Assembly: GCA_032358255.1 (NCBI GenBank)
Contig: JAULBX010018525.1
Location: 1 to 64,000, forward strand
DNA length: 64,000 bases
Direction: 5' to 3'
Source: Heterotrichella gracilis
Lineage: Eukaryota > Sar > Xanthophyceae > Tribonematales > Xanthonemataceae
Shown here one piece after another: positions 1 to 64,000 of the stretch. Under the pieces are notes generated by a model. That model saw only the letters and a list, made by a program, of their open reading frames with translations, was not told where the DNA came from and ran no database searches. The position numbers were made by a program, and so were the translations under genes. The first letter of the stretch is position 1, and the number at the start of each line of letters is the position of its first letter.

Positions 1-75
1 TAATGTAATGTAATGTAATGTAATGTAATGTAATGTAATGTAATGTAATGTAATGTAATGTAATGTAATGTAATG
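1..75. repeat. TAATG pentanucleotide microsatellite
   Basis: About fifteen uninterrupted copies of the five-base unit TAATG open the window. The tract lies upstream of the first visible exon of the CAP-domain gene, so it is probably inside one of that gene's introns. The array may extend beyond the window edge. Confidence 0.97.
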
Positions 76-232
76 TACAAATGCGTTCATATGGGAGTGC
101 AACCAATGACACCAGCAGCAAATGTCTCGCCCTGCAGGTAGACACAGCGCCTGCGTCAGGTCAATCGTTAGGGTAACCAGTAGGGTCATCGTTAGGGTAA
201 ATGCACCGACACCCACCTCCCCACCCATCCAG

Positions 233-1563
233 GTGGACAAGGGACCTGTACCAGGACAACAAGGCACAGTTTCACTCCATCGGCCATGCCACGCAAGTGC
301 TCTGGGTGAACACAGCGCGGCTAGGCTGCGGCCTGGCAAAGTGCAGCAAGTGGTACGCAGGCATGGTGGTGGTGTGCCACTATGGACCACCGGGCAATGT
401 GGTCGGGGATGAGGCGTGGAAAGTGAACGTGCGCCCCAAGGGCTCCAAGTACCGCCCTCCTGAACGGCAAACCACGTTTGTCGCCAGCCTGGGGAGCAAC
501 TTCCAGAGTACGTGCAATACTGGTTGTGTGCAATACACTAGTGTGCAGAACAGGTTGGGTTCCAAGGCCAGGTTTTGCTTTGTTTTTCTGCAATGCGCAA
601 TTGGCTAGAGTGAACAAAGAATTTAAGTATAAATCAATATGTTTTGATAAAGATTATGTTGTTCAACTTCAACAATAATCAAGCACAGTAACCCATGCAT
701 GTTGGTTCTGTATGGGACATGGGACATGGGCTCTAGGCCCAGCACGGTGTTGTATAGGTTCAACCATTTCTGAAGTTTGTGTCATGCATGCAGGCAGCTG
801 CAGCGATGCTTACACGCTGCTCCAGAATATCAACGCCTTGAGGGCAAAACATGGGTAAGTTGCCACCTCTGAGTGCATGCTTCCCTGCATTCGACTAAGT
901 TCTATGACATGGCTTTGCTGATCCCGCTTTGGCAATTAGGCATATACCTATATAAATTTAGTCAGAAAAGCTGCCCAGTTTCATTATTGCCATTGGACAC
1001 CCATGTGTTCAGATACCTCAGTAACATCCTGTTGACAATGATGATGAGGCATTGTAAGCATTGTGCACCGCCACTTTCAGATCATGTACACTACCATTGG
1101 CCATCTCTGGGGATGAACCACGGCTCACATGCTGCGCAGGTCCCCTCCTGTGGTATGGGACCCCGTTGCTGCCGCATCGGCGCAGAATTGGGTCTCAAAG
1201 ACCCCAACAGCGGGAGCATGTTCCTTCAATTGGGACCCCAACGCGCCCTACTACAACTGGCAGTGGATTTCCTTTGCCCCGGCAGGGCTGCCCATGACGT
1301 GTGACCTGGCGACCACGTGGTACGCAAGGGGGGCGCAATACAAGTTCACCAACACGCCCGCAGAGGACAACGCCATGGGTGCCACATCGCCGTTCACCAT
1401 GGTTGTGTGGAAGGCGGCAACCGCTGTGGGCTGTGGCGTGGCGGCATGTGCTACACAGGATGGGACAGGGACCCGGTTCATGGTGGAGTGCAGGTTCAGC
1501 CCTGGGACCATAAATTCGTGGACAGATACGGATCTGAAGGCCAATGTAGTGAAGGCTGCGTGA
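233..1563 (+). CDS. CAP/SCP (PR-1-like) double-domain protein, 3' part
   Basis: Three exons with continuous phase are visible: 233-507, 794-854 and 1140-1563 (stop TGA). The first encodes the second half of a CAP domain, with the signatures GHATQVLW, a GCG turn and CHYGPPGN, the usual CAP motifs (GH.TQVVW and CNYxPPGN). The next two encode a second CAP domain that starts LLQNINALRAKHG, continues with a WDP motif, and ends in TMVVW, GCGVAACA and VECRFSPG. In the second domain the canonical histidine before T(Q/M)VVW is replaced (SPFTMVVW). The downstream paralogue shows that a signal-type exon and the first half of CAP domain 1 should lie upstream of the window. CAP proteins are usually secreted and disulfide-rich; in plants they are known as PR-1 defence proteins, and their role in algae is open. 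Partial only because of the window edge. Confidence 0.88.
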
Positions 1564-4500
1564 GTGCCATACATCAATTGTATGGGGTATTTCCATGTGC
1601 CTGCTTAGCTATTTTGAAGCCATGGAGGCAGTTCCTGTTACAGGTTATGTGCACCTAGTTGCATTTTTGCTGGTCAGTCGAGATCGTCTTATTTATAGTG
1701 CAGGAGTAGCAGGAGTGATCTGTCTATATCTTACACATTGCTCTTGCATTCCTTTTTCTGTGCATTAAATCAGAGGATGTTTTTGCGGGTTGTTGTTAGT
1801 TTAATTTAAACCGCCCGCAGCCCTTGCAATTATCTGCAAGTATTTATTCCCGTCCAATGGCTAGTGTTCATCAGTTTCTCAGGGTATTGTTTGTGCCTCA
1901 GGCTCTTAGGTATGCGATTCAGTTTGGTTCTTATTTATGCGCTGCCTGGTGAGGGGTATGGCTGCTAAAACTTGCTAGGTGTCTGAACACACAACCTGCT
2001 TGGACAAGCACTTACGTTATTTATTTAGGACTGTTGTAGAATTGTTTTTGCCATGCTTTTTGGCGCTTCAAGACTGAGTTTTGGTTGTGGTCTACCCAGG
2101 TAGTTCATCGTGTGGCTATTGGTGCGTGGTATCGGGTCTAAATGACCTTAGAATAAGTAGTTCCTGTTAAATCAGAGACATTACGTCTACTACCAGGGCA
2201 ATTTAGGGTTACATATTGAGAGAGTGGCATCGGGTTTTCGGAAGTCTGCAGCAGCGCTTAATAAATCAACCGACATTCCCTCAACCCAGATTGCCAGTTG
2301 CAAGTTTAACGAGTGGTGCGGCTTCAATCGTGATGTTGGCATGCAGCGCCGCTTGGTGAGGCAGTGTCTTAGAAGAATTCAGTCTGGGATGTAGGGGGAA
2401 TTCAGTAGGTCAACCAGCTCTAGGGTTTTGCTTAGGGTTTGAATATTTTGCTATTTGGGACACCAGCAAGTGCATGTGCTAGTACTATCCAGCCCGGTAC
2501 CACGTTGAACTGGGCCCCTAATATAGTATACTACTGGCGACAGCGCATATCAACCGCCATGCCGAGGCGCTCTCATACCTTGCTAGTGGATCAGTCCCTG
2601 TAAATGAATGCGGGATTGTCACCAAGTAGCTACAGCCGGGCACGGCAGCAAAGCAGCTGCCGGGTTCCAGCACCCTACCATAGGTTAACACAGACTCCTG
2701 ATTCAGGACTGTTTATAGATACCATATGGGGGCCTCAATCGGAAGCAAGGGGGGTGTAATTGGGCAATATGTTGTCTGGCAGATCGCAATGTGGGTATTT
2801 GCACCACCTGACAGTATTGCACGGAATTCGCACCAATGACAGAACTTACGCACATAATAGGTGTTCAAGCAGCTTGCTGCAGCATGATCTCAGATGGGGT
2901 TGCCACCATGACAGACTACTGCAAATCCATGCACTGCTGAACTGGAGTTTGCCATGTAAATCATCCAACTTCTGCCAGGCGTCAACCGATATGGGTTTTT
3001 GCAGTCCGGCTGGGGATTCCTGAAGACCAGGTGAGGCTGATCATGCTGATAATGAGCCTCGTGCAGCATGGTCCACTGGAGTAAGCGCCTCACCAGCGCG
3101 CACCAGCGCTGATGCTGTCAACATCAGGGGCACCCAAGTAACGCAGGCACATTTGGCCAGCAAGCGGCTAGATGCCACTGCACTCACAGGCACCAATGGC
3201 ATGTACAGATATGGATGCGTAATTTTCAGGTGCTGGTGCAACTAGATCAAAAATATGCTACAGCTTGTACAGGTTGGAACCTGTGACAGTTCTGTAGGCT
3301 GAGCCCTGCTGGGCACAAGGGAGAGTATAGTATGCACGTTGCAAGGGGAGGTCATCCATTGCAACAGCAAAGTGTTCAACAGCGGCGCTCAAACTAAACA
3401 TTGATTTGATACAGAACTCCTTGCTCAAAAGGCTTGGTAAATGGCAGGCTTGGGGGCTCAAAGCGCAGCCGTTAGCCTACTCAGGCAGTGCAACCTAGCC
3501 CTTGGGACCCGGGCTAGCTAGCTGTGGCCCGCATCTAGCCTAGCCTAGTATTAAGGACGTCGATACATTTTCATATTCATCATAAAACATGAGCACCTTG
3601 TCTTTGCAGCGCTGCCAAGGGCTTTGCAACTTTGCGCTGGCCAAAGCGAAGGCCTCGCTAGAGCCGCCATCGGGGCTGTCATCTAGAAAGAGGCTGTCAG
3701 TCAATATTGCAGCCCCTGGCTCATGGTAACGCAGCAATCGTTCTTGCATACCTTGACACTTTTCACACCCAAGCCATGGTGGGCAGCCGAGGCCTGTTGT
3801 GTCATGGCATGACCATTGCGCAGGTAACCATGATGTAGATGTTGGCAACGGTACATCATAAACCCTAAAAGGTATCAGCGCTTGATGCCCTTGAGGGTAT
3901 AGGTTTAAGGTAGATGAGGTTTGCATCCCAGGTTCTGCGCTGGTAATCACCCGTGATGATCATCCGCGCTGGTAATGTACATACACCTGTGGACACCACA
4001 AAAAAATGTGTGATTTGCTGCTAGATGTGGCCACGATACGTGGCGGATATGACGACACATCACGTCTGATCATAAGGCTTGATCATTGCCAATATGTAAG
4101 CGGAATGCATGATGAGCCCACGGTGAGAACTTAAGGCGTGATAAGCGCCCAAGACCATGTGTTTATGAGTGCTTGCCGCTGTTGCATTGTATCTATTTTA
4201 TGTTTTTAATACCGCCCTCAAAATTTGCCACAGGCTGTTTGCCATGGGATGTAAGGTCCCTCACATCCCTTGCATGCATTGTTCATGATAAGTGTATGAA
4301 TAGCCGCTGGCAGCGCTCGTCACCATCATACGCTATGCCATCAACACCAGTGGCACTGAGTAAAACAGGCGCTGATGGCAAGCAAAAGGCCAGATGCCAT
4401 AGGCATGCCCATATATGAATCATTATGTATAATCATCAATTGCTTGGGAGTTTGTTTGCAACGGCTCCAGTCCAAATTGCCCACCAGCAAGGTGCTTTCC

Positions 4501-6411
4501 ACTCAACCTGTAAATCTCACTTTAAAGCAAGAAGGTTTCGTAAAGATTCTGGAGCACTCAACAGCACAGGTGCTGGCTTTTTGCACCGCAGTGCAGCTAT
4601 TTACTAACAAATATGGAAGTTGGTGCCTAGACCCAGGGATCCGGGTACACTTGCACACCGGGTACACATGCTTTGAGGTGCAAAAGTGCAGCCGCTTATG
4701 GTGGCACCATAGCACAGCCAGTGCCTGAGAGCAGGCTAGCCCATTTCATTATTATTACCATAATGGCCCCAGGGCCAGTAGTTAATATAAAGGCCCCAGG
4801 GCCTGGGGGTTAGCTGTGGCCCCGCAGTTAGCCTAGAGTATGGCCGCGCACGCGACCTGAAGGCTTTGCAAGAGCCTGCGCCAAATCCCAAGGAGCTGCC
4901 CCTGAGAACTTCTGGGATGGCGGCCCTTACTGGCACCTTTGAGAGGGCACCTCTAGGCCATACGGGTCATGTTCAAACAGCGTTTTCCCCCTCAATTTTT
5001 CACCATGTTCCCACACCCCACTTTTCCACACAAGTTGTGCCAGTATGGCGGGCAGCCTGCACTGTGCAGTGGACATGGCAGCGATACCCCCGTAGGGTTT
5101 ATACTAATGATTAGGGCAACCGTTGCCAATACCCGAACAGCTGCGCGCTGCACTGCTGCACAGCAAACGCCAGCTCAATGCGGGAGCGGATTAGGCAGAT
5201 TGGCAATTTCAACCAGCGCTGTCACATCTCTTAGAGCAAAGTCACCCACCACCACCATAATGCATTGGCCAGCTTGGCAGTGGGGGCCGCACATATATAT
5301 ACTTAGCAAGTGCACAAGCTAACATGCTAAACAGGCTCCAAACCTGCCTGCATGTATAATTCATTTATACCTCTGACCAGGCCAACCACAGCTGGGTTGA
5401 GATGCAAGGCTGATGTCAAGCTGCCAGGCATTCTATGGATGCATGTTTGCCGATTATGATTAATGTGATCAGCCATATGATCAAATTTGATGTCGTGGAA
5501 CATCGCCCATTGGCGTGACAATCGTGGCCACTTAAATGGCAAGCTAACTGTATCGTGGCCACATGATAGCAAGCACGTTGTCTGTGTATCGAGCGTTCCC
5601 ACCAGCGCGGAAGTAGGATGACAACCTCATCAAGGGTATGTTCAACCACGTCAGTACCCTGAAAAGCGGAACAAAAAGGTTACGAAACACATAAAGTTGT
5701 CCAAATGCATATAATGGGCCATAGTAGGAACTCCTGTGCAGAGCTGCTCTCAACGCTACAAGTTGGGGCACTTTTAAGCCGGTTCATATGCCTTGTTGGA
5801 ACTCTTAACTGCGCGCAGCTGCTGTCCAGGCTGCATATGTCGGGACACTTTTAAGCCGCTTCATATGCAATGGCGTTACAACGGCCATTTTTTGCTACAT
5901 ATGCTGCTTGTCCTTCGAAGTGCGCCTATGCACGAGACTTGCCGTCGGGGTTGGCCAAGCGCTGAAGAGCTAGTCGTTCGTCGTGCCGCAAGGTTTGCTG
6001 GTGAGGCCAACCGTCCGCAGCTCATCTTAGCTCAGTGGGTACTCGAGGCAAGCGCTAGCGCAAGCGCAAGCGCTTGGCGCCGGGGTCCACCATGGCCCTG
6101 CACACGCACCCTTCGCCCTACAAGCTTGGACCCATTCTGCTGCTGATGGTAGGTGATATTGAACCCTGTGCCGGATCCGGTTCTTCTACTTTGTGTTGCA
6201 ATAGTTGCAATTGGCATTTTTTTTGCAATAGTTGCGTCGCGGTCGACCGTATGCGAACATATGGCCTTACAATTGCCTCTGCACGCGCGCCGCTGATATT
6301 GAATATTGCTGTCGATGTCACGATGCTTGCTAGTGCTGGTCCAAATTCAACGTGCAGAGTGCGCGTTCACCCCTACATTGTTGCCATCCGATCGGTTTGA
6401 CCCCATGGGTC
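1564..6411. other. Long intergenic stretch without a supported gene
   Basis: I find no convincing spliced gene here. An open frame on the minus strand at 3540-3950 (136 codons, no ATG at its 5' end) has a protein-like composition near its C-terminus but matches no family I know. A near-repeat occurs upstream of the second CAP gene: 5766-5791 and 5841-5868 share CACTTTTAAGCC followed by TTCATATGC. A short GCGCTA/GCGCAA-type simple repeat sits at about 6046-6072. Confidence 0.5.
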
Positions 6412-9346
6412 ATGGGCATGACTCATGGCCCACCATGGGTGCATGCCGTGTACAAGCTCCTTACCTTGGCGTTTGTTGCAGGCCTCGTTGCACCTGCTCT
6501 CGTCGCCTGTAGGCGGCGCAGTGCTCAGAGGAGGTATGAACATCACTCTGCGCGCCTTTTCAAAAATTGCCGCACTTGGCACATAAATCATTTGCGTTGA
6601 CACACAATGCATATTGCACCAAAAATGACCTCTAGCTGTAGCCCTAGAGCTCTCCTCCAAACTCATGCACTCCACCGTCACAGCTGCGCTACCTAGGATG
6701 GTTTGCGCAAATTACCACGCATTCTTTCACTGTCGCTGCGTGGGCCCTGCAACGTGTAGTTGCCCCAGTGGAGCTTGTTCCAACATGACCCCCAATGCTG
6801 CTGGTCGGACCAGTGGTCCGAAATGACGCAAACCGTTGGCAACCAAAGTACTTTCACGTTGCAGGGAGGTGCCCAGATCCGCAGGCGACGTTGGCGGCGC
6901 ACAACAAGTATCGTGCCGACCATGGGTACGTTCCAGTGACCCAAGCATACCCGAGTCACATGCATGCATATGTGTGCGCACCAGGTGAATCGTCAACGTA
7001 GCATGAAAAGGGAAGAACGTCGACAGGCAACGGTTTGTCAATCAAATCACCCATGGATTCCTGCATGCCGTTGCAGCAAAGTGACTGCGCGAGAAGCGTT
7101 GGGGCCTGGGTTGAACTAAAGCCTTAGCTAAGGGTTCAAACTCGTTGCATGCAGGGCACTGCCACTTGTTTGGGACCCAGTTGTGGCTGCCTCGGCGCAG
7201 CAGTGGGCAGACTACGCCTCCAAGACCTACAAGTGCCTCTATGCCCCTCACAGCGACCCAAAGGCCAGACAGTACGCTGGGCAGAACATCATGACCGGTG
7301 CACACTCGACTCCCCTTAGCTGTGCCTGGCCAGTCAACACCCAGTGGTACCCAGAGATCAAGCGGGTCAAGTGAGTACAAGCACATGCAAGGGCTCTCTG
7401 TACAGTCTTTGCCTTCCATGAACCCAAACGTAACTGTTTCTGTCCGAGTGAAGCGGCCCTATAGGCTAGCTAGCCAGAAAATGTTTCCTGGCAAACCCCT
7501 TTCTTCTATCCCCAGTCCTGCGGCATGGTCCCAACAAGCTCAACCAGCACAAACTGTCACCCAGCACAAATCATGGATGCAGGCCATGGCACAAATCCTA
7601 CGACTGAGACTAGCTATACTGGTAACAGAGCCCATCCCTCCCATGTGGGGAGGTGGAACATAGTTTAGGGTAAATCTTTAAACCCTAAACCCTAACCGTC
7701 TCTTACCTGGACCAAGCGCCCCGTCTTGTTGATTCCAGACCGGTAAATTGTATCATCGTAGCTGCCCAACACCCTCCTCCCACCCTTCAGATGGACACAG
7801 AACCTGTACGAGGATAACAAGGCAAATAAAGATAAAATTATCCACGGCACCCAAGTGATCTGGGTGGGCAGCCAGCGCTTGGGCTGCGGCATGGCCAAAT
7901 GCAGCCAGTGGCCTGGGATGGTGGTGGTGTGCCAGTACGCGCCACCTGGCAACATCCTCAGCAAGGAGGCCTGGCAAACCAACCTGCGCCCCAAGGGCTC
8001 CAAGTACAGGGCACCCGCCCTTCCAGAGCGGACCACAATCTTCACCGCCAGCGCTAACAGCAACTTCCAGAGTACGTGCCACGCATATCTTTACATATTT
8101 GTAGATTTTATGCCAGTTCTAGCAGTGTTCTTGCACCCATGTTTTGCACCATACCCCGCCTGCAGCTGGGCTAAGATAGGCATGGTGCCATGTGTACACG
8201 GGCGCCCACAGCATGCAGTGATATGCCATCTTGCGCATACTCACCATGCCACACCAGCAGCCTCCCGCACAGGTGCTGGAGTGTAACTGTGTAGGCTGCC
8301 TGATAGTACAACTGGCAGGCCGCAATTAGGTGCAGTGCATTAGTACCTCGTCCTGTTATTGGCTAGCACCAGCCCATATCGGCAGATATATTTTGGTTCA
8401 GGCAGGTATTATTTATGCATGGCGCAGCTACTTGGGCCATGTTTTGGCCTCAAAAGCTAGTCATTGCTACAGACTACGCACACCTGTCTGTGGTGTGCAC
8501 TATTGACAACACCTGTAAAATATTCTGCAGGCAAGTGCGGCGATGCGTACACCCTGCTCCAGAACCTCAACGCCCTGAGGGCAAAGCATGGGTAAGTCTG
8601 AGGCAGTCTGAGACCCATGTTTGGGGCGCCTGCTTACCTGCATGCATTGGCGGTACCTGCTTACCTGCATGCGTAAGGCTGAAATAAGGCTTGTAAGCTA
8701 GCCATACGCAGTCAGGCTATTATTTTGTGTTTTGCCCCAATCCATAATTTGCTAACTGTACAAATTTGAAGCTGTCAGTGTGGACCTGGCAGCTGTGCAT
8801 ATGTGCCGAGGGCGTGTTGAGGCAATATTGATTGGTGCCCATCAATGCTCACACTGGAATCCTTGCATTTCCCAGCTTGGAATCATCCACAACCTGTTGA
8901 GGCTAATAGTCCATATCCCGTGCAGGTCTCCTCCTTTGGCATGGGACCCAGTTGCGGCGGCATCGGCGCAGAAGTGGGTTGCAAAGGTGCCAACCGCTGC
9001 AGCGTGCTCCTTCAACTGGGAGCCGGCGCCCTACTACAATTGGCAGTGGATCTCCTTTGCTCCGCCAGGCCAGTCATTGAAGTGTGACCTCTCCGCAAAC
9101 TGGTATGCAAGGGGAGCGCAATACAAGTTCACCAGGACACCCTCAAAGGACAACGCCATGGGTGCCACATCTCCATTCACCATGGTTGTGTGGAAGGCGG
9201 CGACTGCTGTGGGCTGTGGCGTGGCGGCATGCGCAACACAGGATGGAACCGGGACACGCTACATGGTGGAATGCAGGTTCAGCCCTGGTGTGATCAATTG
9301 CTGGACGGATAAGGATCTGAAGTCCAATGTTGTGAAGGCTGAGTGA
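6412..9346 (+). CDS. CAP/SCP (PR-1-like) double-domain secreted protein
   Basis: Proposed exons are 6412-6533, 6869-6925, 7155-7370, 7791-8071, 8531-8591 and 8926-9346; phases are continuous and give about 385 aa. The first exon starts MGMTHGPPW and has a hydrophobic stretch (KLLTLAFVAGLVAPALVA) that looks like a signal peptide. It is the least certain exon, because joining it in frame needs the weak acceptor GGGAG rather than the better GCAG four bases upstream. CAP domain 1: LAAHNKYRADHG, VWDPVVAASAQQWA, AGQNIM, GTQVIW, GCGMAKC, CQYAPPGN. CAP domain 2: LLQNLNALRAKHG, AWDPVAAASAQKWV, TMVVWKAATAVGCG, VECRFSPG. Domain 2 has lost the usual CAP histidine (SPFTMVVW). The last three exons are close copies of those of the gene at 233-1563, so the two are tandem duplicates in the same orientation. 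Secretion is inferred from the leader. Confidence 0.85.
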
Positions 9347-11905
9347 GCGACACACACCCGTATGCCACCGCCTTTCCTGTGTGGCTGCGCATCAATGTTG
9401 ATCATCATATCAGTTACATATTAGTAACGTTTATATATGTGTGCACACTGTTTGTGTGTCGCGGATGATAAGGGCTCATGCACTCTGGCAGGGATATAGT
9501 TGGCCACAAAAAGCCTGCTCAGTTCACCACTCAAGAGTCAATAAGACGTGTTAGATATAGAAATAGATATAGAAATTATTAAGAACAATTGTTGCCAAGA
9601 CTGTGATATTTTTTATTCCTTAGACCAGCACTTGTGTTGCCCACTAGTGGTAGGTGCCAGCGCACTGCATCACTTACCCTAATCTAGCTTTTTCACAAGC
9701 ATTCAAGAATGACGGCTATTTCCTGCCAGATTAAAATTAATTGCATGGTGACCCGTGGCGCAACGTTACAACGTTCGTGCGTATTGAGAGGTTTTGCACT
9801 GCTCAGGTTCCATTAAGGCTATGCTGGCCGTCACCACTGAAGTGCTTCATTGGTATTAGCGTTACAAATACTCCCCTGTTGATTTTTTACTGATTACGGC
9901 ATTATGGCTTATATCATGATCAATACCCTGCTGAATTCTCCACTGATTCTACAGGAATTTTTGCAGGAACTGATTTTTGCGGTGCGGCTTAGATCACTAA
10001 CAAGTCCCTTTCATATTTGGGCTTGGTGTAGTTAGTTGAAATAAGAAGTGGTAGAGTGGGGTTTTTGGGCTCCCTTTTGAGTGGGCGATCTGTAAGGGTT
10101 TTCGTTAGGGCATTATTTGGCCAAGATTTGCCATCGCACCTGGCCGGCACCTGCCTGCAAGCGAGCTTCAAGGTAGCATTATTTCTCAAGCCAGCAATGC
10201 ATCCTCGTCCCTATCTTACCGGGGAGTGGTGTTTGCACCGAACGATTAGTTGCTTGTTTGGGGAGGGTAAGCGCACATGCATACCCAGTAGACTCGACAC
10301 TAGTGCTCAAGTATCTGCAAGTATCCAGTGCGAGACACTTCAGGTGGCAAGTGACAGGCTTTTATGCACACTCCTGCCTTTGGCGCTCGTGTGACACGAC
10401 GTACCCAAGTGCTCGTTTCTAGTTGGCTCGCAACTACAGCCGTAGTTTTTACTGGGCTCGACAAGTTTCAACTTTGTCGTTTACACACGGGGACTTTTCA
10501 AGGACTGCAACATAAAGGGTGAGACACTGTCGGCGAAGTTGGGGACTGCTTGAAGTGTTACTCCATTTACTGGTGCAATGTATTGTCACTATAGTGACGT
10601 TCACCTTCACTTGTAAGGAACAGCTATCTGATAAGACAGCGTCACGCTGACTCATGCATGGGTGAGGTCACCTGGTAGTACTCCTGGCCAGTTGGCGCTT
10701 ACATAGTGTACAGTCGTAGTTGATAGGATTGGAAGCCAGAAACAGAAACGTTGTTACAAACGTTGTGGGTGCTGTCATAAACTATTGCTGCTGCCTTAAG
10801 GTACTTGTCTCACACGCTGCCTGGCTTTCAACCAGCAGCGCTCATGTACAGTGGAGCATACTATGAGTCATTATTCATGTCTTTATTTATTTTATACAGT
10901 CATAGCGCCACAGCACTGCATGCTGGTGCACTTTCAAATGGTTGTTAAGCAGCTTGGGAAACCACACGCATGTAGGTGTCAAGACAGAACACTCCACAAT
11001 GAAGACCCTCAGTACAACGCGATCAGCTTCTCCACAGCCCAGCCTCTTGGCATTGCGCCAAGACAGGAGGCGGGTTGAGGCGTCTGTGCGCTCACGCACG
11101 GTAGGTTATTCATCACTTGTCCATGCATAAACTGCATGCAAGCCCATGCGGGGTACATGCTACTGGCAGTGGGAATTCAATTTTTGATGGTTCATTCAGA
11201 AGCCAAGGTGCTGTGCATGGCACTTTTACACAAGATGCGCAAATATGCTGGTAGTACGCATCATGCTTTCAGCAAGTGGGGGTGAAGCTTCTGCAAGTTT
11301 TTGGCCGGACTGAGTGGTGCTTACCTATAAAGAGATTCTTACTTGGCCTGACTGGTTTTAGGGTGGGCCTGCACTCCTCACTATGTGCGCACATAGTTCA
11401 ACTGAAAAGAGTGCAATCCCACAATGTACCACGCTGCTGTTAGCTGCACATAAGGTCCCTGCTGTCCACTCTAGTATGTGAGAAGCTTGGGGAGAGTGCT
11501 GCACACTGAACACTTGGCAATCCTGCTGCGCACTGAACACTTGTCGATCATGCTGCATTCTTGCATGACTACCAATCCTACATGCGCTTATGCAATCGCT
11601 GCTTTGCGCATCACTGTCAGTGTAACGGCGCGGCCATGCCGCCATGGGACGGCAGCATGCACACAGTGTTGCCACTGGAACTGCAGCCTGGTAAGCAATA
11701 CCCATGTGGCACGCTCCTTGTCAATCGATGTGCCACTACACAATTCTAGCCCTGGGCCAAACGGCTCTGCCCATTTTGGTAGGACCACTTTGAGGGAGTG
11801 ACCAACCAGTTGGGCTGGCACAAGCTCTCGCCCCCTCCTCTTCAACCACCACCACCGCCATATTATGGCTAGGCGCGTAGGTACTCAATCTCCTTGTTTG
11901 TTCCC
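9347..11905. other. Intergenic region, no supported gene
   Basis: This holds the 3' flank of the second CAP gene and the 5' flank of the next gene. One open stretch at 11561-11692 (+) encodes a Cys/His-rich segment (CNRCFAHHCQC) and ends at a good donor (CCTG|GTAAGC). It does not join in frame to the exon at 11906, so I leave it unassigned; it could be an upstream exon of an alternative transcript. Confidence 0.4.
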
Positions 11906-14900
11906 ATGCAGGCAAGAGGCAGGCAGTCCTTTCGCCCATCAGCCACTGCTGGTGCTGATATGGGCACCAGCGGTGCTTCAGACAAGGGCGAGCTTCACAC
12001 CCCTGAGATGCAGGAATCCATCTTTGGGTCAGTGCCGGCAACTGATGAGATCATCCTGGATTCCGAGGCTGTGGATGCCATGATGTCCCACATGGAGGTG
12101 AAGGTGCAGGCCAAGCAGCAGGACAAAGATCACCACACACCAGCGTCAGCTGCACCAGGTGCGAATAATGGGTCTGACCTGTGGTGCCCATATGTGATAG
12201 TTGAGCAAGCACCTCGCTCTGAAGATTGTAGTCCAGTATTGGCGTGCTGTTCTGTAAAGACACTGTCACAGCAGGCTGCAGCTGTTTTAAAAGCTTGTAG
12301 AGCAGATAATGACTGCCGTGCCATTATTGCGTTGCTGGTTATCGTGTGCCACCTTCATAAATTCTTATGGGGATTTACAATTATTGTCCCTTTGCAGAGT
12401 CAACTGGCATGGGTGCTGAGGAGGGGGGCCATGGCGCTGACATGTCAACGCCCGTGGGCTCAAAGGACAGGGGCACACAGCATGCTTCCCCAAGCTCTGG
12501 TCAGCCTTCAGAGTCTGGTGCGTGCGCATACACTGAATATGTGCGTATTCAATGGCATTGCTTGGCAGTGTCAATGACTTAGTCGGTACAGCCTGTTTGT
12601 GAAAAGGTTCCCGGTGTTGATGTACATGCACTTGAGACTTGGCTGGTGTATGATGGGATGCAGCCTCAAAATGATCGAAGGATTGAAACAATGTCACCAG
12701 GGATGGAAGCATCGTTTCAGAGGCGCACGCTGTCAGCCACTGCAGAATCTCAATGCCATGCGTTGCCTGTGTTGCAGAGTCAACTGGCATGGGTGCCGAG
12801 GAGGGGGGCCATGGCGCTGACATGTCAACGTCTGTGGGTTCAAAGGACAGGGCCGCCCTGCATGCATCCCCAAGCACTGGCGAGCCATCAAAGTCTGGTG
12901 CGTGCGCACATGTAGATTTGATGGCGGTGCCATGCGGTGTCACTGACTGCTCAGCATGTACATATTAAATATATATGAAGAGCTGCCCAGTGTTGATGTT
13001 CGCCTGAGAGTTGGCTGATGCATGGTGCGTGATGCAGCCTTGCGTTGTCGAATTGAACAACACAGAGGCATGTGCTGTCAACAACTGCAGAATCTCAATG
13101 CCATGCGTTGCCTGTGTTGCAGAGTCGACTGGCATGGGTGCCGAGGAGGGGGGCCATGGCGCTGACATCTCAACGCCTGTGGGTTCCAAGGACAGAGGCA
13201 CACAGCGTGCCTCCTCAGGATCTGCCAGGCAGGCACCGGAGGCGGGTGCGTGTGCATGCGAGTCAGAGCAGTGCTTGGTGTTATCTGCATGACACGTCAG
13301 CTCTCCTCAAGGTGCACGTCACATGCCCTCTGGATCCTGTAGTGCTGTTTGGCCATGCAACCACATATCAATTTGGACGACGTCATGATGCTGAGCTCGA
13401 CATACGTGGAAATTTGAAACGGTGGCTGTGCAGTATTGCCCACGTCTGCAGGGCTTAGGGTGAATGCTTCCCGGTGCCTGCTGTGCATTTAAGTGTTGTT
13501 GCATTTTGCACCACAATGTAGGGAATCATTAATAAGATGTGCAATATACAGGGAAGGAAGGGCGCGGGGAGTCTGGCATGGGTGCTGAGGAGGGGGGCCA
13601 TGGCGCCGACATTGCAACGCCTGTGGGTTCAAAGGACAGGGGCGCACAGCGTGCTTCCCCGAGGGCTGGCCAGCCATCAGAGTCTGGTTCGTGCGCATGT
13701 ATATCATATGCAGTACATGTAATGGCAGTGCAGTGCAGTGTCATTTGCTGCCCAGTATGTCTGTGAATCTGCCCACTGTTGAGGCTTGACTGATGCATTG
13801 TGCGTGATGCAGCCTCAGAAGGTATGTACGATATTGTTAATAAGGTATGCCACGTGCAGGGAAGGAGGGGCATGAGGAGTCTGGCAAGGGTCAGGATGAG
13901 ACCGCAGATGCGGAGGATGAAGGGGAGGGTTATGGTGCACCTATGGGAGAACCCGACACCACAGAGGGTATTCCAGACAAAGGTAGGGGTTATGTACGTT
14001 GTTTGTTTTCCTCTGGAAATCCTAAGTAAGGCATTATTGTACTTTTGGAGAATATATACAGGTTTTATTGTACAGGTAAATTGTTTATTGCCCCTTGTAC
14101 ACAGTTTGTACTTACGCTAGAATTTACAGTTTGTTGCACCAAGGCGTCATTATCTTATTGCTCAATGAACCCTTCTCTTAACGCTCTAGTCGGCAGAACA
14201 TTCTTTGCCAGCTGTGCTGGACAACAGCACACGCCACCAGCATGTTGCTCACCTGAAACAGAAAAGGATCATTTGTCATTCTGTTTCTGTGTTTTTGGGA
14301 GGGTGCAAGTCCAACAGGCTGAACCCCGCCTTCTCGTGCGCAGTGTTGGTCCCTGGGAAGGACTACCCGGTGAAGGTAAGCCCTGACCAGGAGGGCCTGG
14401 ATTGCAAGCCAGAAGAAGACATCAATGTGGAGCCAGAAGAAGACAGCAGCGTAGAGCATCCACAGTACATCCCAAGCGACACCACTCCTCCCGGCACTGG
14501 TGGCACAAAGGCATTTGGACCAGGGCCGGCCCAGGGGGCCATACCAAGGTCTGGTGCAGCCATGCAGCCCGTCAGGCGCTTCAGTCGATCCCTGACCAAG
14601 CCCAGGGGGTCACAACTAGTTCCAGCAGTGGGCAAGGGGTGGCTGATTGACAACCCTGCAATGTACGAGGGTGGCGGCGATGATAATCTTGCCTCAGCAC
14701 CTGGGGGTGCGGCTTTTGCACAGCAGGGAGGCGGCGGATCCCAGCAGGATGCTTCGGTCCCTTTCAGGGAGGCCATGGCTGGGACCTACGAGGACAATCT
14801 GGCTGGTGATGAGTTTTCTGATGAAGGTGGGTCACTTCAGTACATTGGGGATGACATGTGCAAGCTCAGCTTGGTTTAGTCAAAACATGGTGTAATCACT

Positions 14901-17900
14901 GCTGGGATTTCAAGTGGGGCGCTGATAACTGCATGCTGCCGCTTGCAATAAATGTGCGCAAGGCATCTGCAAGGCCGCCAGGCTGGCAATCGTTGGTGTT
15001 TAGACGTGCAAGAATAACATCACTTAATGGTATAGTGCCAGGATATAAGAGCTTAGCTAATAGTGTTATTGATTGCCACTGATGCAAGGCATGTGCACGG
15101 TTGGACCAGAATCTGATATATCATATAAAACCCTGGATGCGGTTGTTGGATTAGTTGGTAGTTGACTAAAGATTGTTGCTGTTTTCAGTGCCAGAGGAGG
15201 CTCTGTCTGCACAAGGCAACACCAGTGAGCAGCAGGGCGCAATGCCATCCAGGGAGGCCATGGCTGGGACTTACGGGGACAATTTGGCAGGTGATGCAAT
15301 CATTGATGACTGGGAACTGGAAGGTAAGCGCACCCTAAACGCCTGGATTATAATACCTTTATAATATTGTATTGGCTGGCAGTATACATGAATGCTTGCA
15401 AATTAAGCATGCAATATGCTGGTGTCGTTGGCAGTCAGCTGAGCTATACTGTTTTGCAAGTGCAAGATTGCAAGCTATAACTAGTTAGCTACTCAGAACC
15501 AGACTTGTGAGAAACGTGCTGTTTCATCCACGGACCAACAAGTGCTCCTTGTACAGGTGACGCTGGTCAGGGCCGCAGTTCTTCCAGTGCATCTGTGCAG
15601 ATGGACAAGCCTGGTTTCTATGAAGGGGGGGATGAGCCTAAGAAAGCAGTTGATTTTACAGGCGAGCCTGTGCAAAAAACTGGCAAACCAAGCCTTGTCC
15701 CAGGTAAGTGGTGAAGTGGCCAGGTGATCATGATTGATGTACTATCCCATGGCTGGTAATCAAGTACAATTGCAAATGGCTGCGAGCAATTACAGTGGAA
15801 AATTGGTGGCGTTAAGAGCCATGCCAGCATATTCCATCAAAACATTTCATAAGATTGCCCTCTGCTGGATGAGTGGGTGGAGGGTTGTGGTATGGGCGTA
15901 CAGGACTCTACTGAATGGCGGCAGCTAAACCTTGACGCTGTGTGCCATGTGTGGTGCAGGTCATTCCACTATCCCCCAACAGGGGAGGCTAGCCAGCCAC
16001 GTTCACTACGGCAAAGCACCGCCAGCCCAGACCTCCACTCCACCCACTGAGCAGAGCAACCCCGGTCCAGGTGGAGCACAGAAGGACAAGCCGCAGTTCT
16101 ATGAGGGCGAAGGAGACTTCAAGGACCACGACGTACTCCCTCCCAGGGATGCAATGAAGGAGTACCTCGCAGCAGAAGATGATGATCACACCAGGGGGAA
16201 GCCCAGCTTGTCTCCAGGCAAGCATTGCTGGGCATGAATTTGCATTTCACACGTCCAGAGCTGCCAGGTTGAATGGAAGCCTGCACAAGTCTGCTTTAGT
16301 ATGTCACATCATGATAGTATCTACCATGTTGAACACTGTTAGCACGTGCTCCCTCGTGCATGTGCCTGCCCAAAAGCACTTTTTGATAACAATAGGCTGG
16401 CTGAATTTACAATCGGCAAGGCTCAGTCCTACACTGCTTGCAAGCCTCATGTGACAATCTGCCAACTTCAACACTGATCACCTATGGAGTGCAGTGCCTG
16501 TAAAAAAATGCGCAATGATTGCCCTGAGCTAGTGGTTGGAACCCATTTGGGCACCTCACATTACTAAAACACTTACAAAAAAAGGCCTTGAGCGTGATGC
16601 TGATGGCATTATGCTCTGTGAACCACTGATTACACTTCAGAAGTGTAATCACTGCTGGTCAGATCCACTACAGTACGGTATATCTACTCCTGGTTCACGT
16701 GACTCACTGTGACTGTCATGGGTGACGCAGATCATCCAGAGATCCACACAACTGATGATCTGGGGAGCATTGATGAGAGGCAGAGGGACATGTCCTATCA
16801 AGCTGAACAGGAGATTGGCATTCCAAGATTTTCGAAGTACGCGTCCTACGATGCCAACGAGGCTCCACAGAAAGTGTCTGCCAGCAAGATGGAGACTGCA
16901 CACAGCACCTCTGGCCCAGACAAGGTGACAGCAGAATAGTCGGAATGTTGGCGTATGCGTGGGGAATCCAAGGTTGTCTTGACTCCTGTTGACCAGTGTT
17001 AGCAACATGGCAGTGATCCTTGTGGTGTTGGGAGTTATGGAAGGGTGGTGAGCTTATGGTGCTTCTGTAAGTTGGATGAAATTTACGCCATAATTGTAAA
17101 TATATGAGGCGCCACCATGGTAACATGCAATCATTGGTTGCTGAGTTCAACTTGCACCCATAGGGTCCTTTGCCTCCCTAATAGGATTCCACTTTGTCTG
17201 TATGATGCCACCCCATGGTAGGGAAAACCTAGGCTCGGCAAAATAGCCAACCCTGTGAATGCATTCATGAACAATGCCCTGTTAAAAGTGCAGTTCTAAT
17301 ATCCAACGTGATAGCAGATTGGGCGACTCACCTCATCCCCTTCCCTTCCCGTTTTCTCCCAGGTGGCGTCGTCACCTGAAGGCCAGGACCTGGGTGGAAG
17401 CAGCCTGGATGAGGAAGCCCTGAGGGACCTTTCCCTGCAGGCTGAACAGGAGATTGATGCTCCAAGCTACCACCCTCACAAAGGCGGCAGCACTGGTGTC
17501 AATGAGTCATCATCCCAGAACATGGATTTCTCAACATTCCAGGGGCCTGGCAAAGATGCTGACTACCATGTGGGTGCGGACATGCCAGGTGAGCCTTTCA
17601 ACAACAATCTCAGAGTCTGTTGTTGGCGCAAGCTCGTGCTGGAAACTTCCTCTTGGGTGTTGCAAACCAGCATGAACGCTTATTGCTGGATGTGTGGTCA
17701 CGCTACATATCATACACTGGTACGTTGGTCAAACCCCAAACCCTGTACCCTAAATCCCTGAACCTTAAACCCTAAACATTACATATGTACATGGCCTGGC
17801 CGTGAATGAAGCAAGCAATTTCATTGCAGGAGGTACCCATGACCAGCGCATTGAGGATGCGGTGGTGGGGCCTGGGCTGCCACCTGGACTGCGTGATGAT

Positions 17901-18625
17901 TTGCCGGACGGTGTGGTCAAAACAGATATCAACCAGGAGTACGCAACCGATGCTGGCTTCAAAACATCGACTCCAGTCAATCCAACCCAGCCTGCAGATG
18001 GGGAGCCCCAGTCTGCCACAGAACTGAAAGCAGGTAAGAATTGTTGAATAGTGCTAGCACTGCATTTGTGAATGGCACTGCCAATTGCACTGCTATGGAA
18101 TCATTAGTAATGCACTAAGGGTTCAGCCATGCGAAACCTCCTGACTGTGACACAAATGAAGGTTACAAGTTGAACATGCCACTTTTGAGTGCCGCATTGC
18201 TGCATCATGGTGGGAATATGCAGTCACCTTGGAAGTATATGTGAGTAATGGTAAATGTGATCAGCTTGTGGGCAACAAAACCGAAGGACTGAAAAAACAT
18301 GTGCTGACCGCCAGGGGATTTGCCTGTGGGAGCCAGGCAGAAGACTGAGGTCAAAGCGCCAGCAGCCAACAACCCCAAAGGGGACAGCATAATTTCTGCT
18401 GCAGCAGCTGAAGCTGGCAATGTGCCCTTTGACAACATCTACCCGGAGGACGCAGCAAAGCAGGGAGCAGGGAAGCGCTCCCAGCCTGCTGCAGGCAAGG
18501 GCAGTCAGGAGGGCAGTAGGAGGAGCGTTGCGCCACTGGAGCCCACCTTTGGTGTTTCCAAAGATGACCCAGCAGCTGATGTGAATGAGGAGGATGCCGG
18601 CATCCATGAGCCGCGAAATGAGTAA
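11906..18625 (+). CDS. Hydrophilic repeat-exon protein of unknown function
   Basis: Fourteen exons join in continuous phase to about 943 aa: 11906-12158, 12398-12517, 12778-12897, 13123-13245, 13552-13686, 13860-13982, 14344-14826, 15189-15323, 15557-15703, 15960-16217, 16731-16924, 17363-17588, 17830-18033, 18315-18625 (TAA). Twelve of the thirteen introns are phase 1. Exons 2-5 encode versions of one unit of about 40 aa (STGMGAEEGGHGAD, then TPVGSKDRG and a Ser/Pro tail). Exons 7 and 8 share REAMAGTY.DNLAGD, and exon 10 has the related PRDAMKEYLA. Exons 11 and 12 share the Q-A-E-Q-E-I motif. Composition is rich in Gly, Glu, Asp, Ser, Pro and Gln, with no membrane segment or signal seen. It recalls hydrophilic LEA-type proteins in general character, but I see no diagnostic LEA motif. 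Intron 10 would use a GC donor (CCAG|GCAAGC). The start at 11906 is the first usable ATG, though an upstream exon cannot be excluded. Confidence 0.72.
12398..13686 (+). repeat. Tandemly duplicated phase-1 exon units (x4)
   Basis: Four homologous exons (12398-12517, 12778-12897, 13123-13245, 13552-13686) and parts of the introns before them are repeated at spacings of roughly 345-430 bp. The intron ends before exons at 12778 and 13123 share GCAGAATCTCAATGCCATGC and TGCCTGTGTTGCAG. Each unit is symmetric (phase 1-1), so copies can be gained or skipped without shifting the frame. The last unit has a different 5' end (GKEGRGESGMG) that it shares with the following exon at 13860. Confidence 0.85.
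17735..17777. repeat. Interstitial telomere-type repeat in intron
   Basis: Degenerate CCCTAAA/CCCTGAA heptamers lie in the intron before the exon at 17830. The unit is that of plant-type telomeres. Similar tracts recur in introns across the window. Confidence 0.75.
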
Positions 18626-20746
18626 AGGTATCCCATGGTGCCTCACTGGGTAGCAAAGTGGGTTTACTGATTCTGCAACAAAGAGGGGATTTTGGACAGT
18701 TCGGGCATTTTCAAGCTAATCAGCCGTCACATGGCCCATACTGGGTGTCTGGCCAATCCACACAAAGTGTCCTGCATAGGCCGAATGATGCTGTTGGGCT
18801 GCACAACTCTTTGGCCATTTTGTTTCTTTCGTTTGTTCAGTGTTCAGTGTCACAGTCAGGCTCAGCCCATACACGGCGTGCGCCAGGCATTCTCTGACAG
18901 GAGGAGGAGAAAATCACTAAAATATCTGCATATAGACAGCGCATGTGGGTGCCAGACAACAGCCCCATAGCCCGCGCTTCCATAATGGAAGTTGATGCAG
19001 AAGGGAATGTGTTCCTAGGCTGGGTTTCTGCTTTTTTCAAATAGATGGCCAAATCATTGGGCCCGGGCCAGCAGCTGCGAACTCAGCATGCTGTTGAGCG
19101 GGCACTGGGGAATATGCACTGCCACTTTAGTCAAGGCTTGCGCAAGACATGCGCATCAGCTGCTTCAAAAGACTTTTAGGTGGAACAGTGAAAATTAGAT
19201 TGAACGGTTGACGTTCAATGTTGCTCAGCGTTGTTGCGCTTGGGAATCTTTTTAATATGATTGATTGTGAATGCATAGAATTGAATGCGCCGCACGCTAT
19301 GCGGCATGGCGCCGCGTGAGTCATCATGGCGGTGTGTTTCTGACTCTTCTACTGTATGGTAGACCGTAGAATTTCTAGCCTAAATTGGTAACTACGCAAT
19401 CATGCGAAATGTGATGTATTCTATACAATACATGCGTCACGGTGAGCAGTAACCAGCAATGGTCACTGTGCACTAATGAGACTTGAGTCTATTGTGGCCG
19501 TTGGAAAGCAGCTATGTTACATGTACACGACGTGCTTGGTGTTATTAGTGAAAACAGAAAGTCTCCCAATGTGGTACTCGCAAGCAGTGTCAGAACTACT
19601 TGGGAGTCCGGGACCTTGACAGGGTTATAGTACAAAAGTTGGGCACTGCCGGAGAAAGCATGGTAAATAAAATGACAGCAGTTATGAACAGTGCCCAGCA
19701 ACTAGCACAGCAAGTGCTCACGATGATCAACACGCAATCAGGGCCCTCCCTTGGCAAGAATGGTGCAACAGATCTAGGGTGACATAGAAAACAACGCTCA
19801 ACGGCAATACGATGCCATCCACCGCTGTCCTGTCCCAAGTCCATCCAAGATACAAAACAACAAAATACTTTAGGCTTGCGATGGTACATGGTACATAGCA
19901 TCGTTGGCTGGAAAAAGGTACTCGGTGCAAATACAGGCAAATGGCAGAAACGCCACAAGTGACTTATTTAGCGAGTTCACAGTGAAAAGGTATGCAGCTG
20001 TGTCCCAACCACTATCAATAGCTTCTCACCCAGCAGAGGTGGTGCTCGACTACAAATAAAACCCACGGCAAAACGTTGCCAGTCAGAGTCATATAAAATA
20101 GTGCAATGCCGGCGTTCAGCTCCATGGGCAGTTCTTTCTCAGAGAAAGTATTAGTCCAACAGTGCTGAATAGTGCAGGGTGTGGCACGTGAAAGTCAACT
20201 TGCAACCAGCTGCTCCCCTGTGTGGCTAACTGCACGCCCGGCTAAGAATGCTTTTGACCCAAAAATACCTAATGATACACGCCATGTGGAGTTCACTGGC
20301 CATATGATACAAACGGAGCACGTCCAGAACTTGGACAGTACCCGCAACAAGTCAGCCAAGAGCTGGAGCTCAAAAAATGGCAGGCAAGTGTGTGCAACGT
20401 GATACCCACCCGCTGGGGCCGAGTCTACTGTAACAAGCTAATATAGCAAAAAGCGAGGTCTGCAAGGGATGCGTTGCCCAAGCAGGGTGGATAGCCCAGT
20501 GCTAGAAACAGGGAGGCACTTGGCTATCCACCAATGCCGAGGAGAAGCCCCATGTGACTGAATCCCTATTATTTTGCAGTTGCCTCAAAACAAAGCCCGC
20601 TCCCCCTGGCGACAAAGTGGCTGAACCCCCGTTATTGCAGTGCCCTCAAAATAAGCCCGTCCCCCCTGGGGAACAACCGGGCTAAAGCCAAACCCCAGTT
20701 AACATTACTGAGCAACAAGCAGACACTGCACAACCCACGAGAGGCT
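18626..20746. other. Intergenic region, no supported gene
   Basis: No supported coding structure is seen. Near the right end a duplicated segment occurs: 20572-20615 and 20632-20675 both contain a TTGCAG followed by CCTCAAAA, AAGCCCG and CCCCCTGG. It resembles the exon-edge duplications found elsewhere, but no exon is recognised here. Confidence 0.4.
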
Positions 20747-21905
20747 TCAGAAGAGCGTGCGGAAGGTTGGCTTTGGAGGCTTCCTCCTCCTCCGGACAAT
20801 CGGGAGGGGGGGCTTGGCCACCACTGTTGTGGTTGTGCTCTCGGTGCTGCAGCCAGGGGTGGTGCGCATGCAGGCCAGCGTGGAGACAGCAAGGGTGTTG
20901 AAGTCGTCCTCCACCTGCAGCAACAGTGGACCAGTCAGCGACACCAGTCAGCACCTGCAGCAGGGAACTCGACAGTGGTCAAGGCTGCGTCCGCCAGTCA
21001 CGGCAGTGCACGCTGGGGTGTACATCCAGCAGGTTTTGAGTAGGTGTACCTTCACATCAGGCCTGGTGATGGCGAAGAACTGCTTGGTGACTGTGTAGCT
21101 GCTGTCTGAGCGCGAGTCAAAGGAGATGGCCTTCACTGTCCTGTCCACCACAAAGGCTGCAGCTGGCACCTGGCGGGCCAGGCCGCTGCCCATGGTGAGG
21201 CTGGGCTTGGGCTCGCAGAACAGCGGTGGGCCAGGCCTGGCAGAGGCGTGGCTGGTCTGGAAGTTGGCAGCGGAATGGCCCCCCAGCATCTCCTCAGTGA
21301 GCCTGCAACACCACCAACATTGCAGGTGAGTCGCTTTCAGTGTGAGCGTGTTTGCAGACAAGCCGGACAACTCCACTCCGCAGCTGCACCACCAGATCAA
21401 TCAAGAATCGGTGCACTGCACCACCAATGCCCTCATATCTTAGCAAAACCCAGTTGTGCAGCTAAGTGGCCCACCTTTTAAGGGTAGCCTTCTTCTTCTT
21501 GATCAACCCCTTTGAGGCCCCGAGGTCGTAGGCGCTGCGCGGAGCCATCTTGCCTTCGTTGAGTGTGGACCCTGGCTTTGCTCCTGGGAAGTAGCCTGAA
21601 AGCAACAAAGGGACAAAGAGCTCAGCCCTCCAGACCACAACGGAGCGTCACAGTAGACAGTCAGCGGCAGCGGTTGATGGTGGTTCGATGGGCGGTTTCA
21701 ACAGCGGTGTGTGGGTGCGTTGAAAAGGGTCTGGACATGCACATGTGGGTAGAGGGTCCGAGTCATCACCATCGAGGTTCTTCTTCACGAGGTAGCGTGC
21801 ACCGCAGGCGTTACACAGCACTGCCTTCTCAGGAGGCCCCTTCCTCCAGCAGGGGCTTGACGTCCTTCCACAGTGGCAGCAAGGCCCACCAGTGCCTGTT
21901 CTCAT
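20747..21905 (-). CDS. GATA-type zinc-finger protein
   Basis: Four exons on the minus strand (21770-21905, 21475-21595, 21050-21302, 20747-20914) join in perfect phase to a complete 225-aa protein. The ATG at 21905 is preceded in frame by a TGA 15 bases upstream. Residues 9-34 form a GATA finger, C-x2-C-x18-C-x2-C, with CCHCG, the tryptophan-arginine pair CWRKGP, and LCNACGARY; the 18-residue loop is the plant-type spacing. After it come a basic stretch (KKKKATLKR), a Ser/Pro-rich part, a segment [20 protein letters not shown], and a basic tail ([15 protein letters not shown]). GATA factors bind WGATAR sites in promoters, so a nuclear transcriptional role is likely. The protein is short and the finger is at its very N-terminus. 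Intron 1 removes a stretch that would otherwise read to a stop. Confidence 0.88.
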
Positions 21906-23190
21906 GGCTGGTTTCCTTCAAACCTGAGGCGCAAACAGCGATATCAGTTGGGAGTGTCCCAAAGGCAAGGGAAGGTCATAAGCCAACACCCCGGTCTCCC
22001 CAAACCGTCACTTGGGCCCCAAGTTGTGGCGTGAGGCCCAATTTACAGTGAAAACTTTGCCAACTGCCCCGATTGCAACGTTTTGAAGCGTGCGTTACGT
22101 TGGAACCCCAGACAGAAAAAATACCAATTCTATTCAAACGCTGAGGTCGATCAGGGCAAATGTCCGCAGACTCGCAGTGGGGAAGGTAGCAGCAAGCCGA
22201 TTAACGTAGCAGAGTTGGGTGACCAAGTATTCTCTGGTAGGGACACAATCGCCCAGCAAACAGGGGTCTCGCACCTCGCACCTCGCACCTCAAGGTGTCG
22301 TGGTGTTACTAACGGAGATGGTGTCGAAACCTCCCCTGGCCCACAGTCTCTGCTCAAAACCCCTCAGTCAGCAACCAAAGAGCCGTGGTGTGAGTCGATC
22401 ACGCTGCGTAAGGGCTCTCCGCCAAGTATTTGCAAGGAATACTCCTCAACAGCCAAGGAGGGCATCACAAACACCTGCGTGACTGGGCAGTTGTGGCCAC
22501 CTGGCTGGTGGTCAAGGCAGGCCCTTGCACCGCAATGCGCACAGATCAACGTCAACTCATACCGATGAAACAATCTTTCCCGGCCTTATGGAACTGCGCT
22601 GCGCAGATCCCACCCCGCATATATTGTTGTTCGTAACGCTGTCGAGCTTTTGCCCCCGGAACCTGGTTTTCATCCCACACCCTGTCCACGGCTCGGAGCT
22701 GCGCCACGGCGGACAGGCCTTTTTGGACCGAGTGGACACGCGGGCGCTTTTTTTGAAAAAGCGCCCCGGGATTCACGCCACGTGCACACAAGGCTTTCGA
22801 AAAATTTGTTACAAACCCTTGTGCAGGGTCGCCATCGAGGGCTAGTCGGCTAGAACTGTTCTGAGAGGTCTGGGGTGAAGAAAGCAGGAGAGACACGCCA
22901 CAGGTGACAGTACAGTATGGGTACATATAGGGAAAGAAACACTCTGCTCAACTTGGGGCCCAGTGCTGCAGCAGCACCACCAACTGTAAACCAAACACGG
23001 CTCTGTAAGAACCAATCACGTTGCTCCAGTTGCAATCGCGCTTCACAGGATGTCACAAGAAGGGGATACTGGGCGACACTTTGTTCACCCACAGGTTTGC
23101 GACTGGTACCTGCGCACAGTGAGAAAGCGGTAGGTCAGGGCTTCAGGGGGCGACCTGTGCAAACCCATGGCGCTTTTGCACCCTGGTGCA
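21906..23190. other. Intergenic region with unassigned open frames
   Basis: Two opposing open stretches overlap here: 22083-22568 on the + strand (161 codons, no ATG at its 5' end) and 22364-22573 on the minus strand, whose start contains a Cys/His cluster (CAHCGARACLDHQPGGHNC) that could bind zinc. I cannot assign either to a family or to a spliced gene. The triplicated CTCGCACC at 22268-22291 is a small local repeat. Confidence 0.35.
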
Positions 23191-26100
23191 CTATTGCACT
23201 GGCGCATGACAACTGGTATGGGAGCAGGGTATCAGTATGCCACACACCCACCAGGCACACCCTGCTCTGCAACCCCATTGCGCAGCGGCAAGCCTTCTCA
23301 AACTGTAGGGTTTTATTTTAGGGTTTAAGGTTTCCCCACGCACCAGGCACACCCTGCTCTGCAGCCACATTGCGCAAGGGCACGCGTTCTCAAACTGCTC
23401 CAGCGGCAGCAATGTGAGGCAGCACAGCCCTTCACGCCAGCTAGGCCCCCCACCCGCCTTGCCAGCATCCTCGTTGGGGGTTCCCGCATCACCATCTCCT
23501 GAAGGCATGCAGGGGCAGCGCCATTGAGACTGGTGGCATGGCGACCCAACAATTCCACTAACAAGCAAGGCCGCTTGCATAAACGCATCGCCGCTGTCAT
23601 GCCGTTGGGATGCAAGCAACCAACACAAGCAAGTAACCTTACAGCCTCTGCGCCTGCATGACGCCCCACAGCCATCACCCTGCCGTAGCCAGACGGTCCA
23701 CACACAATCCACACACACCTCACCCCATCCCACACACACCCCACACACCTGCCGCTGCCGCCGCCTCCACGCGCGCCTGCTGCGCCACCGCCATCATGCT
23801 GCTGAAGCCATCAACCGCAGAAGGGGACAGGCGCCCCAGGGCAGGCCAGATGACACTGGCCAGCTCCAGGCCATCTGGAGGCAGAGGTATAGGGTTTCGG
23901 GCTTGAAATGTGTGGTTTCAGGGTGTAGGGTGTAGGGCAGGCCAGATGACACTGGCCAGCCCTATGCCGTCGACAGGCAGGTATGTAGGATTTTGAGCGC
24001 AAGCTGCTTGAGGTATTTGATGCAAGCTGTGCAAGACTTCCACACATGCCGCATGCACCACCTCTGCCACAGGCCCACCATCCCCCCTCCCTCTTTCCAA
24101 TTCAACCACCCGCCACCACCACCCAACCACCCCCACCCACCTGCCCCGTTGCGCCCCGACCACGCCAACGCACACCGCTGCTGCATCACATTGAACTCCG
24201 CCATCTGGCTGCCCAAATCGTAGCGAGCAGCGGCAGCCTCAAGCACACAGGCCACAAACTGCACATTGCCTAGCGCGGTGATGTAGCGTGCCAGTCGGGG
24301 CTCCTTTGAGACCAGGTCAGCTGCCCCTGCGCCCACCACCTGGCGCCAGAAGGCGCGGCCGGCCTCCAGCTCCTTGCAGCACACCTGTAGGGGATGGGTT
24401 GAATGGGATAGGATGGGATTAGGTTACTCACCATCTGCGCTGCCCTTGCTGCCCTACGATGTTCATCATAGCACCTCCCCAGATCTGGTAGGGTCCATCA
24501 CACGCAAACCTCGGCGGATTCGCTAGGTACAAATCCCCACCCACGCCTCAACCAAACTTTGCCACCCATCTGCATCAGCTTCGCTCATGTGGCTCCAGAT
24601 AAAATGCATGTAACTTGACACGACAACCCCACATCATCACAAAAAACCCTTCAAGGTCAGCCATGCACCCACCTCCATCAGCTTCATCACGGTTTCGGTG
24701 TGCGAATGGACGGTGGTGTCGGAAATGCTGATGCGCCCCATGTGCTGCTTCCCAGCTGCGCCATCGGGCTGCATCATCACAACTGAGCGCTTGCCGGGGG
24801 GTCCCCGGAATGCCGCCAATTTCTTGAAATCCACCTTGGTACCCCCAGCGGACATGATCAGGAGGCCACTCTGGGGTGGATGGGGTGCCGTGGAGGTGGG
24901 TGGGGCGGGTGCTGGTGGAAGGTGGAAGGCGCCGTTGGTGGTGGGTGCGGAAGGGGGCAGGGCGGCTGCGTCGGCTGCCTCAAAATCGCCAAAGTCATCC
25001 GTCTCAGATGCCCCTGGAAAAGGGAGGCGCGCGTTCATCATTGTTGGTACAGGGCAAGCCATGCGAATCAGTGTGCATTAAAAGAATGGACATGTTCCTG
25101 CATGTGCCAAAATGCAAGAGAGGGACATGTCCCCTGAGAGGTTTAACAAGGCACGTCACCCAATGCATCGTCAGTGTGCATTCTGGCACCAAGCAGGACA
25201 CCACAATGCCATGTCCCTTTTTAAGGATAAGTGCCAAATTTCGAATATCGACACAGCCCACGTGTTTGTGAAAAAGCAGGTAGTCAATGAATTGGTACCA
25301 CCGCAGTGCCACAAAGTCGCACCTGCTGCTTCGGCCCCCTCTGTATCTCTTGCCTCAGCACCCCCCCTTTCCTCCCCTAGTGCCGCCTCCTGCTGGGAGC
25401 TGCTCCCCTTGGCAGCAACACTCACAGAGAACTCCAGGGGGGCATCCTCAAGCTCCGTGTCCTCATCCCCAAAAATGCCCAGATTTAGGGGGCCCGCAGC
25501 ACCCACCCCAAAGGCCGGAGGCTCTGACGAGGCCACGTCTGGAGGACATGGAAGATGGGGAATCAGGGTCACCATAACAAAATGGAGTTTGGAAAGTCAC
25601 ATTGATGTGGATGAACATGACTGAATACTATCCAAAGAGGAAAACTGCACCTAAGGAGGCGTGGAATGGCAAGGACCAAGTTAAAAATAGACCAGTAGAT
25701 GGGTGCAGGAACAAGGCAAGCAACAAAGCAGGAGACAGTTGCAAAAGCAGGCTCACCAGTGTCTCCATTGGCAAAGACCGCCTCAAAAGTGGTGGTGCTT
25801 TGGTGTGATGTGGTGGCTGGACCCGCCCCCTCCTCAAATGCGGCAAATTCCACCACAATTTCTTGGTCCTGTGTGGGCTGGGCGCTGGCAAAGTCACCAA
25901 AATCTGCCCCGAAGTCTGCATCAAAGCTGTCTGGCACACCCGGCTGAGCCACGAGGAGCAGCATGGGATCGGTAAGAGGGGCGGATGCTGCAGTGGGCAG
26001 CGGGTTAGGCGGCTGATGTGGCGCCGGCTCTGGTATGGAGGCAGTGTATGCGGCAAATGTCCCAAATGTAAGGGGTGCGGTGCCAGCACTTGAGGTGCTC

Positions 26101-28174
26101 CCAGCTGCTACACCAGTAGTGGATTCTTGAGTGCCACTGCTGATTGACTCCGGTGCATTGGGTGCAGCAAACGCACCAAACGTGGGGGCTGCAGAGGTGA
26201 CAGTTGCTGTGCTGTCAGCCGCTGCAAAATCAGTGAATTCAAGGTCTTCAGTGCTGGCTGGTTCCGGGGATGTGGCGGGAAGCGCATAGGCTGAAAAGGA
26301 TGAAAAGGCTTCTTCAGCTGAAATCAAGGCGTTTGACTGCTGCACATCTACTGGCTGCACATGGGGTGGTTGCTGCGCATTCGGTTGCTGGCCAGCGCTG
26401 GCGCCCCCGCCGCTCAAGCTAATGGGCTCATCCATGTATGGCATGCTGAACTCGTCGCTCGGCAACCGCGCCATGGTGGACGTCCCTTCGCTAGTGACCG
26501 CCCCTGCATCGGGTGCAGGTGCCACTACCGGTGCCACTGCTGGTGGATCCATGTCGGCCCCCTGGAAATCATCCCAATCATCCGACATCCCACTGACATC
26601 TGGCTCGGGAGTGGAATATGCAGGGTGCGTTCCGGGACCCATGGGTTGTACCGAAATTGGTTGGCTGGATGTGGTGGCGCCAGCTACCGAGGCTGCTGCC
26701 AGGGGGGCACCAGCAAAGGCATTCTGCTGGGAGGAGGTGCTGAGGCCGTGTGAACCCTGGTGACTTGGCACATGCCCGCCACCTGGCATGTCGAAAGCAC
26801 CCGCAGATGCGAAACCTCTAGGCCCAAACGAGAAAGGTCCAGCTGCAGTAGCCAGCGGCGCATGGCTGAAGGCATACCCAGGAGGAAGGGCATTTTGCCC
26901 ACTGGAGCTTCCTGTGGTTGCTGACTGTGCTGAGCTGGCACTGGCTGTGCTGGCGCTGGGTGGTGGGATGGCGGTTACAAAATCGCCAAAGCTGGTGGGG
27001 TGTGGCAAGGAAGGTTGCGACGTGCTTGTCAATGGAGGGGGTGGCATGCTGCTGGTTGAGGTGGTCGGAGCATCTGCATGGCATGGCAAGAGGCGGGTAT
27101 GAGGTGCTCAAGCTGGGGCCATACTCATAGAAACCACGGAGTCAATCCGTTGCCGTAAGCCCACCATGCCATGAGGCTTTCGCAATGGCACGGGAACTCT
27201 GCCGCCACCCACGGAAGTTTATGCGCCCAAGCAGTACAGGCCAAACAAACAGCCTGTAACCACCCTGCAAACAACATTCCCCATGATTTGGGGCTACATG
27301 CATGTGCATTACCCTCCTTCCCAATGACTCGAGGCAAGCCAGGCACGCATGCGAGCAAATTGGCAATCCCTATACCATATTGGCAATTCCTACCTTCAAA
27401 ATCTCCCCATGCATCGGTCGATGCCGCCAATTGCTGCACACCACCATTGCCCCACTCGCTGGCGCCTGCTACACCACCGCTCCACCCACCCCAGTCCCCA
27501 CCACCACCCGCCATGCCATTAGCTGCGGCAGCAAACACCACATTCGCGGCAGGGCTGGGTGCGGGGTGATGGGCTGGTGCTGGTGGCGCGTCACCGCTCC
27601 ACCCACCCCAGTCCCCACCGCTGTCAGCAGTGCCATTGGCAGGGGGAGCAAACACCTCATCCGCCGCGGAGGTGGGTGCGGAGGGGCGGGCTGGTGCTGG
27701 TGGCGCATCGCCCTCCTTCCGGCGGCACAGCCTGTGGCCCTCCGTTTCCCGGACGGTGCTGGCGGTTTGCACCCCATAGGATGGAGGGTGGTATACAATG
27801 TCCTTGGAGATGACCTGGTGCAACCACGCAATGTCATTATTCAGTGCAACGTCGCAACTACGCAATATCTTTATTATTCAAAGCAACATGGCCACCAGGT
27901 GGCAGCAACCCACAGCTGTGATCAGGATGGGAGCGCAAGTTCAGGAAGCTGCACCACAGTGACTCGCAGGCAAGAATTACTCGTGCATGGCAGCTGTCCC
28001 GCCACCCGATTTTACACAGACTAGCTGGCTGTGGTGCATCTAGCAGCAAGCCACAGCGAGAAAGAAATAGAGCTTTGCGGTGGGTGGGTGGGAGCATCTC
28101 ACCGTGCCAGGCTCCCAGGCTCCATCCCTCTGCCGGTACCACACTAGGTCCCCTTTCTGGTACTCCAGCTCCAT
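23191..28174 (-). CDS. Gamma-synergin/aftiphilin-like adaptor accessory protein
   Basis: Exons (minus strand) 28103-28174, 27394-27814, 25757-27073, 25323-25538, 24673-25013 and 24141-24384 join in phase; the 3' exons (about 24050-23200) are only approximate. The ATG at 28174 has an in-frame TAG 15 bases upstream. The N-terminus (QKGDLVWYRQRDGAWEPGT, then PPSYGV and RETEGHRL) looks like a small SH3/Tudor-like fold. A long, disordered, Ala/Pro/Ser/Thr-rich middle carries many acidic-aromatic motifs: GGDWGGW twice, AWGDFEG, SFGDF, DDWDDFQG, TFGAF, ADFGDF, DDFGDFE. Such motifs in gamma-synergin and aftiphilin bind adaptin ear domains. The C-terminal part (CKELEAGRAFWRQVV, YITALGNVQFVACVLEAAA, LASVIWPALG, CLTLLPLEQF) resembles the conserved C-terminal region of plant and animal synergins. 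A role in AP-1/clathrin traffic at the trans-Golgi is inferred from this. The exact stop and last introns are uncertain, because the 3' end has duplicated exon fragments. Confidence 0.68.
23219..23396. repeat. Duplicated 3'-exon segment joined by CCCTAAA-like tract
   Basis: Segments about 23234-23300 and 23336-23396 are imperfect copies: both read CACCAGGCACACCCTGCTCT, then GCA-CC-ATTGCGCA and TTCTCAAACTG. Between them lies a degenerate telomere-like tract (TAGGGTTTTATTTTAGGGTT). The right copy encodes the C-terminal FENACPCAMW segment of the synergin-like protein; the left one looks like a decayed duplicate. Confidence 0.75.
23835..23987. repeat. Duplicated exon edge around a TAGGG-rich tract
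   Basis: Segments 23839-23885 and 23935-23985 share AGGGCAGGCCAGATGACACT and GGCCAGC, the reverse complement of the exon start that encodes LASVIWPALG. They are separated by repeats of TAGGG/GTGTAGGG. One copy (23839-23885) continues into the exon; the other looks like an extra, partly decayed exon start in the intron. Confidence 0.75.
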
Positions 28175-30888
28175 GCTGCCCAGCAACTACTCTGGGGACA
28201 GTGGCTGCTATCGCCTAGCGCTTGGGCAACGCAGCCAGGTACCCTGGTGGAAGGGTAGGTGGCAGAGTAAGTTGCAGCGGGGTTGGAATTGGAGGATAGG
28301 AACTGGGTCGGTGGCAATGCCATGTTCGGATGGAGTACACTGTTGGACGTGGAGGGTGCTTCCTAGTGCGGTAACACCTGCCCCACGCCTTGTGGAGATG
28401 GCTATGGCAACAGGCGAAGTGATACAGTACTGTATGTTGATGTTTCAACTTCAACAAGTACAGATACAAAGGTCCAGCAGCAGCCACCTTGCTCCCTGGG
28501 GTAGGCACCTAGATCAAACAGGCAAGGCACCCAGATCACAACCACCCGAAAAATGCAAGATCTGAGGCGCGTATGGGTGAAGCTTTATGACAAAAGAACT
28601 GACTATGACAGCGCCGTATAGTTTAGTTCCAAAGGCAAAGCACAAGGGCGAAACACACCCACCATATGCATGCATTGCACCACACCAGTGTACACGACTG
28701 CTGTTAGAAGTTCTAGGATCCACCAAGAGGGTGAACACGACTCACAGTCACTCGGTAACAAACACTCGTACCTTAAACTGTGGCGCCATGTAGCTGCACA
28801 GGTGCCGTAGGCTCGGTGGTGGGTGGGTTGTCAGCTGGGACGCATGCACCAAGCAGGGAAGCAAGGCGAGCTGCGGTGCGTTACTACGTGCTCTGCGTGC
28901 AAAGGAACGGACCCAGGTACCAGATAGTGGTCGTCTGATATGGCAACCTCCCTTGTTACTACGTCCAAAGGTTGCTGGGCCAGACCGTTTCGCCTCCTGT
29001 ACGTCAAAGTGACTATCCCTAGGTCAAGCGGGGTTATTGCATATGTAAACACCTATACCCACTGAGATACCGCCCCCCTGGCCCAAACTATCGGGTCGAT
29101 ACTTACAAAAGCAAGTTGGTTTGACCCCAAAGAGTCAAACCAGAACTGGTTTTCGCCTGGCAACCCCCACCCTCCAGGTAGTGCACTGCAGTGCCAGCTG
29201 TATGTTCTTAGAACAGTTCTAGGAGGTGACAGGTTGAACAAGGCGTTGACGAGTGATAAAAGGTTGGGAGCCAGATATGTGTTGCTGCTGGCAAACAAAA
29301 CCTTGGAGAGTAGGGTCCAGTTTGGTGAACAGATGCCCCAGAGGGGGGGGCAAGGGGCAAAGGGGAGGGGGGGTTGAGCAAGGGGTGGAAGCAGGGGGGG
29401 GCAGCAGGGGACACCCAAATACCACGCCCAGCCAGTTGTTGCCAAGGTGTAGAGGGAGATATTGCCAGTTCTGTGCTGGTGCTTGGTATCTGGCTTAAGA
29501 AGCGGGTCAAACCGCATGTTGGATTGTGTCCTGTCACAGCACTTAAAAACATGTGATGTCAAGAGGCCATGAATGTTCTGTTTCTGGCCATGCACGGTGC
29601 AAAACTCATCCATTAAATAGCAAATCCAATTTTAAACATGTTGCATGATTGTATGTGGCATGCGGTGTAGTCTGTGCTGCATGCCGTCATGCGATGATCG
29701 CCAATGGCGCCACTGGAAATAGCACAGTGTGCCACTCAGCACATGACGTCAAAGTGCCCACCAGCTGCAGTGCTGAATACACATAACCGTTGCTAGCATG
29801 ATACAGAGCAGCAAAATTGCTGCAATGAGCAATGCACTGCTGCATTGCCCATGCGTCATGAATAGTGCCATCGTTGACTGGAGACATGACATGAAGATGA
29901 CAACGATGATGGGCATCATAATTTAATCCTCCCCCATGGCGTTAATTTTGTGGCAGGTGCAAATATGTGTGCAAACACTGAGTCGTTGCAAGTGTGTGGT
30001 TGCGAGTGACATGGTAAAAGCACAGAGTGTTACCTCTTGGTTTCTTGTAACCTCCTGCCCTTAATTTGGAGCTTGTATTCCAACTGCCTTCAAGCCATCC
30101 CACCACCTGCTGCTGCAATGACATCAATATCTATTACAAGTTCTATGGACAGACTTTGGCCTTTGCAAACGAGTGCTGAAGTGATCATCTTGTGATGTGC
30201 ATTCTGGGACTGGGTTTGACGCGAGTCATAAGTAGCGCGATGGCCCTTCAACTGCTACCATATGTAAGTGCTTATTATAAAACAGCCAACAAACCCTGCC
30301 CTGCTCTGGTCTCCAATATAAAGAGCAACTTGGACGAATGTCAGCAGGGGCACAGGTCAAATTAAAATAAAAGCAAAATAAATCAACAAATTTATATTTC
30401 CGAGTTTTCCATGTCGACTTCGGTGCAGCTGGCAGCACAGATTGCTAAGCTTCACCCTCATTACACGACTGAAAAGCAGCATTGCGCGCTCGGTTCTGAC
30501 TCTTTGGTGCAGACAACCCTTGTCAGAAGCACTGCCAGACTAATAGTACTATAGCTGCGCAAGAAGCCGACTTGCTACCAGCGTTTTTGGCACACATGCG
30601 CACTCCTTGACCACTTGCACACCTCTCTAGGACTGACCAGCTGGGACTACCCGGCTACAACTTGCAACTTAGTCAATCAGATAGTTCCAGGCGTGTCTGC
30701 TTTCCGAGCGGTTGACAGGTGCAGTCAGGTTTCGGTCCCCCTTCGAGCCTCTCGCTGCCACTTCGCAGCAGCAGTTCTCAGAGGCTGCGTTGGAAGCTGA
30801 ACCTGGCCAACCTCCCCAGCTGTTTACACCTGCTGTGGACGTGAGACGTGTCAAACAGCTGCCTCCCGCAGATTCACCCAGCTCCAGC
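28175..30888. other. Intergenic region between divergent genes
   Basis: The flanking genes point away from each other, so both promoters should be here. No TATA box or other defined element was convincingly found. A short hairpin occurs at about 29114-29142 (TTGGTTTGAC ... GTCAAACCA). G-runs at 29341-29402 are low-complexity. A minus-strand open stretch at 29687-29887 looks protein-like but is unassigned. Confidence 0.4.
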
Positions 30889-33800
30889 ATGGCTTACAGC
30901 GCTAAGAGGGCTGGCCCAGTCATGGTGGTGAGGCTGTGCATGTGCACCACCTTTCCTGCAATAATTTGGACCCTTTGTTGCAAAATGTAGTCCAGGGGGA
31001 AATCTGGTATGACCTTTAAGGCACCTAGCCCAAAGAGAAATTTACCAGCTCTAGACTTTGTCATTCTCTTCCAAAACCCTACTGAGAGGTAGTGGCAAAA
31101 AGGCAGAATCCCTGTCGGCTATCTGGGGTGTCCTGCAGCAGGCTGCGGCGTTTAGGGTTTAGCGTGCAGGGTGTAGGGTTCAATTTTCTGCAAGCGCTGC
31201 ATGGCAATGCTGCTGTTTACAATTTACTTTGCAAGTAAACATGTCTGCCAGTCATCGAAGACCCTAGTTAATCCTATGCAGTGTTCTAGGGTTTAGGTTT
31301 CAAGGTAGTACACCCTAAACCCTAAATTCTAAAGCACGTATTGAAAGACTTGCACAAGCCGTGTCAGGTCTGCTTGGCATGTGTACAAGTCGTCCCGCTG
31401 ATAAAGTAAGCAACGCAATTGGTGAAAGGAGGTACCTGAGGAGGTTTTGCCAACTTGCAGGAGGAGTCGAGGGCGGACAATGCTGGCGCCATGAGAAACG
31501 CTCCCAATGCCAAATGGTCAATGAACCAAAACATGGGCAGCAACACCAGCATGACCAGCAGCAACGGCGCCACAGTGGGGCAAGACACCCGCACCTCCTC
31601 CTTGGAAATGGAGCAACCATCCCAGCCATCCAGCCAGACCTACAACGACTCGGCAGCGTCCTCCCCAGCCCTGCGGCAGCCTTATTTGTCTCAGGACAAG
31701 CCCCCCGCCAAGTCTGGCAAGCCAGTAAAAATCCCCACCACCAAAGCTGACGCCTCTACATTCCCGCCAGCTGAGGCGGAGGCAGATGCCGCTCCGCAGC
31801 AGCAGCAGGGTGTACAGAATGGCCAGGCGCCTGCCTCAGGAGAGGGCGAGGTAATGTTATGGCAATGTAGAGGGGGGGAATATGTAAGGATGATGTGATC
31901 GGCATGTTGTGTTACCATGGTGCAGCATCATTCTGCACTTCATCATTAGGGCTAAGGGAGACTATCATTACACGTACCCTGCAAGGCGTGTAAATGGTTC
32001 AAATCATCAGCAGGATCACAGGTGTCTCCTTCAGGAGAGGGTAAGGTAATGTTGCAGCATTATTTCAGTGGCCTAGAAGGTTGCGTTGCTATCAGCATAC
32101 ACCTCATTAAGGCAGCACTTGATCATTGGGGTCCATGGGGACCAAGGGAGACTATCCACCTTTCTCCCTGGTGAACTACATCTAATCAGCAGGAAGCAAA
32201 GAAGACTTGTTTAATGGCTGTTTCTTCCTCCCATTGACGTATTTGGCATAAACCTGAGAAGGAGACCAGGAATTCATTGACGCTCATTTATTAAATGTCT
32301 GATCTGGATTGGTCTAGGTGCTGACCCATGACCCCGACTCCAAGGAGACCACCGCATCAGGCTGGCACTATACTTTTATTTTTACCTTTACGCACCTATA
32401 ATTGCCATGCTGAAAAATGGCTTATATCAGTAAATTCCTTAAATCGGTGCAGGTGTTGACCCACGACCCCGACTCAAAGGAGACCACTGCATATAAGGCT
32501 CGAATTAGTAAATGGTGGTCATATATTTAGTGCTTTCTATATTTTGGCTGCAGGTGCTGACCCACGACCCCGACTCCAAGGAGACCACCGCATAAAAGGC
32601 TTAAAATCAGTAAATGGCACTCAATTACCAAATGCCTTTATGCTATATTTTGGCTGCAGGTGCTGACCCACGACCCGGACTCCAAGGAGACCACCGCATC
32701 AGGCCTGGCTCAGAAGAAGGACATCGACAAGGAGTGGCTCAAGAAACTGGTGATACTGCTGTGGCCCCACATCAGGGCGGCCTCGGAGAAGATGGCGTGG
32801 GGCATGCTGCCCGACATGCTGAACGCCACCAAGCCCAAGTGGATGAAGGCGCTGGAGCTGCACAAGTGAGGCCCTCTGGCAGTGCACATGTCATGCATAT
32901 TAGCTCCTTAAGTGCCCTAGTACGAGATGTAGGGATAGCCTTTCTGCCACTACGGTGTAGATACCAAACCCACAAAATCAGTTCACATGCATCTACACCA
33001 TTGTATAGTTTAGATGCATGTGATTTGATTTTGTGGGTTTGGTATCATAAGATGGCAGGGAATGCTGCCTGTTGTGCTGAATGCACCGAAGCCCAAGTGG
33101 TTAAAGGCGCTGCAGCTGTACAAGTTATGTGCACGTGCTGGGAGGTTTTGCGTGGTCACCTTGCTCCATGCTGCCATCAAAGGGGTAGTAAAAGTACATA
33201 TCATTGGAAATTTTATAGGCTAGCCGCAGCTGCGTTGGAAAAGTTGGTGTAGTGGATGCTGCACCCAACATGTTCAAGGCAACCAAGGGCGTCCAAGGAC
33301 TGTACCATTTTTTACCATTATACCTATTTCGGCTGTTCATGACAACCCATTGATTTACCTTGCGCGCGGACTCATCCTGCCTCCATACATTGGAAAGGCA
33401 TGCACATGATTACTGCTCCCTCCCTCCCCACCCTGCAGCTACCAGCTGGATATCATGCGCATGGCCTGCTGAACCCTACATCTAAACCCTAATGCTGAAC
33501 CCTAAACCCCCAACGCCACGCCTGCAGGTTTGAGCTGGGCACCATCCCTCCCCGCGTGAGTGACGTCATTGTGTTCAAGGATGACAGCATCTTTGAGGAG
33601 GTCATCCTGGATGTGGATGTGGAGTGGAAGGGCAACGCAGACATTGAGATGATTGTCTCCCCCTTGCCCGATGAGCTCAGGCTGGTGCCTGGGTTTGTGG
33701 AAACCTGGCTGCAGAAGCTGACCACCGTGAGGGTAGGTGTTTACTCAAAAACCCTGAATAGCTGCGACCTCAAACCATAAGTATTAGCATGGCAGCGTGT

Positions 33801-36800
33801 TTTGAGGTGATTTGTCATGTGGATGTGTATCCATAGCATCCACGTCCATACCACATGGATTTGAGACCATTGCATCCACTCGAGTGGAAGGCAACTCAAG
33901 ACATTGAGGTGTGGGTCTCTCAGGTTGGCAATGTTGTTCTAGCTGTGGCTGTTCAAAACAGCCCTTCATGATGCAGTTGACAAGTGATTAAATCTTGTTT
34001 ATATCTTGTTTATATCATGATTTTCTAACGTTTCTTTGTACACGGTAGATTGGGGTTGAGGATCTGATGTTGGCTGCCCGCGTGCGCATTGGCATGGCCC
34101 CCTTGTTGGATGACCTCCCCGTGGTTGGCGCACTCAAGGTGGGTGGAAAATATGCAACTCTAAAACCCCATCCCTAAACCCTCCTGGGAGGTAACAGATG
34201 CGATCTGGGATGGGCGGGTCTGCAATGCAACTAAAGAGCGGGTAAATAATATCCGGATACTAGCGGAGATAAAATGGGGAGCACGAAAGTGGCATGACTG
34301 GTTGGCCACCATCTGCCACACTGGAAACAGTGTCAGTTAAGCCTTGGCTCTAGGACTGGGGTGAGGCATACCCAGACATGCTAACCTGGCCTCAAAACTG
34401 GAAAGCAAATACTTACTTACTTACTTACTTACTAGCGGAGATCCGAGTGCGTTTTGGTAGGGCCCACTGGTGATGCTGCATGCACGAGAGGTGGGTGGGA
34501 GCGGAATGCGGTGCAGGTCCCAGTGTTGTGGTATTATGTGCGGACTGCCTTTCGACAAACTTTGGTAATGGAGTGCTTCTTAAAAAGTCAAGGCATGTGC
34601 AGTGTGTGCCTGCACCTATTGCACCGCAAGAAATGGCTGGTTAGCCTTTCTGAGCATCTGGCTCGGCATGGAAGTATGCAGTTGCAGACGTGATAACTTG
34701 AGCACACACAGTTTCGCAGCTTCAGACCATCAGGCTGGTGCAAGATCTTACCATTGGGCTCTGCTTTCATGTATTACAGGGCCTGCAGATCTCAGGGCTG
34801 GAGCAGCCCATGCGCCTGGGCTTCAAAATGTAAATTGACATAAAACTCACATGAAATAAAGCAAAAAGGGAGGATGTAAGCTTACCATTGTGCTGTGTTT
34901 CGCCTGCAGATCTCCCTACTGGAGCAGCCCATGAAACTTGACTTCAAAATCACGCTGGGCAACTCCAACCTGCCTCTGTCACCTGCCTTGGAGTCGTGGA
35001 TGCACAACTTCATCAAGGAGAACATACTGGCCACATACCTGCTCCCAGAGAAGTATGTGTACAAGATCGATCCGGTAAGTGGTGATGAAGTGCTTAGGTT
35101 GAGTGGGTTTATGTGGTACAGTATATGATGTTTGCATTGCTGCTAAGTGCCATTTCGCTTTCAAGGGGTGGTGTCTGAGAATGGAAACAGCAAAAATGCA
35201 TCTAGATGTGCAGATGCATTCCGTGTTCTACATGACTCCTCAACTGTCTAACCAGATGGGTGGTGACACACTGTGCAGAACGCAGAGGTTCTGGACCCTC
35301 CCGAGGGTTTGCTGGAGGTGGAGATAATAGAGGCAAAGAACCTGCCCAGCACTGACTGGATGGCCAAGCCGTCGCCCTATGTCGAGTATGTGTGCTTAGA
35401 CTGTAGATGTTCACACCATTGGTGTCTACACGCATATGTATGACGCACAATGGGTTGCACCAGAACCTTCTTGCAGCGTTTTGAACACGTGCAGAAGGCG
35501 AGTGTTGCCACTCTTTTCTTGCCCAGGCTGTATGCGCGCCTGGGTAAGCGCACCACCCACATTGCATATGGCTATAATTCAACTTGATTCTGAGAAAAGC
35601 CTACCTTCACATGCGACAATTTGTTCTTCTTGCGATGTTATGTTTACTTCTGCCATGCGCACCCTGTATCTGCTTAATGTTTCTTGTCCAGCTGTGGTGA
35701 CAACTGCAACTCTTGTTTCTTTGCCCAGGCTGTACGTGCGCCCACTGGATAAGCGCACCACCCACATCGCCCAAGGCTACAAGCCGCAGTGGTCCACCAA
35801 GTACAACCTGCCCGTCCACGTGCGCAAGCATCAGTCCCTGAGCATCCACCTGTACGACGAGGACAAGTTCTCAGCGGATGATGAAATCGGCAGGTAGGGA
35901 CTGCAGTTTTGGAAGTTGTCAGTTTGGTGGTTTCCTCTTACCAACAGCTTGGTACTTGTTCTTGAGTGATGAATAGAAAACTCCAAATTTCACTTGCACG
36001 TGCTGATCCTTGACCCGCCATCTGGCGAGGCGCAGAGGCGCATTCACCTCTGAATCAACCCCTTACAACAAAACAAACCTGCTGGATCCCAACGCCTGTA
36101 TCCCATGCACACACAGGGCGCACATCGAGCTCTCCTCCTTGCCCGATGGCCGCACCAAGGACATGTGGCTGGACCTGGACCCGCCATCTGGCGAGGCCCA
36201 GGGGCGCATCGATGAGGAGGAGAAGCACATGAAGCACAGGCAGAAGGCAGTGGTTAAGGCAGCTAAATTTGTGAGCCGCCAACCGGATCCCAGGAAGAAG
36301 CAGACCCAGGTCCACCTCAGGGTACGGCTTGATGGAAAAGGAGTAAAAGGAATTTACCTTTGACAGCATTGAAATGGCCAAATAAGATTGCATGAAATGT
36401 GTGTTGTCCTTGCTGTCGATGGATCAAGAGTAGACGCCCACGGCACATGGCGGTGGGTAAAGCCACAAAGTGACAACTTGTGACTCATGTGACAAACCCA
36501 ATGACACGGATTCTAAGAAATGTTAAAGTTTCTGGCTTGCCTAATACCTTTTGTTACCTCGCCCTTCCCCGCAACTACCTAGGCTAGCTTTGGAGGTCAA
36601 GTGCCCCCCAAAGGCCCCTCCTCCCTTTTCTTGCAGGTGCGCTAGACCCTGTTCAGGGTATGGGAACACCTGAATGCTGCTGCTTGCTGCCCTCCCCTCC
36701 ACTCCTAACGCCCTCCCTACACGCTAATGCGTTGACACTCAGTCCTCTTAGCAATTAGTACCCCCGGCATCCTTGATAGTTGTTACCCATTAGTCATCAG

Positions 36801-39460
36801 TCCCCCCCTCAGTCCCCCTTGGTAAGCAGATTAGTGCTTGTTTTCTTCTTTTTTTCTGTCGATGTCCCCGAGTCCATCTTCCAGAATATTTGTCAGGTGG
36901 ACAGCCGTTGCTAGGTGTGTAATCGTCATTTGACGGGTATTACACACTTATCAACGATTTGACGACCTGACAAATCTTGTGAAAGATCGACTCGGGAGCA
37001 TGGACAGAAAATCCACGACCCTACGCCGGAATGCTGTGGAAAGAATTATCCCGTATGTATTTGCGTAGGAAATGAATCATGTTTTGGCGATGACAACATC
37101 TGCAACCCTGCTGCCCGCCATGCACCAGCCCCAGGGGTCCAATACCTGCACCCCACATCCCAAGTTCCTTGACCTCAGCTCCCATTTTTAAAGCAGTAAA
37201 CCCTGTTCAAGGACAGACCACGAATATATGTGTGTAGGAAAAAAAAATGCACACAAGAAGAGCTCTTGTTTTGTTCTCAAATGCAGGTGCGCTACACCCA
37301 GTTTGGTGATGACGACATCCGCACGCTGCTGCGTGCCATGCGCCAGCCCCCGGGAGCCGATGCACGCACCACTGGCAAGCCTCAGTTGGATGCCCTCCTC
37401 AAGATGGGCAAGGTGGAGGTCAGGGCGATCGCTGTGGAGGGGACGAGGAAGGGGTCCTGGTGGCGGCATGGGGCGTCATCCTCACTGTGAGTACTAATTT
37501 TGGGCATTTTTCCAGTGTGGTAATGTAGGGGTTCAGGTGGTTTGTAATGTGGTCAGTGTGGGATGCGGGTTGTGGGTGGGTGGGGCTGGAAGGTGGTGGT
37601 AGCTTGCCGCCCGATGGTTGGTGCTTGCGCAGTTTGCAATACGATGGCCGGGGGAGGGGTGAGGAGGGGTCACGGGGGCACCATGCAGGGCGACAGGTTT
37701 GGGGCACGCTGTAGTGTTGTGGATGGGAGGTAGGAGGCAGTACCTGGTGCCTAATCATGTACCAGTGGGGCACAAAGGAAAGCAACTGGCTGTGTTCCGC
37801 AGCAAGCTTGATGTTGTCAGTCTTTGTGCGCTGCTAACAGTGTGTATCTACATGTTGTACAGGCAGTGCAAGGTGGTTATTGGGGATGAAACCAAGTGGA
37901 ACACAGCAGTGACACCCACCAGGAAGCAGCCTGTCAAGTTTGACAAAGATGAGGCGCTGGTGGTGCGTCCCTAAACCCTAAATCTTGAACTCTAATACCC
38001 TCAAAGGATAGTGTCCGGGTCACCGCTCGCTATACCAGACAGCTAGGGTGTAGGGTTTTAGGGTATGGGGTTAAGGGTAGAAGCATGAGGCCACAGCCAA
38101 GTTTGTAACCTGCTTGGCTCCACGTTTGTTGAAGTAACCTGCCCATTTGTATTTGAATCAGCTTCAGCACACCATGGGGTGTTATTGCAAGAGGGTTGCA
38201 CACATTCATACCAGGCTTAAATTGGAACCTCAGCCAATTTAATAGCCCTGGTACGAAGGTGTGCAAGCCTCTTGCAATTGCACCCAAAAGTGGCACTGAA
38301 GCCATGAAATGGATGGGGTACTCGAACACACATATAGAGGTTACCAATTAAAGGGAGATCGCTTGCCCCAGATGCCATGTATGGACAAGCATCCTAATTG
38401 AATTGGAACTGCATAATGTGACAGTGCCACTGGCAGTGCTGCATGTGCTGGCAATGCGCTAGGGACAGGGTTTTGGGTTTAGGGTTTAGGGGCTCTTCTT
38501 TTAAACATCTCAATGTGTGCTGTGTGCAGTTTGGAGTGAGTGACGATGAGGCTAATCATGGTGACCTGGCAGTGATCGAGCTGTGGGACACGCACTGGGT
38601 CAACGAGATGCTGGTGAGTGTTACGCTACCTACTAGACCCTACATTGCTTGGCCCAGCGCCAGGTGAAGGGTGACATGTGCACAGTCAAATTGGATGAAT
38701 CTCCCAGGTGGTACCCTTAATTGATACTCTCATAGTTAGTTAGTTAGGTACATGCATTCCAGCAAAATAGCCAGATTAGCAGTCAGTCTTGCACATGCGG
38801 CGCCATGCAGCTCTTTCCTGGCACTGTTTGAACCATCTATTGATCCCACGCGACTTGAGGTCCTGCTGGAGTAGGTCAGCCCACGTGGCCCTAGGATTAC
38901 CTACCCCCTTTGCCCCCTCTACCCTACCAAACACCATACAGTTAGGAGCCGATCGTCTGATAAACGTCCTAAATGTCCCAACCAGGTTTTTCAAAATAAT
39001 TGTTTAAGGGCTCTGTGTGGGGTTTCAAGGTTGGTGCACACCCCTATCTCCGTTCTCCTTAGGAAGTGTGGGCATCAAAGCATAAGTGACAAACTCAGGG
39101 ACATTAGGCTAAGCTGATACTCTCATGAAGTGACAAAACTGGGAATCTGCAGGGTAAAGTGGAGCTGTGCATGGGTACTAAGTTGAAAGTTAACCCTAAA
39201 TCCCAAACCCTAAAACCTGATCCATGGGTGCAATCTGCAGGGCCGAGTGGAGCTGCGCATGTCCGACACCCAGTCTGAAACTCAACCCTAAACCCTAAAC
39301 CCTACATTCTAATGTGCAGGGCCGCGTGGAGCTGCGCATGTCCGACATCCTCCAGCGCCGCTGCATCGAGAAGGCTTTCCCCCTCGAAGCCGAGGGAGGG
39401 GGCCGCACAGGCGGCCAGCTCAAGCTGTCGGTCAAGTGGGTTAACATTCTGGCAACATAA
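30889..39460 (+). CDS. Extended synaptotagmin-like SMP-C2-C2 protein
   Basis: Exons: 30889-30927 (tentative start), 31461-31850, 32660-32865, 33528-33732, 34049-34138, 34910-35074, 35279-35385, 35729-35893, 36117-36321, 37287-37486, 37863-37962, 38530-38613, 39320-39460 (TAA). All phases agree; about 698 aa. Residues ~165-365 are an SMP lipid-transfer domain: KEWLKKLVILLWPHI, FELGTIPPRVSDV, VDVEWKGNADIEM, LAARVRIGMAPLL, EQPMKLDFKITLGN, then NFIKENILATYLLPEKYV. C2A follows (LLEVEIIEAKNLPSTDW to HLYDEDKFSADDEIG). Its first loop has PSPYVE in place of the usual SDPYV, so calcium binding may be weakened. A second C2 (GKVEVRAIAVEG to VELRMSDIL, then GQLKLSVKWV) ends the protein. Extended synaptotagmins and plant SYTs tether ER to plasma membrane and move lipid. 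Here the N-terminus is Ser/Gln/Ala-rich and I see no membrane anchor; a missed first exon is possible. Confidence 0.86.
31308..31330. repeat. CCCTAAA tract upstream of SMP-C2 exon 2
   Basis: Three CCCTAAA-type units (CACCCTAAACCCTAAATTC) lie in the presumed first intron. Just upstream, at about 31150-31180 and 31286-31300, the opposite-strand form TTTAGGGTTTAG/TAGGGTT occurs. Confidence 0.7.
32319..32700 (+). repeat. Tandem copies of an exon 5' edge with its acceptor
   Basis: Four copies of the segment GTGCTGACCCACGACCC(C/G)GACT and onwards to GAGACCACCGCAT start at 32319, 32453, 32554 and 32660. Spacings are 134, 101 and 106 bases. The last copy continues into the real SMP exon. The third and fourth also share the preceding intron end TATATTTTGGCTGCAG, so acceptor sites are copied too. 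Copies 2 and 3 run into TAA or a frame change soon after the copied part. Confidence 0.93.
32960..33046. other. Near-perfect 36-bp foldback hairpin in an intron
   Basis: The left arm 32960-32995 (starts GATACCAAACCCACAAAATC) is the reverse complement of the right arm 33011-33046 with only two mismatches, around a loop of about 15 bases. It sits in the intron after the first SMP exon. The size is that of a plant-like pre-miRNA or a minimal foldback element. No transcript evidence is available from sequence alone. Confidence 0.85.
33049..33135 (+). repeat. Decayed copy of SMP exon 3' end with donor
   Basis: This intronic segment resembles 32788-32872, the end of the exon before it: AGATGGC, ATGCTGCC, TGCTGAA, AAGCCCAAGTGG, AAGGCGCTG. 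and the lysine codon region. It is interrupted by changes and lacks the good donor, so it is read as a pseudo-copy. Confidence 0.75.
34271..34430. mobile_element. Short retroposed insertion with ACTT tail and 12-bp TSD
   Basis: An approximately 160-bp insert is flanked by the exact 12-base direct repeat ACTAGCGGAGAT (34259-34270 and about 34431-34442) and ends in (ACTT)5. Simple-repeat tails and target-site duplications of this length are typical of LINE-mobilised sequences. It contains no open frame I can assign, so it may be a 5'-truncated LINE end or a SINE. It lies in an intron of the SMP-C2 gene. Confidence 0.75.
34782..34832 (+). repeat. Decayed copy of the exon start at 34910
   Basis: The segment GCCTGCAGATCTC, GGAGCAGCCCATG and CTTCAAAAT repeats the acceptor and first 40 bases of the exon at 34910-35074, about 120 bases upstream of it, and then meets a stop. 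It is one of many exon-edge copies in this gene. Confidence 0.85.
35521..35577 (+). repeat. Decayed copy of the exon start at 35729
   Basis: TTGCCCAGGCTGTATGCGCG, GGTAAGCGCACCACCCACAT and GGCTAT copy the acceptor and the first ~45 bases of the C2A exon beginning at 35729. The copy contains a GTAAGC donor, so it could act as a cryptic mini-exon. Confidence 0.85.
37081..37135 (+). repeat. Decayed copy of the exon start at 37287
   Basis: TTTTGGCGATGACAACATCT, GCAACCCTGCTGCC and GCCATGCACCAGCCCC match the coding start of the exon at 37287 at roughly four bases in five. A second fragment at about 36636-36652 repeats TGCAGGTGCGCTA and the bases after it. Confidence 0.8.
38161..38302. other. Long imperfect foldback hairpin in an intron
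   Basis: Left arm 38161-38225 and right arm about 38233-38302 are complementary over roughly 65 bases, with shared blocks CTTCAG, TTGCAAGAGG, TTGCACAC, TACCAGG and AATTGG (read against the reverse complement). The loop is very short. It sits between the exons at 37863 and 38530 of the SMP-C2 gene. It could be a small-RNA precursor or a miniature inverted-repeat element; no clear target-site duplication was found. Confidence 0.8.
38732..39115 (-). mobile_element. 5'-truncated LINE fragment (3' end), intronic
   Basis: Read on the minus strand the insert encodes the C-terminal tail typical of non-LTR retrotransposon ORF2 proteins: a Gly-rich lead, ATWADLLQQDLKSRG, then INRWFKQCQERAAWRRM and a stop. 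It ends in a (TAAC)n-type tail at 38732-38745. A direct repeat TGATACTCTCAT flanks the insert (about 38720-38731 and 39116-39127), so it is a genuine insertion. A second copy at 50851-51057 is nearly identical in the shared part. Confidence 0.85.
39150..39305 (+). repeat. Two exon-start copies separated by CCCTAAA tracts
   Basis: The start of the last SMP-C2 exon (39320: GCAGGGCCGCGTGGAGCTGC) is preceded by two copies, at about 39150 (GCAGGGTAAAGTGGAGCTGT) and at about 39237 (GCAGGGCCGAGTGGAGCTGC, extending through GCGCATGTCCGACA). CCCTAAA-type heptamers follow each copy. The second copy is nearly perfect for 30 bases and so looks recent. Confidence 0.9.
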
Positions 39461-40965
39461 GGAGAACGGATGTAGTGTGCATGCGTGGCTACGTAAGGAG
39501 ATGGAGGGAGCGTGTATGTGTGGTGGCGATAAGGTGGTTGGGGTGGGGTGGGGACAGCATCTGGTTCCGCTCAGGGACCAGAAGGGGGGCATTTTTCAAT
39601 TTTGGAATGGATGACGGAGGGGGATATGATATGGGTTGGGGTTAGGGTTGGATGGAGGGGGTTCGTCAAACGCGTCAAGGAGTGCATGTGAGGTCATTGG
39701 CTTGCCTTACCACGGCCCTCTCCACCACAGTAAGGGACAAAGCTCATACTACCGATCAGGCAGGCGGTAACACAAGACTATTAGACAATGCAGGTGGTTT
39801 GTTTAAATGCCTGCACGAAACTGTGTAGGGTCAGGGATTCTGCTAATTTAGTAGCTACCCGGGGGTTTACACAAGTGTAGTAGGTACCCACAGGGTGGGG
39901 TGGGGAGATAGGACAGTGAATTGCGCAGATAAAAGCTGTCCGCCCATGCTTTGTGTTCAGGGTAGCCTCTTAAATTACGGCGTGCTGGCCATAGTGTACT
40001 TGCTGCATATCAACCAATTCAAAGCAGTCAGGTCCAGCTATTACCCTCGCGAGGGTTTCATGCCTCACCTTAGGCAACATCAACATCAACGCATGCAATT
40101 ATCTGACCTTGTGCTTGCCACACAAAAGTCTATGCAAGTAATCGGTGAACAGCGAGTAACTACTTGGCAAACAGGTGACTCTCTTGTGGTACGTCCAGGG
40201 TGCATGTGCCCCCTTCCTAAACTACTCCACCCTACACTGCACATCTTTCGAAGGCTCATAGTTGGGCCACTTTGTAGGACGTTACTGGACAGGTAAACAA
40301 GATATTTTCCACAACTGTGCATATACAGATCGCAAAATGAACTGTATTGCTGCTCAACTGGCGGCATCGTTTCGGCACTCACATTTGGCCTCCCATATGC
40401 ATGCATGCACGTACGTTGGGCACCTGCTGTGGCACGAGCACTAAACCGCAACCTTATTCACAGCGATCTACAAGACATCTCTCTTATTTTGGGGTTGTTG
40501 TAACTTGCCATTAAGCAGCAAAGGTGTTTATATGACGATTGCATCACATGCACTGCATTGGTTTGCATGCATGTCTAAAGTGGAGCACAAGAAAGAGGCG
40601 ATCCACCCGTTATACTGCCTCAAACATATCACAAGCTGATGAGTGCGCTCACACCAAGCAACAGGTGTCGTAACAGTATGTCCACGAGTACGGCTGGACA
40701 CACACCACGTTTCGAAACCTGGGCTGTGTGGTGTGAGCACTCTTCTTCAGCTCTGTGATACGTTTCACCCAGTAAACGGTTGGGGTACCTCCCTTTCCTG
40801 TGGTCCAACGACACCTAAGACACGCATGCCACTGCAATATTCCCACTTTGCCCAACCCTGGGCTGCTTCCTACGTTATTTTCTGGTGCACCCAGGGACTG
40901 CATCTCAGCAGTTTATCCTCCACCCACTGCAGGTACTGCCGCTTCAACTGGATAGCTGAATAGAA
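39461..40965. other. Intergenic region, no supported gene
   Basis: This contains the 3' flank of the SMP-C2 gene and the promoter side of the ribulokinase gene. No coding structure is supported. A minus-strand open frame at 40870-41433 overlaps the ribulokinase start and is treated as a shadow. Confidence 0.4.
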
Positions 40966-45767
<4,802 letters not shown>

Positions 45768-46261
45768 AGCTTGCGGCTCATGTGTCCAAACACACTTGTT
45801 GCGATGGCGTCTGAGGAAATCTGCCGCATTCAGTCACTGATCCAGTAACTGTTGCTGAACTTGTATGCATGCAGCACTTGCAGAACTCGAACATAATGCC
45901 ATTGGCATCGCCTCTGGTGCATCTGGTGGTTCAACGCAATGTGCTGCGTTTCCATGTTTGATGATTCCTCCCTTCAGTGAACCTCACTGAACTGCTTTTT
46001 TTGTACTGTCAACCCGAAATTACTTGTTTTATTGTTGCGCATTGAATTAACAAATGTGGAAGCAGAGGGGTGCAAGAGGCACACACAAGGATGTGGTGGG
46101 TGTACTGATCAGAGAGGAGGATTTAGGGTTTAGGGTTTATTTGGGCGAGGGGGGAAAATGACCGGAAAGTGCTCCACTGCAGTTGGAAACCAGCATGTTA
46201 AACATGCTTGCTACAGCATTAGATAGCAATTGTGCTCCCGAGTGGTCTCATAAACTATGAA

Positions 46262-46873
46262 TAGGGGTGTTCCATAACTCATAACGTTATATAACTTTAT
46301 AAGGTATATAACGTTATATAACGGTTATATGAAAATCTTGCCCTGATCTAGAGTTGTATATAACTTTAGTGGGTTAGGGTTATATAACCCTAAATTTTTT
46401 GCCACCGATGGTACACAACCCTGCAAATTGTTCTCGTAAGGTTCCATACGGGTGCCAATACTTGACCTTCAGCAGCAGCAATCAATATGCATTGCTCCCA
46501 ATGACAACGCGTTGCCACAATTGTGCTGTAGAGTTCTTTTATTTGATTAAGGTTCAGGTCAGGTAGACCCTAGTTTAGGGTTTGTGAGTTTGAGGTAACC
46601 CTAATAGGGTTTTAGTAGGACAGTGTGCCAAGTTTGTTCAACTTACAAGCTGAATTGGCGGACCCAGTTTACGTGTGAGTATTGACAAGCCCTTAGGATT
46701 TAATTATCCAGTCCATGCAAACGAAAGCAAATGAAACAGTTTCCTGACACTCCATTTCCATGATTTTTGGGTCATGCATAACCTCGAATATAACGTTATA
46801 TAACTTGTAAAGTTATATATAACGTTCTATAACGTTATGTGAAAATCTCATATAACCCTAAGGAACACCCCTA
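46262..46873. mobile_element. Non-autonomous hAT-type DNA transposon (MITE-like)
   Basis: The 612-bp element is bounded by 12-bp terminal inverted repeats, TAGGGGTGTTCC and GGAACACCCCTA. It is flanked by a perfect 8-base direct repeat ACTATGAA (46254-46261 and 46874-46881). An 8-bp target duplication with ends of the form (C/T)AGGGGTG is characteristic of the hAT superfamily. Many palindromic TATAACGTTATA motifs cluster near both ends, as in hAT subterminal regions. There is no transposase frame, so it must have been moved in trans. It sits between the ribulokinase and the next gene. Confidence 0.92.
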
Positions 46874-47133
46874 ACTATGAATCATAGCGGCTAACGACCT
46901 TGGGCATGCGCAAGAGGTTCCGAGAGGTGCACACCTGATCTGCTCCTATGCATGCATGCGTAACTCCAGGACACCGTAACCTCGCAGACAAGCCTATATC
47001 CGCCAGAAAGTTCTGGGTTGTTTGTGACGTGTATCCAGTTCTCGCAGCAGGCGCCTTGCTGTGCCCTAGTTTTAGCAGGTCTATTTGAAACTGTGCTGTA
47101 CTCGAGCCCTCTTCAGGACGTTCGCACTAACCA

Positions 47134-48387
47134 ATGGCTGCCACGACAACGACACGCTGCACTGGAACCCTGCCAGCCCGGCTGGGATGCGCCACTACTT
47201 GCAAGCACAGCGCTCTGCGCTGCAAAGCTCCTATCTCAGTGGCCTCCGGCGCCTTTTTTTTGTCACCACCATTGACAGCCATGAGTAGGCGAGCTGTGCT
47301 TGCAAGAAGTGGTGTATCCCGGCGCCTCCAGCTGGTGCCAATGGCACAGAGGTAAGCTTACTTGAGCTTGTTTTGTAAGCTGAACGACAGTGAGTTTTAC
47401 TAAACCAATTAGCGTACGCTGAGCCTTGCTTTTGCAGTCAGGTGCCTTACACTTTATGAGGTGCAGCGATGGCATGAACAGCGTCAGGACAGGGTCGGTG
47501 GTGCACAGCATACAGTGCATGCTGTATGATACCGAGCTGCCTGCAAACGTGGCTGCACTGGTGCACAGGAGTGTGCAAACTTCAACTGGACTCACCCACA
47601 CACCTTAGCCCTGGCAGTGCACATCACCCGCCCTTCCACCCACCCAGTGCCCCTGCCATGTCACTATCTGTGACCATAAAAACCCTAAACTGTGGGCTGT
47701 GCTACTTGCAGGTTTGGCAGGCAGGCGACAGCTGAGGAGCATGACACAGCGGCTGACCTCCGCAGGTCTGTCGAGTTCGCTAGAACCCTAGATTCTAAAC
47801 CCTAGAAACCCTAAACCCTAAAGTCTGGAGAGCTGCCCTCCGCAGGGCTGCCGAGTTCGCCAGGGCTAGGGAGGAGATGTCTGTGGAGTTCTCCAGATTG
47901 ATTGCCAAGATTGACGGGGTCGGCATTCAGGTGGCGGGCCTTAGGGACGGGGCCACGCAGCTCAAGACTGGGGTGCAAGGTGTGAAATCACAAGTGGTTA
48001 AGGTCCATGTGGGGCTGAAGGAGGTGCAGAGGCATCAGGGAGTGATGCAGGAAACCCTGGAGGAGGTGCAGACGACGCAGGGAGTGATGCAGCACAGCCT
48101 GTCGTCAGTTGATTCGGCACTAGACGAGCTCCTGCGAAGGTACTGTCCCACCCTGTGGTGTTGAGCTGGTGGGCACATTCTGGCGATATGCATGCAGTGC
48201 CTCTGGTGTGATAGGGTGGATGGGGTGGCTCCCTGCAATAGTAGTGGTGCATGCTGGGCATGCTTGCCTGGGAAGCTGCTCAAGAGTACAGACATTGATC
48301 TGTAGCAGCAATAAGCATCAGCACTAAACACACTGGTGGGCAGCGCTGACCAGCACATTGTCTCTGTGTAGGAGCGGGGGGACATGA
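47134..48387 (+). CDS. Small coiled-coil protein, possibly organelle-targeted
   Basis: Exons 47134-47351, 47712-47765, 47846-48139 and 48372-48387 join in phase to 193 aa. The first ~65 residues (MAATTTTRCTGTLPARLG, with many Ser/Ala/Arg and few acids) look like an organelle-targeting sequence. The third exon encodes a heptad-rich helix (FARAREEMSVEFSRLIAKID, then KEVQRHQGVMQETLEEVQ and LSSVDSALDELLRR), in which the HQGVMQETLEEVQ block is followed by a similar TQGVMQHSLSSV block. I recognise no family; DUF1640-type mitochondrial coiled-coil proteins are one possibility, unproven. Intron 2 (47766-47845) is only 80 bases and is a telomeric tract between two copies of the splice-site region. The terminal exon is tiny and its placement is uncertain. 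AATAAA occurs at 48583-48588. Confidence 0.68.
47752..47865 (+). repeat. Intron flanked by exon-segment duplication around CCCTAAA tract
   Basis: The first copy, about 47752-47784, runs across the donor (GCTGACCTCCGCAG|GTCTGT then CGAGTTCGCTAG). The second, about 47832-47864, runs across the acceptor (GCTGCCCTCCGCAG|GGCTGC then CGAGTTCGCCAG). They match at about 28 of 33 positions, with the splice point at the same place in each. Between them is a tract of CCCTAAA/CCCTAGA units (47784-47823). Confidence 0.92.
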
Positions 48388-49815
48388 GTGGCAAGGGGGG
48401 TGAGAGCGGCGAGGACAAGGGGGAGGAGAACAAAGGCAACGAGCTCGTCTTGCACTGAGTTACTATCAGAGTGACTTCTTTGCTGTCCAATCCTCTGATA
48501 CACGAGGTGGTCCCTGGCCCTTGCCCTCGTTGTGCTTGTCCTAGAAGATTTTGGTGCCCAAGTCGCCTAGTTTTTATTGCTCAATAAACATGGTTTGGCG
48601 TTTAGTGATCTAGTCATCCAGCAAACAGGGACCTGGCGTCTTTTGCTAACAAGATGTACCCGGAGAGTGCCCTCGTTCTTGTCCCAGGGACAAAACCGAT
48701 GTGGGCAAGGCCGAGGACCCACTCTCCTAGTAGATCCTGGCAGCGTAAGACGCCAGGTCCTGTTGGCTGGTTGACTAGACCAGCCAGCTTCACCCTGTGC
48801 AGTGCAGGGAGATTTTGGCAATGTGTTTTTAACCACGAGAAACTTGCTTGGACAGCAGCGGCACGTCTAGCATGGAACCCAAATGTTGAGTTTTTGCCAC
48901 AAGCACGGTGCTTGTTAGGTTGCAGCATTATTAGTGATAGTTTGTATACTTGCAGTTTTTCTGCGAGCCAACAGGCAGTGACAAATGTCCACATGTCCAT
49001 TCGCATAAAGTTCAGTGCAAGCCTGCTCTAAGGCTCAGCCTGGTTCAATCAGTGTGTAGACAACTACTAGTCGCATTCGAAATGGGCATGGTTGCTTCAT
49101 GAGCAGCTCGATACACTACGTCTACATTTTTTTGGGGGGGATCGTGGACCATACAAAGCTCTTGCCGCAAGTGAGGGCCCTGGCTGAACAACTCAGAATT
49201 GCCAAGTTTGCCCAAGCAACGGCTGCACAGGCTGGTGTGCATAGTGTGTGTTGTTGTGCCACGTACTGGTGTGCATTAGTGTGCACCATCCAGGGTTGGC
49301 AAGATCCTTGGCAATCAATGAAGTCCTTCGAGAGCATGTTGCTCTCCTGGTATGGCATATGGCATCGCCACCTTGTCAAGTTCAATGAAGGCATTGCCTA
49401 TTAAGTGGAGTTTGTGAATGCCAGGTTGGCATATAAGGCTTACATAGGCTTTGCCCTTGTTAATAGCTGTAAACAATCTACTGTCAAATTGAATGACATG
49501 CCTTATTGCTGACATGATTTGGATGACTGGTCCAATGGCACATTTCAAATAATAGTTTTAAGTAAATCCGGTAACCATCCACAACAGAAAACTTGATGAG
49601 AAAGCACTGGCAAAATTCAATTGTGGCAACATGCACTTCCTGAATCAGAGCTGCTCATTTGAAAGACTTAGTCGTGAACACCTGTTTGCTTCATGGGGCA
49701 ACATATATAGGGACCTTGCCAATTCACATCGTTTGACATTCTAGGAATCTGGGAAATGGGCCGCCCACACACCCATTAACCCCCTCCCCGAACCCCCCCC
49801 ACCCTGCACACAAAG
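48388..49815. other. Intergenic region between convergent genes
   Basis: This is the 3' flank of the small coiled-coil gene and of the giant coiled-coil gene, which converge here. Apart from the AATAAA at 48583-48588 and the large hairpin at 48606-48782 I see no supported feature. Confidence 0.45.
48606..48782. other. Long hairpin (arms of about 80 bp)
   Basis: The arm 48606-48686 is complementary to about 48702-48782 at roughly four bases in five, with matched blocks TCTAGTCA, CCAGC, ACCTGGCGTCTT, GGAGAGTG, CCTCG and TTG-CCCA. The loop is about 15 bases. It lies just past the AATAAA of the small coiled-coil gene. Green-algal miRNA precursors are often long hairpins of this kind; a miniature inverted-repeat element is the main alternative. 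Confidence 0.85.
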
Positions 49816-52800
49816 TTACCCCCTGCTGAAACCCCGCGCCTGCCCCCCCATCTGCGCCTCCCTCATGTCCTCCTGCCCCCGCTTGACCCGCTCAACCAGC
49901 GCTGCAATCTGGCTGTCCTTGCCTATGCGCAGCACCTCCCAGGCCTTGAGCATGCGGCTCAGCTCGGCCACCTCGCGGCAGCGCTTGTCAAGCTGATGGC
50001 GCAGGGACTGGGCCTGCGGGGGGTGGGACTTGTCGGTGGTTAGGATTCACGACGCCCTGAAACCCTTAACAGTCCAGCGCATGGACTGGGCCTGCAGGGG
50101 TTGGGGAGCAGGTGGTGGTGAGGACCAATTGTTGGGATTTGTAAAGCCCTGTTACCCCACACCCTGAACCCAACAGTCCAGCTGGTTGCGGAGGGACTGG
50201 GCATGCGAGATCGGGTGATGATGATGGCGGTTGGGTGTGTGTCGCAGCAAGGTGAGCCGGATTTGATGTATCTTAACACTACACACTCCAGGTGCTTGCG
50301 CATGCACTGGGTCCACCACCACCAATGATCGTCCCCGCCAACCCTACCCACCTCATGCCTGGCTGCCCTCAGCTCCTGCTCCTGCACATAGCTAGCCCCA
50401 ACCTGTGCACGCGCAAGCTGCAGGCGCAGGGCGTCTGCCTCTCCACAGGCCTGGCGGGCGGCGGCGCGGGCGGCATCAACCAGGTGCGCCTATGGGAGGG
50501 GGCGGGGATAAGGATGGGTATGCTCTGTGCATCTGTGTGTGTGGGTGTGGGTTGCGTAGTATCAAAGACGCGCACTGGATACGCGGGGTGCGCATGTGAT
50601 CCCTCTGAGGGTGAAGCATTCTGCTCTTGCCTGCCTCTGATGACATGCAATGAGATGCGATGGCAGGCACTGATGTGAGATGACTAGAAGTGATCTGCAA
50701 TGAAAGGCATGAAGCCATTGCGCAGCCCCCATCCCCACCACGCCCTTCCCAGTGCACCGGGAAGAAAACTGAACCCGCCATATGAGACCTCAACACAACA
50801 TGCGGGCAATGTAGCTTCCCTTGTTAACTCCTTTCACCCCCTCACTCCCCCTATGGTGTTTGGTAGGGTAGAGGGGGCAAAGGGGGTAGGTAAGCCTTGG
50901 GCCACGTGGGCTGACCTACTCCAGCAGGACCTCAAGTCGCGTGGGATTAATAGATGGTTCAAACAGTGCCAGGAAAGAGCTGCGTGGCGCCGCATGTGCA
51001 AGACTGACTGCTAATCTGGCTATTTTGCTGGAATGCATGTAACTAACTAACTAACTAACCCCCTCACTCCCCCCCCCCCCCCTATCCACCCCAACCTGGT
51101 CCTGTGCCGCGCCCCCCACCCTCCTCAGCTCCCCCTCCAGCGCCCCGCAGCGCTGCACAGCCGCAGCCAGCTCAGCACGCACCCCCAGGCAGGCCTGAGA
51201 CTCGCTTGCCAGCTGGGTGGAGGCGGCCTCGGCAGCGGAATGCGCGGCGGCCTGGCGGGACTGCGCGTCAGCCAGCTCAACCTGGGGCAGGGCCAAATGT
51301 GGGGTCAACCTTTGGTGCATTTATTTTGGTTTTTTACTTTCATTATTTACATTATTTGGGACTGCGCGTCGGCCAGCTCAACCTGGGGCGTGGCCAATCT
51401 GGGTGAATGTGTGAAGCCAATCCCTGGTGCTGAGTCCACTTTGGGTCAACCTTTATGGCATAAGACCTGGGATAATATACATTCAGGAACGCTTGTCTTG
51501 GATAATTTTGTTTTCAAATTTTGGCGTGGCCCCACAGATACAACCCCCCCCCCTCACTCCCCCCCCAGTACCCACCTCCAGCGTGCGAAGCTTGGCCCCC
51601 GCCAGCCCCAGCCTCTCATCCCCTTGCGCCACCTCAGCAGCAAGCACCTGCGCCCTCAGCTGTGCCTGGCTGGCACTCGCCCCCAGCTCCACCACCTGCA
51701 GCGCCACCCAATCCACCAGCTCCCGCAGGGCGAGGGGGGAGGAGGGGGGCGAGGAAAGGGGGGTGGGGCCATGGGGCGAGTGTGGGGCGCTGGTCTGTGG
51801 CAAGGGGGGAGGGGGTGGTGGGTGAGGGGTGGCTGCACATCGGCATTTTTGTGGGCTTGAAAACCACAGGACAGGGGTGCACGACATGGGCGTAATCGGT
51901 GGATGCACTGGGACTGGGACAAGCATGGGACTGGTCATGTATCCACCATCAGGCCATGAATGGTAGGTTTGTGCCTCAGGGTTTATGCCTTAGGGTTTAA
52001 AGCTTTTACAACATGACCCTACCTGCAGGCTGTGCACCCTGCGCAGCACGCCTGCTGCGTACTGCACCTGCCCCTGCGCCTCCTCCAGTGCCTGCCGCAG
52101 CTCGGAAGCATGCTGCACCGCCACTCGCCGATCAGCACCCGCCTCGCCAACCTGAAACACGCACAGCGGGGTGTCAGACACACGTAAACATAGAGCAACT
52201 TGCCAGGATGCAGCCCATGGCTGGCACCATCCCCACCTACCCCTCATCTGTTGTGGAGGCCTGTACGGGTTGGTCCCCCACCCCCCACCCCCCCCGCCTT
52301 CCACCCCATCTGTCTGCATTAATTACTAGATTTAGTACTTTCTTATTACCAAATTTAATACTTATTTGTATATTACTATCATGTACCGTAGGTCATTTGA
52401 TATTTAATTGATCTTATTTACTGATTTTGAACAGATCGAACCCCACCTGTCTTTGCAGCGCCTGCACATGGCCCTGCACCTCCCCCAGCTGCTGCTCGTG
52501 CGCCTGCACCACCCCTGCCAGCGAGGTGGTCAGGTGGGCAACCTGGTCAGCCAGCAGCGGGTCCAGGCCAAGGACGTCCTTGCCAGCAAGGACCTGCAGG
52601 CACAGGGGAGGGTGGCAATAAGTGTCAGCGGTTTTCTTTCAATTTTGTTTTGGTAATTGTACCGTGCATGGTTGAAACAAGATCAGCCAGGACCTGCAGG
52701 CACGGTGGGAATGTGACCAGGTATGCTTCTTTTTTTAATTAGGAGGGTTATCAGGTGTCTAATTATGCGCCTGAACTGGTCCCAGAAGACCAGATCGACA

Positions 52801-55800
52801 GTTAGCCATGCACCAAAGGCACCAAGCAGTCGAGAACTTTCACATCCACACTCCAACAAAGAATATGGTATGAAAACATGTGCGGTACCGTCACCCACTT
52901 ACCCTGCGAACCTAATGACCCTACCCTCCTACCTGCAGAATGTCCTGCAGTCCCCCGCCCCCCACTCCTCCCAGCCCCTCCACCGCAGCCGCCAGCACCC
53001 GCGCGGCACCAGCCACCTTGGCCTCCAGGTCAGCGGTGCGCTGCTGCGCCTCAATGGCACCCATGCGCAGGGAACCCAGCTCAGCAGTACTTTCTGCGTG
53101 CTCGGCCTGCAGGATGGGGTTGGGATTGGGGTATGGTTGAATGAAGGTCAAGGGATGCGTTCCCTGCCTGTATTTTAGGGTGAGAGCAGCTGCTTGGCGG
53201 TTGTTTTTTAGTGGGTTAGGTTTTTCTCACCAGCTGCCTCCCAGCATGAGCAGCGCCTCGCCATGCATCACAGCTTCCACTCCCCCATCCAACTCCTCCC
53301 ACCCCAAAGAGTGTGCATCCCCGCCCCCCACCTGCAGCGCCTCGTGCTGCTGACTCAGCTCCCAGTACCCTAACTCTAAACCCTAAACCCACCTGCAGCG
53401 CCTCGTGCTGCTGACTCAGCTCCCAGTACCCTAACTCTAAACCCTAAACCCACCTGCAGCGTCTCGTGCTGCTGACTCAGCTCCCTGTACCGCCTGCTCA
53501 GCCGCTGCAGGGCAGTCTGCGCAAGCCCCGCCACGCGGGCAGTGCCCTCATCTACGTCTCGTTGTAATGCCGCCACCTGGCGCTTCCCCTCCTCCGTTGC
53601 CTGCTGCGCAGCCTCCAGCTCGCGTTCCAGGGCCGCCACCTGGCATTGGCTCTCTGCCAGTGCTGCCGTGTCCTGCTGTAGGGCCGCCACCTGGCGCTGG
53701 CTGTCGGAGACCGCCATGTGGGCGGTTTCCAACTCGCGTTCCAGAGCCGCCACCTGGCAGTGGCCGTCCTCCGCTGCCTGCTGGGCCGCCTCCAGCTGGC
53801 GCTGTAGGTCCGCCACCTGGCGCTCGCTGCTTGCCATCGCATCTTGGAGCACGGCGAGGGCTGGTGGGGTGGTGGACGCAGCGGCTGCCAGTTGCTGTAG
53901 ATGTAAGCACAGGGGTCAGCACACTAGTGTGCTCATTATTTTGCATATTTTATTGTGTGCGTATTTGAGCATGACGACGTTTGACAACCTTGTGCAAATT
54001 GGTTTCAGGAGGGAAGACCAGCGGAGGGTTGGTGGTTTTAGAATGTGTTGTTTAGGTTTCCGCTGTGTACCTTTACCTGCTGTAGCTCCTCCCCAGCCAG
54101 CACTGCCGCCTGCAGCCGCACAGCCACGCTCCGATGCTCATCGCGCGCCTGAGCACAAGCAATATAAAGTGGATTAAATTGTAATACATCATCTTGTACT
54201 GGCATTCACTTCATTTCGTGAACATTCTGTGACCGGTGTGGGGGCTTACACATGGCGAGATGGGCAAGGGCGGAGCACAGCTGCGACACAGATATTTGGC
54301 TATGGGAGGCGTGCTGTGACCAGAGATGGGCGTGGGTGAGTAAGCTGTGCAATCCCCACAAGGGCAGTGCGCCAGTCCCCAAGCACTGCCCAAATCTTCA
54401 ATGTTCGGTATTGGGGATCACCCGCCAATCCCCACCTGTCCTAGCCTGTCCTGCAGCTCCAGTATGTGCCCGTCCTTGTCAGCGCACGCGCTGCGCCAGA
54501 TGTCAATCACGTGGTCAACGCTGGACAGAAGACTCGAGGGGCCGCCCTCCCCAGCCTCACTCAGGCGGCGCTGCGTGCGGATGGTGGCCTGGACCTAGCC
54601 AAGAATGGGAGGGGGGGTAAAATAATGGAGATACTACTCATTGCTTTTCCCCTAAATTTCTACATTTTTCTTCTTTCTTCATCAGCATGCTAGGCCCCCG
54701 CTGATTACACATTTGACACACAATGGGTTGTGTAACCTGCAATGTCCTGTCCTCATACCCTCCGCCTCCACCACCACCAGGCATGCATCCCCCACCAGAG
54801 CGCCCCCCCCCCTTTTTACCTGCATGTTGAGTGAGTCTATGCGCTCCTCCCTTGCCTCCACAGCCTGATGGGCGGCCTCCAGGCGGGCGCTGCAGCGGCG
54901 CAGGTCGGAGGAGGAGGCATCAAGCTGAGCGGTGCGAGCCTGCGAGGAATAGAGAAACACACTTAGGGGAACGCGGTTGGCAGCTGTGAGGGAGAGCCAG
55001 GGTGTCAGGGTGAATAGGTAGAGGGATGGCAAAATGAAAAGAAAAGGGGAACACATGTTTAGGGCGATGTACGCCTGCGCTCCCCATGAAACCGTGTAAG
55101 CAAATACTTACAGTCGCCAAAACCCTACATCCAAAGCCCCAATCCCCTAACACACCTGCAGGTCCTCCTGAGCCCCCGCCAGCTGGCGCCTTGCCTCCAG
55201 CGCCTGCTGCCTCGCCTCCTCCAGTGCCTGCTGCAGCCCTGCGCACTGTTCCGCCTGGCGCTGCAGCCGCTCCCCCAGCAGCCGCACCGCCTGGGGTGGC
55301 GCCACATCCAGGGGAATACCCTCTAGGGTAAGTAGGGGATGGAGGTGGTGGAAATCTACCGTGGTGGTGGTGGTGGTGGGTGGATCACCGGCTGTGGCTG
55401 TGGCTGACGCCAGTTGGCGCTGGAGGGTTTTGCATGTGGCGGTGGAGGCCGCCAGCTCAGCGTGGAGCTGTTCCACCTGGCGCTGATAGTGTGCCACGTC
55501 AGCGCCCGCCTGGTCGGCAGGGTGGGGATTGGATGTGGGGGTGCATGGGGAGGGTCTGGCGCATGACTCGGAGCCGCTGCGGGTGGGGTGTGGCGGCTGC
55601 GCAGGGCCTGGATCCTGGCTGGTGGGAGGTGGTGGTGAGGTGGTGGCGGTGGCAGTGCGGCGGGGAGTGCACAGGGGCTCTCCTGCAGACCCGCAAGCCG
55701 ATGCGCCATCATCCATATCACCCTCATCCTGCACACCATTCATGGATTCAAATCTGAAATAATCAAGGCAGAAATCGAGGCTGGAAGCACCTGTTTCGCC

Positions 55801-58800
55801 CCAACCCTCAATGAAAACAAGAACAACCCCCCAATCTATTGCCGCATCCAGTTGCCCAAGGGACCCAGAAGATTTTACAAAACTAGGTGAAAGCCCTGCT
55901 CCTCCCCCCTTCACCCCTTCACCATTGCCAGGCCACACCCTATCCAGACTCCGTCTCCCCGCCCTCGCTACCCCACCCACCCACCCACCTCCTGGCACTC
56001 GAAAGCCTGGTGCACCAGCACCAGCTCCGCCTGGCTGTGCTCCAGCCTTAGGGCCAGGCTGGCGGCGGTGGACGATGCCGCCTCGCACTGCGCCATCTTG
56101 AGCCCCAGCTCCTGCACCAGCATGGCCTCCTGCTCACGCAGCCGCGCAATTTCCTTGGTCATGGCGCTGTAGCTCAGCTTGGCGCTGCGGGGTGCAGGGT
56201 TTACTTTAGGGTTTTGGTGCAGGGTGTCGGGTTTGGCAGTCGCGCAATCTCCTTGGTCATGGCGCCGTAGCTCAGCTTGGCGCTGCGGGTGGTGGGTGGT
56301 TCACCTTAAGTATTGTTGGTGTAGGGTGTAGAGTTTGGCAGGCGTGCTATCTCCCTGACCATGGCGCCGTAGCTCAGCTTGGCGCTGCGGCGGTGCGGGT
56401 GGGCAGGATAGGGTTTTGATGAAGGGTGCATGTTGATGCATGATGACGTCGTCCAGCTTGGCGCTGGGAGGGTAGTTTCTTTGGCTGAAGGGTGTGGGGG
56501 TTTAGAGCGTCAGCCATGTATCAGCCATTGATCAGCCAGCTGCAAATGGCGACCCAGCAGCAACAACACCCCCACCCAGCAACAACAACACCCCCCACAA
56601 CCCACCATATACTCCCCCCTCCCACCCCCTACTCCCACACCCACCTGGACTGGCTCCCCTCCGCCTCCTCAGTCCCCACTTCCCCTTGCCGCTCAGGGCT
56701 GCCTTGAGACTCCTCCTGCACAGGGGACAGAACAAGGCTTAGGGTTAAGGGTAGATGGTGAAGGATGGTAGGGCTGCGGAGTAGGGCTTTAGGGTTCAAG
56801 GTGCGCATGGCCCTCACCTCCTGTAGCTTGTCCCCCGCCTCAGTCAATTGCTGGCAGGCAGTGGTGAGGCGCCCCGTCACACTGGCCAACACCATGTCTT
56901 GGCTTTTAGGGTTTAAAATATATAGGGTTTCAGGGCTTCGGACTAGGGTTTCAAAATGTGTGCGTGGCCCTCACCTCCTGGAGCTTGTCCTCTGCTTCTG
57001 TCAAATGCTGCCGGGCAGCGGTGAGGCGCCCCGTCACACTGGTCAACACTGGGTCTAGGGTGTTAGTTGTTTAGGGTTTTGGGTTGAAAGTTTCGGGTAT
57101 AGTGTTTTTATACTCCCTGTCACACTGGTCAACACTGGGTCTAGGGTCTTAGGGTTTTTAAAGTTTTGGGTTTTAGAGTTACTAATATCCAGGGTTTTAG
57201 GAGCTTCAGGGCTTCCAGGTAGCGCGTGGCCCTCACCTCCTGGAGCTTGTCCTCTGCTTCTGTCAGCTGCTGCCGGGCAGCGGTGAGGCGCCCCGTCACA
57301 CTGGCCAGCCGCTCCTTCAGCAGCGCCACGCATTGCTGGAGCTCGTCAGCTTCGGTCTCGGCTAGCCTGCAGGGACAAATGCAAGGGGCTATTAATATGG
57401 GAATGGTCATATATAAGTAATTATATATAGTATTACCGAAGGTGTACTGTTAAGGTGCAGGCAGATAACAATATATCATTATAATGGAGTGAAATAAGAT
57501 GGGCTTCGAATCCATTGTAGATGCCCATTAGGGTGAATGTTTTAACCCCCCTTAATTACATCATATCGCTACTGACCATCCATTCTATACCTCCAGGCTG
57601 TTGTTGCCCAGGCATGGCGCAAGGGGCTGTGCCGAACAACAAAGCTATGCCATAACTTCCCCGGTGGATAGTTGCATGGGGAAGTTGGCCCAGCTGATCA
57701 CAGTTTCAATCTATCGTATGGAACGGATAGATGCGGACGCCAGGTGAAAAGCACGTCAAAACAGTGTGAGCGGTTGGGATCTTTCACCCAATTCTATGCG
57801 ACCCCTAAGCCCTGGCCTCTCCTCCCTGCCCTGCCTCACCTCCCCGATTTCGACATTGCCTGCTCAAACACCTCGATGGCGGTGGACATCTTCTCAACCG
57901 CCTGCCGCCGCCATCGACCTGTAGCGCACGGATACAGGTCACATTTTCTTTGATAAGAGATAAAATCGGATTAAAAATTGGATATGAAAAGCAAATAACA
58001 GTTTCAAACAGTCCAAGCACGCACCAACAGTAGGAGGCTCCTGTGGTGCAGGCGCCGCCCCTGGCGTAGTCAAAGCCTGGCTCGTTCCAGGGGAGCCATC
58101 ATAGACATCACCTCCAGGGGAGGTCACACCCGCGATAGGGCTTTGTGCACCCCGCACCTCCTCCTCTGCTGCCACCTGGCGCTGCACAGAAACAAATGCA
58201 TGCGTGGTTAATGAAAGCACACGAAAAAAAGTATAAAAACATGAAAAAAATTGAAAGTACAAAAGTTACAAAGCACAAAAGCATAAGAACCCTACGTGAC
58301 TAGCAGGGAAAATGCGCAGCCTAAAGGTGACAGAAAGTACAATGACAGGTGCCTTGCCTTAGGACGGAATGCGCTCATTGGCGTGGGCATTGCCACGTCA
58401 GCGACGGGGGTGATGGGTGGGGACAGGGTGTGGCGCGTGGCCTGGGAGGGAGGGGAGGGCACCGTCACCGCCGCTGCTGCTGCCGCCTGTGCACCCGCGG
58501 TGGGTTTTTGCGCCGGGGCTGCGCTGGTGGCGCTGTCATGTGGACCTGCCAGGCTCTGGAGACACTTGCCTGGGTGGGTTTGGTGGCCAAGGGCGTCTTG
58601 GCAGGCAAACTGCACCTGCTGTTGGAGCTGGAACAGCAAAAAGTAGACATGAGGAATTGCCTATTTTTTTGAGAAGATTGCAGCCTGTCATTAAAAGATT
58701 TTCTGTGGTAAAGGAAGGAAATTTTGCAACGAGGAGGGCAATACCCTCCTGTTTACTCTTACCCCCTACCCCATCACCCTACCGTTCCCCTTACCTGGCA

Positions 58801-61800
58801 CAGCATAACCACAACCTCCTGTGGCGCCCAGGCGCCTTTCGGCATTTGGCTCTTGCTCGCTGCACCAGGCACACCACTGGCATGCCCGTGCACATCCGCT
58901 GGTGCGCGCGCATCGGAACCCTTGTGTAGGGTTTCGTGCAGGTGGCCCAGGCGCTCCTTGGCGCCGTCCAGCTGGGTGAAAACCACGTCCAGGGTTTGGT
59001 GCAGCTGGCTGCATCGAGCCTCGGCGGCAGCCTTGGCGGATTCAGCACCTGCAATGAAGGGTGGAACAGATGGGTGAGGTGCCATCCCATCCAATATAGC
59101 CTACCATGGGATTCAAAATAAAAAACCTGGCAAATGCTGCTTGGTTTACCACAATATTGGTGTCAATTGTATCGAACCTCCATGTCCAGTCCCTTGCCAG
59201 GTACCCCACCTCCAGACATATCACACCCACAAAGACATACAGCCGCAAGACTCCTGATTGTGCTGTTTCTAGACAAGTGCCTGGCATGTTGTATTGTTTT
59301 GATGGTGTTTTTCTTTGTTTCGCGCGCACCTTGCAGCTCCTGCTCCAGCGCGTCCCTCGCCCCCCGCAGGTGGCCCACCTCCTGCAGCAGGCGCCCAGCA
59401 GCTGACTGGGAGTGCGCCAGCGCCGCCTCGGCCGCCTCAAGCTGCTCAAGGGTTGCCTCGCTGGGGGGCTTGACGGGGCCACCGGGATTGTTGGAGGGCT
59501 GCATAGGGTACGATCCAAAACTTATGAACACAGTGTTGAACCCAGGGATGAGGAAAGGAAAAGCTTGTCCAACAAAAAAAGTTTTATTTTCCAACACCCG
59601 CCACCCACCCGCTGGCCCACAGGCACATTCTCCTTGCCCTGAGCAACATGCCCCCCGCCGCGCTGCCCCAGCCGGTGACCTGCGGCGCGGTGGGCGGGCG
59701 CCGCCGCCAGCTGAGCCCCCAGGTCCGCCACAGCGGCTTCCAGCCGGGTCCTCTCCGCCTCCAGCCTGGCGCGCCGCTGCTCGCCCTTGGCCACCAGCGC
59801 CTCTGCGCGGCGCAGCCGGGCGTCCAGCTCGGTGACCTGGAAAAACACGCAGAGTAGGAAAGGAAATGCCATTGCTAATGATTGTTATCATTTCATCTGA
59901 TAAAAAATCACTTCCAGCATCTGCTACGTTGCCATGTGTGACACTGCTGCTCAGTCCAGCCGCTAAACGACGTATATTTAATTAACTAAATCAATATAGG
60001 TATGATAATTAATGTACACATTAAGGTTTAGCATAATTCCATTTCATTTACCTGCTGCTGCGCCGCTGTGCACTGCTCCTCCGCATGGCGCAGCCTCCTC
60101 CCAGCCACAGCCGCCTGCGCACACGCCTCATTGGCCGCAGCCTGCACGCGCCGATTGCCCGCCATCTCCCGCACCGCCGCCGCCAGCGCCACGTGGCGCT
60201 TCGCCCGCAGGTGCCGCAGGGTGGTGGCGCTGACGAGGCGGATGGTCCCCCGGGACCCACCATGATGTCCCTTGGTGGCCGTGCCTGCGGTGGTGCCTGT
60301 GGCGGTGTCTCTGGTGGCGGGTTGCGCAGCCTGCAGTTGGGCCTGTAGGGCCTGGTTGGCAGCTTGGAGGTCATGTGCGTGCATCTCGAGGGCTTCTATG
60401 CGAGCGGCGGAGGGGCTGCCTGCCGACGGGTGGGCGGCTGGGTGCTCCGTTTGGTGGGTTGCCTTATGGCTGGATGGTTGGTGGGGGCTGAGCAGGGTAG
60501 AGGCCACGTTGTCCAGCTGCAGGAGCAAATAGGTGGGCTGGGATTGGAAGCAACCCAGCCTTGATCGCCGGTGTAGCGTGATTGCAGGAAGGAGCAGGAT
60601 GGTTTACATTTCAAATTCTTCAAACATTTGACATTATATATTCAGCAACAATATGTGTGCAGAGTTGCACGCTGAACGTGACAAGCAACGAACAGCGCCC
60701 TCCTGAACAAGGCGTCCCGTTACGCAAAAAACCCTAGCCAGGGTCCCCCACACACCTGTGCTGCCAGCTCGTCCGCCCTGCGCGTGGCCTCCTGCAGCTC
60801 CCACCGTGCCTGCTGTGCCTCCGCTGCCTGCCGCTCCAGCGCAGCTTCCAGCGCCGCCGCGTGCTGTTCCGCCTCCAACCGCACCCCCTCCGCCCGCAGG
60901 TGGGCCTGTGCTGCTTCGGCTGTGGGACATGGGGGTCCCGTGTGAGGAAACCAAAAGATGACAGAAATCAAATTTGTCTGAGTAAAATCATCCACCAATT
61001 TTACTCTATGTCCCCTTTGAGAAGCTGTGCCATGCCCACAAACATTAGTGTGGATTCATCCTCACCAAGCCCTAGGAAACTCACATTTCCCCCGCCTCCT
61101 TCCCCCCTTCCTCTCCCCACACCCACCTTGCGCCTCTTCCGCCCTGCCCCGCCAATGCTCACGCTCCCCCTCACCCTCCTGCGCCTGAAGCTGCCCCAGC
61201 GCGGCAGCCTGGTGGGCTGCATCTGCCGCCTCATGCGCCGCGTGCAGGCTGCTTGCCGCAGCTTCATACTCGCGCAGCACCGCCTTGAGGGAGGAGCGCA
61301 CCTGCGGTGGACAATGCACCCTTTAGGATTTAGGGTTTGCTTCCACGGTCACACACTCCTGCAGCACGGCAGAGAAGTACAGGCCAAAGGGTGGTAAGCA
61401 CAGTATTTATGGCTGTAATCCACAGGCCTGCAGCGCTTCCTCACATTATTATAAATTTACCATATACCCATTTCACAAGTACCGCTGCCCCTGCATACCC
61501 CTACCTGCTTGGCCACCGCCTCCGCCAACCCCTCCAGCCCCCTCCCATCCTCCTCCCATCCCTCCTCACACATATGCTCCTCATCGACAGCTTCTGCTGC
61601 ATCTGCGCCAGGTGCCACGCTGCTGGCAGCCCCCTTGGCCGCCCGCAGCACGCCCCGCAGCAGGCGCGCAACCTTGGCGTGCGACTTGGCGCCCGCCACG
61701 TGTCGCGAGGAGAGGTGTGTGCATGCACCCGTGCAGGCGCGGGTGCACCTCCCCAGCGCAGCCAGGGCGGCTGCAACATGGATTAAAACAAAATCGAGTC

Positions 61801-64000
61801 TTTATTCAAGACATGAAATTGGCATGGAGGGCGCATGATTGACCAATTTTGAAACAATATATGAGATTATGGCCATACACTCTTTTATCAAACTGTCAGC
61901 AATAATCCACATAATGCCACGACAAAAAATGCAAGGCATTGCATTGCCACCCCATCGCCTCCCAACGAGGCCATCCCACCCACGCCACCCCACCTGCAAG
62001 CGCCACAGGGCACCCAGGGTTGGGCCCCTGCGCTCCCTGGCCTAGCCCCGGCAGCGGCAGCACCCGCCGCAGGCTCTCAAGCGCATCGCCTGCCTCCTGC
62101 ACCGCGCCACCCAACCCCCACTCCTCGCCCCCCTCCCGCCCCCCACAGGCCTGCGCCAGGCCTGCCAGCTGGCGGTGGAGCTCGCCCAGACCGCCCTACA
62201 GGATGTGAGTGGATTGTATCAGTGTTTGGGGACCTTCGGGGTAAGGGTACATGGTGGAATGATTGCTTTAAGACCGGTTTTGTAACAGAAAACCCCTGGC
62301 TGATTTGCAAGGGATAGGAGTTATTTTTGTCATCATTACACGCTACTTGATATACTGTTTTTATTATATCCTGTGACATTCTTCTGCGCCCAGGTTGACT
62401 CCTTGAATGTGGTTTTTGAACAAAATATTGTAATATTTTAAAGCCTTGTATTACCTGCAGTGCGGTTGCCATTGCAGAGGCGTGTGCGGAGGCTGCATCC
62501 AGCTGCTCCTGCAGGCGCTGGGCATGGACTGCACTGCTGGCCGCACTGCCTGACAGGGTGCGCAGCTGCGCCTCCAGCTGATCGGTGCTGGTCCGGGCAC
62601 TGGCTGCCTCTTCATGCTGCAACACAGGTAGCCAGTTTGGTTAATATATAGTACGGTAATACAGGAACAGGAGGCGGATGGCACAGCAATGGATGACCAA
62701 TTAATCCCCTTGGTGGTACAGCACTGCTATCCGAGATCTCCGTACAACTCGCGATTTCCTGCCAAAGGCAGGAGCATGTGGGTCCAACCAAATGCTCCTC
62801 GATGCTTCGCCCTGGTCATGTTTGTAGGATACAATGTGCTCGCTAGCTACGAGTGCGATTCCTCACCGCTGCCTGCTGCACCTCCTTCAGCGTGGCTTGC
62901 ATCTCCTCCACCTGGCGCTGCGCCTCGGATTGCTCCTGTGCCGCCTCGGCCAGCGCGTTCCTGCACCCACCCAAACGCGTCGAGTGCTAGGGTTTTCTTA
63001 GGGGTTACAGTGTAGCGACCCTCAAACCGTGTGGATGCTAGCAATGGATGCCATGAGCGTGATCGTTGTTTCGCCAAGCCCGGGCAAAGTGAAGTCTGGG
63101 CCACATGCATGTGGTGGAAACTGCTGTCACAGATACCGACACAGAAACTTGCATGCCCCATGTGAGATGCACCCACCCAAGGGTTCTGCAATACAGGCCC
63201 CGGTAGCACACACAGTAGCATGCATGCCAATGGTGGCACATGAACAGGTAGTGTGTCCCTCCCCACCTGAGCATCTTGATTCTCTCCTCCTTCACCTCCA
63301 GCCCCTCCTGCAGTGCGCTGGCCTGCTCACGAGCATCCTCAAGCAGCGCCTGGGTGGCCTGCAGCAGAATCACGCTCCTTTTATTATTATTTCTGTTAAT
63401 TTCTGTTTTGAGTTATTTCCTTATTAGCAGTTTACTGGCACTGCCTCTGGAAGCTGCCCATGGCCTGGCCGCTTCCTGCCAGCGACATTAGTGCATCAAC
63501 CATAAGGCCTGGCCTCCTCCTACCCGCGACCAGGCCTTTTCCTACACCCAATGCACTAAAGTCAGGGCCTCTGAAATGCGTGCATCAACCATGGTGGTAA
63601 TCGGTGGCAATCAGCCCCTCACCTGCAGTTGCTGCTGCCAGCTGTGCGCCTTGCCCTCCCACTTGGCAGCGCCCTCACTGGCTGCGATGCCCCGTGCAAC
63701 CGCATGCGCCACCTCACCACGGACCTGCTCCAGCTCAGCATGCAGCGCGTCTCGGCTGGCCTCAACATCCGCAAGCTGCAGGAACAACACAAAGTGTTAA
63801 CCATAATCCATGGTATCGTATCACGCATTTTAGAAGAAATAACTAATAAATAAATGAAACGTGGGTCACTCGCCCTGATGCTGTTTACCTTGGAAAATTG
63901 CTGGCATAGCTGGCCAAATATGTGGTGGTGCAATAGGCAGCGCTTGCATCGCCAAGCTGCATTGTCTAGCTGCTGTGCTTCATGCATTGCCATATATGAT
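49816..64000 (-). CDS. Very large coiled-coil protein (start perhaps outside window)
   Basis: Thirty-one minus-strand exons join without a phase break to at least 1,960 aa. From 5': 63889-63993, 63623-63775, 63267-63358, 62867-62960, 62455-62616, 61994-62195, 61505-61770, 61127-61301, 60756-60919, 60052-60516, 59609-59836, 59330-59498, 58795-59048, 58358-58627, 58025-58181, 57840-57918, 57237-57366, 56645-56715, 55989-56184, 55156-55728, 54820-54939, 54436-54594, 54077-54148, 53454-53894, 52933-53106, 52447-52593, 52023-52151, 51576-51695, 51096-51281, 50352-50489, 49816-50013 (stop). Most exons encode Glu/Ala/Gln/Leu/Arg-rich heptads (for example RQVAALERELEAAQQA and LKERLASVTGRLTAARQQLT). 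Pro/Thr/Gly-rich breaks occur around 58100, 58450, 55600 and 60400. No motor, GRIP, GRAB or membrane domain is seen, so golgin, rootletin-like or other structural roles cannot be told apart. The ATG at 63993 could be the start or an internal methionine. Intron 14 would use a GC donor. Confidence 0.82.
50066..50210. repeat. Copies of the last coiled-coil exon start
   Basis: The 5' edge of the terminal exon (plus strand GCGCAGGGACTGGGCCTGCG at 49999-50018) is echoed at about 50076-50097 (GCGCATGGACTGGGCCTGCA) and 50186-50207 (GCGGAGGGACTGGGCATGCG) in the preceding intron. Both extra copies are preceded by AACAGTCCAGC. Confidence 0.8.
50851..51057 (+). mobile_element. 5'-truncated LINE fragment (3' end), second copy
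   Basis: The + strand encodes the same non-LTR ORF2 tail as the copy at 38732-39115 (ATWADLLQQDLKSRG, then INRWFKQCQERAAWRRM and stop) and ends in AACTAACTAACTAAC. A direct repeat CCCCCTCACTCCCCC flanks it (about 50836-50850 and 51058-51072). The two copies differ at only a few bases in the shared ~200 bp, so both insertions look young. It lies in an intron of the giant coiled-coil gene. Confidence 0.85.
51356..51397. repeat. Copy of coiled-coil exon edge at 51281
   Basis: GGGACTGCGCGTCGGCCAGC, TCAACCTGGGGCGTGGCCAA repeats 51256-51298 (GGGACTGCGCGTCAGCCAGC, TCAACCTGGGGCAGGGCCAA) almost perfectly. On the minus strand it is an extra acceptor plus exon start in the upstream intron. Confidence 0.9.
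53330..53470. repeat. Perfect 61-bp tandem copies of an exon end plus telomeric tract
   Basis: Two identical 61-bp units lie side by side (about 53330-53390 and 53391-53451), followed by the real exon end. On the minus strand each unit reads: donor GTGGGTTTAGGG, telomere-type bases, then a copy of the exon end (GAGCTGAGTCAGCAGCACGA, GGCGCTGCAG). Within each copied exon end the only visible change from the real exon is near ACG/GCG. The telomeric TTTAGGG starts directly at the splice donor. Confidence 0.95.
56184..56470. repeat. Repeated exon start with TAGGG-rich spacers
   Basis: The exon start at 56184 (plus strand ATGGCGCTGTAGCTCAGCTT, GGCGCTGCGG) recurs at about 56256-56287 and 56361-56391 (both ATGGCGCCGTAGCTCAGCTT, GGCGCTGCGG), with a short remnant at 56451-56467. 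Spacers are TAGGGTTTTGG/GTAGGGTGTAG-like. These lie in the intron upstream of the exon on the minus strand. Confidence 0.9.
56808..57366. repeat. Three versions of one exon end with telomeric spacers
   Basis: The exon at 57237-57366 (plus strand CTCACCTCCTGGAGCTTGTC to GTGAGGCGCCCCGTCACACT) is followed on the minus strand by two partial copies, about 56967-57050 and 56813-56890, and a smaller remnant at 57115-57140. Spacers are rich in TTTAGGG-like units. Each larger copy keeps the donor (GAG|GTGAGG), an open frame and conservative changes such as RQQ to CQQ, so it could be a decayed or an alternative exon. Confidence 0.88.

Follow-up and report, generated by a model that had tools for sequence, protein, structure and literature searches.

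Direct copies of exon edges and telomere-like filler in the introns of a 64-kb window from Heterotrichella gracilis

Introduction

Introners place new intronic DNA between target duplications, and the introns reported here are like them in carrying new intronic DNA flanked by such duplications. An introner family was tried and rejected, because an all-by-all comparison of 71 introns with telomeric tracts masked gave no sequence family common to them. Introns matched one another only among the neighbouring ones of P2 and through a dispersed 206-bp repeat shared by two introns.

Schiml 2016 and Vaughn 2014 are said to describe how adjacent nicks in plants give patch-mediated tandem duplications. 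Tandem duplications of 50–200 bp in rice were attributed to adjacent nicks (PMC7971508). The present copies share the size range and the direct orientation of the plant duplications, but no tie to exon edges or telomeric filler is described in the available part of that report.

In mammals, telomeric sequence is inserted at breaks, sometimes with a target duplication ascribed to staggered breaks; in the available parts of two reports, target duplication accompanies 4.6% of interstitial telomeric loci in rodents, 16% in primates and 4.5% in horse, and the intronic location of human interstitial telomeric sequences is compatible with random insertion (PMC2246262, PMC7215372). The window studied here likewise holds short, presumably internal telomeric tracts, at several loci with an apparent direct target duplication; in contrast, its tracts cluster at splice junctions, and duplicated exon edges are frequent.

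In Daphnia introns the end of the neighbouring exon recurs as direct repeats, 4–17 bp long and attributed to staggered breaks, and repeated internal breaks lengthen the introns (PMC4202315). Exon-end direct repeats also lie within the introns here. However, these repeats are 25–95 bp long and half come with telomeric filler, whereas no word starting with 'telomer' occurs in the accessible text of the Daphnia report. Introns can also be gained by tandem genomic duplication across a splice-like site, as outlined in the available sections of a review (PMC3443670). One intron here (47766–47845) fits that scheme, with filler added, but the ends of the remaining 70 introns are unmatched in register. 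The ingredients are already known, and a concentration of such events at splice junctions was not found in the literature searched.

Methods

All results concern one 64-kb window, the whole stretch of DNA that was analysed, and were obtained from its DNA sequence alone. Gene models (71 introns, 142 exon edges) were HMM-based; exons with strong coding scores were kept and junctions were edited by hand, with knowledge of the copies at some of them (35729, 51096, 53106 and 56184). A stop led to the removal of a third exon from gene D. The model of exon 55985–56184 is uncertain in its phase relative to the next exons and in its stops, and that of intron 56185–57236, which contains a predicted exon (56645–56715), is uncertain too. 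In the edge-to-own-intron test the score cut was at least 16, and 8576 comparisons with introns of other genes served as the null. The set of copy pairs (n = 30) was used after pair 57237d_3-4 (47% identity) had been removed as false. No RNA family matched the window above the gathering score.

Results

A number of introns contain direct copies of the edges of their own exons. The edge-to-own-intron test found such a copy for 18 of the 142 exon edges (13 acceptors and 5 donors, in 16 of the 71 introns) versus 0.02 expected, and the top score among the null comparisons was 16. This confirmed the exon-edge copies reported in an initial annotation, whose count of at least fifteen introns, spread over five genes, roughly agrees with these models. 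Every site that it had named (23839, 32319, 34782, 35521, 37081, 39237, 41615, 41880, 45265, 51356, 53330, 56256, 56813 and the decayed 33049) lies no more than some 20 bp from a local direct duplication. It had also described copies from identical to badly decayed, and this spread of ages fits the measured identities of 78–100% over copy lengths of 25–95 bp. The loci are listed in Table 1. Additional matches of intron or unannotated DNA to exon DNA, outside these counts, lie at 33882–33919, 23644–23691 and, weakly, 37642–37695.

Table 1. Exon-edge copies and related duplications in the window
Position	Strand	Feature	Details
23245..23397	-	donor-type pair, by eye	61-bp copies 23245-23305 and 23337-23397, 31-bp telomeric filler; 88.5% identity; exon outside counted gene models
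23838..23993	-	acceptor-type copy 23934-23993 of exon edge 23874	36-bp telomeric filler
31824..32053	+	donor-type copy 32019-32053 of exon end 31850	82.9%, 35 bp; spacer non-telomeric
32301..32699	+	acceptor-type array, three intronic copies of exon 32660 start	four counting exon; neighbours 86-98% identical; spacers non-telomeric
32789..33125	+	decayed donor-type copy 33049-33125 of exon end 32865	
34781..34950	+	acceptor-type copy of exon 34910 start	81.6%, 49 bp
35506..35782	+	acceptor-type copy of exon 35729 start	
36002..36209	+	exon 36117 inner part (+52 to +93) copied into upstream intron	88.1%, 42 bp
37083..37370	+	exon 37287 from +16 copied into upstream intron	79.7%, 70 bp
39144..39350	+	acceptor-type array, two intronic copies of exon 39320 start	telomeric fillers 39192-39218, 39281-39312
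41617..41758	+	acceptor-type copy of exon 41712 start	
41886..42169	+	exon 42071 start copied into upstream intron	
43698..43798	+	exon end 43734, donor, 26-bp telomeric filler, degenerate exon-end copy	filler 25/26 bp telomeric; score 17 with looser scoring, below strict edge-test cut
45043..45157	+	degenerate copy of exon 45120 start (from +8)	telomeric tract 44997-45035 just upstream
45184..45373	+	donor-type array, two copies of exon end 45209	telomeric fillers 45221-45240, 45314-45334
47748..47864	+	candidate new intron 47766-47845	duplication in register with donor and acceptor, 43-bp telomeric core
49999..50216	-	acceptor-type array, two copies of exon edge 50013	degenerate telomeric spacers
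51257..51397	-	acceptor-type copy of exon edge 51281	92.5%, 40 bp; spacer non-telomeric
52584..52708	-	acceptor-type copy of exon edge 52593	88%, 25 bp
53327..53491	-	donor-type array at exon end 53454: edge, donor and telomeric filler, repeated	units 53327-53387 and 53388-53448 identical
56138..56402	-	acceptor-type array, two copies of exon edge 56184	telomeric fillers; neighbours 94.2%, 88.5% identical
56798..57328	-	donor-type array, copies of exon end 57237	degenerate telomeric fillers; intron model uncertain

The junction is spanned by 15 of the 18 counted copies, which carry 2–15 intron bases (the alignment allowed at most 15). The other three have no visible junction span and count against simple target duplication, which is also misfitted by copy 36002–36043, a copy of an exon interior without visible span and outside the 18 counted edges. 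Self-comparison within 2 kb gave 41 direct versus 8 inverted pairs, and 24 versus 1 after a complexity filter. Windows of 60 bp at exon edges (n = 279, P2 whole-exon repeats included) had 49 direct matches and 0 inverted ones, and those in unannotated DNA (n = 1051) had 22 and 19. Pairs were non-identical in 29 of 30 cases, the sole exception being 53330/53391 (61-bp units, 53327–53448), which makes an assembly artefact unlikely. At the other 118 edges the signal of older, decayed copies was not convincing (mean percentile 0.543, z 1.6, KS p 0.02; 18 in the top decile, 17 in the bottom).

Most copies lie in the SMP/C2 gene (6 of 11 introns) and the FGGY kinase gene (4 of 10), both Pfam-supported; the remaining copy-bearing models have 1/6, 3/6, 1/1 and 1/1. 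No intron copies were found in P2 (0/13), the two CAP genes (0/6), the models at 58–63 kb (0/11) or four small models (0/6). These copy-free models total 36 introns and count against an explanation by breaks at junctions; their existence shows that the phenomenon is not uniform across genes.

The window contains 54 telomere-like tracts, versus 3–8 in five shuffles, and their placement is non-random and junction-biased: 16 of the 34 intronic tracts lie at most 25 bp from a splice junction, where 5.8 were expected. Introns held 10.9 heptamers per kb, unannotated DNA 4.2 and exons 0.6. Their density was 27–28 per kb at 0–40 bp from donors and 20–30 at 20–60 bp upstream of acceptors; other 20-bp bins out to 240 bp had 0.7–14, but 19.4 was reached at 100–120 bp from acceptors. 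The supposed enrichment of heptamers and copies at junctions over other places was seen in this window. The orientation bias of the tracts was not significant (23 to 11, P = 0.058). Target duplication around a tract is clear at several loci; in a direct flank test of all tracts, which is a weak test, 5 of 54 reached p < 0.01 (4/34 intronic, 1/19 unannotated), and no inverted flank matches were found (0/54).

Telomeric spacers lie between the copies in 16 of 30 pairs, with 3.0 expected in a test that included 31 spacers, the false one being removed later. Some copy-filler-copy pairs have almost all-telomeric filler (23245–23397, 28/31 bp; 53391–53488, 24/24; 23838–23993, 36/36). The other 14 spacers are without a telomeric tract and count against the telomeric-filler explanation, so the earlier statement that many copies abut telomere tracts stands for about half of the pairs and not for the rest. 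The spacer was unlike either flank, and is in that sense new filler, in 13 pairs (22 with telomeric bases masked), and resembled a flank in 17 (8 masked). The flank-like spacers suggest that part of the rounds were tandem duplication and not fresh insertion; in multi-copy arrays, an edge-plus-filler unit often seems to have been duplicated in tandem in the later rounds.

One 80-bp intron, 47766–47845, looks as if it were made entirely of a duplicated site and telomeric filler. Its ends lie within a direct duplication at offset 0 (score 21.4 versus a null maximum of 20.4), and it is the only one of the 71 introns with a significant in-register match of donor and acceptor. Since the two ends of the other introns lack such a match, the duplications there created no visible intron.

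Mismatch rates were 12.2, 8.2 and 19.0% at codon positions 1–3; where the copies carry intron sequence, the rate was 16.9%. The decay is one-sided, the copies drifting neutrally while the exon stays constrained. In a two-way scan, noncoding-only local duplications were found at 8 loci (the P2 tandem 13063/12718 and a segment within the 32660 array not counted) versus about 104 expected at the exon-edge rate, and simulated noncoding pairs of equal age were detected with probability 0.83. This scarcity indicates that the junction preference is real in the window and that the pattern is not a product of decay and detection bias.

Pattern scans of bacterial and archaeal genomes and viral contigs revealed no related locus. 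The donor-plus-telomere pattern had no match in the viral contigs and a single one among the bacterial and archaeal genomes, where a Bacteroidia contig that also carries long bacterial reading frames has a telomere-like array of 11 units. In a loose control of 22 viral loci with three exact telomeric units, no tract was flanked by direct duplication at score 16.

Discussion

Our best reading, held with slightly better than even confidence, combines staggered breaks by splice sites, healing with telomeric filler and a filled-in exon flank, and some later tandem repeats. Paired nicks, or breaks that leave long staggered ends, would occur beside exon-intron junctions, which would act as breakage hotspots. 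One broken end would be extended with telomeric repeats, probably by telomerase, and both overhangs would be filled in before the ends were joined. The product would be exon edge, telomeric filler and exon edge, with a target duplication of about 25–95 bp. One copy would then lie inside the intron and drift neutrally because it is spliced away. Some units would later multiply as tandem repeats, and now and then a donor and an acceptor may both come from the duplicated site, giving a new intron. The initial annotation had offered break repair with local re-copying and telomeric filler. The anatomy fits this explanation best (near-pure telomeric fillers, a spread of ages, few noncoding-only duplications); it falls short at the 14 non-telomeric spacers and in the later rounds, which are often tandem-like.

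Plain short tandem duplication across exon edges, of the adjacent-nick or slippage type, with pre-existing telomeric tracts as nucleating fragile sites, would account for the flank-like spacers, including that of the identical 61-bp units, and tandem duplications of 50–200 bp are highly enriched among rice insertions in the available text of PMC7971508. We regard it as somewhat unlikely, given the new spacers in 13 pairs and its prediction that duplications should also be common inside introns and in unannotated DNA; no more than the 8 noncoding-only loci were found there. Very unlikely, in our judgement, is templated repair, by which intron breaks are patched from nearby exon DNA or a transcript, with telomeric sequence captured as filler and exons as favoured templates. 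Copies that begin within an exon (36002, 37083, 45043), the intron matches to exon-internal sequence at 33882–33919 and 23644–23691, and a source that is far more often exon than intron agree with it. However, the junction-spanning copies carry intron bases, so mature mRNA was not their template, and copies sit in the adjacent intron, within the nearby DNA that was searched.

Selection instead of mutation is a highly improbable source of the pattern. On this view, telomeric motifs would act as splicing signals, for example as branch points, the copies would be reserve splice sites, and such events would for that reason have been retained preferentially. The heptamers 20–60 bp upstream of acceptors occupy the usual branch-point location, and CCCTAAA contains CTAAA; but the 49 tract-free introns have no clear branch-point motif, telomeric motifs do not clearly replace CTRAY, and the copies decay neutrally. 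It is barely credible that duplications occur everywhere and are recognisable only with one constrained copy, or that coding repeats were mistaken for introns. The exon side is indeed constrained and the models come from our own HMM and hand editing, but the simulated noncoding pairs were mostly detected and the two copy-richest genes have Pfam support.

If staggered breakage with telomeric filler is taken further, there may be ongoing exon-targeted breakage at splice junctions, healed by telomerase, with introns lengthened and now and then created from telomeric repeats and exon-edge copies. Spliced RNA paired to the gene would perhaps loop out the intron DNA and expose the junction to nucleases. 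We consider this extended proposal unlikely.

The origin of new intron sequence is an old question, and introns with exon-edge copies and telomeric filler may show how some introns grow or arise. The preference for junctions points to an undescribed cause of breakage at splice sites. In a genome where intron growth can be read from recent duplications that hold telomeric filler and can be dated, its rate, its choice of targets and its effect on splicing could be measured directly, and such a genome would tie telomeric repair to gene structure.

Exon-edge copies in introns

The initial annotation had claimed that introns carry extra copies of the edges of their own exons. Each of the 142 exon edges (exon end plus splice junction) in the window was compared with its own intron, with telomeric tracts (CCCTAAA/TTTAGGG heptamer runs) masked and a threshold score of 16. 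Our results showed that 18 edges (13 acceptor, 5 donor), in 16 of the 71 introns, reached at least 16, while 0.02 were expected from introns of other genes (8576 trials, score never above 16). The claim was thus borne out, more firmly than the annotation itself could show. All conclusions are based on this one window of one genome, with gene models from a self-trained HMM and hand editing.

Self-comparison at distances up to 2 kb yielded 41 direct pairs and 8 inverted ones, the latter mostly hairpins, and 24 and 1 after complexity filtering. The SMP/C2 and kinase genes together had a copy in 10 of 21 introns. In the edge test no copy was found in the introns of P2 (0/13), the CAP genes (0/6), the gene models at 58-63 kb (0/11) or four small gene models (0/6). 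Because some gene models lack any copy, the pattern is clustered. Three intronic or unannotated stretches, 33882-33919, 23644-23691 and 37642-37695, match nearby exon DNA (scores 20.0, 19.4 and 16.4); they were not counted and are possibly further decayed copies.

The pair list held 30 copy pairs at 22 loci, after one more pair was discarded as false. Copies were 25-95 bp long and 78-100% identical (median 88%), with spacers of 24-181 bp. That copies include the acceptor or donor held for 15 of the 18 counted, which span the junction and therefore carry the splice-site region; the other three (37083, 41886, 45043), like the uncounted 36002, start inside the exon. In junction-spanning copies the exon part was 10-77 bases long and the intron part 2-15, 15 being the alignment limit; the repeat finder gave up to ~20 intron bases in the arrays 32643-32699 and 57217-57328. 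In 29 exon-copy comparisons, mismatch was 12.2, 8.2 and 19.0% at codon positions 1, 2 and 3, and 16.9% (46/272) in the intron part. This profile is as expected if the intronic copy is free to drift, exon changes accumulate mostly at third positions and the intron parts change in both members of a pair. It suggested that the copies do not serve as exons, with an average age of probably ~8% on a neutral scale.

Telomeric tracts at splice junctions

Telomere-like tracts numbered 54 in the window and 3-8 in each of five dinucleotide shuffles; heptamer rotations made up 7 of the 25 most over-represented 7-mers. Heptamer density per kb was 0.6 in exons, 10.9 in introns and 4.2 in unannotated DNA. 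A heptamer excess near exon edges had been named beforehand as a test, and it was found: densities peaked at 27-28 per kb 0-40 bp after donors and 20-30 per kb 20-60 bp before acceptors, against 0.7-14 per kb in the remaining 20-bp bins to 240 bp (exception 19.4, 100-120 bp from acceptors), and 16 of 34 intronic tracts lay within 25 bp of a junction versus 5.8 expected (0/5000 permutations). A tract was also present inside 16 of 30 spacers versus 3.0 expected (0/5000 permutations, run on 31 spacers before one pair was discarded). Tract orientation in the gene sense was not significantly biased (23 CCCTAAA, 11 TTTAGGG, P=0.058). As a loose control, viral contigs L001, L003, L005, L011, L014 and L017 had 7-17 such tracts each, over 6-14 kb, without flanking duplications.

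Possible origin of the copies

The spacer was unlike either flank in 13 of 30 pairs, and in 22 once telomeric bases were masked, and therefore is new sequence between two copies. Copy-filler-copy is the layout that a staggered break healed with filler would leave. In the remaining pairs the spacer resembles a flank, and an edge-plus-filler unit may have been repeated there. In the mechanism we propose, filler, putatively made by telomerase, would be inserted at a staggered break, and the edge-plus-filler unit could later be repeated in tandem. The flanks of the 54 tracts were tested directly for duplication. Significance at p<0.01 was reached by 4 of the 34 intronic tracts and 1 of the 19 unannotated ones, rising to 11 and 3 at p<0.05. 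The test is weak, in part because the introns that form its null already contain many copies. No inverted flank duplications were found around the 54 tracts.

The 80-bp intron 47766-47845 has 43 telomeric interior bases, and the 28-base stretches around its donor and acceptor match each other in register, at offset 0, with a score of 21.4 against a null maximum of 20.4; no other of the 71 introns has a significant in-register match. Read through by hand, it gives an in-frame stop. It is a candidate newborn intron, with splicing predicted from sequence.

Could the junction preference be due solely to detection bias, in which a constrained exon preserves one copy while both members of a noncoding pair decay? 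Simulation counters this, as noncoding pairs of the same ages were detected with a probability of 0.83. A two-way scan, excluding the P2 tandem, found 8 noncoding-only duplication loci (two low-complexity by eye), against ~104 expected at the exon-edge rate, assuming uniform rates and an estimated target size. Direct matches occurred in 49 of 279 60-bp edge windows versus 22 of 1051 unannotated windows, and inverted matches in 0 versus 19; 7 of the 25 edge-window clusters stem from the P2 whole-exon tandem duplication, a distinct phenomenon. Given these detection, locus and direct-match results, the preference is real within the window. We infer that purifying selection alone cannot yield it either, because noncoding duplications should be tolerated at least equally well.

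Genes and other elements

The DNA is eukaryotic and intron-rich, with plant-type telomeric heptamers; this telomere type and the overall look of the sequence suggest an alga. By eye, a stretch with GGTTCGAATCC lies at 42490-42620; we take GGTTCGAATCC to resemble a tRNA B box, and the stretch is possibly another SINE, besides the dispersed repeat in the table.

Coordinates of genes, copy pairs and repeats
Feature	Position	Description
Look-alike neighbouring genes	233-1561, 6865-9345	second (7-9 kb) CAP (cysteine-rich secretory) domain by Pfam
Tandem exons within gene P2	12398-13686	exon-level tandem duplication: four tandem exons of 120-135 bp, alike in sequence, introns partly alike, one reading frame
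Gene	23-28 kb	no Pfam family for two pieces queried
SMP/C2-domain gene	31-39 kb	Pfam C2 E=1.7e-20; SMP 23.9 bits, under cut-off
FGGY carbohydrate kinase gene	41-46 kb	Pfam FGGY_C E=1.1e-11; FGGY_N slightly under cut-off
Long coiled-coil-like gene or genes	50-63 kb	minus strand
One of the three clearest new-filler pairs	23245-23397	61-bp copies, 31-bp filler, 28 bp telomeric
One of the three clearest new-filler pairs	23838-23993	
One of the three clearest new-filler pairs	43698-43798	
Best edge-plus-filler repeat	53327-53448	identical 61-bp units
Young dispersed repeat, possibly SINE	38733-38938, ~50852-51057	206 bp, 97.6% identical; introns of two different genes, beside GTTA-type simple repeats
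Imperfect hairpin, possibly MITE-like	32960-33046	
Imperfect hairpin, possibly MITE-like	36852-37011	may interrupt older copy of exon 37287 edge, fragment near 36633 (by eye)
Imperfect hairpin, possibly MITE-like	38177-38285	
Imperfect hairpin, possibly MITE-like	40581-40807	
Imperfect hairpin, possibly MITE-like	48606-48782	
AT-rich palindromic clusters (ATAACGTTATATAAC)	46281-46337, 46790-46848	~500 bp apart, unannotated DNA
TAATG pentamer array	1-75	window start

Relation to known mechanisms

The accessible parts of the literature describe the plant-type telomere as ancestral to green algae (PMC8226300) and plant telo boxes as not enriched in introns (PMC3022908). In mammals, telomeric insertion is described at breaks; 4.5-16% of loci show a target duplication, and the intronic location of human insertions is compatible with chance (PMC2246262, PMC7215372). 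In Daphnia, staggered breaks lead to intron gain with repeats of 4-17 bp (PMC4202315, whose available text has no word beginning 'telomer'). A review lists tandem duplication and break repair as intron-gain routes (PMC3443670); PMC11782384 reports direct repeats of 4-30 bp close to intron borders, and its text has two occurrences of a word beginning 'telomer'. For rice, tandem duplications are reported as the commonest insertion source, with an excess in the 50-200 bp size range and adjacent nicks as the proposed cause (PMC7971508). Among the listed matches on telomeric repeats in introns, splice sites and green algae, which cover subscription literature thinly, the present pattern was not described. 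Each single ingredient is already known; to our knowledge, and among these matches, long exon-edge duplications have not been described together with telomeric filler and a strong junction preference.
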